Shown here: positions 1 through 64,000 of the stretch, in pieces
Numbering within the stretch: position 1 is the first letter of the stretch
Layout: every line of letters starts with the position of its first letter
Source of the DNA: Bryopsis sp. KO-2023
Lineage: Eukaryota > Chlorophyta > Ulvophyceae > Bryopsidales > Bryopsidaceae
NCBI GenBank assembly: GCA_030272585.1
Contig: BSYQ01000012.1
Coordinates: forward strand, 124,001 to 188,000
Length of the DNA: 64,000 bases
Direction: 5' to 3'
Program-made: the position numbers and the translations under genes
Notes under the pieces: model-generated
The model's database searches: none
Told to the model about the DNA's origin: nothing
The model's input: the letters and a program-made list of their open reading frames with translations, nothing else

Positions 1-469
1 CCCCATCGTAAAATAAGGATTCACTGATGTATCTCAAGCAGTCAGCACTAGGAGGATTTGGGGGAAAGGACTGAGCCACCCCCACCCAACATTCCCAGCC
101 CATTGATCTTATCAATAGTAGCTCTCACCAACTGCTGTAACCCAAACTGACATCAGAATCTGCCAGCTGGTGTGCAGCAAGAATCATGATAGACGTACAA
201 CAGATGGATGACGTGGAGATGGCGGGAAGAGGCAATGTTTTTTACTTTTTGTGGGGGTCCTGCTAGATGGACATGCACACCACCACCACCACCACCACCA
301 CCCAGCCAAGACAATAAACAAAATAGCTGGCTTCAGAAGGTGTGATCAACTTATTATGAGCATTCAACCACTGGGGGGGGTGAAAAAGGTAAACTGATAA
401 AAGGAAATTGTAAGGAAAAAACCCCTGGTGTGACAGTGTTGTTGTGGGCGAAAACAATAGCCAGTACGA
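1..469. other. Non-genic left edge with a CAC microsatellite
   Basis: I see no coding region here. A run of CAC trinucleotides occupies about 276-302 and a G run lies near 374-381. The short open frames across the run are low-complexity by-products. Confidence 0.6.
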
Positions 470-754
470 TGAGGAAACCGAAAATCATTCATCCACAAGA
501 CACGTGCTGAGCTCTATTGTCTCTTCTCACCAGGTGTTCTCATCAAGGCCAAGACCTCAGATTTGGCTCGTTTATTATCGTCAGTTTTGCTGGGTTGCTT
601 TTCAGTGATTCCAGTGATTATCGCTCCGCACAGATTTCACACAGTCTACAGCCTGCAATTGCTTGAACAAGACAAGTAAAATCAAAAAACAAATGAGCAA
701 TGGAAATTATTATTAATCTTAATATCAATATCGGCATTTTTGAATATTGACCTG
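470..754 (+). repeat. Left arm of a window-spanning inverted repeat, first part
   Basis: Read on the plus strand, this stretch matches the reverse complement of about 63500-63760. Shared stretches include GACACGTGCTGAGCTCT, CAGTGATTCCAGTGATTATC and GAGCAATGGAAATT. The match resumes at 3317-3383 and weakly at 19619-19720, so this arm has been split by two later insertions. Divergence between the arms is visible, so it is an old repeat. I see no coding capacity. Confidence 0.8.
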
Positions 755-3316
755 CATCCCAAATTTTCCGCCCCGACTTAAGTCGGGTTTTGAGTTGGGT
801 AAAAGTCGGTACCGACTTTGCCCAACTTAAAGTTATACTTTCGAGTCAAGTGACTTAAGTCGATAAAAAGCTAGGCAGCTCATGTCGCTTGAAAGTTGGG
901 CGACTCATGTTGAGATGGGAGCTGGGTGACTTGAGCCGAAAAACAGTTGGGTAGCTCATGTCGCTCGAACGTCGGGCGACTCATGTTGAGGTGCGAGCTG
1001 GGTGACTTAAGCCGGAAAACAGTTGGGTGACTTTTATTGGGGTGGAAGCTGGGTGGACTGCATTGTCACAATGAAAATGTTACAGGGGCTGCAACAATAA
1101 CACAGACATTTTGGAGAGAGAATCTTACACAAGAATCCATATAATACAATCAATACAAGCATCTTTATGTGAGTTGCAATCCCCAAAACATATTCAAGCC
1201 CAATCACGCACTTCTACAAGATCGTTCAAGTAAAATCTTCTTTCAGATTTCTTGATCCCCCTAATCCAAGCCGAACCATCAGAAAACTCAGCTTTTTTGT
1301 AATCCTTCCCAATTAGCACTTGTTTTCGTATTGCCCGTACATCTATTAAAAAACAAGAATGCTCAAATCCCCTTCCGCTTTTACACTGCTTCATTTCCCA
1401 CTTCAAAGACCTCAATGTGATGGTGCCGTTTCTTTCCCCACTATCTTCAAACCAACGCCCAAGGACCATATTTTTTTGATAATCTCATTGTGCTCACTCT
1501 TTGATGTGAGAGTGACCGTGAGCACAGCAGACACCTGAGTACAATACCCAGACCAAAGGTTTAGTTTAACTCTGCCCGGTTTGAAAATTTCCAAAGGCTA
1601 TTCAATAGCCTAAATACTACAATGATTGTAGTGAATCTTATAAAACACAGAAAAATAAAATGGAAAGAGGAAATGACAGAAACTATAAGCAAAATTACAA
1701 ATTTCAGAAAGGACCATGACACACCCAGCAACTAATCAGCATTATCTGGGCGTTTCTCGAATCCAGCTTGCTGAGTTACCGGGCATAGCAGACACTAAAT
1801 GATAATGCAGTAGGATCTTACCCGTCACCACCTATCCATGATGGCATTATCTCCAGCAGCCTCCACCTCGATGTCGAATGGGCCCAAAGCAATTTTTCTT
1901 GGTGGGCTACTCAGGGTATGATAGCTCCGAATAATGTGTACCGTCGAATCTTCTTGTGGGATACCCAACATTGCCTTAACTTCAATCTGCAAAAAGTGTT
2001 AACCTTCTTAACAAAATATCACAGGGATTATCTCTATGATAAATGACCAATCCTCAAGAACATGCAGTGTACAAGGACAAGAAAAATTGGCAGTAGGACA
2101 AAATATATCACGAAACAACAGGATGAAGTTAGGATAACAAAAGCGACAGAGTACATACCCTGTACCTTGACATCAGCAACATCAGACCAGTTACACAAAG
2201 CGATATCAGGGATGCTGAAGGGAGGAACCTCCCACCAAGTCACAAGTTACAATCACAGGATTGAGCAGCTCTCCTGCAATCTATCACACAGAATTTCAAC
2301 ACCAAGCAGCAGCATCTCCACAAGGCAACCACAACGGAATGGGCTCTCCCAGGAGGATACATTTACAACCTCTTGTAAAGGGTTAGGGGAAGCAGTGAGG
2401 TACATGAACAAAGGAGGCCCTCCTGGGGGTCTACTCACCCTGGAATCGTCGCTGCTCACCATGAAGGCACTCGGGCTTGCACCAGGACACGACCGGACAT
2501 CGGGAGAACGGTCTCCTACCTGCAACACACACACACACACACCACACGCTGAGGACCATTGCCGATACGACGTGGACGGGACATGAGCGTTTGTCCCCGC
2601 AGCTGCGCTGGACGCTCCACCCTGGTCTCTCGGCTACACTGCCGCCCCTGTTTGTTGCGACGTCTGGCTCCGTCGACGAAACCCGACTCCGGCGTCGACA
2701 CTCTTATTATGGTTCCCTGTCTCGTCGATTGCAACACCAAACGATGATGGTACCACAGATGGTTGCTCCGTGACTGGGTATCTGCGTGACGGAATGATGG
2801 CTGGTACGAGGCGCGCTATTTTTGGGATCGTACTGTTCTGGATGCTACATCGTACTTAAGTTACTTAACTTCCCATCGGCGCAAAGTCGGATAACTCTCA
2901 GCCGCCCAAAACGTTGGGTAACTTAAGTAGACAAAATAGTCGCTGACAACCATTTTCTGACTTAAGTTACCTGGCTTCCCATCAACGCAAAGTGGGTTAA
3001 CTCTAAGTCACACATCAAGTTGAATGGCTCAAGTCGATGAATAGTTGGTACTGACAATTTTATCTACTTAAGTCAGTTGACGTCGACTCAAACAAATGTT
3101 GGTCAACTTTTAGTTGGGTGAACAGTTGATCAACATAAGCCGAAAAACAGCTGTTATCGACATATGTTATTGATATGTCACTCGACTTTTTTACAACATA
3201 AGTTGATATCGGCTTTGTACTGACATAAGCCATGTAGCTTTTGATCAACTTTTGGCCGACTTTAAGTCAAAACCAACTTTTTTTTAGCTTAAGTAGGGGT
3301 CGGAAAATTTGGGATG
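755..3316. mobile_element. 2.56-kb non-autonomous DNA transposon with terminal inverted repeats
   Basis: The element starts with CATCCCAAATTTTCCG and ends with its exact reverse complement; the inverted repeat continues imperfectly through ACTTAAG. The dinucleotide TG flanks both sides (753-754 and 3317-3318). The related arm near 63480 has an unfilled site with a single TG, which fits a 2-bp duplication. Both ends carry subterminal repeats. On the left, units rich in GACTTAAGYCG and AGTTGGGTGACTT recur at a period of about 76 bp (881 and 957). On the right, two units lie about 106 bp apart (2869 and 2975). The centre has a CA microsatellite (about 2523-2546) and no recognisable transposase. 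A 91-residue minus-strand frame (1194-1469) looks somewhat protein-like but I do not recognise it. The superfamily is unassigned. Confidence 0.8.
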
Positions 3317-3383
3317 TGAGGTGTGAAAGAAAAAAACAAATGGAACGTATTGGTGCCAAATTGGGACCTATAGTTTCAGGTAG
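3317..3383 (+). repeat. Left inverted-repeat arm, second part
   Basis: This continues the 470-754 repeat after the transposon. AACAAATGGAACGTATTGGT and the following GCCAAATT are shared with the reverse complement of 63410-63450. It ends at element A, whose 4-bp target GTAG lies at 3380-3383. Confidence 0.75.
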
Positions 3384-3668
3384 TGTGGAATAAAGTTTTT
3401 CCAAACTGTTTGATACACTGAAACGAAACGTTCGCAGACAAGTCGCTCCGTTAACTCAAAGCAAATAAGGCGACCTTACAAGAATAACAGTTCCCCTAAA
3501 TATCGTTCCCTCGTCTCTTCCCGAATTCCCAGCCACAACTCCACAACACAGATTCACCACAAGTTTTCTCCCATCACCACAACTCGGCCGTTCAGCCGCA
3601 AACACCCTCGCGTCCCAATTCATCTCATTTACTCCCCCATCTATTCCCGACTCTCTTTTTTCACCACA
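3384..3668 (-). repeat. 3' LTR of element A
   Basis: On the plus strand it begins TGTGGAATAAAG and ends TTTTTTCACCACA. It matches 9054-9135 joined to 19416-19618. Just inside it, the minus strand has a short purine-rich stretch (CAGGGAAGCG) at the expected polypurine-tract position. Confidence 0.92.
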
Positions 3669-3690
3669 CGCTTCCCTGCGCGTTCTTTCT

Positions 3691-4480
3691 TTAACCGTTC
3701 ACAGGAAAAACAAAATCAGAGTGAATCCTGATTACTTGATGCGGCATCGACACTTTCAAAATAGTTCTAGACTCCCTTCCCACAATAAGACCCGGTCCGA
3801 CCCAATAGGGATCAAACTTGTGTTGTTTACGAGTTTCCCTTTTGAAATCGTAAACGTAAACTCTCTGTCCGTTCTTCCATTCTCGTTCCCGTAATCCCTT
3901 GCGATACTTCGCGTTCACCTTTTGCCTGTGAGCCATCATACGTTGAACTGCGACCTTCCACGTAGATGGCCCTGCTTGCCTGAGCTCTGTCGGAGTAAAC
4001 TGCGTCACCCTGTTCACCATAGTATCTAAAGCCTGTTGCGTCTGACCCAATACACTCTCCCAGTCCCGCGTTTTCATCGCCAACATCAGTCGACGAATGC
4101 GACCAATCACATTCTGATTAGCTCGCTCCACGAGACCGTTGGATTTATGCGAATACGGCGGCACATAAATCCTCTCGATATTTCGTGAAATACAAAATCC
4201 AGTAAACGCCCAAGACCAAAAGCAACTAGCATTGTCGGTCATCACGTTTTTTATTTTTCCAAATTTGACCTCCCACTCTTTCAACGCCGTTACAGCTGCC
4301 GCTGCCGAATTAAGCTTACAAGCTCGAACTAGAGTTTGTCTTGTAAGAGCATCAATCAACACTAAAAAAAACTTATTACCCTTCGCAGATTTCTGTACTG
4401 GGCCCACGAAATCTAATGCGACCACCGCATTAGGAGCTGTCGACTGCCGTATATAACCAAAGTCCGCGCAAGGCGTTCGC
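3691..4480 (-). pseudogene. Integrase core of element A, in a different frame from pol
   Basis: This frame encodes the integrase catalytic core and C-terminal region. The first acidic residue is in ALDFVGP, the second in MTDNAS and the third in SNGLVERANQ. The last two are separated by exactly 35 residues, the retroviral D,D(35)E spacing. The C-terminal part (WKNGQRVYVYDFKRE, then PYWVGPGLIVG) looks like the usual SH3-like tail. The HHCC zinc domain that should precede it is in the pol frame and ends shortly before. The change of frame is +1 and falls near 4470-4490, in a short run of T and A. A single-base indel explains it best, making this copy defective unless it is an assembly error. Confidence 0.85.
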
Positions 4481-6547
4481 TTTTTGAAAACGCTGACACA
4501 CCTCACACGCCGACACTCTTTGTTTTATTTCGTCGTGAGAAAAACCCTTCTTCAGCCTCCGTTCACGAGCCCATGATTGGTAAACACCCACATGCCCTTG
4601 ATGCACCTCTTGCCAATCTCTTTCCGTTGGTTTGACTGCCGCTGCATGTACCTTATTTCCTTCTTCAAAACGTGACAATAAGTCAGGCACCACGTTGGCT
4701 GCACCTGGAATAAATCTGACCTCTGGAGCCACTGCTAATATCTTATCAAGCCGCCTCTTGATAAAATCGCTAGTATTAGCCGGATTCATAAAGCTTTGCA
4801 CTGAAGAATTATCAGTCATTACGACCACTGACTGACCGAATATCCAGGGCCTAAACACATCCAGCGATCGCAACACTCCTTCTAATTCTAATTCGTTAGA
4901 CATTTTGTGTCTAAAGGACTTAGCCCACGAACCACTGGCGCATTTTATTATTTTTTGTTTATTTAATAAAACTGCTCCCCACCCAAACTTCGAAGCGTCT
5001 ACGGACACAACAAAAGACTGGGAATTTTTCCCGACATAACCGCACCGAACAGTATGTGCACGCAAAAAAGCCAGGAACTCCCTCCACTTCACCTCACACG
5101 ATAACAATTCTGCCTGCTGTAAACTTTTTAACGCTTTCTGACCTTGAAAAACAAAACGAGCCAACTGATTGAACCATCCTCTCACCGAACGCCACTCTGT
5201 TTTGGTCACTGGCTTTTTCAAAGTTTCCAATTTATTCCAAAGTTTTGCACCTGGCGTCATCCCTCTCGTCGATAATTTTATCCCCAAAAATTCGAATTCG
5301 GTTTGAAAAAAAGCGCATTTTTTATACCCTACAGTCCACCCATCCCTACGCAACTCTTCCAGCAAAATTCGCAAGTCCCTTTTGTGCTGCACCTTATTTT
5401 CCGACAGCAAAATAACGTCATCCAAATAAGACAATATTTGAGAATTCATTCTTTTCTGAGCCCGAACTATAGCGGTTCTAATCGCTCGAGTAAATTCAAA
5501 ACTCGCATTAGAATACCCCTGTGGGAGTCTATTCCACACGTACCACCGATTTTTGCATTGCAGCCCCATAAAACGAGATGCATCAGCATGCATTTTCACT
5601 TGAAAATATGCATCCTTGAGATCAATAGAACTGCCAATCGAAAAAGGTCTAACTCCTGCGATCGAATGCTCAACAGTTGGCAACTGGCAAGGCCTTTTTC
5701 CCACACATGCATTTAATCGTCGAAAATCAGAAACCCATCTAGTCAGGGTACTGTCTTTTTTCGGTATACCAAAAATCGGGATCAGAAAAGGTTCTTCCTG
5801 TACCTCTCGAACGATGCCCTGGCTTTCCCACTCCTGAATTTGAGACCATAATTTTTCCTCCTCCACTGGGCCGCTGAGTAACGACTTGACATGTTCTTGC
5901 GGAGGGGGCAAAAAGTCGAAGGGTAGCGGTCCCACAGTGTGAGACTTGCAGCAGCCCAGAGTATTGGAAAATACCTCGGGGAATTCCCGAATCAACTTCG
6001 CCACTTCAGGGTTCGGTTCTGTAGCCAGGTCTGCCGGGAGGGAGGAAATCTTCCCTGCCAACTCCGAGGGAAGACGGAAAGGACAGGTGGAGGGACGAGA
6101 TGGAATGGGAAACGAGGAGGAGGAGTCGGGGACGACGAAGGAGGACAAGGTGGAACGGGCAGAGCACAGGGTCATCCGGGCAGTGAGGTGGAGGGGGCGG
6201 GAGGTGGTGTTGGTCACAATGCCCCAAATGCGGCAGCCGTCAGACTTGACGCGAAAATGGACGCCACAGAGGGGGAGGGAGTCGACGAGGTCGGAGAGGG
6301 AACCAGGGGGGAGGCGGAGGGGGAGGGGGAGGCTACGGCTGGAATGGGGAGGGAGGACCCAACTGCGCCCGAAGGGGAAGTGGAGACGGAAGTGATGGTA
6401 AAAGGGGACAAAGGGAGGGGTCTCAGTGTAGGTGAGAGGGGGGGAGGGGGGAGGGGAGGGAGGGGGGAGGGGTGGGGAGGGGGGGGGGTCCCGGCGGCCG
6501 GGGGGGGCCACCGGGACAGGGTTCAGTTTTTTTGTGACCGAAGCCAC
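4430..6547 (-). CDS. Pol of element A: RT, RNase H and integrase zinc domain
   Basis: Numbering from the first Met at 6547, the frame has 705 residues. It opens with a proline-rich segment (20-40) and a beta-rich stretch at 50-130 (WGIVTNTTSRPLHLTARM) that resembles part of a dUTPase fold. Reverse transcriptase follows: SIDLKDAYFQ at 307-316, LPQGYSNASF at 341-350, and the catalytic YLDD at 374-377. RNase H residues are D517 (VSVDASKFGWG), E552 (NELELEG), D579 (MTDNSSV) and D622. The integrase zinc motif ends with C681 and C684. The frame then runs out of register in integrase. In vivo this product would be made by -1 frameshifting from Gag-protease, not from its own ATG; the two frames overlap by 25 nt (6523-6547). 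Confidence 0.88.
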   Translation of the reverse strand: MASVTKKLNPVPVAPPGRRDPPPSPPLPPPSPPPSPPLTYTETPPFVPFYHHFRLHFPFGRSWVLPPHSSRSLPLPLRLPPGSLSDLVDSLPLCGVHFRVKSDGCRIWGIVTNTTSRPLHLTARMTLCSARSTLSSFVVPDSSSSFPIPSRPSTCPFRLPSELAGKISSLPADLATEPNPEVAKLIREFPEVFSNTLGCCKSHTVGPLPFDFLPPPQEHVKSLLSGPVEEEKLWSQIQEWESQGIVREVQEEPFLIPIFGIPKKDSTLTRWVSDFRRLNACVGKRPCQLPTVEHSIAGVRPFSIGSSIDLKDAYFQVKMHADASRFMGLQCKNRWYVWNRLPQGYSNASFEFTRAIRTAIVRAQKRMNSQILSYLDDVILLSENKVQHKRDLRILLEELRRDGWTVGYKKCAFFQTEFEFLGIKLSTRGMTPGAKLWNKLETLKKPVTKTEWRSVRGWFNQLARFVFQGQKALKSLQQAELLSCEVKWREFLAFLRAHTVRCGYVGKNSQSFVVSVDASKFGWGAVLLNKQKIIKCASGSWAKSFRHKMSNELELEGVLRSLDVFRPWIFGQSVVVMTDNSSVQSFMNPANTSDFIKRRLDKILAVAPEVRFIPGAANVVPDLLSRFEEGNKVHAAAVKPTERDWQEVHQGHVGVYQSWARERRLKKGFSHDEIKQRVSACEVCQRFQKANALRGLWLYTAVDSS
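6488..6532 (-). promoter_or_regulatory. Programmed -1 ribosomal frameshift signal, element A
   Basis: On the minus strand the Gag-protease frame ends CAA AAA AAC TGA. This contains the canonical slippery heptamer A AAA AAC (6532-6526) in the correct phase, with the stop codon immediately after it. An 8-nt spacer follows, then a strong hairpin (6517-6488). Its outer stem pairs GTCCCGG with CCGGGAC, then come one T-G wobble and an inner GGCC/GGCC stem, with a C6 loop. Slipping back one base enters the pol frame as AAA AAA CTG. Heptamer, spacer and stem all match the known retroviral arrangement. Confidence 0.9.
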
Positions 6548-9054
6548 AACTGACAGAAGGGGAGGTCAGTGGGGAGGGAACAGGGGGAGGAGGCCAGGTT
6601 GTGGAGGACCACCTTGAAGGTACCCGCACGGTCGATGCCCGAAGAAAGCACGTGAAGGTGGTATTTTTGGGCCAGCTGGGGATGGACTTGGACATGGCAC
6701 AAGTCTGCATTGGAGAGGGAGGCGTCAGTGGGCACAGCCAGGGTGGCGCCGGCAGGGATCGTCAGAGGTGAGAGAGTAGACAGAAGGCGCACAGGAGGAG
6801 AGGTGGAGGATGCCCGATCGCAGTGAACGACAGGAGAATGGGGGCGCGTTAACAACCGGCGAGAGCAGTCCACCAAAAAGCCGTGTTGCTCTAAAAATGG
6901 AAAGCCCAAAATGAGAGGCGGCCCCTTCCCTGAAAGCACATATAAGGAAACAGAAAACGTTTCCGTCGCCTTAGGCGAGACTCGAACCTCCAACTCCAGC
7001 TGTCCAAGAATAGGAGCGGATTCGCCATTACCAAACACCACAGTGCGACCACAAGGGCGCATGCGTCCTTCTTGATGTAAGGATTTGACGAGGGCCAGTT
7101 GCACAAAGCTGTGAGTCGCCCCCGTATCCACAAGGGCGGACAGTCGCGTATCATTCGCCCAAAGAGGGACATGCAGCGATTTTTTTTGTTTGCCTTGGAC
7201 ATGATTACACTTCAATGGAGGAGTAGAATCCAAAAGCTGGCAACTGAGCAATTCCACCTGGTCGCCCACATCAGAGGTCGTCGTCGATGATTCCAAAATC
7301 GTTTCCACCACTGGAGCCTCCAACATGGACACATCGCGAGAAGAAGACGACGCAATATCCAAATCCGCGAAAGCCAGCTGGCGGGAAGGCGCCCCATCAT
7401 CCAAAGGTGCAGGGAACGGCGCATTCACGACTGGTCCGCCAGAAATGGGTGCAGTCCAGGAAAACGGAGGCGCAGGGGGAACTTCAACATTCGAAACCAC
7501 AGGTCGAATTGGGGGAGATGACGTAAATGGCGGCTGCTGTAAGACTTGATCCGGAATCGAAAGTCTGGAGAGATCCACATCTCGAAGACGCATTCCCAAA
7601 AACCGTGTGGTCGAAAAAGGAGGCCCGCTGTCCACCACCTCACCCTCATCCACGCGAGAAACTGCCATCGAACCGTTGGTTTGCGAAAAATCCTCTCGCG
7701 CATCATAATATTCAGTGAGAGACGAATTCTCTGCACGGATTACGATCGACGACTGTGGATGTTCGGAACATGGCGCCGTCGTCATAGGAAACAACGCATC
7801 AGCGTCGTCGTCGTTTAACTCGGTCACACGTCCCACCTGGTCCGCATCATCAGATCCCTGGACCGAGTGTTCGTCAATGTAGTCGTCAGGCACCACAGTG
7901 TGATCACGAAAACGCACTTGCTGAATCCCCATATCACGCATGTGACGATGCATGTCCTTATTCCCCAAACGCTGTAGATGTTCCTGAGAAAGCTGTCGAT
8001 AATAGCGACCTGTCGTCACCAACGCTTTCCACGCCGCAACCAGGGACATCGGACCATCGATACGATCAAAATGAATTTTGTCTCCTTCCACGACTGGGGG
8101 TCGTGACTTCCCTCGTTGATATCTCAAGCCCTCCACGTGCTGTTCCCTTTCCAATTCGTCTTCTTTCGCCAAGCCATGCGCCCCCAACTGCAACTGATCC
8201 AAATCCATGTAATCGGGCGCTGGGAGTTTGCCTGGAGAAGTCGACACTGTATTCCAATTAACGTAAGTCACCACCGTTTCCTCCAATTTGTCAAGAGAGC
8301 AATTAGTCAAAGGAGTAACCGCTAAACCTTGTTGGAGGGACGCAGGCAGCTTTCGATATAATATATGTGCCGCACGTTGCACATCCAACTGAGAGGTAGG
8401 ATATGACTGTGCTCTCAAAACGAATCTTTTAACAAAACCTCGTAACGATTCGTGAGGTCCCTTCTTCATGTTCGTCAGTAATCGCTCAACATCCAGTGTT
8501 GTTGGATGTGGCAACGTCTCCTCCAAGCGTTTTCTTAAGCAGGCCCACCGGTGTGACGTCGTAAACCCTCCGCCAGGAACCGTCCCTCCGTGAAATTCGT
8601 TCACCAACTCAGTTGCGTCCTTCTCTGCAATCTCAGCGGCGATCCTGGCGATAACCTGGCCACCCGAGGCGTTCAAGTCGAAATACTTGAGCAGCGCCTT
8701 GAGTCGTGAGCCAAACGAAGTATTGGCTGCAGTCACCACTGCCCACAGCCATTGGTCCAGTTCTCGCGTCCAGGCCGAGTAGCGCTGTTCCCCAGACGAA
8801 GGTCCAGGGTGTTGTTCGACCCCTCCTATCTGAAGAAGAGTTAATAACAGCGCCCTCGAAACCCAACGCAAAAACTCAATAAGTGTTACCGGACGAGGAG
8901 CAAGAGTCGCGCTCCATATTTTTCGTCGCTCCTTGCGACGCAACAGGGTCGACCTTTCGACCAGAATATGTGGCGCGAAAGGGCTCGTCATAGTGAGCCA
9001 AAGAAGCCCATACAACAGGAGTAAAAACCCCAGGGGGTTGCGCTCCGAAACCAT
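6523..9054 (-). CDS. Gag-protease polyprotein of element A
   Basis: I choose the ATG at 9054-9052. It spans the LTR/PBS junction and gives 843 residues; the frame is open 57 nt further into the LTR. A hydrophobic segment (GFLLLLYGLLWLTM, about 9-22) lies near the N-terminus. A 2A-like motif ending GGVEQHPGP follows at about 77-85. A Gag-like helical region comes next (ERLLTNMKKGPHESLRGF and beyond). No CCHC knuckle is visible. The aspartic protease active site LVDTGATHSFV is at about 643, followed by LILGFPFLEQHG. The last 100 residues (SGIDRAGTFKVVLHN, then LPFCQLWL) resemble dUTPase motifs. The frame ends at the frameshift site. Confidence 0.85.
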   Translation of the reverse strand: MVSERNPLGFLLLLYGLLWLTMTSPFAPHILVERSTLLRRKERRKIWSATLAPRPVTLIEFLRWVSRALLLTLLQIGGVEQHPGPSSGEQRYSAWTRELDQWLWAVVTAANTSFGSRLKALLKYFDLNASGGQVIARIAAEIAEKDATELVNEFHGGTVPGGGFTTSHRWACLRKRLEETLPHPTTLDVERLLTNMKKGPHESLRGFVKRFVLRAQSYPTSQLDVQRAAHILYRKLPASLQQGLAVTPLTNCSLDKLEETVVTYVNWNTVSTSPGKLPAPDYMDLDQLQLGAHGLAKEDELEREQHVEGLRYQRGKSRPPVVEGDKIHFDRIDGPMSLVAAWKALVTTGRYYRQLSQEHLQRLGNKDMHRHMRDMGIQQVRFRDHTVVPDDYIDEHSVQGSDDADQVGRVTELNDDDADALFPMTTAPCSEHPQSSIVIRAENSSLTEYYDAREDFSQTNGSMAVSRVDEGEVVDSGPPFSTTRFLGMRLRDVDLSRLSIPDQVLQQPPFTSSPPIRPVVSNVEVPPAPPFSWTAPISGGPVVNAPFPAPLDDGAPSRQLAFADLDIASSSSRDVSMLEAPVVETILESSTTTSDVGDQVELLSCQLLDSTPPLKCNHVQGKQKKSLHVPLWANDTRLSALVDTGATHSFVQLALVKSLHQEGRMRPCGRTVVFGNGESAPILGQLELEVRVSPKATETFSVSLYVLSGKGPPLILGFPFLEQHGFLVDCSRRLLTRPHSPVVHCDRASSTSPPVRLLSTLSPLTIPAGATLAVPTDASLSNADLCHVQVHPQLAQKYHLHVLSSGIDRAGTFKVVLHNLASSPCSLPTDLPFCQLWLRSQKN
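8800..8856 (-). other. 2A-like ribosome-skipping motif within Gag of element A
   Basis: The peptide RALLLTLLQIGGVEQHPGP matches the shape of viral 2A peptides: a leucine-rich helix followed by G(D/G)VExNPGP. Two consensus positions differ (D to G, N to H), while the VE and PGP residues are kept. If active it would release an N-terminal leader of about 84 residues with a hydrophobic segment. Activity with H in place of N is uncertain. Confidence 0.5.
9036..9053 (-). promoter_or_regulatory. Primer binding site of element A
   Basis: On the minus strand TGGTTTCGGAGCGCAACC follows the 5' LTR directly. Its complement ends in CTCCGAAACCA, as expected for a tRNA 3' end with CCA. I cannot name the tRNA. 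Confidence 0.8.
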
Positions 9055-9135
9055 GTGGAATAAAGTTTTTCCAAACTGTTTGATACACTGAAACGAAACG
9101 TTCGCAGACAAGTCGCTCCGTTAACTCAAAGCAAA
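9054..9135 (-). repeat. 5' LTR of element A, inner fragment
   Basis: 82 bp identical to 3384-3465. Its last five bases GCAAA (9131-9135) are the target duplication made by element B and recur at 19411-19415. Confidence 0.92.
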
Positions 9136-9309
9136 TGTTAGGCCCCTGTAGGTTTTAGTGAAGTCGTTGCTGAGTCTGAGACTGGGGTCACACACACTAC
9201 AAACCAGAGAATTAATTTTACAAGGTGTTCTCTCTGAACTTAACCCCCTAGAACCCGTACTAACCCGTACTACACACTCGTACTGCAAAATGAGTGCGAC
9301 AACGTATCA
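9136..9309 (-). repeat. 3' LTR of element B
   Basis: Starts TGTTAGGCCCCTGTAGG and ends GACAACGTATCA on the plus strand. It is identical to the other LTR by eye. Confidence 0.93.
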
Positions 9310-9463
9310 ACTACTCCCCCCCCCCCCCCAAAGGGTGTCCACACCCGTAGAAGAACCCAAAAAGAAAGAAAAATAAAAGAAAAGAAAAGAAAAGAAAAGA
9401 AAACCCCCAAGGAAAAACTGTCTCTGTCCGGCTCTGACTCTCTGGCTCTGGCTCCGCTCTCGC
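9310..9463 (-). promoter_or_regulatory. Polypurine tract and 3' untranslated stretch of element B
   Basis: On the minus strand an uninterrupted G run (complement of the C run around 9316-9330), preceded by AAA-type purines, abuts the 3' LTR as the likely plus-strand primer. An AAAAG microsatellite (about 9358-9405, plus strand) lies in the same stretch. Confidence 0.65.
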
Positions 9464-11347
9464 TCACTCTGTCTCCGAGTCCAAGCCCTCGAGATCCCAC
9501 ATCGTTCGTAGGATGTATGTCAGCCGGGATCCAAGCTCCTTGACACCGGTTTTTGAAGGGAAGGCTGCGGATTTGACCCGACACACCTGACATGGTAAGG
9601 TGAGCTGATCAGTGGTATCCGGGGATGGAAGCGATGGGAGCGGAAGAAAATCCTCTGCACGTTTCCCGAGGCGAAGATGCTCCGCGGTCATATCGAGCGG
9701 CCGGATAGTTTTATCCGCGAGCCACCGATTGATGACCCGATCCATTACATGATGATGGGGCCAGTGTGTAGGGCAAACGTAGTGTGCCCCACAACTGGTT
9801 TTTACCCCGACACCATGTTGCGTTCCCGCGCAGTAATAGCACTTCGTTCCCGCGAGTGCTGGATCGTGCGTGCCTTTGATCTTCTTGAGCGCTGCACGCA
9901 ACTCTTTCGCGTCCTTCGCGCGTGTGCGTTTCTTCCCCCGCTTGGTGCTTTTCTCCGCGCCCTTTTTCTCCGCGCCCTTTTTTTCCGCTTCCTTCACTTT
10001 TTCCGCATCCGCCTGAGTCGACGGCTCCCCTTTCTTGGTTTCAGCGGTTGTCGTTTTCTCCGCGTCCGCCTTCTTTTGTTTTCCCGCGTCCGCATGTGTT
10101 TTCTCCGCGTCCGCCTTTTGTTTTTCCGCAGCCGCCTTTTTCTCCGCATGTGTTTTCTCCGCGTCCGCCTGTTGTTTTTCCGCGTCCGCCTTTTTCTCCG
10201 CGGCTGCTTTCTTTTTCTCCGCAAGTGCTTTGAGCATTGCTGCTTTGACGAGTGCTTTTGTTTGTGCGTCCTCCGCGCTCAGCGGTGGTTTTGAACCTGT
10301 CGGCTCTTCCGCTATGACGTCTTCGTTGTCGTCATCGTCAAGGGAACTCTGGGGTGGTTTCGCCAACTGCTGTGAGATATTTTCCGCTGCCCCGTCTATC
10401 CGGCTCAACCAGTCGTTCACTTGGTCCAAATTGTGCGCCTTCGTAAGGTCCACGTTCGTGATGGTGATCTCCTTGACCTTATGCATATCGACCTGATCTT
10501 TTATCCGGCCGTCTCGCACCAACTGCGCCTGCGCCTTCGCGGTATCCAGCCGTACTCCCACGAGTCCGTGTGAAAAACTCGCGAGTGACTGCGGGATGTC
10601 CATGAGGTTGGCCCGAAGCCGGTTGACCTCAACTTTGGACGCGACGAGTTCTGACATCAGCACACGGGCGGTCGTGCTGCTGCAGAAATCGTCTCCCTTC
10701 TCCGCCTTGGCGAGAGCTGCTTTTGTGGCCGCCAGCTCTTTTTGGACCGTGACGAGGTTCCGATAGCGTTTCTCCGCCTCGCTGATGAGCTGCTTGTTTT
10801 CTTTATGATACCATTCGGTATCCGCCTGAGCTTTCGTGGCTGCTTTCCGGGAGAGGGTTAGGTCGGTGGTCAGCTGGGTAATTTCCTTGGATTTCGCGGA
10901 AATTTCTTGATCCCGCGCGGAAATTACTTGATCCTTTGCGGAATTTTCTTCCTCTAGCGCGGATAACTCTCGTTTGATGGTCTTGAGTTCCGCTTCCGCA
11001 CCGCGGGCTTTCACTTGAGCGTCACTCAACTGCTGTTGAAGAGCCCGGTATCGGTTGGTCCAATCCGCCTCCAGCTTAGTTTTTTCCGCCGCCCTTTCCT
11101 CTTTTGCTTCCCGGAGTTCCGCCGCCAGCTCACAGATTTCCGCCTCCTGCTCATCTCTTTTTGTCACACCCTCCTGAAGCTTCTTGTGTAACTTTTCGTA
11201 ATCCGCCGCCACATTTGCATGTGATTCCACCGCCTCAGTTCCAGATTCTAAGGCTTCCGCGAGCTCCGTTTCCAAGGCCTCTGCCTTTGCTTTCCACTCA
11301 TCCCTCTGCTGACGGAGTCGCTCCAAATGCTCGGATGTTCCAGACAT
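9464..11347 (-). CDS. Third ORF of element B: coiled coil plus Cys/His cluster
   Basis: 627 residues. The first third is heptad-rich (HLERLRQQRDEWKAKAEALE and onward), predicting a long coiled coil. The middle has alanine-lysine-glutamate repeats built on AEKKKADAEK, about 370-460. A basic stretch (KRGKKRTRAKDAKELRAALKK) follows. The C-terminal part contains a Cys/His cluster: CYYC, then SCGAHYVCPTHWPHHH. It lies in the sense direction between pol and the 3' LTR, where some elements carry env-like or accessory genes. There is no signal peptide or membrane span, so it does not look like an envelope. I do not recognise the family. A nucleic-acid-binding or second Gag-like accessory protein is possible. 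Confidence 0.8.
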   Translation of the reverse strand: MSGTSEHLERLRQQRDEWKAKAEALETELAEALESGTEAVESHANVAADYEKLHKKLQEGVTKRDEQEAEICELAAELREAKEERAAEKTKLEADWTNRYRALQQQLSDAQVKARGAEAELKTIKRELSALEEENSAKDQVISARDQEISAKSKEITQLTTDLTLSRKAATKAQADTEWYHKENKQLISEAEKRYRNLVTVQKELAATKAALAKAEKGDDFCSSTTARVLMSELVASKVEVNRLRANLMDIPQSLASFSHGLVGVRLDTAKAQAQLVRDGRIKDQVDMHKVKEITITNVDLTKAHNLDQVNDWLSRIDGAAENISQQLAKPPQSSLDDDDNEDVIAEEPTGSKPPLSAEDAQTKALVKAAMLKALAEKKKAAAEKKADAEKQQADAEKTHAEKKAAAEKQKADAEKTHADAGKQKKADAEKTTTAETKKGEPSTQADAEKVKEAEKKGAEKKGAEKSTKRGKKRTRAKDAKELRAALKKIKGTHDPALAGTKCYYCAGTQHGVGVKTSCGAHYVCPTHWPHHHVMDRVINRWLADKTIRPLDMTAEHLRLGKRAEDFLPLPSLPSPDTTDQLTLPCQVCRVKSAAFPSKTGVKELGSRLTYILRTMWDLEGLDSETE

Positions 11348-11668
11348 TTTTATGCAAATGCTTTGAATGTGTTGCTCTGGTGGCGGTTGCTTCTGAAGGT
11401 TCAGTGCGCTCGGCGTAAACTTTTGACGAAATAGGGCTGGAGGGTTGCAGCCTAGCTAGTTTATACAAGTGATAGAGTCACTCACTTGTCATTGATGGAA
11501 GACTTCCTCTATTGAGTGTCGTCTCATCCAAGGTTCTAGCCCGCTTTGATATTACCCTCGCTATCTTGACTCAGCTCCCTGTAGCTCGCTCTTAGATGTA
11601 TTTGATTATGGGTGAACTGATACCAACACATCAACCATCGTTCCCTTCCCCATATCAACCTGTATCAT
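11348..11668 (-). other. Spacer between pol and ORF3 of element B
   Basis: About 320 bp without an open frame of note. It could carry a promoter or splice acceptor for ORF3, but no clear signal is visible. Confidence 0.5.
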
Positions 11669-14600
11669 CTAAAGAGGTTGTTTCCGCCGCCTTGTCCGCC
11701 TTTCTTCCCGCTTAGAGCGGATTTCTTCTTTGGTCGGCAAGCGCGTGCGGTTTCTGAGATACTCTGCCAAGATATCGCTGGCATTGGCCAGGTGGGCTTC
11801 TGGCTCCCAGGTGGCTTCCATCAAATCATAGCCCTTCCACAGAATCAAGTACTCCCGACGGTTGGGTGTGCCTCGATCCCGCAGAATACGCTCGACCTCA
11901 TATTCAATGGCGCCATCCACCAACTCCCCTTCGGGAGGTTCCACCTCCCGCTCATCATCTTCTGACAAGCGGTTGTATGCCTTCAGCTTGGAGACATGGA
12001 AGGTAGAATGAATAGTCCAATGGGGTGGTAGTTGCAGGCGATAAGCGACTGTGGATATCGCTTTGTCCACTTTGAATGGCCCGACAAACCTCCGGCGGAT
12101 TTTTGGTGGGATCTTTTGTAAGGATTGCAGCGGAATAAATGTACTCCGCACCAAAACTTCATCCCCTTCTTTGAAGATTACTTCCCGCCGCCGTTTGTTC
12201 GCTTGGACACACATCCGCTCTTGTGCGGTTGCATACTGCTGCTTTGCCTGCTGCAGTTGCTCGTCCATTCGTTTCACCATTTCGGTTGCCATTTCGGACT
12301 CTTCTTTCGCCGTTAACTTTTTCTGCACGGTAATTTGTCCCATATGCTGCCCATACAACAAGTGTGCTGGGGCATAGCCGGTTGACACATTGCGGGAGTT
12401 GTTGGCAGCAAATTCCGCTGTCGCCAAGAAATCAACCCAGCGGTCTGGATACCGCTCCACATAAGGCCGCAAAAAGTCTTCCAACACCCGAATAGTAACC
12501 TCTGACTGCCCATCTGTTTGTGGGTGGTAGGCTGTGCTCATTCGGAGTTGGGTTCCCAGAAGTGAAAATAAAGACCGCCAGAAGGAACTTGTGAATCTGG
12601 GGTCTCGATCGGAAATTATCACTTTGGGGAGGCCATAGTGTTTGTATATTTTGTCCACAAACAACTTAGCATATTCCGGGGCGGTTATTTCCTTAGTGCA
12701 GGGTGCGAAGCGAACGTACTTGGTTAACCGATCAACAAATACCGCGATGGCGGTGAACCCACGTGACTTTGGTAAATCAGTCACGAGGTCAGTGGTGATC
12801 TGTTCCCACTTTGTTGTCGGTATCGGGAGTGGATGCAGAAGCCCTTTCTGCTTCGTCGTATCAGCTTTTGTCCGCTGACAGACAGGACATGTCCGCACAT
12901 ATGCTTGGACATCCTTTCCAACTCCTTTCCACCAGTAGTATCGCTGTAGCACATCCGATGTCCGGGCGGCACCTGCGTGTCCAGCGCTCGGAACATCATG
13001 GAACTCCCCCATAACCTTTTTCCGGTATCCATTTGGAACCACTAGTACTTTGTCTGAGGTGGGAGTTGCTTGATAGTACAACCAGCCATCCTCGAACGAA
13101 AGTTTCGTGGGTTTACCCTCTTGGATTTTCGCGACTTCCGCTTGCAGTTTTTGATCTGCTGCAATAGCGGTCTTCCATGCATCCGCTTCATCCACCACCC
13201 AGGCGGACAAAGCATGAAGTTGATCCTGTGAATCAGGAAGGCTTCGGGATAACGCATCCGCCAGTACATTGGCTTTACCAGGCACATAGACGATTTTTGG
13301 ATCTATGGAATCAAAATACCCTGACGTGTACCATCGGGATTGTGTCCGCGACATTTTAGCTTGGGTCATGAAGTGGGTTATCGGCTGATGGTCTGTCAGA
13401 ACCGTAACCTCCCCAGGCGCTCCTTCGAGGTAATGCCGCCATTGGCTGAGCGCATATGCTACAGCCCCCAGCTCCCGCTCATATGCGGAATATCGTGTCT
13501 CAGCTGGTTTTAATCGTCTTGAAAGGTAGGCTATTGGCTGTAGCCCCTTTCCATGGTCCTGACACAGAACTGCTCCATATGCAGTTCCTGATGCGTCCGT
13601 TATTACGGTGTACCTAAGAAGCGGATCGGGTAGGAGAAGTATGGGGGTGCGGGTGATCTTTTGCTTGAGTTTGCTGAAGGCTTCGCGCTGAATAGGCCCC
13701 CATGTCCACACATGATTCTTTTTGATCAGATCATGTAAGGGTCCTGCAATCCGCGCAAACTCTGGTATAAACTTACGATAGTAAGATACCATGCCCAGAA
13801 AACTTCGCACATCCCCAACTGAGCTCAACTCCTTCCATTCTTGAATAGCCCGCACTTTATCACTCATTGGTTGCAGGCCTTTTCCTGACAAATGATATCC
13901 CAGATAATCGGTCTCGCTGACCCCCACTTCACACTTGCTCGCTTTCGCGTAGAGCTTGTGTTTGTGTAACCGCTCGAATACCTGTTTCAAATGATCGACA
14001 TGTTCTTCCACTGAATTGGAAAACACCAGAATGTCGTCAATGAAAACAACCACAAAGTGGTCCAAAAACTCCCCCAACAAATCCTGCACCATAGTTTGAA
14101 ACTGGGCCGGACAGTTGGACATTCCGAAGGGACAAACGAGGAACTCGAAATGCCCGTATCGTGTGCGGAATGCAGTTTTTGGGGTATCCTTTGGCCGGAC
14201 TGGAAATTGCCAGTAGCCCGAGCGGAGGTCGATCTTGGTGTAGATCTTTGCTTTCGCGAGCCGGTCCATTAACTCTTCGGGGAGCGGAAGTGGATAGCGG
14301 TTTTTAATGGTGTAGTGGTTGATCCATCTGTAATCAACACACATCCGCAGTCCGCCGTCTTTCTTAGGGACAAAGAGTATGGGAGCTCCCCAGGGACTCT
14401 CTGACGGCCTAATCTTCCGTTGCTCGAGGAGATAATCCACTTGTGTCCGAACTTCATCCAATTCAGCCGGAGAAAGTTTGTACAGAGGACGGTGGATTGG
14501 GCTCATACTCTCATCCTCAAGGTCGATCTTAAATTCATGACCCTTGCGGACGGGAGGTATGCCAGGCGGGAGATCTTTTGGAAAAATGTGGCTATATTCC

Positions 14601-15778
14601 TCCACCACAGAGCGGATATCCGGGTGCATCTGATCATGCAGCAACTTCGGTACCTCCGTCTCTTGTGGTGTGTTGGTGCCCGCTGAAGTTTGAAGGCTAT
14701 CAACGGTTACCCCCTCATACGGATATTGCATCAAGTGATTGCTATCCGTGGGGTCAGATTCACGCACCACCACCAAGTAAGCCAAACTATCTGTGGCTTC
14801 AGTTTGCTTCTTGATGTAGCGGAATATCTTCTTGTGGGTGATGAGAGGTGTGGTTTCATTCGCAAGTTGAAGATAATCAGTCGGTCTTTCCTTTACCGGT
14901 ACTGTTATCCAACCTTGACCTTGGCGAATGTTGATAGTTCCCTGTGCAAAGTCTATGGACGGGTTATTGGCGATGAGCCACGGTAACCCTAACACGATGT
15001 CATACGTGAGATGAGGAAAAACATCCGCAGAAAACTGGGTTTTGTATCCGCCCAACTGCATGTTGATGTTTCCGCATCGTTTGTCCACATTGCAAACAGA
15101 CCCGTTGGCTAATGAAACGGTCTTATTACACGAGGAGAACTCTAACCCCAAACGATCCACAAGTTTCTGCGCTACATAATTTTCCGTAGCTCCACAGTCC
15201 AAATAAGCGGAGATTGAAACTCCCCCTATCCGCCCCTTAAGCTCATATCCCATGAACTTAAGGTGGTGATTATTTACCAGCGGGTTAAAACTGTCTTGAA
15301 GGTAATCCCCACCTTCAACCCCTGGTTGTTTCTTTCTGTCCGATGCCTCCCTTGCATCGGCGTCAGACGGAACCCTTGGGCTGGTCCGGTCTAAACTTTT
15401 TACACTTCCTTCCGAAGCCTGTTTCTCTCCACAAGGCGGGACAGATTCCAGGTTGCTATCTCCGGAGGAACTTCCAGAGTCTTCATGTACTGAACCAACA
15501 CTTTCCGCCAACTCTCTGCCGGAAGTGCTTAGGATGACCGTACTTGAATCATCCATCCGCTCTTTGTCACCAAGTTTTGTACTCATCAGCGGATTTTCAG
15601 CCCTCTGGGCGGGATTTCTTTTTGACTCTTTCTCGGTCTTTTTATTCCCCTCTCGTTCTCTTGCTCGTGACTCCCGGAGCTTCTGACGTCTGCGATGTCT
15701 ATATCTTCGGCGTCTGGCTCTTTTTCTTCTGGCCGCATGGAGTGAAGTCTCCTCTATGCGGCGTGATCTTTTAGCCAT
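11669..15778 (-). CDS. Pol polyprotein of element B (PR-RT-RH-INT-chromodomain)
   Basis: 1,369 residues. A very basic N-terminus (about 1-60) is followed by the protease site AYLDCGATENY at 191-201, with Cys in the variable middle position. RT shows KIDLRSGYWQF at 515-525 and the catalytic FIDD at 579-582. RNase H begins near TVITDASGTAYGAVL. Integrase has the zinc motif H..H..CPVC and the catalytic VDRLTKY, ISDRDPRFTS and HPQTDGQSE blocks. The C-terminus is a chromodomain (YEVERILRDRG, then REYLILWKGYDLMEATWEPE), which defines chromoviruses and is thought to target integration to marked chromatin. The ATG lies 25 nt before the gag stop in the -1 frame. No canonical slippery heptamer is there, so reinitiation or slippage at CTA AAA G are both possible. 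Confidence 0.93.
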   Translation of the reverse strand: MAKRSRRIEETSLHAARRKRARRRRYRHRRRQKLRESRAREREGNKKTEKESKRNPAQRAENPLMSTKLGDKERMDDSSTVILSTSGRELAESVGSVHEDSGSSSGDSNLESVPPCGEKQASEGSVKSLDRTSPRVPSDADAREASDRKKQPGVEGGDYLQDSFNPLVNNHHLKFMGYELKGRIGGVSISAYLDCGATENYVAQKLVDRLGLEFSSCNKTVSLANGSVCNVDKRCGNINMQLGGYKTQFSADVFPHLTYDIVLGLPWLIANNPSIDFAQGTINIRQGQGWITVPVKERPTDYLQLANETTPLITHKKIFRYIKKQTEATDSLAYLVVVRESDPTDSNHLMQYPYEGVTVDSLQTSAGTNTPQETEVPKLLHDQMHPDIRSVVEEYSHIFPKDLPPGIPPVRKGHEFKIDLEDESMSPIHRPLYKLSPAELDEVRTQVDYLLEQRKIRPSESPWGAPILFVPKKDGGLRMCVDYRWINHYTIKNRYPLPLPEELMDRLAKAKIYTKIDLRSGYWQFPVRPKDTPKTAFRTRYGHFEFLVCPFGMSNCPAQFQTMVQDLLGEFLDHFVVVFIDDILVFSNSVEEHVDHLKQVFERLHKHKLYAKASKCEVGVSETDYLGYHLSGKGLQPMSDKVRAIQEWKELSSVGDVRSFLGMVSYYRKFIPEFARIAGPLHDLIKKNHVWTWGPIQREAFSKLKQKITRTPILLLPDPLLRYTVITDASGTAYGAVLCQDHGKGLQPIAYLSRRLKPAETRYSAYERELGAVAYALSQWRHYLEGAPGEVTVLTDHQPITHFMTQAKMSRTQSRWYTSGYFDSIDPKIVYVPGKANVLADALSRSLPDSQDQLHALSAWVVDEADAWKTAIAADQKLQAEVAKIQEGKPTKLSFEDGWLYYQATPTSDKVLVVPNGYRKKVMGEFHDVPSAGHAGAARTSDVLQRYYWWKGVGKDVQAYVRTCPVCQRTKADTTKQKGLLHPLPIPTTKWEQITTDLVTDLPKSRGFTAIAVFVDRLTKYVRFAPCTKEITAPEYAKLFVDKIYKHYGLPKVIISDRDPRFTSSFWRSLFSLLGTQLRMSTAYHPQTDGQSEVTIRVLEDFLRPYVERYPDRWVDFLATAEFAANNSRNVSTGYAPAHLLYGQHMGQITVQKKLTAKEESEMATEMVKRMDEQLQQAKQQYATAQERMCVQANKRRREVIFKEGDEVLVRSTFIPLQSLQKIPPKIRRRFVGPFKVDKAISTVAYRLQLPPHWTIHSTFHVSKLKAYNRLSEDDEREVEPPEGELVDGAIEYEVERILRDRGTPNRREYLILWKGYDLMEATWEPEAHLANASDILAEYLRNRTRLPTKEEIRSKREERRTRRRKQPL

Positions 15779-18720
15779 TTTTGAAAAGTTGGGCCTTTAG
15801 GACATTTTCCAAAGCCATGACCCACTTCACCGCAGATGTAACATGCGCCTCCGCCTCTAGCTCCGCCTTGTTGCTGCCTTCCGCCACCACCTCGATTTCG
15901 TCCGCCACCTCGTCTTCCGCCTCTTCCGCGGCCACGGCCGCCTCCACCTCTGTTGCCTCCTCCCATTTGCTGATTTTGATCTTGGGGTGGAGGTGGTGGT
16001 TGCGGTTGCTGACCTTGCATTTGCTGGTTCTGATCAGCTTTGGGCTTGTTTTTCCAATTCCAGTTCCATCGCCCTCGTCCGCGACCACGTCCGCGGTTGT
16101 TTTGAGATTGGCTACCCAACGAATCGATTCTTTCGGCAGTGACTATCGCCGCTTCCACTCCTTCTGTCACCATTGTAACAACTTGATGTCGGATCTGGGG
16201 CCGTAATCCGTCAACAAACGTCAAGTACTGCTCCTCCTCCGTCATATTTGGAATTCTGAGTATGAGATCCCGAAATGCGTTAATGTAGGAACGAACAGTC
16301 CCCGTTTGTTGAAGTTTCCGCAGCTTCCTACGTGAAACATCGGACATTCTTGTTGGTTCGAAAGCAATAGCTAACTCTTCCACAAGTTGTACCCAGTCCT
16401 GGAACATCGGACGAACTCCTTCCCGAATCCGCATCTCTTGCATATTCCGCCATGTGGCGGCTGAACCAGAGAGATTTGTGCGGAATACTTTAAGCCAAAC
16501 AGACTCATCCAAATCATAAACTTTACAGAAGTTGGTGAGTTCTGCCTGCCAATCCCGAATCCAGCGATCTCCAGCGCCAGTATACGGTTTCGGCATCGGG
16601 AATTTGACCGCATTGGGAATGTGAAGCAAACGATTTTCTGGACGTGCATAGCCCATAAAATCTGGGACCCCACCTGGGGGACCAGGAGGTCCGCCTCCTC
16701 CGCCACCTCCACCACCACCATCTCCAGGACCGCCTCCTGGGTTCCTAGATGGTCCTTCTCCTCCTCCACCAATATGTGGTCCAGGTGCAGACCCACGGCC
16801 ACTTCTGTCCGATGGGCCTCCGCCACTTCCATCACCGGAACCATCATCATCTCCACCTCCGCCTCCTCCGCCTCCTCCGCCTGCGCGTTGAGGAATACGC
16901 GGATAGGATCCCCATCCAACATAGGGGTTTCCGGATGATGGAGCTCCGTATACATTCACGGAGTGACCTAAGATAGAAGGCCGAATGTATGATGCTCCCA
17001 TGGCATAATAGCCGGGTGGTGAAATCATTGATGGATGTGATAACACTGGCTGAGAAACTGGTGGTGGCATGGGTAATGTTCTAGGTGGCTCGGGTGACGT
17101 GGTTGTTGGAGTTGTCAGCGGAACAGTTTGTACCACGGGAGAAGCCTGCGTACGCTGTGGCGGTTGTACTGGCTGTAATACCGCTGGTGGTCTTGTATTT
17201 GGTGTTTGTCCAAACACAGCGCTAGGCCTCACGATCGGCCTAGGTACATTTCCCTGTCCGCTGATTGCACTGCCTCGCCCCACTCCAGGAATAATGACTG
17301 GGGGTGATGCAGGTCGGGTAATCGGTCTATTTGCCCGCGGGAATACTGGTGGTATTGGCGGGAAACCTACCGAATCCGGGGCAAAGCCGGATGAGGTTTG
17401 GGGCGGTTGACCGAATGGAACTTGTACTTCGGCCAAGCTTGGTGGTTGTGCCACCGTTCTGGTTCCCGCTCCCGCCATAGCAGCCACAAGAGGTGTTTGT
17501 TGAGCAGCGGATGCCATTTGTGTGGCAACTGCTGCAGCATCTTTCTTCCGCCAAAACTCAAAATTCGACGTGAACTTTGTGTCCGCTACATCCTCAAACA
17601 CCTTCTTTAGCTCTTGCGCTGTTTCCGGATCTTGTAGCATTTCTTGTAGCATTTCCCGCGGCTCTCTGCTCCTTGTTGAGCTTCTCGATCTGCTTCTCCT
17701 TGAAGACCGACTTTGACTTCTTTTCAACTCCTCCATTTCCATTTGTAATCTAGCCGCCGCTTCTTTCGCAGCCGCTGCCTCCTTTAACAAATAGGCTACT
17801 TCCGCATGATGCTGTGTTTGAAAACTTTCCGCTCTGTCTTTAGTCGCTTCAAGATCATGCTTAACACGAATGAGTTCTTTGAACTGTTTACTCTGACCCG
17901 CATCCACTAATGCCTGGGTCTCTCTCAGTTCTTGTTGAACCGTATCCAACCCCCAAAGGGCGTCGGCATGTTGCCGGTCAAACTCTTCTTCGAGTTTCCT
18001 TCTTTGCTCATCCGTGTCCGCTACTTGTTCGGCCAATATCCGCTGAGCCTCTTTGGCTTCGTCCACCTCTTTCTGGGCGACATCACGGATATTCGCCAAG
18101 CCAGCTTCCATTTGGCTGAGCCTCCCCTTGGCTGCAGCATCCAGATCTTGTATCCGCTCATCCAACCTTTCACTGAGCTGTCCTTCGATCTGGTGATGGC
18201 GGGACTGTAGAGTAGAGTCCAACACATCATGTACTTGGGAAGCCATGCTTGAACAAGCTCCCTCCATCCGACTATCAAGGTGCTCGGCGACCTGGGCTGT
18301 CCGCTGGGCAGCCTCCTCGGACAATTGGCTGTATAACCGCTCTTGCGATTCATGGAGATCGCGCTCCTGCAGGCCATCGTTGTGCACGTGCAGGGTCTGG
18401 TTATGCACGTTTACTTGGCTCTGTTGCAGGTGCTGCGTTTGTTGATTGATGAAGACTCCTGGTTCTTCCTCCATCTCCTCATCAAACTCCGGGCCAATGT
18501 CCGCTTCCTCATCGCCTGCTTCCTCCACCATGTCCGGGTGTGCGGGGATACCGTATGCCTGTAATGGCCGGTCCATTTCTGCCTGTATTGGCAGTCCGAC
18601 AGCAGGTAATTCCTGGGCGACGATCAGCGGATATAGCGGCGGGCCATCTGGGGCGTCGCGCTCTTGCTGATTGTCTTCGATACCGTATTCCAGGTATAGC
18701 TGCTCGTCGTGTCCGCTCAT
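15754..18720 (-). CDS. Gag of element B
   Basis: 988 residues. The N-terminal third is a long coiled coil rich in Glu, Gln, Ala and Arg (SQLSEEAAQRTAQVAEHLDS and beyond), with an SR-type patch (SRSSRRSRSRSSTRSR). A proline/glycine-rich linker follows. The Gag core is recognisable by WIRDWQAELTNFCKVYDLDE, LSGSAATWRNM and LRKLQQTGTVRSYINAFRDL, a retrotrans_gag-like segment. An RGG-rich stretch precedes one CCHC zinc knuckle, CYICGEVGHGFGKC, at the C-terminus. It packages the RNA in the virus-like particle. The frame overlaps pol by 25 nt. Confidence 0.9.
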   Translation of the reverse strand: MSGHDEQLYLEYGIEDNQQERDAPDGPPLYPLIVAQELPAVGLPIQAEMDRPLQAYGIPAHPDMVEEAGDEEADIGPEFDEEMEEEPGVFINQQTQHLQQSQVNVHNQTLHVHNDGLQERDLHESQERLYSQLSEEAAQRTAQVAEHLDSRMEGACSSMASQVHDVLDSTLQSRHHQIEGQLSERLDERIQDLDAAAKGRLSQMEAGLANIRDVAQKEVDEAKEAQRILAEQVADTDEQRRKLEEEFDRQHADALWGLDTVQQELRETQALVDAGQSKQFKELIRVKHDLEATKDRAESFQTQHHAEVAYLLKEAAAAKEAAARLQMEMEELKRSQSRSSRRSRSRSSTRSREPREMLQEMLQDPETAQELKKVFEDVADTKFTSNFEFWRKKDAAAVATQMASAAQQTPLVAAMAGAGTRTVAQPPSLAEVQVPFGQPPQTSSGFAPDSVGFPPIPPVFPRANRPITRPASPPVIIPGVGRGSAISGQGNVPRPIVRPSAVFGQTPNTRPPAVLQPVQPPQRTQASPVVQTVPLTTPTTTSPEPPRTLPMPPPVSQPVLSHPSMISPPGYYAMGASYIRPSILGHSVNVYGAPSSGNPYVGWGSYPRIPQRAGGGGGGGGGGDDDGSGDGSGGGPSDRSGRGSAPGPHIGGGGEGPSRNPGGGPGDGGGGGGGGGGPPGPPGGVPDFMGYARPENRLLHIPNAVKFPMPKPYTGAGDRWIRDWQAELTNFCKVYDLDESVWLKVFRTNLSGSAATWRNMQEMRIREGVRPMFQDWVQLVEELAIAFEPTRMSDVSRRKLRKLQQTGTVRSYINAFRDLILRIPNMTEEEQYLTFVDGLRPQIRHQVVTMVTEGVEAAIVTAERIDSLGSQSQNNRGRGRGRGRWNWNWKNKPKADQNQQMQGQQPQPPPPPQDQNQQMGGGNRGGGGRGRGRGGRRGGGRNRGGGGRQQQGGARGGGACYICGEVGHGFGKCPKGPTFQKWLKDHAA

Positions 18721-19236
18721 GGTGGATGTCTTGATTCGTCGGCGGTAGAATCACGTGTCCGTTTGGTGGATTCCGTTGGCGGGTAATCCACGTGACTAAT
18801 TGGTCACTCTTTGTCAGCGGTTTCTGGCAGCGGTTTCTGGCACGTAATTTCTGGCACGTAATTTCTGGCGGAAACGTATTCGTCCGCAGAAACGTCCGCT
18901 GGCAGACTCGTTTTGTCCGCTCTGCGGTAACCGCGTGCAGTGTCGACAACTCTCCGACAAACGGAAGTACTACTACGCCGTGCTGTGGTCGTAGCGTCCA
19001 AGGATCTATAGATCCTGTGATTTTGGGAGGGATGATCGAGCGCAGCAACGTGCGTTCTCTTTCGTCCAGCGTTTGGTTGGTGCGCAGCAACACGAAGTAG
19101 GTTCCAGACACGAGGGGAAACCTTCTTCGACCTAGCCGACCCTGATCTTTTGCACCTCGACTGCAAAATCTCCTGTCGATCTCTTCCACTAAGTAGACTC
19201 GACTTGCAGATAGGGTGCTTCGGCTCCGAAACCAGT
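18721..19236 (-). promoter_or_regulatory. 5' leader and primer binding site of element B
   Basis: The minus strand next to the 5' LTR has a 2-nt gap and then TGGTTTCGGAGCCG, complementary to a tRNA 3' end CGGCTCCGAAACCA (19221-19234). A cluster of short direct repeats (TTTCTGGCA, 18821-18870) lies in the leader. An overlapping frame beginning near 19189 is probably an upstream ORF or chance. Confidence 0.7.
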
Positions 19237-19410
19237 TGTTAGGCCCCTGTAGGTTTTAGTGAAGTCGTTGCTGAGTCTGAGACTGGGGTCACACACACTA
19301 CAAACCAGAGAATTAATTTTACAAGGTGTTCTCTCTGAACTTAACCCCCTAGAACCCGTACTAACCCGTACTACACACTCGTACTGCAAAATGAGTGCGA
19401 CAACGTATCA
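19237..19410 (-). repeat. 5' LTR of element B
   Basis: 174 bp, same as 9136-9309 by eye. It should hold the promoter of element B. The duplication GCAAA follows at 19411-19415. Confidence 0.93.
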
Positions 19411-19618
19411 GCAAATAAGGCGACCTTACAAGAATAACAGTTCCCCTAAATATCGTTCCCTCGTCTCTTCCCGAATTCCCAGCCACAACTCCACAACACA
19501 GATTCACCACAAGTTTTCTCCCATCACCACAACTCGGCCGTTCAGCCGCAAACACCCTCGCGTCCCAATTCATCTCATTTACTCCCCCATCTATTCCCGA
19601 CTCTCTTTTTTCACCACA
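19411..19618 (-). repeat. 5' LTR of element A, outer fragment
   Basis: This continues the LTR interrupted at 9135. It equals 3461-3668 and ends in CACCACA. Bases 19411-19415 are the duplicated GCAAA. The next bases, GTAG, are the target duplication of element A. Confidence 0.92.
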
Positions 19619-20011
19619 GTAGTAAATGGTCATAAAATTTGAAAACGAAAAAACGGTTGTCATTTATTCAGAACAAATTTTGTCCTCGCTCCGGCGCTTA
19701 CGGAAAAACTCACTGAAAGATATTACTTCTGTGGGCTTGAGACTCAATTAATTTCTATTGCCCCCCCAGTTTTTTTTTCCCCAAAAAAAACTATCACTCA
19801 GGCATGATCAACTCTATTCTTGTTAAGGAAAAAACCCTTTGGAACACCAAAACCCCTTGTGAAGCTTTCTTTTTCTAGGTCATCCGTCGAAAAAGCTATT
19901 TCCCTCCTGTTGTTGTTTTGTTTCAAGTCAATTCTTTTGGCTTAAAAGCTCTTGGTCACTGGACATAAAAAAGGAAGAAAAAGGAAGGCCTATTGATACT
20001 AGCTTACTGCT
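19619..20011. other. Non-coding flank left of the first array locus
   Basis: No gene seen. The first 100 bp resemble the reverse complement of 63290-63370, continuing the old inverted repeat. From about 19905 the sequence starts to resemble the spacer before the other array loci. Confidence 0.5.
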
Positions 20012-20512
20012 GTGTCTGACACATCACAACGGCTGAGACAGTAATCTCACTCTTTCTCACACTCTTTTGCTCCTCTCTGTCTGACTCTCTGATTTCCGAG
20101 AAAATTTGGGGAAAGGGGGGTTTCGACTAATAACCTTGTCCCCGACTTGTTACCACCGTTAATCTTTCCGCCTCCGTTTAAAGTTCACGCTGGTATCTTG
20201 CTGCCACGTCCCACGTGGTCACTCTTTTTAATCTCACCCCTTTTCTGGCACTGACTCATCCATCCAGAAACACAACCGTCTGTCCCACCGTTTCACGGCA
20301 AGAGAATTCATTACGTCAACGACCGCGTCAGCCGTCGACTGGTTAGCACAACGCTCGAGTTTGAGGAGCACGAAAAAAGAAAGGTCCTCGTGAAAACTCC
20401 GATCGTCGCTCCGCATTTTGTTTCTGCATGTACAAAGGATGGACCTCTGGAGGAAGAAAACAAGTGGGTAGGCTCCAGTTTGTTGACTTGTTTTTTGTGT
20501 GTTGTGTTTCAG
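20012..20512 (+). other. Leader of array locus 1 (candidate first exon and first intron)
   Basis: The sequence from TCTGACACATCACAACG onward is shared with 26569, 41215 and 45043. A frame open from about 20255 reads protein-like through KRKVLVKTPIVAPHF and CTKDGPLEEENK, with no in-frame ATG. It ends at AACAA followed by GTGGGT, a donor-like site, with TTTCAG at 20507-20512. The last 22 nt before the donor, and the intron after it, resemble the end of the array unit, so the array may have grown from this exon-intron pair. Compared with the other leaders it has a 4-bp gain and a 1-bp loss, which change the upstream frame. Confidence 0.5.
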
Positions 20513-23500
20513 GTTCGAGGAAGGGACCCCTGGAGCTCTGAAGGCAGAAAAACAAGTAAGTGGGGTTGGGTGGGCTGTTGTTTGTTGACTTGTTTTTGTG
20601 TGTTTGTGTTTCAGGTTCGAGGAAGGGACCCCTGGAGCTCTGAAGGCAGAAAAACAAGTAAGTGAGGGTGGGTGGGCTGTTGTTTGTTGACTTGTTTTTG
20701 TGTGTTGTGTTTCAGGTTCGAGGAAGGGACCCCTGGAGCTCTGAAGGCAGAAAAACAAGTAAGTGGGGTTGGGTGGGCTGTTGTTTGGTGACTTGTTTTT
20801 GTGTGTTGTGTTTCAGGTTCGAGGAAGGGACCCCTGGAGCTCTGAAGGCAGAAAAACAAGTAAGTGGGGTTGGGTGGGCTGTTGTTTGTTGACTTGTTTT
20901 TGTGTGTTGTGTTTCAGGTTCGAGGAAGGGACCCCTGGAGCTCCGAAGGCAGAAAAACAAGTAAGTGGGGGTGGGTGGGCTGTTGTTTGTTGACTTGTTT
21001 TTGTGTGTTGTGTTTCAGGTTCGAGGAAGGGACCCCTGGAGCTCTGAAGGCAGAAAAACAAGTAAGTGGGGTTGGGTGGGCTGTTGTTTGGTGACTTGTT
21101 TTTGTGTGTTGTGTTTCAGGTTCGAGGAAGGGACCCCTGGAGCTCCGAAGGCAGAAAAACAAGTAAGTGGGGTTGGGTGGGCTGTTGTTTGGTGACTTGT
21201 TTTTGTGTGTTGTGTTTCAGGTTCGAGGAAGGGACCCCTGGAGCTCTGAAGGCAGAAAAACAAGTAAGTGGGGTTGGGTGGGCTGTTGTTTGTTGACTTG
21301 TTTTTGTGTGTTGTGTTTCAGGTTCGAGGAAGGGACCCCTGGAGCTCTGAAGGCAGAAAAACAAGTAAGTGGGGTTGGGTGGGCTGTTGTTTGTTGACTT
21401 GTTTTTGTGTGTTGTGTTTCAGGTTCGAGGAAGGGACCCCTGGAGCTCTGAAGGCAGAAAAACAAGTAAGTGGGGGTGGGTGGGCTGTTGTTTGTTGACT
21501 TGTTTTTGTGTGGTGTTTTTCAGGTTCGAGGAAGGGACCCCTGGAGCTCCGAAGGCAGAAAAACAAGTAAGTGGGGGTGGTTGGGCTGTTGTTTGTTGAC
21601 TTGTTTTTGTGTGTTGTGTTTCAGGTTCGAGGAAGGGACCCCTGGAGCTCTGAAGGCAGAAAAACAAGTAAGTGGGGGTGGTTGGGCTGTTGTTTGGTGA
21701 CTTGTTTTTGTGTGTTGTGTTTCAGGTTCGAGGAAGGGACCCCTGGAGCTCTGAAGGCAGAAAAACAAGTAAGTGGGGGTGGGTGGGCTGTTGTTTGTTG
21801 ACTTGTTTTTGTGTGTTGTGTTTCAGGTTCAAGGAAGGGACTCCTGGAGCTCTGAAGGCAGAAAAACAAGTAAGTGGGGGTGGGTGGGCTGTTGTTTGTT
21901 GACTTGTTTTTGTGTGGTGTTTTTCAGGTTCGAGGAAGGGACCCCTGGAGCTCTGAAGGCAGAAAAACAAGTAAGTGGGGGTGGTTGGGCTGTTGTTTGT
22001 TGACTTGTTTTTGTGTGTTGTGTTTCAGGTTCGAGGAAGGGACCCCTGGAGCTCTGAAGGCAGAAAAACAAGTAAGTGGGGGTGGTTGGGCTGTTGTTTG
22101 TTGACTTGTTTTTGTGTGGTGTTTTTCAGGTTCGAGGAAGGGACCCCTGGAGCTCTGAAGGCAGAAAAACAAGTAAGTGGGGTTGGGTGGGCTGTTGTTT
22201 GTTGACTTGTTTTTGTGTGTTTGTGTTTCAGGTTCGAGGAAGGGACCCCTGGAGCTCTGAAGGCAGAAAAACAAGTAAGTGGGGTTGGGTGGGCTGTTGT
22301 TTGGTGACTTGTTTTTGTGTGTTGTGTTTCAGGTTCGAGGAAGGGACCCCTGGAGCTCTGAAGGCAGAAAAACAAGTAAGTGGGGTTGGGTGGGCTGTTG
22401 TTTGTTGACTTGTTTTTGTGTGTTGTGTTTCAGGTTCGAGGAAGGGACCCCTGGAGCTCTGAAGGCAGAAAAACAAGTAAGTGGGGTTGGGTGGGCTGTT
22501 GTTTGGTGACTTGTTTTTGTGTGTTGTGTTTCAGGTTCGAGGAAGGGACCCCTGGAGCTCTGAAGGCAGAAAAACAAGTAAGTGGGGTTGGGTGGGCTGT
22601 TGTTTGGTGACTTGTTTTTGTGTGTTGTGTTTCAGGTTCGAGGAAGGGACCCCTGGAGCTCCGAAGGCAGAAAAACAAGTAAGTGGGGTTGGGTGGGCTG
22701 TTGTTTGGTGACTTGTTTTTGTGTGTTGTGTTTCAGGTTCGAGGAAGGGACCCCTGGAGCTCTGAAGGCAGAAAAACAAGTAAGTGGGGGTGGGTGGGCT
22801 GTTGTTTGTTGACTTGTTTTTGTGTGTTTGTGTTTCAGGTTCGAGGAAGGGACCCCTGGAGCTCTGAAGGCAGAAAAACAAGTAAGTGGGGTTGGGTGGG
22901 CTGTTGTTTGGTGACTTGTTTTTGTGTGTTGTGTTTCAGGTTCGAGGAAGGGACCCCTGGAGCTCTGAAGGCAGAAAAACAAGTAAGTGGGGTTGGGTGG
23001 GCTGTTGTTTGTTGACTTGTTTTTGTGTGTTTGTGTTTCAGGTTCGAGGAAGGGACCCCTGGAGCTCCGAAGGCAGAAAAACAAGTAAGTGGGGTTGGGT
23101 GGGCTGTTGTTTGTTGACTTGTTTTTGTGTGTTTGTGTTTCAGGTTCGAGGAAGGGACCCCTGGAGCTCCGAAGGCAGAAAAACAAGTAAGTGGGGTTGG
23201 GTGGGCTGTTGTTTGGTGACTTGTTTTTGTGTGTTTGTGTTTCAGGTTCGAGGAAGGGACCCCTGGAGCTCTGAAGGCAGAAAAACAAGTAAGTGGGGGT
23301 GGGTGGGCTGTTGTTTGTTGACTTGTTTTTGTGTGTTTGTGTTTCAGGTTCGAGGAAGGGACCCCTGGAGCTCTGAAGGCAGAAAAACAAGTAAGTGGGG
23401 TTGGGTGGGCTGTTGTTTGTTGACTTGTTTTTGTGTGTTGTGTTTCAGGTTCAAGGAAGGGACTCCTGGAGCTCTGAAGGCAGAAAAACAAGTAAGTGGG

Positions 23501-24968
23501 GGTGGGTGGGCTGTTGTTTGTTGACTTGTTTTTGTGTGTTTGTGTTTAAGGCTCAAGGAAGGGACCCCTGGAGCTCCGAAGGCAGAAAAACAAGTAAGTG
23601 GGGTTGGGTGGGCTGTTGTTTGTTGACTTGTTTTTGTGTGTTTGTGTTTCAGGTTCGAGGAAGGGACCCCTGGAGCTCCGAAGGCAGAAAAACAAGTAAG
23701 TGGGGTTGGGTGGGCTGTTGTTTGGTGACTTGTTTTTGTGTGTTGTGTTTCAGATTCGAGGAAGGGACCCCTGGAGCTCTGAAGGCAGAAAAACAAGTAA
23801 GTGGGGGTGGTTGGGCTGTTGTTTGTTGACTTGTTTTTGTGTGTTGTGTTCCAGGTTCAAGGAAGGGACTCCTGGAGCTCTGAAGGCAGAAAAACAAGTA
23901 AGTGGGGTTGGGTGGGCTGTTGTTTGTTGACTTGTTTTTGTGTGTTGTGTTTCAGGTTCAAGGAAGGGACTCCTGGAGCTCTGAAGGCAGAAAAACAAGT
24001 AAGTGGGGTTGGGTGGGCTGTTGTTTGTTGACTTGTTTTTGTGTGTTTGTGTTTAAGGCTCAAGGAAGGGACCCCTGGAGCTCCGAAGGCAGAAAAACAA
24101 GTAAGTGGGGTTGGGTGGGCTGTTGTTTGGTGACTTGTTTTTGTGCGTTGTGTTTCAGGTTCGAGGAAGGGACCCCTGGAGCTCTGAAGGCAGAAAAACA
24201 AGTAAGTGGGGGTGGGTGGGCTGTTGTTTGTTGACTTGTTTTTGTGTGTTGTGTTTCAGGTTCGAGGAAGGGACCCCTGGAGCTCCGAAGGCAGAAAAAC
24301 AAGTAAGTGGGGTTGGGTGGGCTGTTGTTTGGTGACTTGTTTTTGTGTGGTGTTTTTCAGGTTCGAGGAAGGGACCCCTGGAGCTCCGAAGGCAGAAAAA
24401 CAAGTAAGTGGGGTTGGGTGGGCTGTTGTTTGGTGACTTGTTTTTGTGTGTTGTGTTTCAGGTTCGAGGAAGGGACCCCTGGAGCTCCGAAGGCAGAAAA
24501 ACAAGTAAGTGGGGTTGGGTGGGCTGTTGTTTGGTGACTTGTTTTTGTGTGTTGTGTTTCAGGTTCGAGGAAGGGACCCCTGGAGCTCTGAAGGCAGAAA
24601 AACAAGTAAGTGGGGTTGGGTGGGCTGTTGTTTGGTGACTTGTTTTTGTGTGTTGTGTTTCAGGTTCGAGGAAGGGACCCCTGGAGCTCCGAAGGCAGAA
24701 AAACAAGTAAGTGGGGTTGGGTGGGCTGTTGTTTGGTGACTTGTTTTTTGTGTGTTGTTTTTCAGGTTCGAGGGAGGGACCCCTGGAGCTCTGAAGGAAG
24801 AAAAACAAGTAAGTGGGGTTGGGTGGGCTGTTGTTTGTTGACTTGTTTTTGTGTGTTGTGTTTCAGGTTCGAGGGAGGGACCCCTGGAGCTCTGAAGGAA
24901 GAAAAACAAGTAAGTGGGGGTGGGTGGGCTGTTGTTTGTTGACTTGTTTTTGTGTGTTTGTGTTTCAG
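20513..24968 (+). repeat. Array 1: about 44 tandem 101-bp exon-intron-like units
   Basis: Each unit is a 43-nt block (GTTCGAGGAAGGGACCCCTG to AGAAAAACAA) bounded by TTTCAG before and GTAAGTGGGG after, then a T/G-rich 58-nt block that looks like a minimal intron. Variants are spread through the array: CTCTGA or CTCCGA in the exon, TTGACTT or GGTGACTT in the intron, and a TGTGGTGTTTTT or TGTGTTTGTGTTT acceptor tract. Two units have TTTAAG (about 23547 and 24054) instead of TTTCAG. With a 101-bp period no long ORF crosses it. Whether it is spliced cannot be read from DNA alone. Confidence 0.9.
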
Positions 24969-26570
24969 GTTCGAGGAAGGGACTTCAGGAGCTGAGTGGT
25001 TGGCGGCGGTGGTGGCGGCGGCATGGGGGGGTGGATATGGGTTCTAAAGTGTATGTACTTGATAAGCTTGGTTTGTAGGCTTTGGTGATTTGGTATGAAT
25101 TGGATTAGATGGGCCTGTGATTACTGGGAGATTCTGAATGAAGTTGACTGTTCTGCAGTACTTGATTGCGGAGGAGGAGGCGACGGTTGCTGGTGGTGGT
25201 GTGGCTCAACAGGATCGTGTGGACTATTATTGAGTACAAAGAAAGTGGGTTAATCTGAGAGAGAAGACTATTCGTTTGACCAGGCATCAGGCTATATATC
25301 TTCAGATTTGTGTGGAAGTTTTCCATTGTTGCGTGTATATATTGCTCCAGGGTAAGTTGCCTGGTTCCTGGATTTTGAGTTGAACCTGTGATGATCAAAA
25401 ATAAATTTGAAACGGAGGGTTTAGCCAAGTCTTTTGTCCCATGAGGATCTGTCGTTTGGATCATCCTTAAATTGTTGGAGGAGTCTTAGTTGAGCAGCTC
25501 CCCAGTGACAAATGTAATAATTTTGCTGTTTGAAATTGTTTTCTGTGAGTATGTGGAGTCTCATAACCTGGTTGGACAGCCGAGTCCCCAGAAACCCGGC
25601 TTGTAGGAGTCAGCCATTCAACCCACCATGCATGATGCGATGTTCAATTTATTTTGGAAAAAAAAGGAAAGTAAGTGTTTTTCACTTTGTTGTCCTTTTG
25701 ATATTCTTGCATGCTCATTCTGGATGATTCGGACCGGCCAGCTTCAGATCCTGTAATAATCAGATAATGTTCAGAAAAGCGTTCCTTGATTCGACAACCC
25801 TTCTATCTCGGCTCTAACAACCTCTATGTCACACTCAGACAACAACTTCTGAAAAAACAGTTTCTTGCAAGGAACGCAGCATTTCCGTTTGATGTGTGTG
25901 TGCCGTTAATTTTGATTTTAATTTCAGACTTAGATATCACAAATCACAATCCAAAACTGCATGCAGTTGTGGATACCACAAGTATTCTGGATACCAGTGT
26001 TTTTTTAGAGAAAAGGAACAACACTTTTTTTCATTTTAACAGCGCGTGCTGGTGGACAAAAATTATGTGGCCAGCTCAGGAGAATTCGTTCTCGAGATGA
26101 ATGGATTGAGCAGGCCTGTGAGAGTTCAGGTTCATACAGTTTTGTCTTGTCTGAATAGATTTCCATCTGTTTTGTTCAAATTGCCAAAACCGAGGAGCTG
26201 CAATTGTTCCTTCGGCTTTGTTGATTTGGATGTCACTGTGGGAAGCTGGACATCTTTTTAGGGAAATTGGGAACACCCCATGCAGCCTGGTCATTGTGCA
26301 AAAGAGTGATATGGGTGTGTCTTGTTGTGCCAGAATGATCTGTGGGATTTTAAACCCTTGCACGTCAAATTTCCCTCCAAAAGTTTTCGTGAACACCACA
26401 ACGAAGGTTTCTGCAAAGAAAAAAAATGGGAGGTGTTTTTTTTCTCCCTAATCTTCGCAATAATATTTTCATGTAATTGTAAAGATTTATTATTATTTCG
26501 ATCCTGTTGTTTTGTTTGGGTCAATTCTGGATCAAAAAGAAGAAAAAGAAAGGCTGTTTACAGTAACTTT
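24969..26570 (+). other. Tail of array locus 1 (candidate terminal exon and beyond)
   Basis: The tail begins after a TTTCAG with the same GTTCGAGGAAGGGAC as the microexon, then diverges. In one frame it continues FEEGTSGAEWLAAVVAAAWG and stops near 25048. A glycine/alanine-coding GGC-rich stretch lies at 25004-25030. AATAAA occurs at 25400. Further on, an ATG in good context (25628) opens a 43-nt exon with a GTAAGT donor at 25671. An acceptor at 25774 would join it in phase to a frame running to 26100 (about 119 residues, no family recognised). The tail is repeated almost identically at 39615 and 43443. Confidence 0.5.
25628..26100 (+). CDS. Possible small two-exon gene in the tail, copy 1
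   Basis: Exon 1 (25628-25670) starts CACCATGC and ends before GTAAGTG. Exon 2 starts after TTCAG at 25775. The join keeps phase and gives about 119 residues: KRSLIRQPFYLGSNN, then LRQQLLKKQFLARNAAF and a hydrophobic VCVPLILILI stretch. Other splice choices near 25990-26041 would give a different end. There is no recognised domain. Identical copies lie 14,646 bp and 18,474 bp downstream. The evidence is only splice-site phase and open frames, so it may be chance. Confidence 0.25.
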
Positions 26571-27073
26571 GTCTGACACATCACAACGACTGAAACAGTA
26601 ATCTCACTCTTTCTCACACTCTTTTGTTCCTCTCTGTCTGACTCTCTGATTTCCGAGAAAATTTGGGGAAAGGGGGGTTTCGACTAATAACCTTGTCCCC
26701 GACTTTTTAGCACCGTTAATCTTTCCGCCTCCGTTTAAAGTTCACGCTGGTATCTTGCTGCCACGTCCCACATGGTCACTCTTTTTTCCGTCACCCCTTT
26801 TCTGGCACTGACTCATCCAGAAACACAACCGTCTGTCCCACCGTTTCACGGCAAGGGAATTCGTTTACGTCAACGACCGCGTCAGCCGTCGACCGGTTAC
26901 CACAAGGCTCGAGTTTGAGGAGCACACAAAAAGAAAGGTCCTCGTGAAAACTCCGATCGTCGCTCCGCATTTCGTTTCTGCATGTACGAAGGATGGACCT
27001 CTGGAGGAAAGAAAAACAAGTAAGTGGGGTTGGGTGGGCTGTTGTTTGGTGACTTGTGTGTGTTGTGTTTCAG
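26571..27073 (+). other. Leader of array locus 2
   Basis: Homologous to 20012-20512 but without its 4-bp insertion and with one extra T. The open frame reads HRFTAREFVYVNDRVSRR, then KRKVLVKTPIVAPHFVSAC, and ends at AAAAACAA before GTAAGTGGGG. Compared with locus 1, changes fall at both silent and replacement positions, so coding constraint is not proven. Confidence 0.5.
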
Positions 27074-30000
27074 GTTCGAGGAAGGGACCCCTGGAGCTCC
27101 GAAGGCAGAAAAACAAGTAAGTGGGGTTGGGTGGGCTGTTGTTTGGTGACTTGTTTTTGTGTGTTTGTGTTTCAGGTTCGAGGAAGGGACCCCTGGAGCT
27201 CCGAAGGCAGAAAAACAAGTAAGTGGGGTTGGGTGGGCTGTTGTTTGGTGACTTGTTTTTGTGTGTTGTGTTTCATGTTCGAGGAAGGGACCCCTGGAGC
27301 TCCGAAGGCAGAAAAACAAGTAAGTGGGGTTGGGTGGGCTGTTGTTTGGTGACTTGTTTTTTGTGTGTTGTGTTTCAGGTTCGAGGGAGGGACCCCTGGA
27401 GCTCTGAAGGAAGAAAAACAAGTAAGTGGGGTTGGGTGGGCTGTTGTTTGGTGACTTGTTTTTTGTGTGTTGTGTTTCAGGTTCGAGGGAGGGACCCCTG
27501 GAGCTCTGAAGGAAGAAAAACAAGTAAGTGGGGTTGGGTGGGCTGTTGTTTGTTGACTTGTTTTTTGTGTGTTGTGTTTCAGGTTCGAGGGAGGGACCCC
27601 TGGAGCTCTGAAGGAAGAAAAACAAGTAAGTGGGGTTGGGTGGGCTGTTGTTTGGTGACTTGTTTTTTGTGTGTTGTGTTTCAGGTTCGAGGGAGGGACC
27701 CCTGGAGCTCTGAAGGAAGAAAAACAAGTAAGTGGGGTTGGGTGGGCTGTTGTTTGGTGACTTGTTTTTTGTGTGTTGTGTTTCAGGTTCGAGGGAGGGA
27801 CCCCTGGAGCTCTGAAGGAAGGAAAACAAGTAAGTGGGGTTGGGTGGGCTGTTGTTTGGTGACTTGTTTTTTGTGTGTTGTGTTTCAGGTTCGAGAAAGG
27901 GACCCCTGGAGCTCTGAAGGAAGAAAAACAAGTAAGTGGGGTTGGGTGGGCTGTTGTTTGGTGACTTGTTTTTTGTGTGTTGTGTTTCAGGTTCGAGGAA
28001 GGGACCCCTGGAGCTCTGAAGGAAGAAAAACAAGTAAGTGGGGTTGGGTGGGCTGTTGTTTGGTGACTTGTTTTTTGTGTGTTGTGTTTCAGGTTCGAGG
28101 GAGGGACCCCTGGAGCTCTGAAGGAAGAAAAACAAGTAAGTGGGGTTGGGTGGGCTGTTGTTTGTTGACTTGTTTTTTGTGTGTTGTGTTTCAGGTTCGA
28201 GGGAGGGACCCCTGGAGCTCTGAAGGAAGGAAAACAAGTAAGTGGGGTTGGGTGGGCTGTTGTTTGTTGACTTGTTTTTTGTGTGTTGTGTTTCAGGTTC
28301 GAGGAAGGGACCCCTGGAGCTCTGAAGGAAGGAAAACAAGTAAGTGGGGTTGGGTGGGCTGTTGTTTGGTGACTTGTTTTTTGTGTGTTGTGTTTCAGGT
28401 TCGAGGGAGGGACCCCTGGAGCTCTGAAGGAAGAAAAACAAGTAAGTGGGGTTGGGTGGGCTCCTGTTTGTTGACTTGTTTTTTGTGTGTTGTGTTTCAG
28501 GTTCGAGGAAGGGACCCCTGGAGCTCTGAAGGAAGAAAAACAAGTAAGTGGGGTTGGGTGGGCTGTTGTTTGTTGACTTGTTTTTTGTGTGTTGTGTTTC
28601 AGGTTCGAGGGAGGGACCCCTGGAGCTCTGAAGGAAGGAAAACAAGTAAGTGGGGTTGGGTGGGCTGTTGTTTGGTGACTTGTTTTTTGTGTGTTGTGTT
28701 TCAGGTTCGAGGGAGGGACCCCTGGAGCTCTGAAGGAAGAAAAACAAGTAAGTGGGGTTGGGTGGGCTGTTGTTTGTTGACTTGTTTTTTGTGTGTTGTG
28801 TTTCAGGTTCGAGGGAGGGACCCCTGGAGCTCTGAAGGAAGGAAAACAAGTAAGTGGGGTTGGGTGGGCTGTTGTTTGTTGACTTGTTTTTTGTGTGTTG
28901 TGTTTCAGGCTCGAGGAAGGGACCCCTGGAGCTCTGAAGGAAGGAAAACAAGTAAGTGGGGTTGGGTGGGCTGTTGTTTGGTGACTTGTTTTTTGTGTGT
29001 TGTGTTTCAGGTTCGAGGAAGGGACCCCTGGAGCTCTGAAGGAAGAAAAACAAGTAAGTGGGGTTGGGTGGGCTGTTGTTTGTTGACTTGTTTTTTGTGT
29101 GGTGTTTTTCAGGTTCGAGGAAGGGACCCCTGGAGCTCTGAAGGAAGAAAAACAAGTAAGTGGGGTTGGGTGGGCTGTTGTTTGTTGACTTGTTTTTTGT
29201 GTGTTGTGTTTCAGGCTCGAGGAAGGGACCCCTGGAGCTCTGAAGGAAGGAAAACAAGTAAGTGGGGTTGGGTGGGCTGTTGTTTGTTGACTTGTTTTTT
29301 GTGTGTTGTGTTTCAGGTTCGAGGAAGGGACCCCTGGAGCTCTGAAGGAAGAAAAACAAGTAAGTGGGGTTGGGTGGGCTGTTGTTTGTTGACTTGTTTT
29401 TTGTGTGTTGTGTTTCATGTTCGAGGAAGGGACCCCTGGAGCTCTGAAGGAAGAAAAACAAGTAAGTGGGGTTGGGTGGGCTGTTGTTTGGTGACTTGTT
29501 TTTTGTGTGTTGTGTTTCAGGTTCGAGGGAGGGACCCCTGGAGCTCTGAAGGAAGAAAAACAAGTAAGTGGGGTTGGGTGGGCTGTTGTTTGTTGACTTG
29601 TTTTTTGTGTGTTGTGTTTCAGGTTCGAGGGAGGGACCCCTGGAGCTCTGAAGGAAGAAAAACAAGTAAGTGGGGTTGGGTGGGCTGTTGTTTGGTGACT
29701 TGTTTTTTGTGTGTTGTGTTTCAGGTTCGAGGGAGGGACCCCTGGAGCTCTGAAGGAAGAAAAACAAGTAAGTGGGGTTGGGTGGGCTGTTGTTTGGTGA
29801 CTTGTTTTTTGTGTGTTGTGTTTCAGGTTCGAGGGAGGGACCCCTGGAGCTCTGAAGGAAGGAAAACAAGTAAGTGGGGTTGGGTGGGCTGTTGTTTGGT
29901 GACTTGTTTTTTGTGTGTTGTGTTTCAGGTTCGAGAAAGGGACCCCTGGAGCTCTGAAGGAAGAAAAACAAGTAAGTGGGGTTGGGTGGGCTGTTGTTTG

Positions 30001-33000
30001 GTGACTTGTTTTTTGTGTGTTGTGTTTCAGGTTCGAGGAAGGGACCCCTGGAGCTCTGAAGGAAGAAAAACAAGTAAGTGGGGTTGGGTGGGCTGTTGTT
30101 TGGTGACTTGTTTTTTGTGTGTTGTGTTTCAGGTTCGAGGGAGGGACCCCTGGAGCTCTGAAGGAAGAAAAACAAGTAAGTGGGGTTGGGTGGGCTGTTG
30201 TTTGTTGACTTGTTTTTTGTGTGTTGTGTTTCAGGTTCGAGGGAGGGACCCCTGGAGCTCTGAAGGAAGGAAAACAAGTAAGTGGGGTTGGGTGGGCTGT
30301 TGTTTGTTGACTTGTTTTTTGTGTGTTGTGTTTCAGGTTCGAGGAAGGGACCCCTGGAGCTCTGAAGGAAGGAAAACAAGTAAGTGGGGTTGGGTGGGCT
30401 GTTGTTTGGTGACTTGTTTTTTGTGTGTTGTGTTTCAGGTTCGAGGGAGGGACCCCTGGAGCTCTGAAGGAAGAAAAACAAGTAAGTGGGGTTGGGTGGG
30501 CTCCTGTTTGTTGACTTGTTTTTTGTGTGTTGTGTTTCAGGTTCGAGGAAGGGACCCCTGGAGCTCTGAAGGAAGAAAAACAAGTAAGTGGGGTTGGGTG
30601 GGCTGTTGTTTGTTGACTTGTTTTTTGTGTGGTGTTTTTCAGGTTCGAGGAAGGGACCCCTGGAGCTCTGAAGGAAGAAAAACAAGTAAGTGGGGTTGGG
30701 TGGGCTGTTGTTTGTTGACTTGTTTTTTGTGTGTTGTGTTTCAGGCTCGAGGAAGGGACCCCTGGAGCTCTGAAGGAAGGAAAACAAGTAAGTGGGGTTG
30801 GGTGGGCTGTTGTTTGGTGACTTGTTTTTTGTGTGTTGTGTTTCAGGTTCGAGAAAGGGACCCCTGGAGCTCTGAAGGAAGAAAAACAAGTAAGTGGGGT
30901 TGGGTGGGCTGTTGTTTGTTGACTTGTTTTTTGTGTGGTGTTTTTCAGGTTTGAGGAAGGGACCCCTGGAGCTCTGAAGGAAGAAAAACAAGTAAGTGGG
31001 GTTGGGTGGGCTGTTGTTTGTTGACTTGTTTTTTGTGTGTTGTGTTTCAGGTTCGAGGAAGGGACCCCTGGAGCTCTGAAGGAAGAAAAACAAGTAAGTG
31101 GGGTTGGGTGGGCTGTTGTTTGTTGACTTGTTTTTTGTGTGGTGTTTTTCAGGTTCGAGGAAGGGACCCCTGGAGCTCTGAAGGAAGAAAAACAAGTAAG
31201 TGGGGTTGGGTGGGCTGTTGTTTGTTGACTTGTTTTTTGTGTGTTGTGTTTCAGGCTCGAGGAAGGGACCCCTGGAGCTCTGAAGGAAGAAAAACAAGTA
31301 AGTGGGGTTGGGTGGGCTGTTGTTTGTTGACTTGTTTTTGTGTGGTGTTTTTCAGGTTCGAGGAAGGGACCCCTGGAGCTCTGAAGGAAGAAAAACAAGT
31401 AAGTGGGGTTGGGTGGGCTGTTGTTTGGTGACTTGTTTTTTGTGTGTTGTGTTTCAGGTTCGAGGGAGGGACCCCTGGAGCTCTGAAGGAAGAAAAACAA
31501 GTAAGTGGGGTTGGGTGGGCTGTTGTTTGTTGACTTGTTTTTTGTGTGTTGTGTTTCAGGTTCGAGGGAGGGACCCCTGGAGCTCTGAAGGAAGAAAAAC
31601 AAGTAAGTGGGGTTGGGTGGGCTGTTGTTTGGTGACTTGTTTTTTGTGTGGTGTTTTTCAGGTTCGAGGAAGGGACCCCTGGAGCTCTGAAGGAAGAAAA
31701 ACAAGTAAGTGGGGTTGGGTGGGCTGTTGTTTGTTGACTTGTTTTTTGTGTGTTGTGTTTCAGGCTCGAGGAAGGGACCCCTGGAGCTCTGAAGGAAGGA
31801 AAACAAGTAAGTGGGGTTGGGTGGGCTGTTGTTTGGTGACTTGTTTTTTGTGTGTTGTGTTTCAGGTTCGAGAAAGGGACCCCTGGAGCTCTGAAGGAAG
31901 AAAAACAAGTAAGTGGGGTTGGGTGGGCTGTTGTTTGTTGACTTGTTTTTTGTGTGGTGTTTTTCAGGCTCGAGGAAGGGACCCCTGGAGCTCTGAAGGA
32001 AGGAAAACAAGTAAGTGGGGTTGGGTGGGCTGTTGTTTGTTGACTTGTTTTTTGTGTGTTGTGTTTCAGGCTCGAGGAAGGGACCCCTGGAGCTCTGAAG
32101 GAAGGAAAACAAGTAAGTGGGGTTGGGTGGGCTGTTGTTTGGTGACTTGTTTTTTGTGTGTTGTGTTTCAGGTTCGAGAAAGGGACCCCTGGAGCTCTGA
32201 AGGAAGAAAAACAAGTAAGTGGGGTTGGGTGGGCTGTTGTTTGTTGACTTGTTTTTTGTGTGGTGTTTTTCAGGTTTGAGGAAGGGACCCCTGGAGCTCT
32301 GAAGGAAGGAAAACAAGTAAGTGGGGTTGGGTGGGCTGTTGTTTGTTGACTTGTTTTTTGTGTGTTGTGTTTCAGGTTCGAGGAAGGGACCCCTGGAGCT
32401 CTGAAGGAAGAAAAACAAGTAAGTGGGGTTGGGTGGGCTGTTGTTTGTTGACTTGTTTTTTGTGTGTTGTGTTTCAGGTTCGAGGGAGGGACCCCTGGAG
32501 CTCTGAAGGAAGGAAAACAAGTAAGTGGGGTTGGGTGGGCTGTTGTTTGTTGACTTGTTTTTTGTGTGTTGTGTTTCAGGCTCGAGGAAGGGACCCCTGG
32601 AGCTCTGAAGGAAGGAAAACAAGTAAGTGGGGTTGGGTGGGCTGTTGTTTGGTGACTTGTTTTTTGTGTGTTGTGTTTCAGGTTCGAGGAAGGGACCCCT
32701 GGAGCTCTGAAGGAAGAAAAACAAGTAAGTGGGGTTGGGTGGGCTGTTGTTTGTTGACTTGTTTTTTGTGTGGTGTTTTTCAGGTTCGAGGAAGGGACCC
32801 CTGGAGCTCTGAAGGAAGAAAAACAAGTAAGTGGGGTTGGGTGGGCTGTTGTTTGTTGACTTGTTTTTTGTGTGTTGTGTTTCAGGCTCGAGGAAGGGAC
32901 CCCTGGAGCTCTGAAGGAAGGAAAACAAGTAAGTGGGGTTGGGTGGGCTGTTGTTTGTTGACTTGTTTTTTGTGTGTTGTGTTTCAGGTTCGAGGAAGGG

Positions 33001-36000
33001 ACCCCTGGAGCTCTGAAGGAAGAAAAACAAGTAAGTGGGGTTGGGTGGGCTGTTGTTTGTTGACTTGTTTTTTGTGTGTTGTGTTTCATGTTCGAGGAAG
33101 GGACCCCTGGAGCTCTGAAGGAAGAAAAACAAGTAAGTGGGGTTGGGTGGGCTGTTGTTTGGTGACTTGTTTTTTGTGTGTTGTGTTTCAGGTTCGAGGG
33201 AGGGACCCCTGGAGCTCTGAAGGAAGAAAAACAAGTAAGTGGGGTTGGGTGGGCTGTTGTTTGTTGACTTGTTTTTTGTGTGTTGTGTTTCAGGTTCGAG
33301 GGAGGGACCCCTGGAGCTCTGAAGGAAGAAAAACAAGTAAGTGGGGTTGGGTGGGCTGTTGTTTGGTGACTTGTTTTTTGTGTGTTGTGTTTCAGGTTCG
33401 AGGGAGGGACCCCTGGAGCTCTGAAGGAAGAAAAACAAGTAAGTGGGGTTGGGTGGGCTGTTGTTTGGTGACTTGTTTTTTGTGTGTTGTGTTTCAGGTT
33501 CGAGGGAGGGACCCCTGGAGCTCTGAAGGAAGGAAAACAAGTAAGTGGGGTTGGGTGGGCTGTTGTTTGGTGACTTGTTTTTTGTGTGTTGTGTTTCAGG
33601 TTCGAGAAAGGGACCCCTGGAGCTCTGAAGGAAGAAAAACAAGTAAGTGGGGTTGGGTGGGCTGTTGTTTGGTGACTTGTTTTTTGTGTGTTGTGTTTCA
33701 GGTTCGAGGAAGGGACCCCTGGAGCTCTGAAGGAAGAAAAACAAGTAAGTGGGGTTGGGTGGGCTGTTGTTTGGTGACTTGTTTTTTGTGTGTTGTGTTT
33801 CAGGTTCGAGGGAGGGACCCCTGGAGCTCTGAAGGAAGAAAAACAAGTAAGTGGGGTTGGGTGGGCTGTTGTTTGTTGACTTGTTTTTTGTGTGTTGTGT
33901 TTCAGGTTCGAGGGAGGGACCCCTGGAGCTCTGAAGGAAGGAAAACAAGTAAGTGGGGTTGGGTGGGCTGTTGTTTGTTGACTTGTTTTTTGTGTGTTGT
34001 GTTTCAGGTTCGAGGAAGGGACCCCTGGAGCTCTGAAGGAAGGAAAACAAGTAAGTGGGGTTGGGTGGGCTGTTGTTTGGTGACTTGTTTTTTGTGTGTT
34101 GTGTTTCAGGTTCGAGGGAGGGACCCCTGGAGCTCTGAAGGAAGAAAAACAAGTAAGTGGGGTTGGGTGGGCTCCTGTTTGTTGACTTGTTTTTTGTGTG
34201 TTGTGTTTCAGGTTCGAGGAAGGGACCCCTGGAGCTCTGAAGGAAGAAAAACAAGTAAGTGGGGTTGGGTGGGCTGTTGTTTGTTGACTTGTTTTTTGTG
34301 TGGTGTTTTTCAGGTTCGAGGAAGGGACCCCTGGAGCTCTGAAGGAAGAAAAACAAGTAAGTGGGGTTGGGTGGGCTGTTGTTTGTTGACTTGTTTTTTG
34401 TGTGTTGTGTTTCAGGCTCGAGGAAGGGACCCCTGGAGCTCTGAAGGAAGGAAAACAAGTAAGTGGGGTTGGGTGGGCTGTTGTTTGGTGACTTGTTTTT
34501 TGTGTGTTGTGTTTCAGGTTCGAGAAAGGGACCCCTGGAGCTCTGAAGGAAGAAAAACAAGTAAGTGGGGTTGGGTGGGCTGTTGTTTGTTGACTTGTTT
34601 TTTGTGTGGTGTTTTTCAGGTTTGAGGAAGGGACCCCTGGAGCTCTGAAGGAAGAAAAACAAGTAAGTGGGGTTGGGTGGGCTGTTGTTTGTTGACTTGT
34701 TTTTTGTGTGTTGTGTTTCAGGTTCGAGGAAGGGACCCCTGGAGCTCTGAAGGAAGAAAAACAAGTAAGTGGGGTTGGGTGGGCTGTTGTTTGTTGACTT
34801 GTTTTTTGTGTGGTGTTTTTCAGGTTCGAGGAAGGGACCCCTGGAGCTCTGAAGGAAGAAAAACAAGTAAGTGGGGTTGGGTGGGCTGTTGTTTGTTGAC
34901 TTGTTTTTTGTGTGTTGTGTTTCAGGCTCGAGGAAGGGACCCCTGGAGCTCTGAAGGAAGAAAAACAAGTAAGTGGGGTTGGGTGGGCTGTTGTTTGTTG
35001 ACTTGTTTTTGTGTGGTGTTTTTCAGGTTCGAGGAAGGGACCCCTGGAGCTCTGAAGGAAGAAAAACAAGTAAGTGGGGTTGGGTGGGCTGTTGTTTGGT
35101 GACTTGTTTTTTGTGTGTTGTGTTTCAGGTTCGAGGGAGGGACCCCTGGAGCTCTGAAGGAAGAAAAACAAGTAAGTGGGGTTGGGTGGGCTGTTGTTTG
35201 TTGACTTGTTTTTTGTGTGTTGTGTTTCAGGTTCGAGGGAGGGACCCCTGGAGCTCTGAAGGAAGAAAAACAAGTAAGTGGGGTTGGGTGGGCTGTTGTT
35301 TGGTGACTTGTTTTTTGTGTGGTGTTTTTCAGGTTCGAGGAAGGGACCCCTGGAGCTCTGAAGGAAGAAAAACAAGTAAGTGGGGTTGGGTGGGCTGTTG
35401 TTTGTTGACTTGTTTTTTGTGTGTTGTGTTTCAGGCTCGAGGAAGGGACCCCTGGAGCTCTGAAGGAAGGAAAACAAGTAAGTGGGGTTGGGTGGGCTGT
35501 TGTTTGGTGACTTGTTTTTTGTGTGTTGTGTTTCAGGTTCGAGAAAGGGACCCCTGGAGCTCTGAAGGAAGAAAAACAAGTAAGTGGGGTTGGGTGGGCT
35601 GTTGTTTGTTGACTTGTTTTTTGTGTGGTGTTTTTCAGGCTCGAGGAAGGGACCCCTGGAGCTCTGAAGGAAGGAAAACAAGTAAGTGGGGTTGGGTGGG
35701 CTGTTGTTTGTTGACTTGTTTTTTGTGTGTTGTGTTTCAGGCTCGAGGAAGGGACCCCTGGAGCTCTGAAGGAAGGAAAACAAGTAAGTGGGGTTGGGTG
35801 GGCTGTTGTTTGGTGACTTGTTTTTTGTGTGTTGTGTTTCAGGTTCGAGAAAGGGACCCCTGGAGCTCTGAAGGAAGAAAAACAAGTAAGTGGGGTTGGG
35901 TGGGCTGTTGTTTGTTGACTTGTTTTTTGTGTGGTGTTTTTCAGGTTTGAGGAAGGGACCCCTGGAGCTCTGAAGGAAGGAAAACAAGTAAGTGGGGTTG

Positions 36001-39000
36001 GGTGGGCTGTTGTTTGTTGACTTGTTTTTTGTGTGTTGTGTTTCAGGTTCGAGGAAGGGACCCCTGGAGCTCTGAAGGAAGAAAAACAAGTAAGTGGGGT
36101 TGGGTGGGCTGTTGTTTGTTGACTTGTTTTTTGTGTGGTGTTTTTCAGGTTCGAGGAAGGGACCCCTGGAGCTCTGAAGGAAGAAAAACAAGTAAGTGGG
36201 GTTGGGTGGGCTGTTGTTTGTTGACTTGTTTTTTGTGTGTTGTGTTTCAGGCTCGAGGAAGGGACCCCTGGAGCTCTGAAGGAAGGAAAACAAGTAAGTG
36301 GGGTTGGGTGGGCTGTTGTTTGTTGACTTGTTTTTTGTGTGGTGTTTTTCAGGTTCGAGGAAGGGACCCCTGGAGCTCTGAAGGAAGAAAAACAAGTAAG
36401 TGGGGTTGGGTGGGCTGTTGTTTGTTGACTTGTTTTTGTGTGGTGTTTTTCAGGTTCGAGGAAGGGACCCCTGGAGCTCTGAAGGAAGGAAAACAAGTAA
36501 GTGGGGTTGGGTGGGCTGTTGTTTGTTGACTTGTTTTTGTGTGGTGTTTTTCAGGTTCGAGGAAGGGACCCCTGGAGCTCTGAAGGAAGGAAAACAAGTA
36601 AGTGGGGTTGGGTGGGCTGTTGTTTGTTGACTTGTTTTTTGTGTGTTGTGTTTCAGGTTCGAGGAAGGGACCCCTGGAGCTCTGAAGGAAGAAAAACAAG
36701 TAAGTGGGGTTGGGTGGGCTGTTGTTTGTTGACTTGTTTTTGTGTGGTGTTTTTCAGGTTCGAGGAAGGGACCCCTGGAGCTCTGAAGGAAGAAAAACAA
36801 GTAAGTGGGGTTGGGTGGGCTGTTGTTTGGTGACTTGTTTTTTGTGTGGTGTTTTTCAGGTTCGAGGAAGGGACCCCTGGAGCTCTGAAGGAAGAAAAAC
36901 AAGTAAGTGGGGTTGGGTGGGCTGTTGTTTGTTGACTTGTTTTTTGTGTGTTGTGTTTCAGGCTCGAGGAAGGGACCCCTGGAGCTCTGAAGGAAGGAAA
37001 ACAAGTAAGTGGGGTTGGGTGGGCTGTTGTTTGGTGACTTGTTTTTTGTGTGTTGTGTTTCAGGCTCGAGGAAGGGACCCCTGGAGCTCTGAAGGAAGGA
37101 AAACAAGTAAGTGGGGTTGGGTGGGCTGTTGTTTGTTGACTTGTTTTTTGTGTGGTGTTTTTCAGGTTCGAGGAAGGGACCCCTGGAGCTCTGAAGGAAG
37201 AAAAACAAGTAAGTGGGGTTGGGTGGGCTGTTGTTTGTTGACTTGTTTTTGTGTGGTGTTTTTCAGGTTCGAGGAAGGGACCCCTGGAGCTCTGAAGGAA
37301 GGAAAACAAGTAAGTGGGGTTGGGTGGGCTGTTGTTTGTTGACTTGTTTTTTGTGTGGTGTTTATCAGGTTCGAGGAAGGGACCCCTGGAGCTCTGAAGG
37401 AAGAAAAACAAGTAAGTGGGGTTGGGTGGGCTCCTGTTTGGTGACTTGTTTTTGTGTGTTGTGTTTCAGGTTCGAGGAAGGGACCCCTGGAGCTCTGAAG
37501 GAAGAAAAACAAGTAAGTGGGGTTGGGTGGGCTGTTGTTTGTTGACTTGTTTTTTGTGTGGTGTTTTTCAGGTTCGAGGAAGGGACCCCTGGAGCTCTGA
37601 AGGAAGAAAAACAAGTAAGTGGGGTTGGGTGGGCTGTTGTTTGTTGACTTGTTTTTTGTGTGTTGTGTTTCAGGCTCGAGGAAGGGACCCCTGGAGCTCT
37701 GAAGGAAGGAAAACAAGTAAGTGGGGTTGGGTGGGCTGTTGTTTGTTGACTTGTTTTTTGTGTGGTGTTTTTCAGGTTCGAGGAAGGGACCCCTGGAGCT
37801 CTGAAGGAAGAAAAACAAGTAAGTGGGGTTGGGTGGGCTGTTGTTTGTTGACTTGTTTTTGTGTGGTGTTTTTCAGGTTCGAGGAAGGGACCCCTGGAGC
37901 TCTGAAGGAAGGAAAACAAGTAAGTGGGGTTGGGTGGGCTGTTGTTTGTTGACTTGTTTTTTGTGTGTTGTGTTTCAGGCTCGAGGAAGGGACCCCTGGA
38001 GCTCTGAAGGAAGAAAAACAAGTAAGTGGGGTTGGGTGGGCTGTTGTTTGTTGACTTGTTTCTTGTGTGTTTGTGTTTCAGGTTCGAAGAAGGGCCCCCT
38101 GGAGCTCTGAAGGAAGAAAAACAAGTAAGTGGGGTTGGGTGGGCTGTTGTTTGTTGACTTGTTTTTTGTGTGTTGTGTTTCAGGTTCGAGGAAGGGACCC
38201 CTGGAGCTCTGAAGGAAGAAAAACAAGTAAGTGGGGTTGGGTGGGCTGTTGTTTGTTGACTTGTTTTTTGTGTGTTGTGTTTCAGGCTCGAGGAAGGGAC
38301 CCCTGGAGCTCTGAAGGAAGAAAAACAAGTAAGTGGGGTTGGGTGGGCTGTTGTTTGTTGACTTGTTTCTTGTGTGTTTGTGTTTCAGGTTCGAAGAAGG
38401 GCCCCCTGGAGCTCTGAAGGAAGAAAAACAAGTAAGTGGGGTTGGGTGGGCTGTTGTTTGTTGACTTGTTTTTTGTGTGTTGTGTTTCAGGTTCGAGGGA
38501 GGGACCCCTGGAGCTCTGAAGGAAGAAAAACAAGTAAGTGGGGTTGGGTGGGCTGTTGTTTGGTGACTTGTTTTTTGTGTGTTGTGTTTCAGGTTCGAGG
38601 AAGGGACCCCTGGAGCTCTGAAGGAAGAAAAACAAGTAAGTGGGGTTGGGTGGGCTGTTGTTTGTTGACTTGTTTTTTGTGTGTTGTGTTTCAGGCTCGA
38701 GGAAGGGACCCCTGGAGCTCTGAAGGAAGAAAAACAAGTAAGTGGGGTTGGGTGGGCTGTTGTTTGTTGACTTGTTTCTTGTGTGTTTGTGTTTCAGGTT
38801 CGAAGAAGGGCCCCCTGGAGCTCTGAAGGAAGAAAAACAAGTAAGTGGGGTTGGGTGGGCTGTTGTTTGTTGACTTGTTTTTTGTGTGTTGTGTTTCAGG
38901 TTCGAGGGAGGGACCCCTGGAGCTCTGAAGGAAGAAAAACAAGTAAGTGGGGTTGGGTGGGCTGTTGTTTGGTGACTTGTTTTTTGTGTGGTGTTTTTCA

Positions 39001-39614
39001 GGTTCGAGGGAGGGCCCCCTGGAGCTCTGAAGGAAGAAAAACAAGTAAGTGGGGTTGGGTGTGCTGTTGTTTGTTGACTTGTTTCTTGTGTGTTTGTGTT
39101 TCAGGTTCGAAGAAGGGCCCCCTGGAGCTCTGAAGGAAGAAAAACAAGTAAGTGGGGTTGGGTGGGCTGTTTTTTGTTGACTTGTTTTTTGTGTGGTGTT
39201 TTTCAGGTTCGAGGAAGGGACCCCTGGAGCTCTGAAGGAAGAAAAACAAGTAAGTGGGGTTGGGTGGGCTGTTGTTTGGTGACTTGTTTTTTGTGTGTTG
39301 TGTTTCAGGTTCGAGGGAGGGACCCCTGGAGCTCTGAAGGAAGAAAAACAAGTAAGTGGGGTTGGGTGGGCTGTTGTTTGGTGACTTGTTTTTTGTGTGT
39401 TGTGTTTCAGGTTCGAGGGAGGGACCCCTGGAGCTCTGAAGGAAGAAAAACAAGTAAGTGGGGTTGGGTGGGCTGTTGTTTGTTGACTTGTTTTTTGTGT
39501 GTTGTGTTTCAGGTTCGAGGGAGGGACCCCTGGAGCTCTGAAGGAAGGAAAACAAGTAAGTGGGGTTGGGTGGGCTCCTGTTTGTTGACTTGTTTTTGTG
39601 TGTTTGTGTTTCAG
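27074..39614 (+). repeat. Array 2: about 123 tandem 102-bp exon-intron-like units
   Basis: Same unit as array 1 with one more T in the intron tract, giving 43 + 59 = 102 bp. Because 102 is divisible by three and the unit lacks stops in some frames, open frames of up to about 2,600 codons run on the minus strand and about 1,240 on the plus strand, in several overlapping frames. These are consequences of periodicity. Higher-order copies exist: the rare variant GGGCTCCTGTTTG recurs at 28460, 30500 and 34171, spaced 2,040 bp (20 units) and 3,671 bp (36 units). Units with TTTCAT in place of TTTCAG occur at 27271, 29413 and 33084. Both splice-like boundaries are otherwise nearly invariant. Confidence 0.92.
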
Positions 39615-41216
39615 GTTCGAGGAAGGGACTTCAGGAGCTGAGTGGTTGGCGGCGGTGGTGGCGGCGGCATGGGGGGGTGGATATGTGTTCTAAAGTGTAT
39701 GTACTTGATAAGCTTGGTTTGTAGGCTTTGGTGATTTGGTATGAATTGGATTAGATGGGCCTGTGATTACTGGGAGATTCTGAATGAAGTTGACTGTTCT
39801 GCAGTACTTGATTGCGGAGGAGGAGGCGACGGTTGCTGGTGGTGGTGTGGCTCAACAGGATCGTGTGGACTATTATTGAGTACAAAGAAAGTGGGTTAAT
39901 CTGAGAGAGAAGACTATTCGTTTGACCAGGCATCAGGCTATATATCTTCAGATTTGTGTGGAAGTTTTCCATTGTTGCGTGTATATATTGCTCCAGGGTA
40001 AGTTGCCTGGTTCCTGGATTTTGAGTTGAACCTGTGATGATCAAAAATAAATTTGAAACGGAGGGTTTAGCCAAGTCTTTTGTCCCATGAGGATCTGTCG
40101 TTTGGATCATCCTTAAATTGTTGGAGGAGTCTTAGTTGAGCAGCTCCCCAGTGACAAATGTAATAATTTTGCTGTTTGAAATTGTTTTCTGTGAGTATGT
40201 GGAGTCTCATAACCTGGTTGGACAGCCGAGTCCCCAGAAACCCGGCTTGTAGGAGTCAGCCATTCAACCCACCATGCATGATGCGATGTTCAATTTATTT
40301 TGGAAAAAAAAGGAAAGTAAGTGTTTTTCACTTTGTTGTCCTTTTGATATTCTTGCATGCTCATTCTGGATGATTCGGACCGGCCAGCTTCAGATCCTGT
40401 AATAATCAGATAATGTTCAGAAAAGCGTTCCTTGATTCGACAACCCTTCTATCTCGGCTCTAACAACCTCTATGTCACACTCAGACAACAACTTCTGAAA
40501 AAACAGTTTCTTGCAAGGAACGCAGCATTTCCGTTTGATGTGTGTGTGCCGTTAATTTTGATTTTAATTTCAGACTTAGATATCACAAATCACAATCCAA
40601 AACTGCATGCAGTTGTGGATACCACAAGTATTCTGGATACCAGTGTTTTTTTAGAGAAAAGGAACAACACTTTTTTTCATTTTAACAGCGCGTGCTGGTG
40701 GACAAAAATTATGTGGCCAGCTCAGGAGAATTCGTTCTCGAGATGAATGGATTGAGCAGGCCTGTGAGAGTTCAGGTTCATACAGTTTTGTCTTGTCTGA
40801 ATAGATTTCCATCTGTTTTGTTCAAATTGCCAAAACCGAGGAGCTGCAATTGTTCCTTCGGCTTTGTTGATTTGGATGTCACTGTGGGAAGCTGGACATC
40901 TTTTTAGGGAAATTGGGAACACCCCATGCAGCCTGGTCATTGTGCAAAAGAGTGATATGGGTGTGTCTTGTTGTGCCAGAATGATCTGTGGGATTTTAAA
41001 CCCTTGCACGTCAAATTTCCCTCCAAAAGTTTTCGTGAACACCACAACGAAGGTTTCTGCAAAGAAAAAAAATGGGAGGTGTTTTTTTTCTCCCTAATCT
41101 TCGCAATAATATTTTCATGTAATTGTAAAGATTTATTATTATTTCGATCCTGTTGTTTTGTTTGGGTCAATTCTGGATCAAAAAGAAGAAAAAGAAAGGC
41201 TGTTTACAGTAACTTT
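39615..41216 (+). other. Tail of array locus 2
   Basis: Nearly base-for-base copy of 24969-26570. The first difference I noticed is GATATGTGTTC instead of GATATGGGTTC. It carries the same possible two-exon frame (40274-40746) and the same AATAAA. Confidence 0.7.
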
Positions 41217-41712
41217 GTCTGACACATCACAACGACTGAAACAGTAATCTCACTCTTTCTCACACTCTTTTGTTCCTCTCTGTCTGACTCTCTGATTTCC
41301 GAGAAAATTTGGGGAAAGGGGGGTTTCGACTAATAACCTTGTCCCCGACTTTTTAGCACCGTTAATCTTTCCGCCTCCGTTTAAAGTTCACGCTGGTATC
41401 TTGCTGCCACGTCCCACATGGTCACTCTTTTTTCCGTCACCCCTTTTCTGGCACTGACTCATCCAGAAACACAACCGTCTGTCCCACCGTTTCACGGCAA
41501 GGGAATTCGTTTACGTCAACGACCGCGTCAGCCGTCGACCGGTTACCACAAGGCTCGAGTTTGAGGAGCACACAAAAAGAAAGGTCCTCGTGAAAACTCC
41601 GATCGTCGCTCCGCATTTCGTTTCTGCATGTACGAAGGATGGACCTCTGGAGGAAAGAAAACAAGTGGGTGGGCTCCTGTTTGGTGACTTGTTTTTTTGT
41701 GTTGTGTTTCAG
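41217..41712 (+). other. Leader of array locus 3
   Basis: Copy of the locus 2 leader. The exon end is AGAAAACAA followed by GTGGGTGGG, one A fewer than in locus 2, so the open leader frame would enter the first microexon in another frame. Confidence 0.55.
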
Positions 41713-43442
41713 GTTCGAGGAAGGGACCCCTGGAGCTCTGAAGGAAGAAAAACAAGTAAGTGGGGTTGGGTGGGCTGTTGTTTGGTGACTTGTGTGTGTT
41801 GTGTTTCAGGTTCGAGGAAGGGACCCCTGGAGCTCTGAAGGAAGGAAAACAAGTAAGTGGGGTTGGGTGGGCTGTTGTTTGGTGACTTGTTTTTTGTGTG
41901 TTGTGTTTCAGGTTCGAGGGAGGGACCCCTGGAGCTCTGAAGGAAGGAAAACAAGTAAGTGGGGTTGGGTGGGCTGTTGTTTGGTGACTTGTTTTTGTGT
42001 GGTGTTTTTCAGGTTCGAGGAAGGGACCCCTGGAGCTCTGAAGGAAGGAAAACAAGTAAGTGGGGTTGGGTGGGCTGTTGTTTGTTGACTTGTTTTTTGT
42101 GTGTTGTGTTTCAGGTTCGAGGAAGGGACCCCTGGAGCTCTGAAGGAAGGAAAACAAGTAAGTGGGGTTGGGTGGGCTGTTGTTTGTTGACTTGTTTTTT
42201 GTGTGTTGTGTTTCAGGTTCGAGGAAGGGACCCCTGGAGCTCTGAAGGAAGGAAAACAAGTAAGTGGGGTTGGGTGGGCTGTTGTTTGTTGACTTGTTTT
42301 TTGTGTGTTGTGTTTCAGGTTCGAGGAAGGGACCCCTGGAGCTCTGAAGGAAGAAAAACAAGTAAGTGGGGTTGGGTGGGCTGTTGTTTGTTGACTTGTT
42401 TTTTGTGTGTTGTGTTTCAGGTTCGAGGAAGGGACCCCTGGAGCTCTGAAGGAAGGAAAACAAGTAAGTGGGGTTGGGTGGGCTGTTGTTTGTTGACTTG
42501 TTTTTTGTGTGTTGTGTTTCAGGTTCGAGGGAGGGACCCCTGGAGCTCTGAAGGAAGAAAAACAAGTAAGTGGGGTTGGGTGTGCTGTTGTTTGTTGACT
42601 TGTTTCTTGTGTGTTTGTGTTTCAGGTTCGAAGAAGGGCCCCCTGGAGCTCTGAAGGAAGAAAAACAAGTAAGTGGGGTTGGGTGGGCTGTTGTTTGTTG
42701 ACTTGTTTTTTGTGTGTTGTGTTTCAGGTTCGAGGGAGGGACCCCTGGAGCTCTGAAGGAAGAAAAACAAGTAAGTGGGGTTGGGTGGGCTGTTGTTTGG
42801 TGACTTGTTTTTTGTGTGGTGTTTTTCAGGTTCGAGGGAGGGACCCCTGGAGCTCTGAAGGAAGAAAAACAAGTAAGTGGGGTTGGGTGTGCTGTTGTTT
42901 GTTGACTTGTTTCTTGTGTGTTTGTGTTTCAGGTTCGAAGAAGGGCCCCCTGGAGCTCTGAAGGAAGAAAAACAAGTAAGTGGGGTTGGGTGGGCTGTTT
43001 TTTGTTGACTTGTTTTTTGTGTGGTGTTTTTCAGGTTCGAGGAAGGGACCCCTGGAGCTCTGAAGGAAGAAAAACAAGTAAGTGGGGTTGGGTGGGCTGT
43101 TGTTTGGTGACTTGTTTTTTGTGTGTTGTGTTTCAGGTTCGAGGGAGGGACCCCTGGAGCTCTGAAGGAAGAAAAACAAGTAAGTGGGGTTGGGTGGGCT
43201 GTTGTTTGGTGACTTGTTTTTTGTGTGTTGTGTTTCAGGTTCGAGGGAGGGACCCCTGGAGCTCTGAAGGAAGAAAAACAAGTAAGTGGGGTTGGGTGGG
43301 CTGTTGTTTGTTGACTTGTTTTTTGTGTGTTGTGTTTCAGGTTCGAGGGAGGGACCCCTGGAGCTCTGAAGGAAGGAAAACAAGTAAGTGGGGTTGGGTG
43401 GGCTCCTGTTTGTTGACTTGTTTTTGTGTGTTTGTGTTTCAG
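41713..43442 (+). repeat. Array 3: about 17 units of 102 bp
   Basis: Same exon-intron-like unit. Some units show the variants GAAGAAGGGCCCCCTGG and CTTGTTTCTTGTG, also found at the right end of array 2 (from 38061), so the right ends of arrays 2 and 3 are recent copies of one another. Confidence 0.9.
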
Positions 43443-45044
43443 GTTCGAGGAAGGGACTTCAGGAGCTGAGTGGTTGGCGGCGGTGGTGGCGGCGGCATGG
43501 GGGGGTGGATATGTGTTCTAAAGTGTATGTACTTGATAAGCTTGGTTTGTAGGCTTTGGTGATTTGGTATGAATTGGATTAGATGGGCCTGTGATTACTG
43601 GGAGATTCTGAATGAAGTTGACTGTTCTGCAGTACTTGATTGCGGAGGAGGAGGCGACGGTTGCTGGTGGTGGTGTGGCTCAACAGGATCGTGTGGACTA
43701 TTATTGAGTACAAAGAAAGTGGGTTAATCTGAGAGAGAAGACTATTCGTTTGACCAGGCATCAGGCTATATATCTTCAGATTTGTGTGGAAGTTTTCCAT
43801 TGTTGCGTGTATATATTGCTCCAGGGTAAGTTGCCTGGTTCCTGGATTTTGAGTTGAACCTGTGATGATCAAAAATAAATTTGAAACGGAGGGTTTAGCC
43901 AAGTCTTTTGTCCCATGAGGATCTGTCGTTTGGATCATCCTTAAATTGTTGGAGGAGTCTTAGTTGAGCAGCTCCCCAGTGACAAATGTAATAATTTTGC
44001 TGTTTGAAATTGTTTTCTGTGAGTATGTGGAGTCTCATAACCTGGTTGGACAGCCGAGTCCCCAGAAACCCGGCTTGTAGGAGTCAGCCATTCAACCCAC
44101 CATGCATGATGCGATGTTCAATTTATTTTGGAAAAAAAAGGAAAGTAAGTGTTTTTCACTTTGTTGTCCTTTTGATATTCTTGCATGCTCATTCTGGATG
44201 ATTCGGACCGGCCAGCTTCAGATCCTGTAATAATCAGATAATGTTCAGAAAAGCGTTCCTTGATTCGACAACCCTTCTATCTCGGCTCTAACAACCTCTA
44301 TGTCACACTCAGACAACAACTTCTGAAAAAACAGTTTCTTGCAAGGAACGCAGCATTTCCGTTTGATGTGTGTGTGCCGTTAATTTTGATTTTAATTTCA
44401 GACTTAGATATCACAAATCACAATCCAAAACTGCATGCAGTTGTGGATACCACAAGTATTCTGGATACCAGTGTTTTTTTAGAGAAAAGGAACAACACTT
44501 TTTTTCATTTTAACAGCGCGTGCTGGTGGACAAAAATTATGTGGCCAGCTCAGGAGAATTCGTTCTCGAGATGAATGGATTGAGCAGGCCTGTGAGAGTT
44601 CAGGTTCATACAGTTTTGTCTTGTCTGAATAGATTTCCATCTGTTTTGTTCAAATTGCCAAAACCGAGGAGCTGCAATTGTTCCTTCGGCTTTGTTGATT
44701 TGGATGTCACTGTGGGAAGCTGGACATCTTTTTAGGGAAATTGGGAACACCCCATGCAGCCTGGTCATTGTGCAAAAGAGTGATATGGGTGTGTCTTGTT
44801 GTGCCAGAATGATCTGTGGGATTTTAAACCCTTGCACGTCAAATTTCCCTCCAAAAGTTTTCGTGAACACCACAACGAAGGTTTCTGCAAAGAAAAAAAA
44901 TGGGAGGTGTTTTTTTTCTCCCTAATCTTCGCAATAATATTTTCATGTAATTGTAAAGATTTATTATTATTTCGATCCTGTTGTTTTGTTTGGGTCAATT
45001 CTGGATCAAAAAGAAGAAAAAGAAAGGCTGTTTACAGTAACTTT
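43443..45044 (+). other. Tail of array locus 3
   Basis: Third copy of the 1.6-kb tail. I read it as identical to 39615-41216 in all stretches compared, with the possible frame at 44102-44574. Confidence 0.7.
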
Positions 45045-45540
45045 GTCTGACACATCACAACGACTGAAACAGTAATCTCACTCTTTCTCACACTCTTTTG
45101 TTCCTCTCTGTCTGACTCTCTGATTTCCGAGAAAATTTGGGGAAAGGGGGGTTTCGACTAATAACCTTGTCCCCGACTTTTTAGCACCGTTAATCTTTCC
45201 GCCTCCGTTTAAAGTTCACGCTGGTATCTTGCTGCCACGTCCCACATGGTCACTCTTTTTTCCGTCACCCCTTTTCTGGCACTGACTCATCCAGAAACAC
45301 AACCGTCTGTCCCACCGTTTCACGGCAAGGGAATTCGTTTACGTCAACGACCGCGTCAGCCGTCGACCGGTTACCACAAGGCTCGAGTTTGAGGAGCACA
45401 CAAAAAGAAAGGTCCTCGTGAAAACTCCGATCGTCGCTCCGCATTTCGTTTCTGCATGTACGAAGGATGGACCTCTGGAGGAAAGAAAACAAGTGGGTGG
45501 GCTCCTGTTTGGTGACTTGTTTTTTTGTGTTGTGTTTCAG
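45045..45540 (+). other. Leader of array locus 4
   Basis: Identical by eye to the locus 3 leader, including the GTGGGT donor-like site. Confidence 0.55.
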
Positions 45541-46203
45541 GTTCGAGGAAGGGACCCCTGGAGCTCTGAAGGAAGAAAAACAAGTAAGTGGGGTTGGGTG
45601 GGCTGTTGTTTGGTGACTTGTGTGTGTTGTGTTTCAGGTTCGAGGAAGGGACCCCTGGAGCTCTGAAGGAAGAAAAACAAGTAAGTGGGGTTGGGTGGGC
45701 TGTTTTTTGGTTACTTGTTTTTTGTGTGTTGTGTTTCAGGTTCGAGGAAGGGACCCCTGGAGCTCTGAAGGAAGAAAAACAAGTAAGTGGGGTTGGGTAG
45801 GCTGTTGTTTGTTGACTTGTTTTTGTGTGTTTGTGTTTCAGGTTCGAGGAAGGGACCCATGGAGCTCTGAAGGAAGAAAAACAAGTAAGTGGGGTTGGGT
45901 GGGCTGTTGTTTGGTGACTTGTTTTCTGTGTGTTATGTTTCAGGTTCGAGGAAGGGACCCATGGAGCTCTGAAGGAAGAAAAACAAGTAAGTGGGGTTGG
46001 GCTGTTGTTTGTTGACTTGTTTTTGTGTGTTTGTGTTTCAGGTTCGAGGAAGGGACCCCTAGAGCTCTGAAGGAAGAAAAACAAGTAAGTGGGGTTGGGT
46101 GGGCTGTTGTTTGGTGACTTGTTTTTTTTGTGGTGTTTTTCAGGTTCAAGGAAAGGACCCCTGGAGACTGGAGGAAGGAAAACAAGTGAGTGGGGTGGGT
46201 GGG
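45541..46203 (+). repeat. Array 4: about 7 units, the last degenerate
   Basis: Units carry private changes (CCCATGG, CCCTAGA, a shortened intron near 46000) and the last one reads GTTCAAGGAAAGGACCCCTG then GAGACTGGAGG. It lacks the 1.6-kb tail. It ends in GTGAGTGGGG, followed by AATAAA at 46215. This is an eroded edge of the amplified block. Confidence 0.85.
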
Positions 46204-46895
46204 CTGGTGTTTGCAATAAACGGACTGAAACTGAAATCATATGCTTTCATTTCGGTATATGCTGTTTGAATTCTGGTGGCGTGTCCTGTGATCACAGGAG
46301 CTCATGAGCTATTTAGCTAGTGGAAGCTGCAACTTTGCTGAACCGTGTTTGCACTCAATTCACTATGGCCCCAAAGGTATTTGGTCAGCATAATCAATTG
46401 GCTCTTTGTTGAACCAGTGATATTTTTGTCGTTAGATTTGAAAAAGAAGACTGTTCCGTTGTGACCCCATCCGAACTTGTTAATCACAACACTCGCATTC
46501 CCAAACACAAAAAACAAACATGAATGAATACATGCAAAGATGCATCCTTAGACACTAAGACAAGCTTGGTCCGTGCACGTGATGGAATGTTGCAACAATG
46601 GTGAGGAACTGGTGGAAATCATTCTGTGCAGTTGCAGAGCCCATTGGGATCTGTGGGGTTTTGAAATCATTTAAATGAAAATTTGAAGGGTTGTGGAGTC
46701 GGAACGGTATCTTGACAGTCCTCCTCATATCCCATCCTGTTAGTACAAGAATTTTTTTTTCTTGACATGCAATCGAGGTCTGGGCTTCTGCGTCTGCGCA
46801 TGTTGTATTGATTGATTGAGAGCATGCTTATGCACAATTTGGGAAGAGACAGCGAAAATCATCAAAAAATATGTTACACTTCTGGAACTTTTTTT
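46204..46895. other. Intergenic stretch between the arrays and the LRR gene
   Basis: No coding region supported. It holds an AATAAA (plus strand, 46215) and probably the 3' UTR of the minus-strand LRR gene. Confidence 0.5.
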
Positions 46896-48359
46896 TTATC
46901 GCTGAAACAAATGGACTGCGAAAGCAATGCTCGCAACAAAAATGAGCAGCAATGTTCTCCACAGGGGCCTCATATTTTTCACCACAGATATGTTGGACCG
47001 ATCCCTGTTCGTAGGGTGCTCTCTTTCGTTCAGCAATATTGAACCGTCAACCACCTCTCTCTTGGTTTTTTTGCCTGTGCTGTCTGCTGCTTCACTTGAC
47101 TGCGTCCCGCTTGCTAAATCTGAATCCTGCGTCGGGTGCTTCCCATTTGCGGAAAGCCTCCACGCAGACGGATCCTCACCAAGGTCCTCTCCCTCAGTGC
47201 TGAGTCTTTCCTCAAAACTCCTGCCCAAGACAAACATTAGGTGAGAAGAAACTGGGAACAACACAACACTGATTGCATGGAAGAGCCCTCCCACCACTGG
47301 ACCACTATTGGTTGTGGAATACCTTCTTTGTCCCTGCGCAGTAATCAGATTTGTCGAGCTTGGTGGACCGCAATCCAAAGATGGCTCCATCAAGGCCGTA
47401 TGTTCACGCTGTTCGATGTGCTTCTGATCACGCGTGCGCTCCTTGTCTGCCCTCAAAATTTGAAGAACCCTCCTCGTCCTCATTTTAATGGTTCCCGTGC
47501 TTTCTGCTGGGTGCATTTTACAATTCGTCTCGTTATCAGGCATGGGGCCTGCCACCTCCCCATACCATATTTCCCACAAAGGTTTGCTCGACCCCGGGAG
47601 GGTGTGCATCATGGGGTTTCCAGACAGCCCAATCTTCTTCAAACCACCCAGAGCTCCCAGTTCCACGGGCAAAGAGTTCAAAAAGTTATCCCCCACTTGC
47701 AGCTCCACCAGAGCAGTCAGACTGCCCAACTCTTTTGGAAGCGCCCGGATCTGCGACAGGGCAATTGATTACTCAATCCTTTTGACATCGTGTTCCAAAC
47801 TAGTTTGGAGATTTTTTTTCAAATCCCTTATCCACCATTTATGCGTACCTGGTTCTTTTCCAGCTTCAATACTGTTAACGACCTCAAGCCTCCGATGCCT
47901 GCTGGTAGCATCCGCAGTTTATTCATCGATAACACAAGAACTCGAGCGCTCTCTTTGCCCAATATTTCCTCTGGTACATGTTCTAGGTCCCATTTCTTTG
48001 CCTTGATCGTATAATCTCCCAGCAAATCCTGCACATACACAGAAGATGAGGGTTTCTTGTGAATCTCAAGCATCGATGAAAATTTGTGACGTCTTTGGGG
48101 GCTGAATGCGCTGTGATGGACTATGGTGGCAATGCTCAATGAAATCAAACATTGGTACTGAACCCAATAAATGATAATGTGCTGGGGGTGTTCATAACGG
48201 TTAGCAGCATGTGTGTGTGGGAAAGCTATCTGGACTCGACCGAGCACGCACTGCACGGAATTCGTCACGCCTCAGCTTTGGCTGTATTATTGCCTCGGGA
48301 TCTGCTTGTTCTACTGTCTCTTTTTCCCTGGTCAATGGCTGCGTTTCGCCCCTTGACAT
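46896..48359 (-). CDS. Leucine-rich-repeat protein with C-terminal membrane anchor
   Basis: Three exons fit in phase: 48359-48252 (ATG, donor GTGCGT), 48028-47849 (donor GTACGC) and 47750-46896, giving about 380 residues. Residues 55-130 hold three to four LRRs (ARVLVLSMNKLRMLP, LTVLKLEKNQ, LVELQVGDNFLNSLP, LKKIGLSGNP). A polar, charged region follows, with a moderately hydrophobic stretch (VVGGLFHAISVVLFPVSSH). The C-terminus is a single membrane span (LWRTLLLIFVASIAFAVHL) with only four residues after it, a tail-anchored arrangement that would leave the LRRs in the cytosol. It is reminiscent of LRRC59-type ER proteins, by inference only. The exon 1 choice is the weakest part. Confidence 0.75.
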
Positions 48360-50185
48360 TGTAACTGTGGCAGCGAAACATACCAGTCAGAACAGCACCG
48401 AACGACAGGTGTGTTGGCAACTTTCAAAAAAATCAGGAAAAGCGTGCCTTGCATTTCTGAAGAGCGTTCCATGACGGTGCGAATGAAAATATACAAAACA
48501 CTCTTCGCCTATCGCACCCCCGTCGCTCCGCAATTGCTTGACACACAAGAAAAACTGTTGTTGGCTGTTTCTGACGTGGGCTTCTTCGCTGAACTCGTGA
48601 GTGCACAGTTGGAATTTAATGATATCGATCAATCTTTCCAGCATTTTCGATCAGGCAGGGGATAGAAAAAGATTTCGTCTGGCTTTATCACTTCGTTTTC
48701 ATCGACTCTTGAAGAACCATAGAGGAGGCTCAGCAAAACAGCTGATGGAAACAATGTTTGCTTGAAAACTGTATTTGCTTAAAACACAACATAATATAGA
48801 CACACAATGTGAATCCACATTTGACGGTGGGTGGATTCAATCACCGGGTGGCTGTCGATTTGGGGGTGGTTGGTGCATGATTTTGAGGTGTGTGTTGGTT
48901 GGCTGGTTGTGGGGTGTTTGGTTGTGATGGTGGCTGCCGATTGTGGTTATGGCCATAACCATACCATGGTTGGCAATCATCTCCTGGAAATATGGGGCAC
49001 TTTTACCACTCTCTGGCGATTCTTAAGATTTTTTTAAGGCAGAACTCCAATTTTCTTCAGTTCCAATGAAAAAAGGCTTTTCAAGTACAACGCCAAGAAA
49101 ATAACTTCTTGTTTTCGGGGCTGTATGTTCCTTGTAAGTTCAGGAATTGTCGTATCAAAAAAAAAAGTGGTTGCGGGGGTAAACAGAACGAACAATTGTC
49201 GAGCAGAACTTCGAGGCAAAAAACTGTCTCTTGCACTGGTCGCCCTTCTCAAATACCCTGCGGCAGAGTTCCCTCTTCGATTTACAACCACAAAGTCACA
49301 AGTCTCTCTTACCACAGACTCAGTTTACTCATATCTTCTGGCCCAGCCGCAAACCGGGCAGGAATTATGCATGCATGAATTATATATATAATTATTATAT
49401 ATACCAAAAAGAATTCGACCAATTCTAAGAAAATCAATCCCCAAGTATATCCCCCTCCATGTTAAAAAAGCACAAGCATAGGTTGGGGAGCATTTTCATA
49501 TTTGGCCAGTATTTGGTCAGGCAGACAACAGCTGTGTTCTCTCTTCCTTTCACTTGTATGTGTTCAGCATCAAGAAGGCTGCTGAGGATTTGATTTACCA
49601 ATTGATAAACAATTATGTTTTCAGCTCACAAAACTGTTGACTAATCATTATCAATACTTGCCACTCCCCACCCCCTGTTTGTCCGATACACCGATAAGCA
49701 AAACGCATTAAAAAAAAAAAAGAAATAAAGCAATACAATTTTCCAGAGTCATTTGTGATTGAAAATAGGCTCTCAGCAAAATAAAATATAAAACACGAAA
49801 ACTAATATAAGAAAAGCATAAAAAAGATCCTGTTTTAAAAAACCGAATAAAAAGAAAAAGCTATCGAGTTCTGAACATATAAATGATCATATATTTCTTC
49901 TTGAAAGTCATTTTGTTGTTTTCTTCACCAAAAAAAAGTAACCTCCAGAAATCGATCGTCATATTTTCTTTCAACCAAAATATAAGAAAACGTAATCTTG
50001 GCTAATTTACACATGGTCAAAAATTTCCCTCTCTCTCTCTCTCTTTGTGTTTCTCTGGTTTTTTTTCAAAGCTAAATGGCCTCCACACTCCAAACATATA
50101 TATTTCTTAATTTAAAAAGCCATAAAACCAAATCTTCCAAGATGTCCCTCATTCATTGAAAAAAACCCTGTCGGTTGCTCCTCTC
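48360..50185. other. Intergenic region between the LRR and ankyrin genes
   Basis: No supported gene. A perfect 18-bp palindrome (TGGTTATGGCCATAACCA) lies at 48944-48961. From 49380 to 50100 the DNA is AT-rich with poly-A/T runs and a CT microsatellite (about 50028-50045). It should include the promoter of the LRR gene and the 3' UTR of the ankyrin gene. Confidence 0.5.
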
Positions 50186-53100
50186 TCAGTTTCCGCCAAT
50201 TCCAGCCGTCCTGTTCAACGTTTTCTTGGTGTTATCCTTTTGAATGATCGTCACATCATTGTTGCTGTTGACCAGAACATCCGAAGTGTCGTTCGGGTTG
50301 TGGCCAAAAACCCCCATTTGGTAGGTTTGGTTCGAGGCCTCCTCCGTCGCTTGCAACATGCTGGCTTGAACGTCTTCGAATCTCGGACGGTTGCGTTTCA
50401 ACGAAGGGTTGGCATTCCTGATTACATCCATCCTCAATTTTTGTAATCCATGCTAGAATTCAACGAAAAGATCAGAGCCAGAAGGCCATTTTTCTTTTTT
50501 TTTTCCAAAAATGTGGAAAAAGGGTGGCGAATCTTTTTACCTGACGGCGAGGTAGGTCTGCAAATCCCATTGACCACCACTTTCTTCCTTCAGCGTCGAC
50601 TGCCTGGTCGCTCGACTCGGACGCGTGCTCTCCTTTCGATTATCGCAAACCATGTTCACGCTAATATCCAGCGGCGTCAAACCCACGTGATCCTCGGAAG
50701 CGGCGGCCTTGGCGACCTCTTCCTTGATCACATCTTGTTCGTTGTCGCCCGAATCCAGCTTCACCCTCTTCTGGTCCCCTTGCAACAGCGCTTCCACGAC
50801 CTTCAGATTCTGTTTGGAATGCGGACGCCTCGTCGCGATGTGCAAAGCCGTTCTGCCCCCCTTCGCTTGCCAAGGGAAAGCGCCCTTCGGAAGTAACGTC
50901 CCGAGAAGCGACACCATCTTCGCGTTGCCGATGCTGGCAGCGATCATCAACGGCGTGATCTTGTTGTCGCCCATGCGCTCGCCAGCGAAGTCGGTTTGCA
51001 CCTCCGGGGTGAGGCGGGGGTGCTTCAGCAGAGTTTCGACGGTCTCCATGGCGGACTTGTGGTTTTGGCAAGCGACAGCGAAGGCGAGGATGTTCCATCC
51101 GCGATCGGATCGGCCGTCAGGGATGGTGAAATCCGCCCCATAGTCGAGGAGCAGTTTCAAAGCTTCCGATTGTCCACAGAATGCTGCCGCCTGCGTTGGT
51201 AAGGATGCATCGTGAAAATGCAATGCGACTTTTTCATCATAAAAGCAGTTTTGTTGTTTTTGTTTTATTGTTTTTGTTTTTGGTCGGAAATTTCTGAGCG
51301 TACCTGAAGAGGGGATGTTCCACTGGAATTGCGGTAGCGATGATAGAATGCCGCTTTTTTCGATACTGTCACAATCCTTGGTCTGTTCACAATCACCTGT
51401 TGGCCAAAAGTAGTTCAGTTACTGTCCTAACAAATTGCTACAATTTACTTTTGTGTTTATTTTGTGGGTTTTCTTTCACAAGAAAGTGAAAACATATCTT
51501 TTTACCTCGCACGGTTTTCAAAAAAGAGTTGTATTGAATTGCTGAATTTTCTTGTTGGAAAAGTTCCGAATCATCAAAAAGATGCGTGATCCTCCACACC
51601 AAAAACTTTTCTTCAACACCGAAGGGTGTGGGTTTTTTTAATTACCTTCGCCATCTCCTCCACGTTCAATTTCTTGGTTTGCTCCAGAATGAACCTCAGC
51701 ATATCGACCGTGTGGCACCCGATCGCATGGTGAAAAACGGTCTTCATGGAATCATCCTCCATACCCAGGTGTCCGCAGCAATAAGCCGACAACGCCCCCT
51801 CCAAGGAACCTTGATCGCTCACCCCAGTGTAGTCCTTTTCCATGAAAAGTTTGCCCAGTCGTTCCGCCATTCTGGCCGATCGACTCTTTTCGGTGGATTC
51901 CAGAAAGATTTTGAAAGCTTTCTTGGCAGACCCTGCCAGAATCCATCCGGTGATGTTTTTGGCTTGACAGATGGTGGCGGTGTGGAGCATCGTGGTCACT
52001 CTCAATGGCTTCGAAACGTCTGGAAATTCAGCCAAAAAAAGAGAAGACAGTGGTGATTGGAACCACACACACATAAAGAAAAAAAGAAATAAGAAATAAA
52101 AGAAAGCTTTGAGAAAAAGAAACAATCGCAAACAATGAAGGAAAAGAACGAAAATTCAAAACTGGAGAGTTTTTTGCCGAAAAAAATACATTAAAACATT
52201 TCCTAATCCAGTTTTGATTTATTTCTTTTCCACGAATTCACTTGAAATTTTCACCAGTATTTTTTTTACTGTTACATTTTTATTTTATTTTTTTTGGGGG
52301 AAAACGAGGGGGCAACTACTGGCACTATATATATAATAACCCCTGGGTGTCCCCGATCACCGACATGCGTATCACACCTTCGAAATCGGCACCTGCCTCC
52401 TCCACCTCTTCATCCCCATCCACTTCCATGAGCGCCACCGCCATTTCACAAACATCAGTGCCGCCGTACTTCACGTATTTTGGCTTGGTCTTCTTCTTCT
52501 TCGGCTTGAGGTTTGCCAGGTCATTGGCGAATTGCAACCCACACCCAGTACGCTCTATCAGCCTTTCGAGGAGGAGGGGGTCGTCCAGCAAGTAGACGAT
52601 GTGGGTGCCTCCGTAGCTGGGGGCGATGGCAGCCACCAATTCGCAAGCCAATTTGGTGCAGTCCTTTTTGCCTGCCTCCGCCTTTTCCACTTCGTCTTTT
52701 TCCTCATCATCTTCCCCCTCCTTGGGCTGAGGATCAAATCGCCGAATTGTGAAAAAAAATAGTATGGAAACTGCTGCATTTTTTTATTTTTATTTTTTTG
52801 GGGGGGGCTATCCTTATTAACAAATGCAGCTTCGGAGTTTGTAATATACCACTTCCGAATTTTAAAAACTATTTTCTGGCTTCATCGGTCGAGCCCTTGT
52901 GTTTGGGAAACCTCAAAATCAAAACGATGGGTCTCCGTTTGAATCAACAAGGGCATCGATCCATTAAACCCTTAAAATAAAGCGACCAGTTGAAAAAAAA
53001 AGGAGGCAGGATTTATATTCTCTCCCATAATATTTCGAAGGTGCGATGGAAAAAGAAAGAAAGAGGGTGGGGAAGAGCAACTCACCGATTCTGGTGATTT

Positions 53101-56100
53101 TGTGGCTTCCTCTGCTGCACCAGCAGCTGCCGGGGGGTTGTCTTCGTCTTCCTCCATCTTGTCCTCTTCTGCGGCCTCTTTGGCTTTTGCTCTGGCCTTG
53201 GCCTCGTCCTTCCATTGGCCATCCCAACTCTCGCAAGCGTTCAGCAACATCTCCACGATGTCCATTCGTTTCATCATCAAAGCCAGCATCAATGGCGAAA
53301 CCATGCGGAATCCCTACCCAAGAAAATATGTGTTTCATATTTTTTTTCCATCAACCTTATTAATGCAATAGATATTTTTATTTCTTTATTTTTACGACTC
53401 TTTACCTGGGTTTCTGTGCGGTTGTAGTACCAGCTGGTTTCGAGATGAAGGTTGTACTTTTCCTTCAGAGTTTTCATGGCCTCTTGGCTAGAGGCTTGGC
53501 GAACCTTCCACAGGAGTCGAATTATCGTTTTGATATCGTACCTGTCGCAAGGCAGCCAATGATGACAATCTAATCATTAAAAAAAAAAAAAAAAACTCTT
53601 TTCTTCTGGCGGTATGAGTGCAGATTTTTGGTTTATTCTTTTCATTTATTATTATTATTATTTTTTTGGGGGGGGGGCGGTAAAATAAAAATAAAAAAAA
53701 TTATATATATAATTTTAATTAATTTTTTTAAATAATTTCTCTACAGGTTTTGTTTTTAATGAGACTATTAAAAAAATAATTTCCTTTCGATTTTTTCCCC
53801 TTCGAAACTCCACTTCCGTTGTTTTATCATGTTTGTGGTATACCTCCATTCATCGTCCAATTGGGCCTCCACAATATCAGCAGGCACATAGCTCGAGTGA
53901 GCCAACAGGTCCTCAGGGGAGGTGTGGCAAATGTAAGTTTTCTCGGTACCTGCATCGACGCAAAACCCAAAATAAATTAAAAAACAAAAACAAAAAGGCA
54001 TTTCAACTTTTGATTGATCGAAGGAGTTCGTTCAGGCTGATTATAATATTTATATCACTATCATTACACACATGTATGTATGTTTTAGTTCCCCCCCCCC
54101 CAACTTATTCGAAAACGGACCAACATCTGCACTGACTCCAGCTTCTGCAGCAGCTGCTTGTTCAGCAGCCATCAGAGCTTCGTTCTCCATTTCCTGCATC
54201 TCTTGCAGCAGGGCATCCTACCACATAAACACAATAATTTTTTCAAAAAAAGAAAAAAATACCACAGATTTTTCCAAAAATTATTCAACGCTGTGCACAA
54301 CCCCCCCCAACACAAGGGTTTTCTTTCTGAGTTCCTCCAAAAAGAAACAACAAAATTCAACAGAAAACACAAACCGAAGCAATGGGGAAAAAAAAACTAC
54401 TATATTTGTTATATAAAAAATTGTGTGTGCACAACGCTGACCTCCATATCTGAGTCAGGCTCCTCCGAGTCATTATCATCGTCGCTCCCCATCTCATCCA
54501 CCATCAGCTCCACAGCAAAATTGTTCAATCGGTTGTCGATCGGCTGCCCTCCCCCTTTCTTCTTCCCTTTCTTTTGGGGCTTTGGGGGAGTGTACTGAAG
54601 CGCAGCGATCTCTATGATCCGATATGCCAAATCCACATGGCCCCTCATCAAAGCAACCGTCAGTGGGGTCTGGAAATACAAGTTCTGAGAGCAAATCAGC
54701 AGCCGTTCCTCCGGTGCAGCCTCGATGGTCATTCTTTCCACATGGGCTCGGTCGCCGTTCCAGACGGCCTCGAACAGTGCATGATACAGCGGCTGCTTGG
54801 AAGCTTCCAACAGCATCCCCCCTGGGTCCCGTTGACCGAAGCTTCTGAAATAAGACAACCCCCTTCTGCCCTCTTTCCTTCCTGGAAGTTGCACGTATCT
54901 GCAGGGAAAAAAAAAAATCTTCAGTTTTGGGGTTCTGTGCTTACTTTTCAAGGAGAGGAGCTGCTCCTCCCAAAATAGAAAACCTTCTTGCAAAACCTTT
55001 GGTTGGGGGGTAAAAAAATGCATCATCCCTCACGTCGAAATGATAATTTCTGGCTTCAGTTTTTCCGGCACCAACGTCTGGGGCACCCTCTTTCTCCTCC
55101 TCAGCCCCTCCTCATCATCATCACTGGAATCCCTTTGATCGGGCAATCGCTTCAGCTCTTGGTAGGTCAGACCCCCTGCATCCTTCAGAATTTTCAACAG
55201 ATCCTGGTACGCCTTCCTCTGCTTCTCCCTGCTTTCCCCGTTGGCCTGCTGCACGTTCATCATGAGGGCTTCTGCATCCAATTCCAGAGCCCTGGCTTCC
55301 AACGAGGGGCGAACGTAGGAGTTTTCCGGAATTTTGTTGCTGTTGAGGAGCTCTCGGACCTTGGATTGGGATTTGAAGGTGGCTGGGAGCCCCGTTTCAC
55401 TGGAAATCACGAAGCCATCCATCACGGAGGAAGAACCCGTCGATTGGGGGAATCGTTCGTATTGTTTCCTGGAGGAAAAGAAAAGGGGGAAATAAAAGCA
55501 GAGCATGTTGTAAGCCCATTTTGTCTGTTATTTTGTGGAGTATGCTTCTAACATGGCCTCAAACAAGCCCCCCCTCCCCCTCTCTCCCCCTTGTCTTACG
55601 GATGTAAAGCAAAATATTTCCCATTCCCTTCCCCCCCCCAAAAAAAAAAATAAAAAAAATAAAAACGTTTCAAAAAATACAATTTTTTAGTGATGCTTGG
55701 AGGACAGACTCTTACAGGAACTCAATCTTGGCCTTCTTTTCGGCTTCCTCCATATCGTCCAGTGATTTCAACAGCCCAGAAACGAAATCCACCATCGTTA
55801 CGGTTTCGTCCCCATTCACCCAGTTCACTTTGGCCCCATGAGCAATCAAAATCTTCACGATGCCAAAAGGGTCTTTCCATTTCGCTTTCTTGGGGGACGA
55901 TCGTCCTCCCTGATATATAAAAACACACCCACAGCAAAAAATATGAGCATAAAATATATATATATATATATTTATTTTTTTTATTATTATTTTTTTCTGG
56001 AATTCGCGTTGTCCTCGACCCCTCTTCTTTCTGACACCTTGGATATCTTTTCATTACAAAATACAGGTTTGAAAACTGTTTGATATTTTAATTAAAAAAA

Positions 56101-59100
56101 AAAATGCGATGTATTTTCAACAGAATTTAAGCAATTTTATCTCTGAAGCCGCCTGTTGTTCATTACAAAATATAGGTTTGAAAATTGTTTGTTTTTTAAT
56201 TTTGTTTTGATAATTATATTGTATATTCAATAGAATTTTAAAGCAATTTTACCTCGGAAGCTGCCTGTTGTTCCTCAGCAAGCTCCGCCAAAGCTTCACT
56301 CACTTCACGAACCCTGCCACAAGGGAAAAAAAAAAAGCCAATAAAATAAAATAAATGCAAACCCCCCCCCCCCCCCTTCTTGTAAAAGAGGAGAAAAATA
56401 AAGTGTTTGGACAATGCAATTGAAAAATCACTTTATCTTCAGGTTCAAACTCTAAAACATGGAAATAATAATAATCACGCAAATTGTACATAAAATAAAC
56501 ACGAACCCCTACCCTTGCAAGATTCATTCCACAAAATAAGGGCAACAAAAAAATCAAGGTACCGTTTCTTAAACTTAATTCTTGTTCCAATTTCAAATAT
56601 ATATTTTCAATATACAAAATAGACGAAAAACAGTATACACAAAATGTATGAGCACAAAAAAAACACAAAATGTATGAGCACAAAAAAAACATACCTGTTC
56701 TGGACTCCCCTCACGGCCAGCCAGAGAGGGTATTCCACTTTTGACACAGTCAGTGTGCTCATTTCTCGAATTCTGCTGGCCACTGACCAGTTGGTGCTGT
56801 GAAGAGCCCCCGACCTGCGGTTGGTTTCAAGTCTAGATATCAGCAGAACGATATGCAAAAAAAAAATAAATTATGAAAATCAAGAAATTGCACTTATATT
56901 CTGGAAATGAAAATGGAGACTCGACACTTGCCTTCGTCTTGCAAGGTCGCAATCGGCATCAGTCATTTCAATTCTGGCACCGTGTTTTAAAAGCACCGAA
57001 ACACACTCCTGATGGTACCTGAGGAAAAGTTCACCACCAATATTTATTTATTTCATTTCCCCCCTCCCCCTTTTCACTTCCATCACTTGTGCATGGCAAA
57101 AAACATGGATGAGTAAACATTGGCAATTTTTCCACTGGAAAAACACTCTCCCAACATTCACATCAAAAGAAAGAGCGAAAACTTCATGGAGAAAGGAAAT
57201 TCAAAAAAATAAATAATACAGGCTTTCTCTCCCCTTTTCCAGTTTGTTTTGGGGAAAAAAACGCAAAAAAAGATATTGAAATGAGGACCCACTGTGTGAT
57301 GGCTGCAAGAAGGGGGGTGGTTTTCTCCAAGGAAATGACATTGATGGCTTTTGTTTTCATGACCGGAGCGATTTCCAGTATCTGGTCCATGAACTCGGCA
57401 TTTCCGTTGCAGGCCGCCATGTGCAGAATGTTCCTCAGAGATTGATCCAGTCGAGCGACATCACACCCAGCATCCGTCATCACTTTCAACAGCTGAGAAT
57501 CAAAGGGAAACAAATAATAAACAAATAAATTACCATGATTCTCAACAGCTGATAATTAAAAAAAATAAAAATTTGTGGGTAAGAAAACAAGACCAACAGG
57601 TTTTTGGACGGGACCTGGATGAAGATATGTTTGGCATTCAAACATATTTCGTTTTGACATATTTGACGTGGAAATAAAGATCCAGAAAACAAAACAAAAA
57701 AAGCATGAACACACACATTTTCTGTGCGTCTGTACATCGTTATTTCCATCTCTTTTTTTTCCACACTGAAACATAATTTACGTATTTAAAGGGAACAAAA
57801 ATGGAGAAACAATATTATGAAAAAGGAGGCACCTTTCTTGACGCCTCTTTGTTCCAAGATGCGAGAGTCATGGCCACCGACATGCAGGGCGCCACTTCGA
57901 AATTGTAATCGTCTTGATCCCCCAGAGGCCACCCCTTGTTGGGGTCAGCCCCATTCTCCAGCAAAATCTCCACGATCTCCACATGCCCAAACATCATTGC
58001 TATCTGGATTCACAGATGACCACCCAATATTTCAATCTCTTTCTTTTCCCTTTTTCTTCTTTTCCTTTTTTGGTACATTTAACTCTTTATCATTCCCTTC
58101 CCCCCCCAAAAAAAATACTAAATAAAGAATTTTCCTTTAATTTTTTATAATATACTTACTCTGTCCGGAAATAACTGTCCACTTATGTTTGGGGTTACAG
58201 TTCACGAGTGAGACATCCAATTGATGTGAAATTTTGTGGCCAGCATCTCTGATACACGTAGATGAAGCCCACAAAATTTCAGATCCATTGGTGTCGAGGC
58301 TGCGATGCAGTGGCTCCGAAACCAGAAACGAAGCAAAACCTCAATTTTCACTTCGACGACTTTTACAATTTGCATACTAAAATTGATTCAAAATTGTAAG
58401 ATACTGTTATAAATCAACAATATAGACTTCGTATAGTGTATCCCCAAAATTTGCTCTGAAAATTCCACCTGGCCTCTCGTGTAATGCGCTTGGCATTCCG
58501 TATCATAATCCCATTTTCTAGGCAGCTTGGTCACTTTCGCCCCTATTTTCGAGCGAACTGGCGCGCAAAGGTCTCTTGAGTTGCGTTCATGACGTTTGCG
58601 AGGTCGAGGTGGAGTTCGCGCGTTGCGCCGCTATTTTCGGTTTCAGAGGTCGACTTTCCCTCGGTTTTATAGTCGTCACGATTACTGAACGACGACATCG
58701 TGCTTTACTCACTGGTTCAATTACGACGAAATTTTGTGAGCTCGCCACAGAACATCTAAAGAATGTGTTCACAAAAGTTTGTGGCAAACGATGAACGTTT
58801 GACGTGTCAAAACGTTCACAGGAAGGTGAAAATCGAGGTTTTGCTTCGTTTCTGGTTTCGGAGCCACTGCATCGCAGCCTCGACACCAATGGATCTGAAA
58901 TTTTGTGGGCTTCATCTACGTGTATCAGAGATGCTGGCCACAAAATTTCACATCAATTGGATGTCTCACTCGTGAACTGTAACCCCAAACATAAGTGGAC
59001 AGTTATTTCCGGACAGAGTAAGTATATTTTTTTTTTTGGGGGGGGGAGGGGAACGATAAGAAAAAGGTGACCATACTCAGATGCTATCATCTTTGCACTC

Positions 59101-62100
59101 TTCTCCTCACTCAGATTTATTCCTCATTTTTCCTAGTCATCAGGGGGGGAAAAGACTGCCACAAATTCAATTTTTTCTTTATTTTTCATTTCTATTTTTC
59201 TGTTATGTCAAAACATAATAAATAAATCTGAGAAAAGGTACAGACCTGCAGGGGCGTCATTTTGTTGTTCCACTCTTCCGCATCGAGGTCCAAGATGTCG
59301 GGGGTTTCGTCCTCCTCATCCTCCACCTTGTCTTTCATCTCTTCGTCGCTCTTTTCGTTTTCTTTCTGATTGGCATCCTTCTCCTCCTTTTCCTCTTCGT
59401 TCTTCTTGCTCTTTTCCAGAAACAACCGGGCCAAGTCCGTCCAGCCGTACATCGCGACGATATGCGCAACGGTCCTGTTCAAAACACGATCACTACTTCG
59501 ATAAAAAAAATTTCGACACACGATGAATTTGGCAGGAAAAAAACTGGTAAATTTGGAATAAAAAAAGTTACATTTGGAATAAAAAAGAACGTTTTTTTCA
59601 GGTGGTGGAATACTCTCATTCTCTTCCCACCAAATGAAAAAAATTTGCAAACGAAACACGGATCGAAGATTCCCCCCTATTTATTACAAGAAAAAGGACC
59701 AGATCAAAACACCCCAACAATCGCAACACAAAATGCATTACCTTCCGTCTGCCATGCGACGAATCATTCTTCCACCGTTCTCCAGCAAGAGTTTGGCTGT
59801 CTCCACAGATCCTGCGAAAGCGGTGATGTGGAGGGGGGTTCGACCAGCAAAGTCCGTGCAATTCGGACTGACTCCAGCGTTCAGCATGTTTTTGATGGTG
59901 TCGATGTCATTCGCATTGGCTGCCATCGACAGCGAATCCATTTCGACCGTGATGTAAGCTCCTGCCGACCAATCGGTGTCTTCTGTAGGGTGGAACGATC
60001 CTATCATTTGCCTCCCTGTTGGAAACCCACACATTCTTTTTGTTCTATTTTCTTTTTAAAAATATAAACACTCTTTACTCTGTTTGGTTGATTCCTTTTC
60101 TTCTCTCCTCATCGAAAAAAACCGTCAGGATTTCTTAGAAAATGTTTCGACTTGAAATGTGGTTCAGAAAAGCCATTGCTGCTCCGCCTCATCTCATCTC
60201 CTTCCCATTTTTGGCCATGACCGACAAAAGCTAGCAGAAGGAAAAAAAAACTTAAAAATATGGTTGAGATAAAAAAAACCCATTGCCGTTCTGCCTCAAA
60301 AATCACTCTTTTTCGAGGGGAACAAAAGAGTGATTCGTGCGATACCAGGGTCATCTTCGATGAACGATAGAGGGCCTCTGACGTAACCCTTCAACTCTTC
60401 TTCATCAACACCCTCAGGAATGGGGGGATCGTTGGGTGCGCAATCTTGGACCACGAATTCAGCCGTTCCGATGAAACAGGGATGCAGCTTGTACTCTCTG
60501 CCTTTTGAGATCCAGCGATCGTTCAAAATCCTGTCCTTGGCATTCATAAGGGTCGCACATCTCTGAGCGTTGTAGCCCTTCCCCCAAGGAAGGAAGACGG
60601 TGGAGTAATCGCTAGCATCGGCTCCCTGATGTCCGAAAGGAAAAAGAAAAAAAAAAATGATCAGAAAATGAGAAAATCAGGATCGAAACGGTGGGTATGG
60701 CAGAAAAAGAAAGATTTTTGTTCTCTCCTTGTTTTTTCTTTTCATCTTAACAATCCAGAATTTTCTGGTTAATTTTTGAGTCAGACAAGATGGATTATTA
60801 ATTATTTTTATTATTTACTTATTATTTTTTTCTTGGGGGGGGGTTCAAGGGCAAGATCGAAAAGGATTATCAGTTTGAAAGCTTTCAATGGAACGCATCA
60901 AATGGCAAAACTTCTTTTTTTCGGTCAATCCAGTCCGTGGCTGACAAAGTTAACCCCCCCTTAAATATTATGGCCTAGATCAAAGAGAGAGAGAGACACT
61001 GCGTACATGTCTGGCAGAAATGGCTTCCAATCGCTCCGCCATCCAAGGGTTGTGAATCATGCCTCTCATCCTGAATTTGTGGGCGAAAGCAGAACTGCAC
61101 ATCTGCCTCATCTTTTTCGATCGGTGCTGCTCCCTGTATCTGAATCGCTCTTCTGGAGTCTTCAGCCTTTCCAACAGCAAAAGCTTCGCCAGCCCCACAA
61201 CCTAAATCAAGAATAGATATGTTAACATTCAGAAAAAAATAACACCCATGCAAAATAGCTCCGTTCTACGCTTCGATCCAATCCTCTCGCAGGCCTCCAG
61301 TTTCATTCGATGAAATACAGCAACTGATTTAAAAAAAAAAAGCACAAAAACCCGCAGCTGTGCATTTTAACAGGTGGCAAAGAGAAATCCTGACCATCCC
61401 ACTACCCAAAAAAAAATCAAAAAAAACACATGCAAAAAATAAAATCTTCAATAATAATGCAGTCTGACTGACTGACTGACACAAATCCAATCCCCAGTTT
61501 CCCACCTCCCCTCCTTTTCCCACAACACACCTTGTTCCATGATCTCTCAAACAAGGTGGGATCGATCCTTGCTTTCTGTAAACCAGGCACAGGGACCTCG
61601 AATCCCCTCTTGGCATACTTCGCCAGACGCATCTCATATGTGGGGCTCCTCCTCGTCAAATTGATCGGATTGGACTGAGCAACCAACGCCATGTGGCAGC
61701 GGGGGGTCGTCCAGACTTTTTTCCCATCATAGCCCACCGCGCATGAATCCACATCGAAGCCGGCGATCACCTCGAACGGGGAAGAGTAGAGCCTCAACAC
61801 GATTTGGATGTGGCGATAAGGATATTCGCTGACCAATGTGATGGTGTGGGCCGATCGGAAGCACAGCACGTCGAACGGGTTGGCCTCCCTCACTCCGTTA
61901 TAAATGTCGATGATTTTCTTCCTGGCTTGCTCCGCGTCCATGCCGTACAAAAACAAATCGATGTCGCTGCCCGGAAACCCCTCGTCGTGCATGAATCTTC
62001 TGCGGGCTCGATTATTGACGTCGTGTTTCGCTGGCAACGGCTGCATGCAGGCCATCACCGATCCGCCCGCCGCGAACACGCCGTCCCAATTCATATACTT

Positions 62101-62445
62101 CAGCGAGCCCTCCGTGAACAGCTCGTCGAAGTTGCGCTTGAACTCGCCCTCGGTGACGATCGAATGCGCCCCGGCAGGCTTGCGTTTCGACCCCAGGGCG
62201 AAGACCTTAGGCACCGCAGCTTCTTCGGGCGTCTCCGCCAGGCACTTGAACAAGTCGCGGTCGTCATAGACGGGGATCAGAGATTGGTGGGGATTGCCCA
62301 GTTCCGGTACCACCCAGGATTCGCGTTGCTGCGAGAACAGCTTCCTGAACGTATTGTCGGCGTCGAACACATCCTTGTACAGCTCTTGTCGCTGAGAGAA
62401 GGTCTGGGCGGCACGAAACCGCTTCTTGTAAACCTCCAGGTCCAT
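50186..62445 (-). CDS. 22-exon ankyrin-repeat protein with nucleotidyltransferase-like head
   Basis: Exons, high to low: 62445-61531, 61201-61007, 60625-60346, 60015-59742, 59474-59246, 58003-57833, 57492-57293, 57018-56932, 56832-56695, 56313-56253, 55909-55716, 55468-55034, 54898-54442, 54217-54133, 53949-53844, 53541-53406, 53314-53086, 52725-52378, 52019-51646, 51396-51304, 51190-50541, 50417-50186. All phases match, giving about 1,962 residues. Exon 1 has an NTase-like pattern: FAAGGSV (125-130), GSDIDLFLYG (159-168), and FDVDSCAVGYDG (230-241). RRSPTYEMRLAKYAKRGFEV and IDPTLFERSW follow, then HPCFIGTAE and YVRGPLSFIEDDPGRQ. I recall these blocks from large ankyrin proteins of fungi and protists. 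Ankyrin repeats (GRTPLHITAFAGSVETAKLL, MTPLQIAMMFGHVEIVEILL, GRTALHIATRR) alternate with acidic linkers. The start Met is uncertain. Intron 8 appears to use a GC donor. Confidence 0.8.
56045..56275 (-). repeat. Tandem duplication of an exon end and its intron (pseudo-exon)
   Basis: About 107 bp is duplicated in tandem. Both copies contain TAGGTTTGAAAA-type intron sequence and the 3' end of exon 10 (AACAACAGGCRGCTTC). The functional copy ends GAG followed by GTAAAA (56253/56252). The downstream copy has ATAAAA at the same place, so its donor is lost. Confidence 0.7.
58149..59029. mobile_element. Intronic MITE with about 200-bp inverted repeats, Tc1/mariner-like
   Basis: Lies inside the intron between exons 5 and 6 of the ankyrin gene. 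The left arm runs from about 58149 to 58354 and the right arm from about 58824 to 59029; they are nearly perfect inverted copies. The end reads TACTTACTCTGTCCGGAAAT, followed by AACTGTCC, strongly recalling Stowaway/mariner termini next to TA. The flanking TA is ambiguous because the palindrome continues outward (AATATA). The 470-bp centre has no coding capacity. Confidence 0.85.
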
Positions 62446-62958
62446 CGCTTTGTAAAGATCTTGATTCTGTGGTGCGAGGTGAAACCACAAACCAGCGATG
62501 AGGTTCAGAGAATGAAAAAAAGCAGAAACCAACAAAACAAAGCCAGAAATGCTATCGACGTCTCCACAGTTGCAACGCCCAACAAAAAACGTCGGTTGGC
62601 AAAACCCACCTAGAGGAACCAGAGAGATCGTCGGCCAAAAAACAACTGTCTGGCAAATATGAACGGCAGTATTGAAAAGACCCCCAGAACACCGCTGTTC
62701 GTCCGTCCCCTCACGGGAGGCCTCCTTCAATACTTCTCGCAGGGCGTTTTTTGCGCGCACTCAAGAAGCTGGGACGTCTCCCAGTCGGGCGATGCAACCC
62801 ATCATCGCAAATCAAAAAAATGAAACGATCTTTCTGTCAGACTCGTTCAGATTTCAGTTTTTTGGCTTCCTGGCTGGCCAGTGTTTCGGGCTGTGAACTG
62901 ATGAATTCAGCTTTCTTAAAATCGTTCTCTAAAACACCAAGTCAAAGTCGTCCAAGAG
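62446..62958 (-). other. Upstream region of the ankyrin gene
   Basis: The exon 1 frame stays open upstream to about 62760. A possible acceptor (CACCACAG, ending 62467) suggests the true first coding exon may lie further right, for example near 62686-62760 with a GTGAGG donor. No convincing ATG-containing exon could be fixed. Confidence 0.4.
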
Positions 62959-63130
62959 CATAGGCGCAACCGGGGGGGGCCTGGGGGGGCCTGGCCCTCC
63001 TAAAAAAATTTCTGGCCCCCCAAAGAAAGCTAGCAAGAAAAAAAAAGAATCCTATTCAGCAGATTTTCTACTGTGCTGTACAAAAATTAAAAGTGGCCCC
63101 CCCTCCCCCGAAATCCTGGTTGCGCCTGTG
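62959..63130. mobile_element. 172-bp hAT-type MITE
   Basis: Terminal inverted repeats CAYAGGCGCAACC at both ends, starting CA and ending TG, flanked by a perfect 8-bp duplication TCCAAGAG (62951-62958 and 63131-63138). An 8-bp target duplication is characteristic of hAT elements. The interior is G/C-run rich and non-coding. Confidence 0.85.
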
Positions 63131-63289
63131 TCCAAGAGTGAACAAAAACGGCAGCACAAAGAAATTTTATTTTCTTGGATCAGCCTCTCGAATGAGGAGG
63201 AGGGGAAATTCCACACAAGAATTTTTGCTGACTTCAAAATAAATCCTCGAGTCATGGGTGCCATACACAAATTAGGAAATTGAACTGGG
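63131..63289. other. Non-coding stretch right of the hAT MITE
   Basis: It begins with the right copy of TCCAAGAG. I see no supported gene. Confidence 0.45.
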
Positions 63290-63770
63290 AACGGGGCGGG
63301 GAAAAAAATTTCTTGTTAATAATAAGTAATAACAGTTTTTTCTTTTTTTAAATTGTTTGCGCTTGTGGCCATCCACCGACAACTTGGATGATTTCAAAAG
63401 TACATGCAACTGTAGGTCAAAATTTGGCACCAATACGTTCCATTTGTTTTTTTCTTTCAAACAAACATCAAATTCATTTTTTCTTTCACCCCTCAGGTCT
63501 ATATTGTTTGATGCCAATATCAATTTCCATTGCTCAGTTGTTTCTTGCTTTTACTTCTCTTGTTCAAGCACTTGCAGGCTCTAGACTGTGTAAAGTTACT
63601 GCGGAGCGATAATCACTGGAATCACTGGAAAGCAACCCAGCAGAACTGACGATTATCAACAAGCCAAATCTGAGGGCCGGGCCTTGATGGGAACACCTAT
63701 GGTGAGAGGAGAGACGAGAGCTCAGCACGTGTCTTGCAATCAAAGTAATTGGTTTCTCATAGCAAGCAAG
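63290..63770 (-). repeat. Right arm of the window-spanning inverted repeat
   Basis: The reverse complement matches 470-754, 3317-3383 and, weakly, 19619-19720. It lacks both insertions found in the left arm, so it preserves the empty sites. No ORF of note. Confidence 0.8.
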
Positions 63771-64000
63771 CAAACACAAAATAACGTTGTGGAGGAGTAG
63801 AATTTCAAGGTCGGCTTAAACAAATGAGCTAAATTAAGGCATGGAGAAGTCAAGAGAAACAAACAAACAAACATCAATTACATATTGAAGTCAAGAGAAA
63901 CATATTTACACACAGAAGTCAGCCTGTGGGTTTGCGGCCAAAATGAAACGTGTTCTAGATTTGACATGCACGATCGCGTTGTCCGATCCACTGCTCCAAC
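63771..64000. other. Right edge, no gene seen
   Basis: A short direct repeat GAAGTCAAGAGAAACA occurs twice (about 63848 and 63887), with a CAAA microsatellite between. Nothing else is supported. Confidence 0.45.

Follow-up and report, generated by a model that had tools for sequence, protein, structure and literature searches.

The 43-nt exons and mini-introns that fill this part of the nuclear genome of the green alga Bryopsis sp. KO-2023 probably belong to a gene family in which the end of a leader exon and the first intron have been amplified in tandem, and whose RNA would be spliced into a non-coding concatemer of 43-nt exons. We base this reading on the sequence of the units, on the conserved 5′ region and leader exon that precede them, and on a comparison of related loci across the genome.

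Exon-intron arrays in the window

The window is a stretch of 64,000 nt, of which 20441–46220 is the array region. A unit scan that accepted exon matches differing from the 43-mer at up to eight positions (no match differed at more than four) counted 190 units, arranged as 44, 123, 17, and 6 in four arrays, so the first-pass annotation was right to claim about 190 tandem units of a 43-nt exon and a 58- to 59-nt intron in four arrays. On the minus strand the same scan finds no units anywhere in the window. The features, with the evidence for each in parentheses, are as follows.

20268..20463, + strand: leader exon and core 5′ region, copy 1, with a 1-base deletion, leading into array 1 (17-copy alignment and divergence comparison)
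20464..20512, + strand: 49-nt first intron of array 1, with GTGGGT donor and TTTCAG acceptor (sequence)
20513..24909, + strand: array 1, 44 units of a 43-nt exon and a mostly 58/59-nt intron (unit scan)
24969..26520, + strand: 3′ region T1 after array 1, end approximate (alignment and genome matches)
GTATGT at 25051 to TTCTGCAG at 25158, + strand: predicted intron inside the first T1 (intron ends checked)
26821..27019, + strand: leader exon and core 5′ region, copy 2, first donor GTAAGT (alignment of copies)
27074..39555, + strand: array 2, 123 units (unit scan)
39615..41150, + strand: 3′ region T1 following array 2, end approximate (one mismatch and five gap columns against the first copy over 2,041 aligned bases including the 5′ region)
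41467..41664, + strand: leader exon and core 5′ region, copy 3 (alignment of copies)
41713..43383, + strand: array 3, 17 units (unit scan)
43443..44980, + strand: 3′ region T1 following array 3, end approximate (no difference from the second copy over 2,041 bases including the 5′ region)
45295..45492, + strand: leader exon and core 5′ region, copy 4 (alignment of copies)
45541..46084, + strand: array 4, 6 units (unit scan)
46144..46185, + strand: degraded last unit, 42 nt followed by GTGAGT and then by a different 3′ region, T2 (sequence)

All 190 units carry the donor GTAAGT. The six bases 5′ of the exon are TTTCAG in 183 units, TTTAAG in two, TTCCAG and TATCAG in one each, and TTTCAT, a broken acceptor, in three. 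The 186 introns between adjacent blocks are mostly 59 nt (135) or 58 nt (42) long, with six of 60 nt, two of 54 nt, and one of 55 nt. On the plus strand of the array region, the complete mini-intron motif was counted 185 times; the minus strand of that region has none, and the 44.2 kb of the window outside the arrays has none on either strand. Its presence in the units is therefore not a matter of chance.

The repeat as first described stands, with the correction that the arrays are separated by spacers of ∼2.1 kb and that their first introns differ from the others. Three near-identical spacer copies join the four arrays, with 0–1 mismatches and at most five gap columns per 2,041 aligned bases. 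The first intron is 48–49 nt long with the donor GTGGGT in three of the four arrays, and 54 nt long with the donor GTAAGT in array 2. Within array 2 a block has recently been duplicated (lag 3,671 bp); the exact run is 3,753 bp long, and its first copy lies at 28714–32466. The T2 region that follows array 4 resembles, as judged by eye, the 3′ region after the arrays of loci L024 and L025.

Leader exon, gene-like family, and 3′ ends

The 5′ region has 18 matches in the genome, and at 16 of these an array lies directly downstream from the conserved 5′ region and leader. The arrays are therefore not a free satellite, independent of gene structure. Seventeen of the 18 matches are on C12, C17, or C18, and among the matches listed the arrays occur on these three only. 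The arrays of the family range from ∼2 to 124 introns, with a variable 3′ end after the array; L024 carries just two mini-introns. At the 16 leader-bearing loci the first donor is GTGGGT in nine cases (a weaker donor, with an intron of 48–49 nt) and GCGAGT in one.

The leader evolves slowly: Its divergence is 4.2%, compared with 14.5% just upstream (36 pairs of nine copies), which is 3.4 times lower. The end of the leader exon and the array exon share homology: In the two copies tested, none of 1000 shuffles aligns as well. A 67-aa reading of the leader (KHNRL...EEKTS) is open in most copies; we rejected it as a protein, given a frameshift in window copy 1 and a stop in L023. It has no Pfam match at E-values up to 1, and a BRCT-like appearance noted by eye was dropped. 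The variable sites of the leader are spread evenly over the three codon positions (8/10/9).

The main copies end in T1, which aligns with the final exons of C13 genes for glycine-rich proteins and contains a Gly/Trp/Cys-rich reading. The first three exons of these C13 genes, spliced by hand, are 70, 21, and 140/161 nt long. A more distant paralogue at C12:847-850k has a homologous 3′ end (70%–80%) and 46 bp of the 5′ core (78%), together with microexons of 34 and 36 nt and GTGAGT...YAG introns of 67/68 nt. Its introns align with that of the arrays (equalled by 0 and 25 of 1000 shuffles), as does its 36-nt exon with the array exon (three of 1000); the alignment of the 34-nt exon is not significant (95 of 1000). 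This far paralogue, with few mini-introns, thus keeps a similar architecture with largely different exons.

Conservation of the splice signals

An intron finder anchored on ACAAG gave 527 matches in 13 fetched loci, nine of them lacking one end (three of the nine, in L014, lie outside the arrays). Among the 518 two-ended introns the donors are GTAAGT (439), GTGAGT (67), GTGGGT (nine), GCGAGT (two), and GTAAGC (one), so that 506 have the GTRAGT form of U2-type introns; the acceptor is TTTCAG in 501. Diverged loci mostly use the other consensus donor, GTGAGT, and their exon length drifts between 42 and 44 nt. The branch-site-like TNAC keeps its A in 500 of 500 full units of the fetched loci, with changes concentrated at the free position of the motif. 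A yUnAy branch motif, a tract, and YAG are thus all present, with the qualification that the tract consists of T/G and not of T/C, and that T or G stands at the first y. Introns of GT-AG type are also inferable in this genome's ordinary genes, which favors the gene-family reading.

Because the arrays are recent and homogenised, identity among units is weak evidence. Over 10 core columns, picked by us and excluding donor +3 and acceptor −3, both of which are variable, there are 1.1 minor-allele units per column, against 15.6 in 91 other columns (P = 0.003, permutation). Counted by distinct alleles, the depletion does not reach significance (P = 0.13 and 0.28). Among nine locus consensuses, there are no fixed changes in 10 core columns and 30 in 92 others (P = 0.045). 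Across 54 pairs of arrays with at least one diverged locus, divergence averages 10.3% in the exon, 12.0% in non-signal intron, and 0.5% at eight core signal positions. Equal substitution rates at splice-site and other positions had been named in the first-pass annotation as an outcome that would refute its reading. The rates are not equal, yet by these P-values the difference is only moderate; conservation of the signals is suggestive of splicing and not conclusive.

The main alternative is a gene-derived satellite, in which an old exon-intron fragment was caught in minisatellite-like amplification and the signals are passengers in arrays that are silent or without useful splicing. Tandem near-identical units with very recent homogenisation, as in the exact run of array 2 and the near-identical spacers, are what a satellite or minisatellite would have, and by the measures nearer to independent events the signal depletion is borderline. 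The confinement of the listed arrays to three sequences fits as well. So does intron length: The array introns (54–60 nt) are shorter than those inferred in a small sample of other genes, which measure about 101 nt and up in chaperonin genes (where one 39-nt call is spurious and some others are doubtful) and 80–113 nt in three C13 glycine-rich genes. Finally, the junction of joined exons (...ACAA to GTTCGAGG), which processed copies would carry and which would have been positive evidence of splicing, is not found in the genome with up to three mismatches. We nevertheless regard the satellite as rather unlikely, in view of the attachment of a slowly evolving leader and 5′ region at 16 of 18 matches, of the mostly GTGAGT donors of the diverged loci with a branch A that is never altered, and of a far paralogue of similar architecture built on largely different exons.

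The first-pass proposal of an amplified exon-intron pair, for its part, is well supported by the invariant branch A, the consensus donors of diverged loci, the leader and gene-like 3′ ends that flank the units, and the homology of exon and leader. In the gene-family reading that we prefer, the 3′ end of the leader exon and the whole first intron would have been duplicated in tandem, and unequal exchange and block duplication would then have multiplied the units. The loci would be transcribed from the 5′ region, on the plus strand, and the spliceosome would remove most mini-introns, leaving the 43-nt exons joined in a long RNA that is non-coding or prone to NMD. Splicing would maintain the splice signals, with exon number free to vary. 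More tentatively, single transcripts might join dozens to more than 100 near-identical 43-nt microexons into a repetitive non-coding RNA that exists only in spliced form and whose length depends on the number of exon copies; the array would then be a natural splicing amplifier, under selection on splicing and not on the product.

Coding potential, known systems, and implications

A repeat gene coding for protein is very improbable, whether its frame is taken along the spliced 43-nt exons or along the unspliced period of 102 bp (34 codons). Very long frames are open in the unspliced arrays (for example 2616 aa, minus strand, and 1243 aa, plus strand), but with a 102-bp period any stop-free frame stays open indefinitely. 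Spliced L023 has an open stretch of 559 codons, but its longest ORF from ATG is 137 aa; over 17 array groups, some truncated by the ends of the fetched pieces, such ORFs are only 33–137 aa. No frame is kept, because the period is 101 or 102 bp and the exon 42–44 nt, varying by locus. Database searches gave no protein match for the spliced peptides (covering proteins of about 158–504 aa) or for the unspliced peptides (about 51–163 aa). The Gly-rich reading of the T1 3′ region favors coding, whereas the even spread of leader changes over codon positions does not. On frame drift and short ORFs we rejected coding through the array itself, and with an exon that is not a multiple of three, the huge isoform diversity once suggested for the locus is, if read as protein, unsupported.

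Still less credible is a mobile element, in which the 5′ region would be the promoter or terminal repeat of a retroelement that acquired the array: On C6, a dispersed repeat follows one copy of the 5′ region, but most other long matches of that repeat begin about 140 bp past the end of the 5′-region homology, so that the copy adjoins the repeat and is not part of it, and with 17 of its 18 matches on C12, C17, or C18 the 5′ region is not itself dispersed; on these boundaries we rejected a retroelement origin.

Several known systems resemble the arrays in part. The micro-exons of Schistosoma are mostly multiples of three, differ from one another, and encode secreted proteins. Micro-exon genes of this kind share with Bryopsis very short exons strung between introns in one gene; the Bryopsis exons, in contrast, are near-identical, 42–44 nt long, and not frame-preserving. 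The introns of SNORD116/SNHG14-type snoRNA host genes are long, and each carries a snoRNA. Such a host gene is likewise a non-coding transcript unit of tandem exon-intron repeats, whereas the Bryopsis introns are 58/59 nt and no Rfam family is found within the window at the gathering threshold, which leaves no snoRNA per intron. The structure of the joined-exon RNA is unremarkable (z = −1.2 against shuffles).

Closer in origin is intron gain by tandem duplication, as in vertebrate ATP2A1 and the fission-yeast cases, where an intron-exon copy that includes branch site, tract, acceptor, and splicing enhancers yields a new intron and a new exon. The duplicated intron-exon structure is common to both. 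Those cases involve one new intron, whereas Bryopsis has up to 123 units per locus, at many loci and with no protein frame, and its parental state is inferred. Tandem duplicated, mutually exclusive exons (PMC9741552) also arise by head-to-tail exon duplication, but they are coding and one is used, unlike the dozens of non-frame exons here with strong sites on both sides. Among the titles and abstract openings listed by a literature search with limited terms, none described such an array.

If the arrays are spliced, the multiplication of exons and introns in them is extreme, and they offer a natural experiment, in several replicates, on the way in which the spliceosome pairs sites among identical donors and acceptors when exon and intron are both very short. 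A single genome holds family loci of 2, 6, about 16, 44, and 123 units, in which recursive splicing, skipping, and exon-number processivity would be open to direct measurement. The published examples of tandem duplication considered above comprise a single new intron or a few duplicates; the Bryopsis family suggests that intron gain by this route can reach more than 100 introns in one gene.

Arrays in the window and their counterparts across the genome

The first-pass annotation had proposed about 190 tandem 43-nt units in this part of the 91-Mb assembly (28 contigs), and this is borne out: 190 blocks form four arrays (44, 123, 17, and 6 units) at window 20,513-46,084, and a scan of the window's minus strand for array units found none. 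The window corresponds to C12:124001-188000, and a complete CCT-eta protein encoded in this assembly matches BSKO_01168 of the siphonous green alga Bryopsis sp. KO-2023 with 100% identity over 559 aa. GTAAGT directly follows the block in 190/190 units. TTTCAG directly precedes it in 183 of the 190 and TTTCAT in three, where the acceptor is therefore broken. The spacing of neighbouring blocks is 59 nt in 135 of 186 cases, 58 nt in 42, 60 nt in six, 54 nt in two, and 55 nt in one. A complete mini-intron was defined as GTRAGT, a length of 54-62 nt, TNAC at branch distance, and YAG after three pyrimidines. Such motifs number 185 on the plus strand of the array region and 0 on its minus strand; in the 44.2 kb of the window outside the arrays there are 0 on both strands.

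Other features of the window
3691-9120, minus strand: retroelement-like open frames, a second such set in the window, matching integrase core and aspartyl protease
11669-18750, minus strand: large retroelement whose single 1375-aa open frame combines RT, RNase H, integrase, and, at the C-terminus, a chromodomain; a second long frame adjoins it, its C-terminus zinc-knuckle-like by eye
46,144: extra degraded array unit
61417-62760, minus strand: 447-aa open frame whose sole match, to a nucleotidyltransferase, is below threshold (Pfam Polbeta, E 0.11)

Each window array is preceded by a common 5′ region and followed by a 3′ region. The spacer of ∼2.1 kb, made up of the 3′ region of the main arrays (T1) and the next 5′ region, is present in three copies, with 0-1 mismatches and at most five gap columns over 2,041 aligned bases. 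The 5′ region has 18 matches in the genome, 17 of them on contigs C12, C17, or C18, and examination of the sequence around each shows that it leads directly into an array at 16. Of the other two, one is a partial match (71%) at C12:1662039 and the second an array-less copy on C6 (L026, C6:304501-308500), where a dispersed repeat with at least 43 genome matches begins ∼140 bp later. Since most other long copies of this repeat begin ∼140 bp further on, the 5′ region of the array family is not the repeat's promoter. The repeat beside L026 looks reverse-transcriptase-like by eye.

The array unit itself has at least 448 genome matches. Intron counts per array range from two (L024) and six (L025) through nine (L022), 16 (L021), and 24 (L011) to 124 (window array 2). 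Some of the stretches examined cut through arrays, and the arrays of the C12 792-803k cluster run beyond them. Three contig ends (C12:1, C17:1, and the end of C18) lie inside or beside these arrays; the assembly may therefore break there, and the real copy number may be higher than assembled.

Conservation of splice signals and of the leader

Among 518 introns with both ends found at 13 loci, the donors are GTAAGT (439), GTGAGT (67), GTGGGT (nine), GCGAGT (two), and GTAAGC (one), with the proviso that donors were anchored on ACAAG, so that divergent exon ends could escape the survey. The acceptors are TTTCAG (501), TTTTAG (five), and others (12). The branch A is invariant in 500 full units (156 distinct), where change at the branch site falls mainly on the free position of TNAC (15 units, versus two at the T and three at the C). 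Ten core signal columns, which we picked ourselves, leaving out donor +3 and acceptor −3, average 1.1 minor-allele units each versus 15.6 in the 91 others (P = 0.003, permutation). Counted by distinct units the depletion gives P = 0.005, and by distinct alleles P = 0.13; for the five strictest positions the values are 0.036, 0.042, and 0.28. Nine locus consensuses show no substitution event in the ten core columns versus at least 30 in 92 noncore columns (P = 0.045, assuming that events fall uniformly). In the 54 array pairs with a diverged locus among their members, mean divergence is 10.3% in exons, 12.0% in nonsignal intron, and 0.5% in core signals; exons are slower than nonsignal intron in only 31 of the 54, so exons are under no constraint of their own. 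These patterns suggest that the splice signals are selected, and since the arrays are young and homogenised, the conservation is suggestive, short of proof.

A diverged paralogue lies at C12:847-850k, where a 3′ region homologous to that of the array loci (70-80% identity) and a 46-bp stretch of 5′ core (78% identity) enclose two microexons of 34 and 36 nt, bounded at both ends. Its introns (67 and 68 nt, with GTGAGT donors and TTGCAG or GTGTAG acceptors) outscore 1000 and 975 of 1000 shuffles when aligned with the array intron. The 36-nt exon resembles the array exon (3/1000 shuffles equally good); for the 34-nt exon the resemblance is not significant (95/1000). The architecture of short exons and short introns was thus kept while sequence and length changed.

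The leader exon adjoining the array diverges by 4.2% among nine representative copies (272/6,420 sites, 36 pairs), the sequence directly upstream by 14.5% (860/5,923), and that further upstream by 33.5% (926/2,764), where some copies cease to resemble one another. The constraint on the leader is not on a protein: the three codon positions have 8, 10, and 9 variable sites, and some copies carry a frameshift or stop.

Spliced loci or satellite, and the possible product

From their sequence, the array loci are probably spliced loci. The main rival, a gene-derived satellite in which the splice signals are passengers, is less likely. Paralogue exon lengths, the intron yardstick, and the leader homology point in both directions and do not shift this balance. 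Introns inferred elsewhere in this genome exceed the array introns in length, at 80-113 nt in genes on C13 and ∼101 nt and up in chaperonin genes; the chaperonin yardstick comprises 30 calls made with a simple score at 31 junctions, with a spurious 39-nt call and some other doubtful ones. The first donors of the 16 leader-bearing loci are GTGGGT (nine), GTGAGT (five), GTAAGT (one), and GCGAGT (one), and the weakest intron is therefore often the first.

For spliced loci, a conserved protein product is rejected, because exon length is 42, 43, or 44 nt depending on the locus and spliced ORFs from an ATG reach only 33-137 aa in the 17 array groups examined; long unspliced frames arise because the period is divisible by three. 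Spliced and unspliced readings gave no protein database match within the lengths searched, a genome search for the joined-exon junction found no copy, and the fold of the joined exons is not unusual (z = −1.2). Given these results, the product, if transcribed, would be expected to be a noncoding or rapidly decayed spliced RNA.

Origin of the arrays

The main 3′ region can be aligned to the terminal exons of a C13 gene family; these exons are the apparent origin of the 3′ ends in the window's main array loci. The family members are:
L069, C13:1233501-1235300
L070, C13:2673401-2675200
L071, C13:2553701-2555500

As read here, these genes have a signal-peptide-like start, a 21-nt microexon flanked by introns of 80-113 nt, and a long polyglycine; reading the array loci for the family's coding start did not find it. 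Upstream of the glycine-rich gene, L071 ∼1-650 (C13:2553701-2554350) is a palindromic-looking stretch in which CCCCGCAC / GTGCGGGG motifs abound.

The final 35 nt of the leader exon can be aligned with the array exon, the latter carrying seven to eight additional bases (0/1000 shuffles as good for each of two copies tested). The simplest history is that the end of the leader exon and the first intron were duplicated in tandem, and that this pair would then have been multiplied by repeated unequal exchange. Array 2 carries a recent block duplication (lag 3,671, exact run 3,753 bp). A report on a potato RdRp gene (PMC4974935) describes a tandem-duplication event of similar kind, involving one intron there, whereas many units are involved here. 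Tandem duplication of an exon–intron pair is already known, and the Bryopsis case would extend it to 123 units and many loci.
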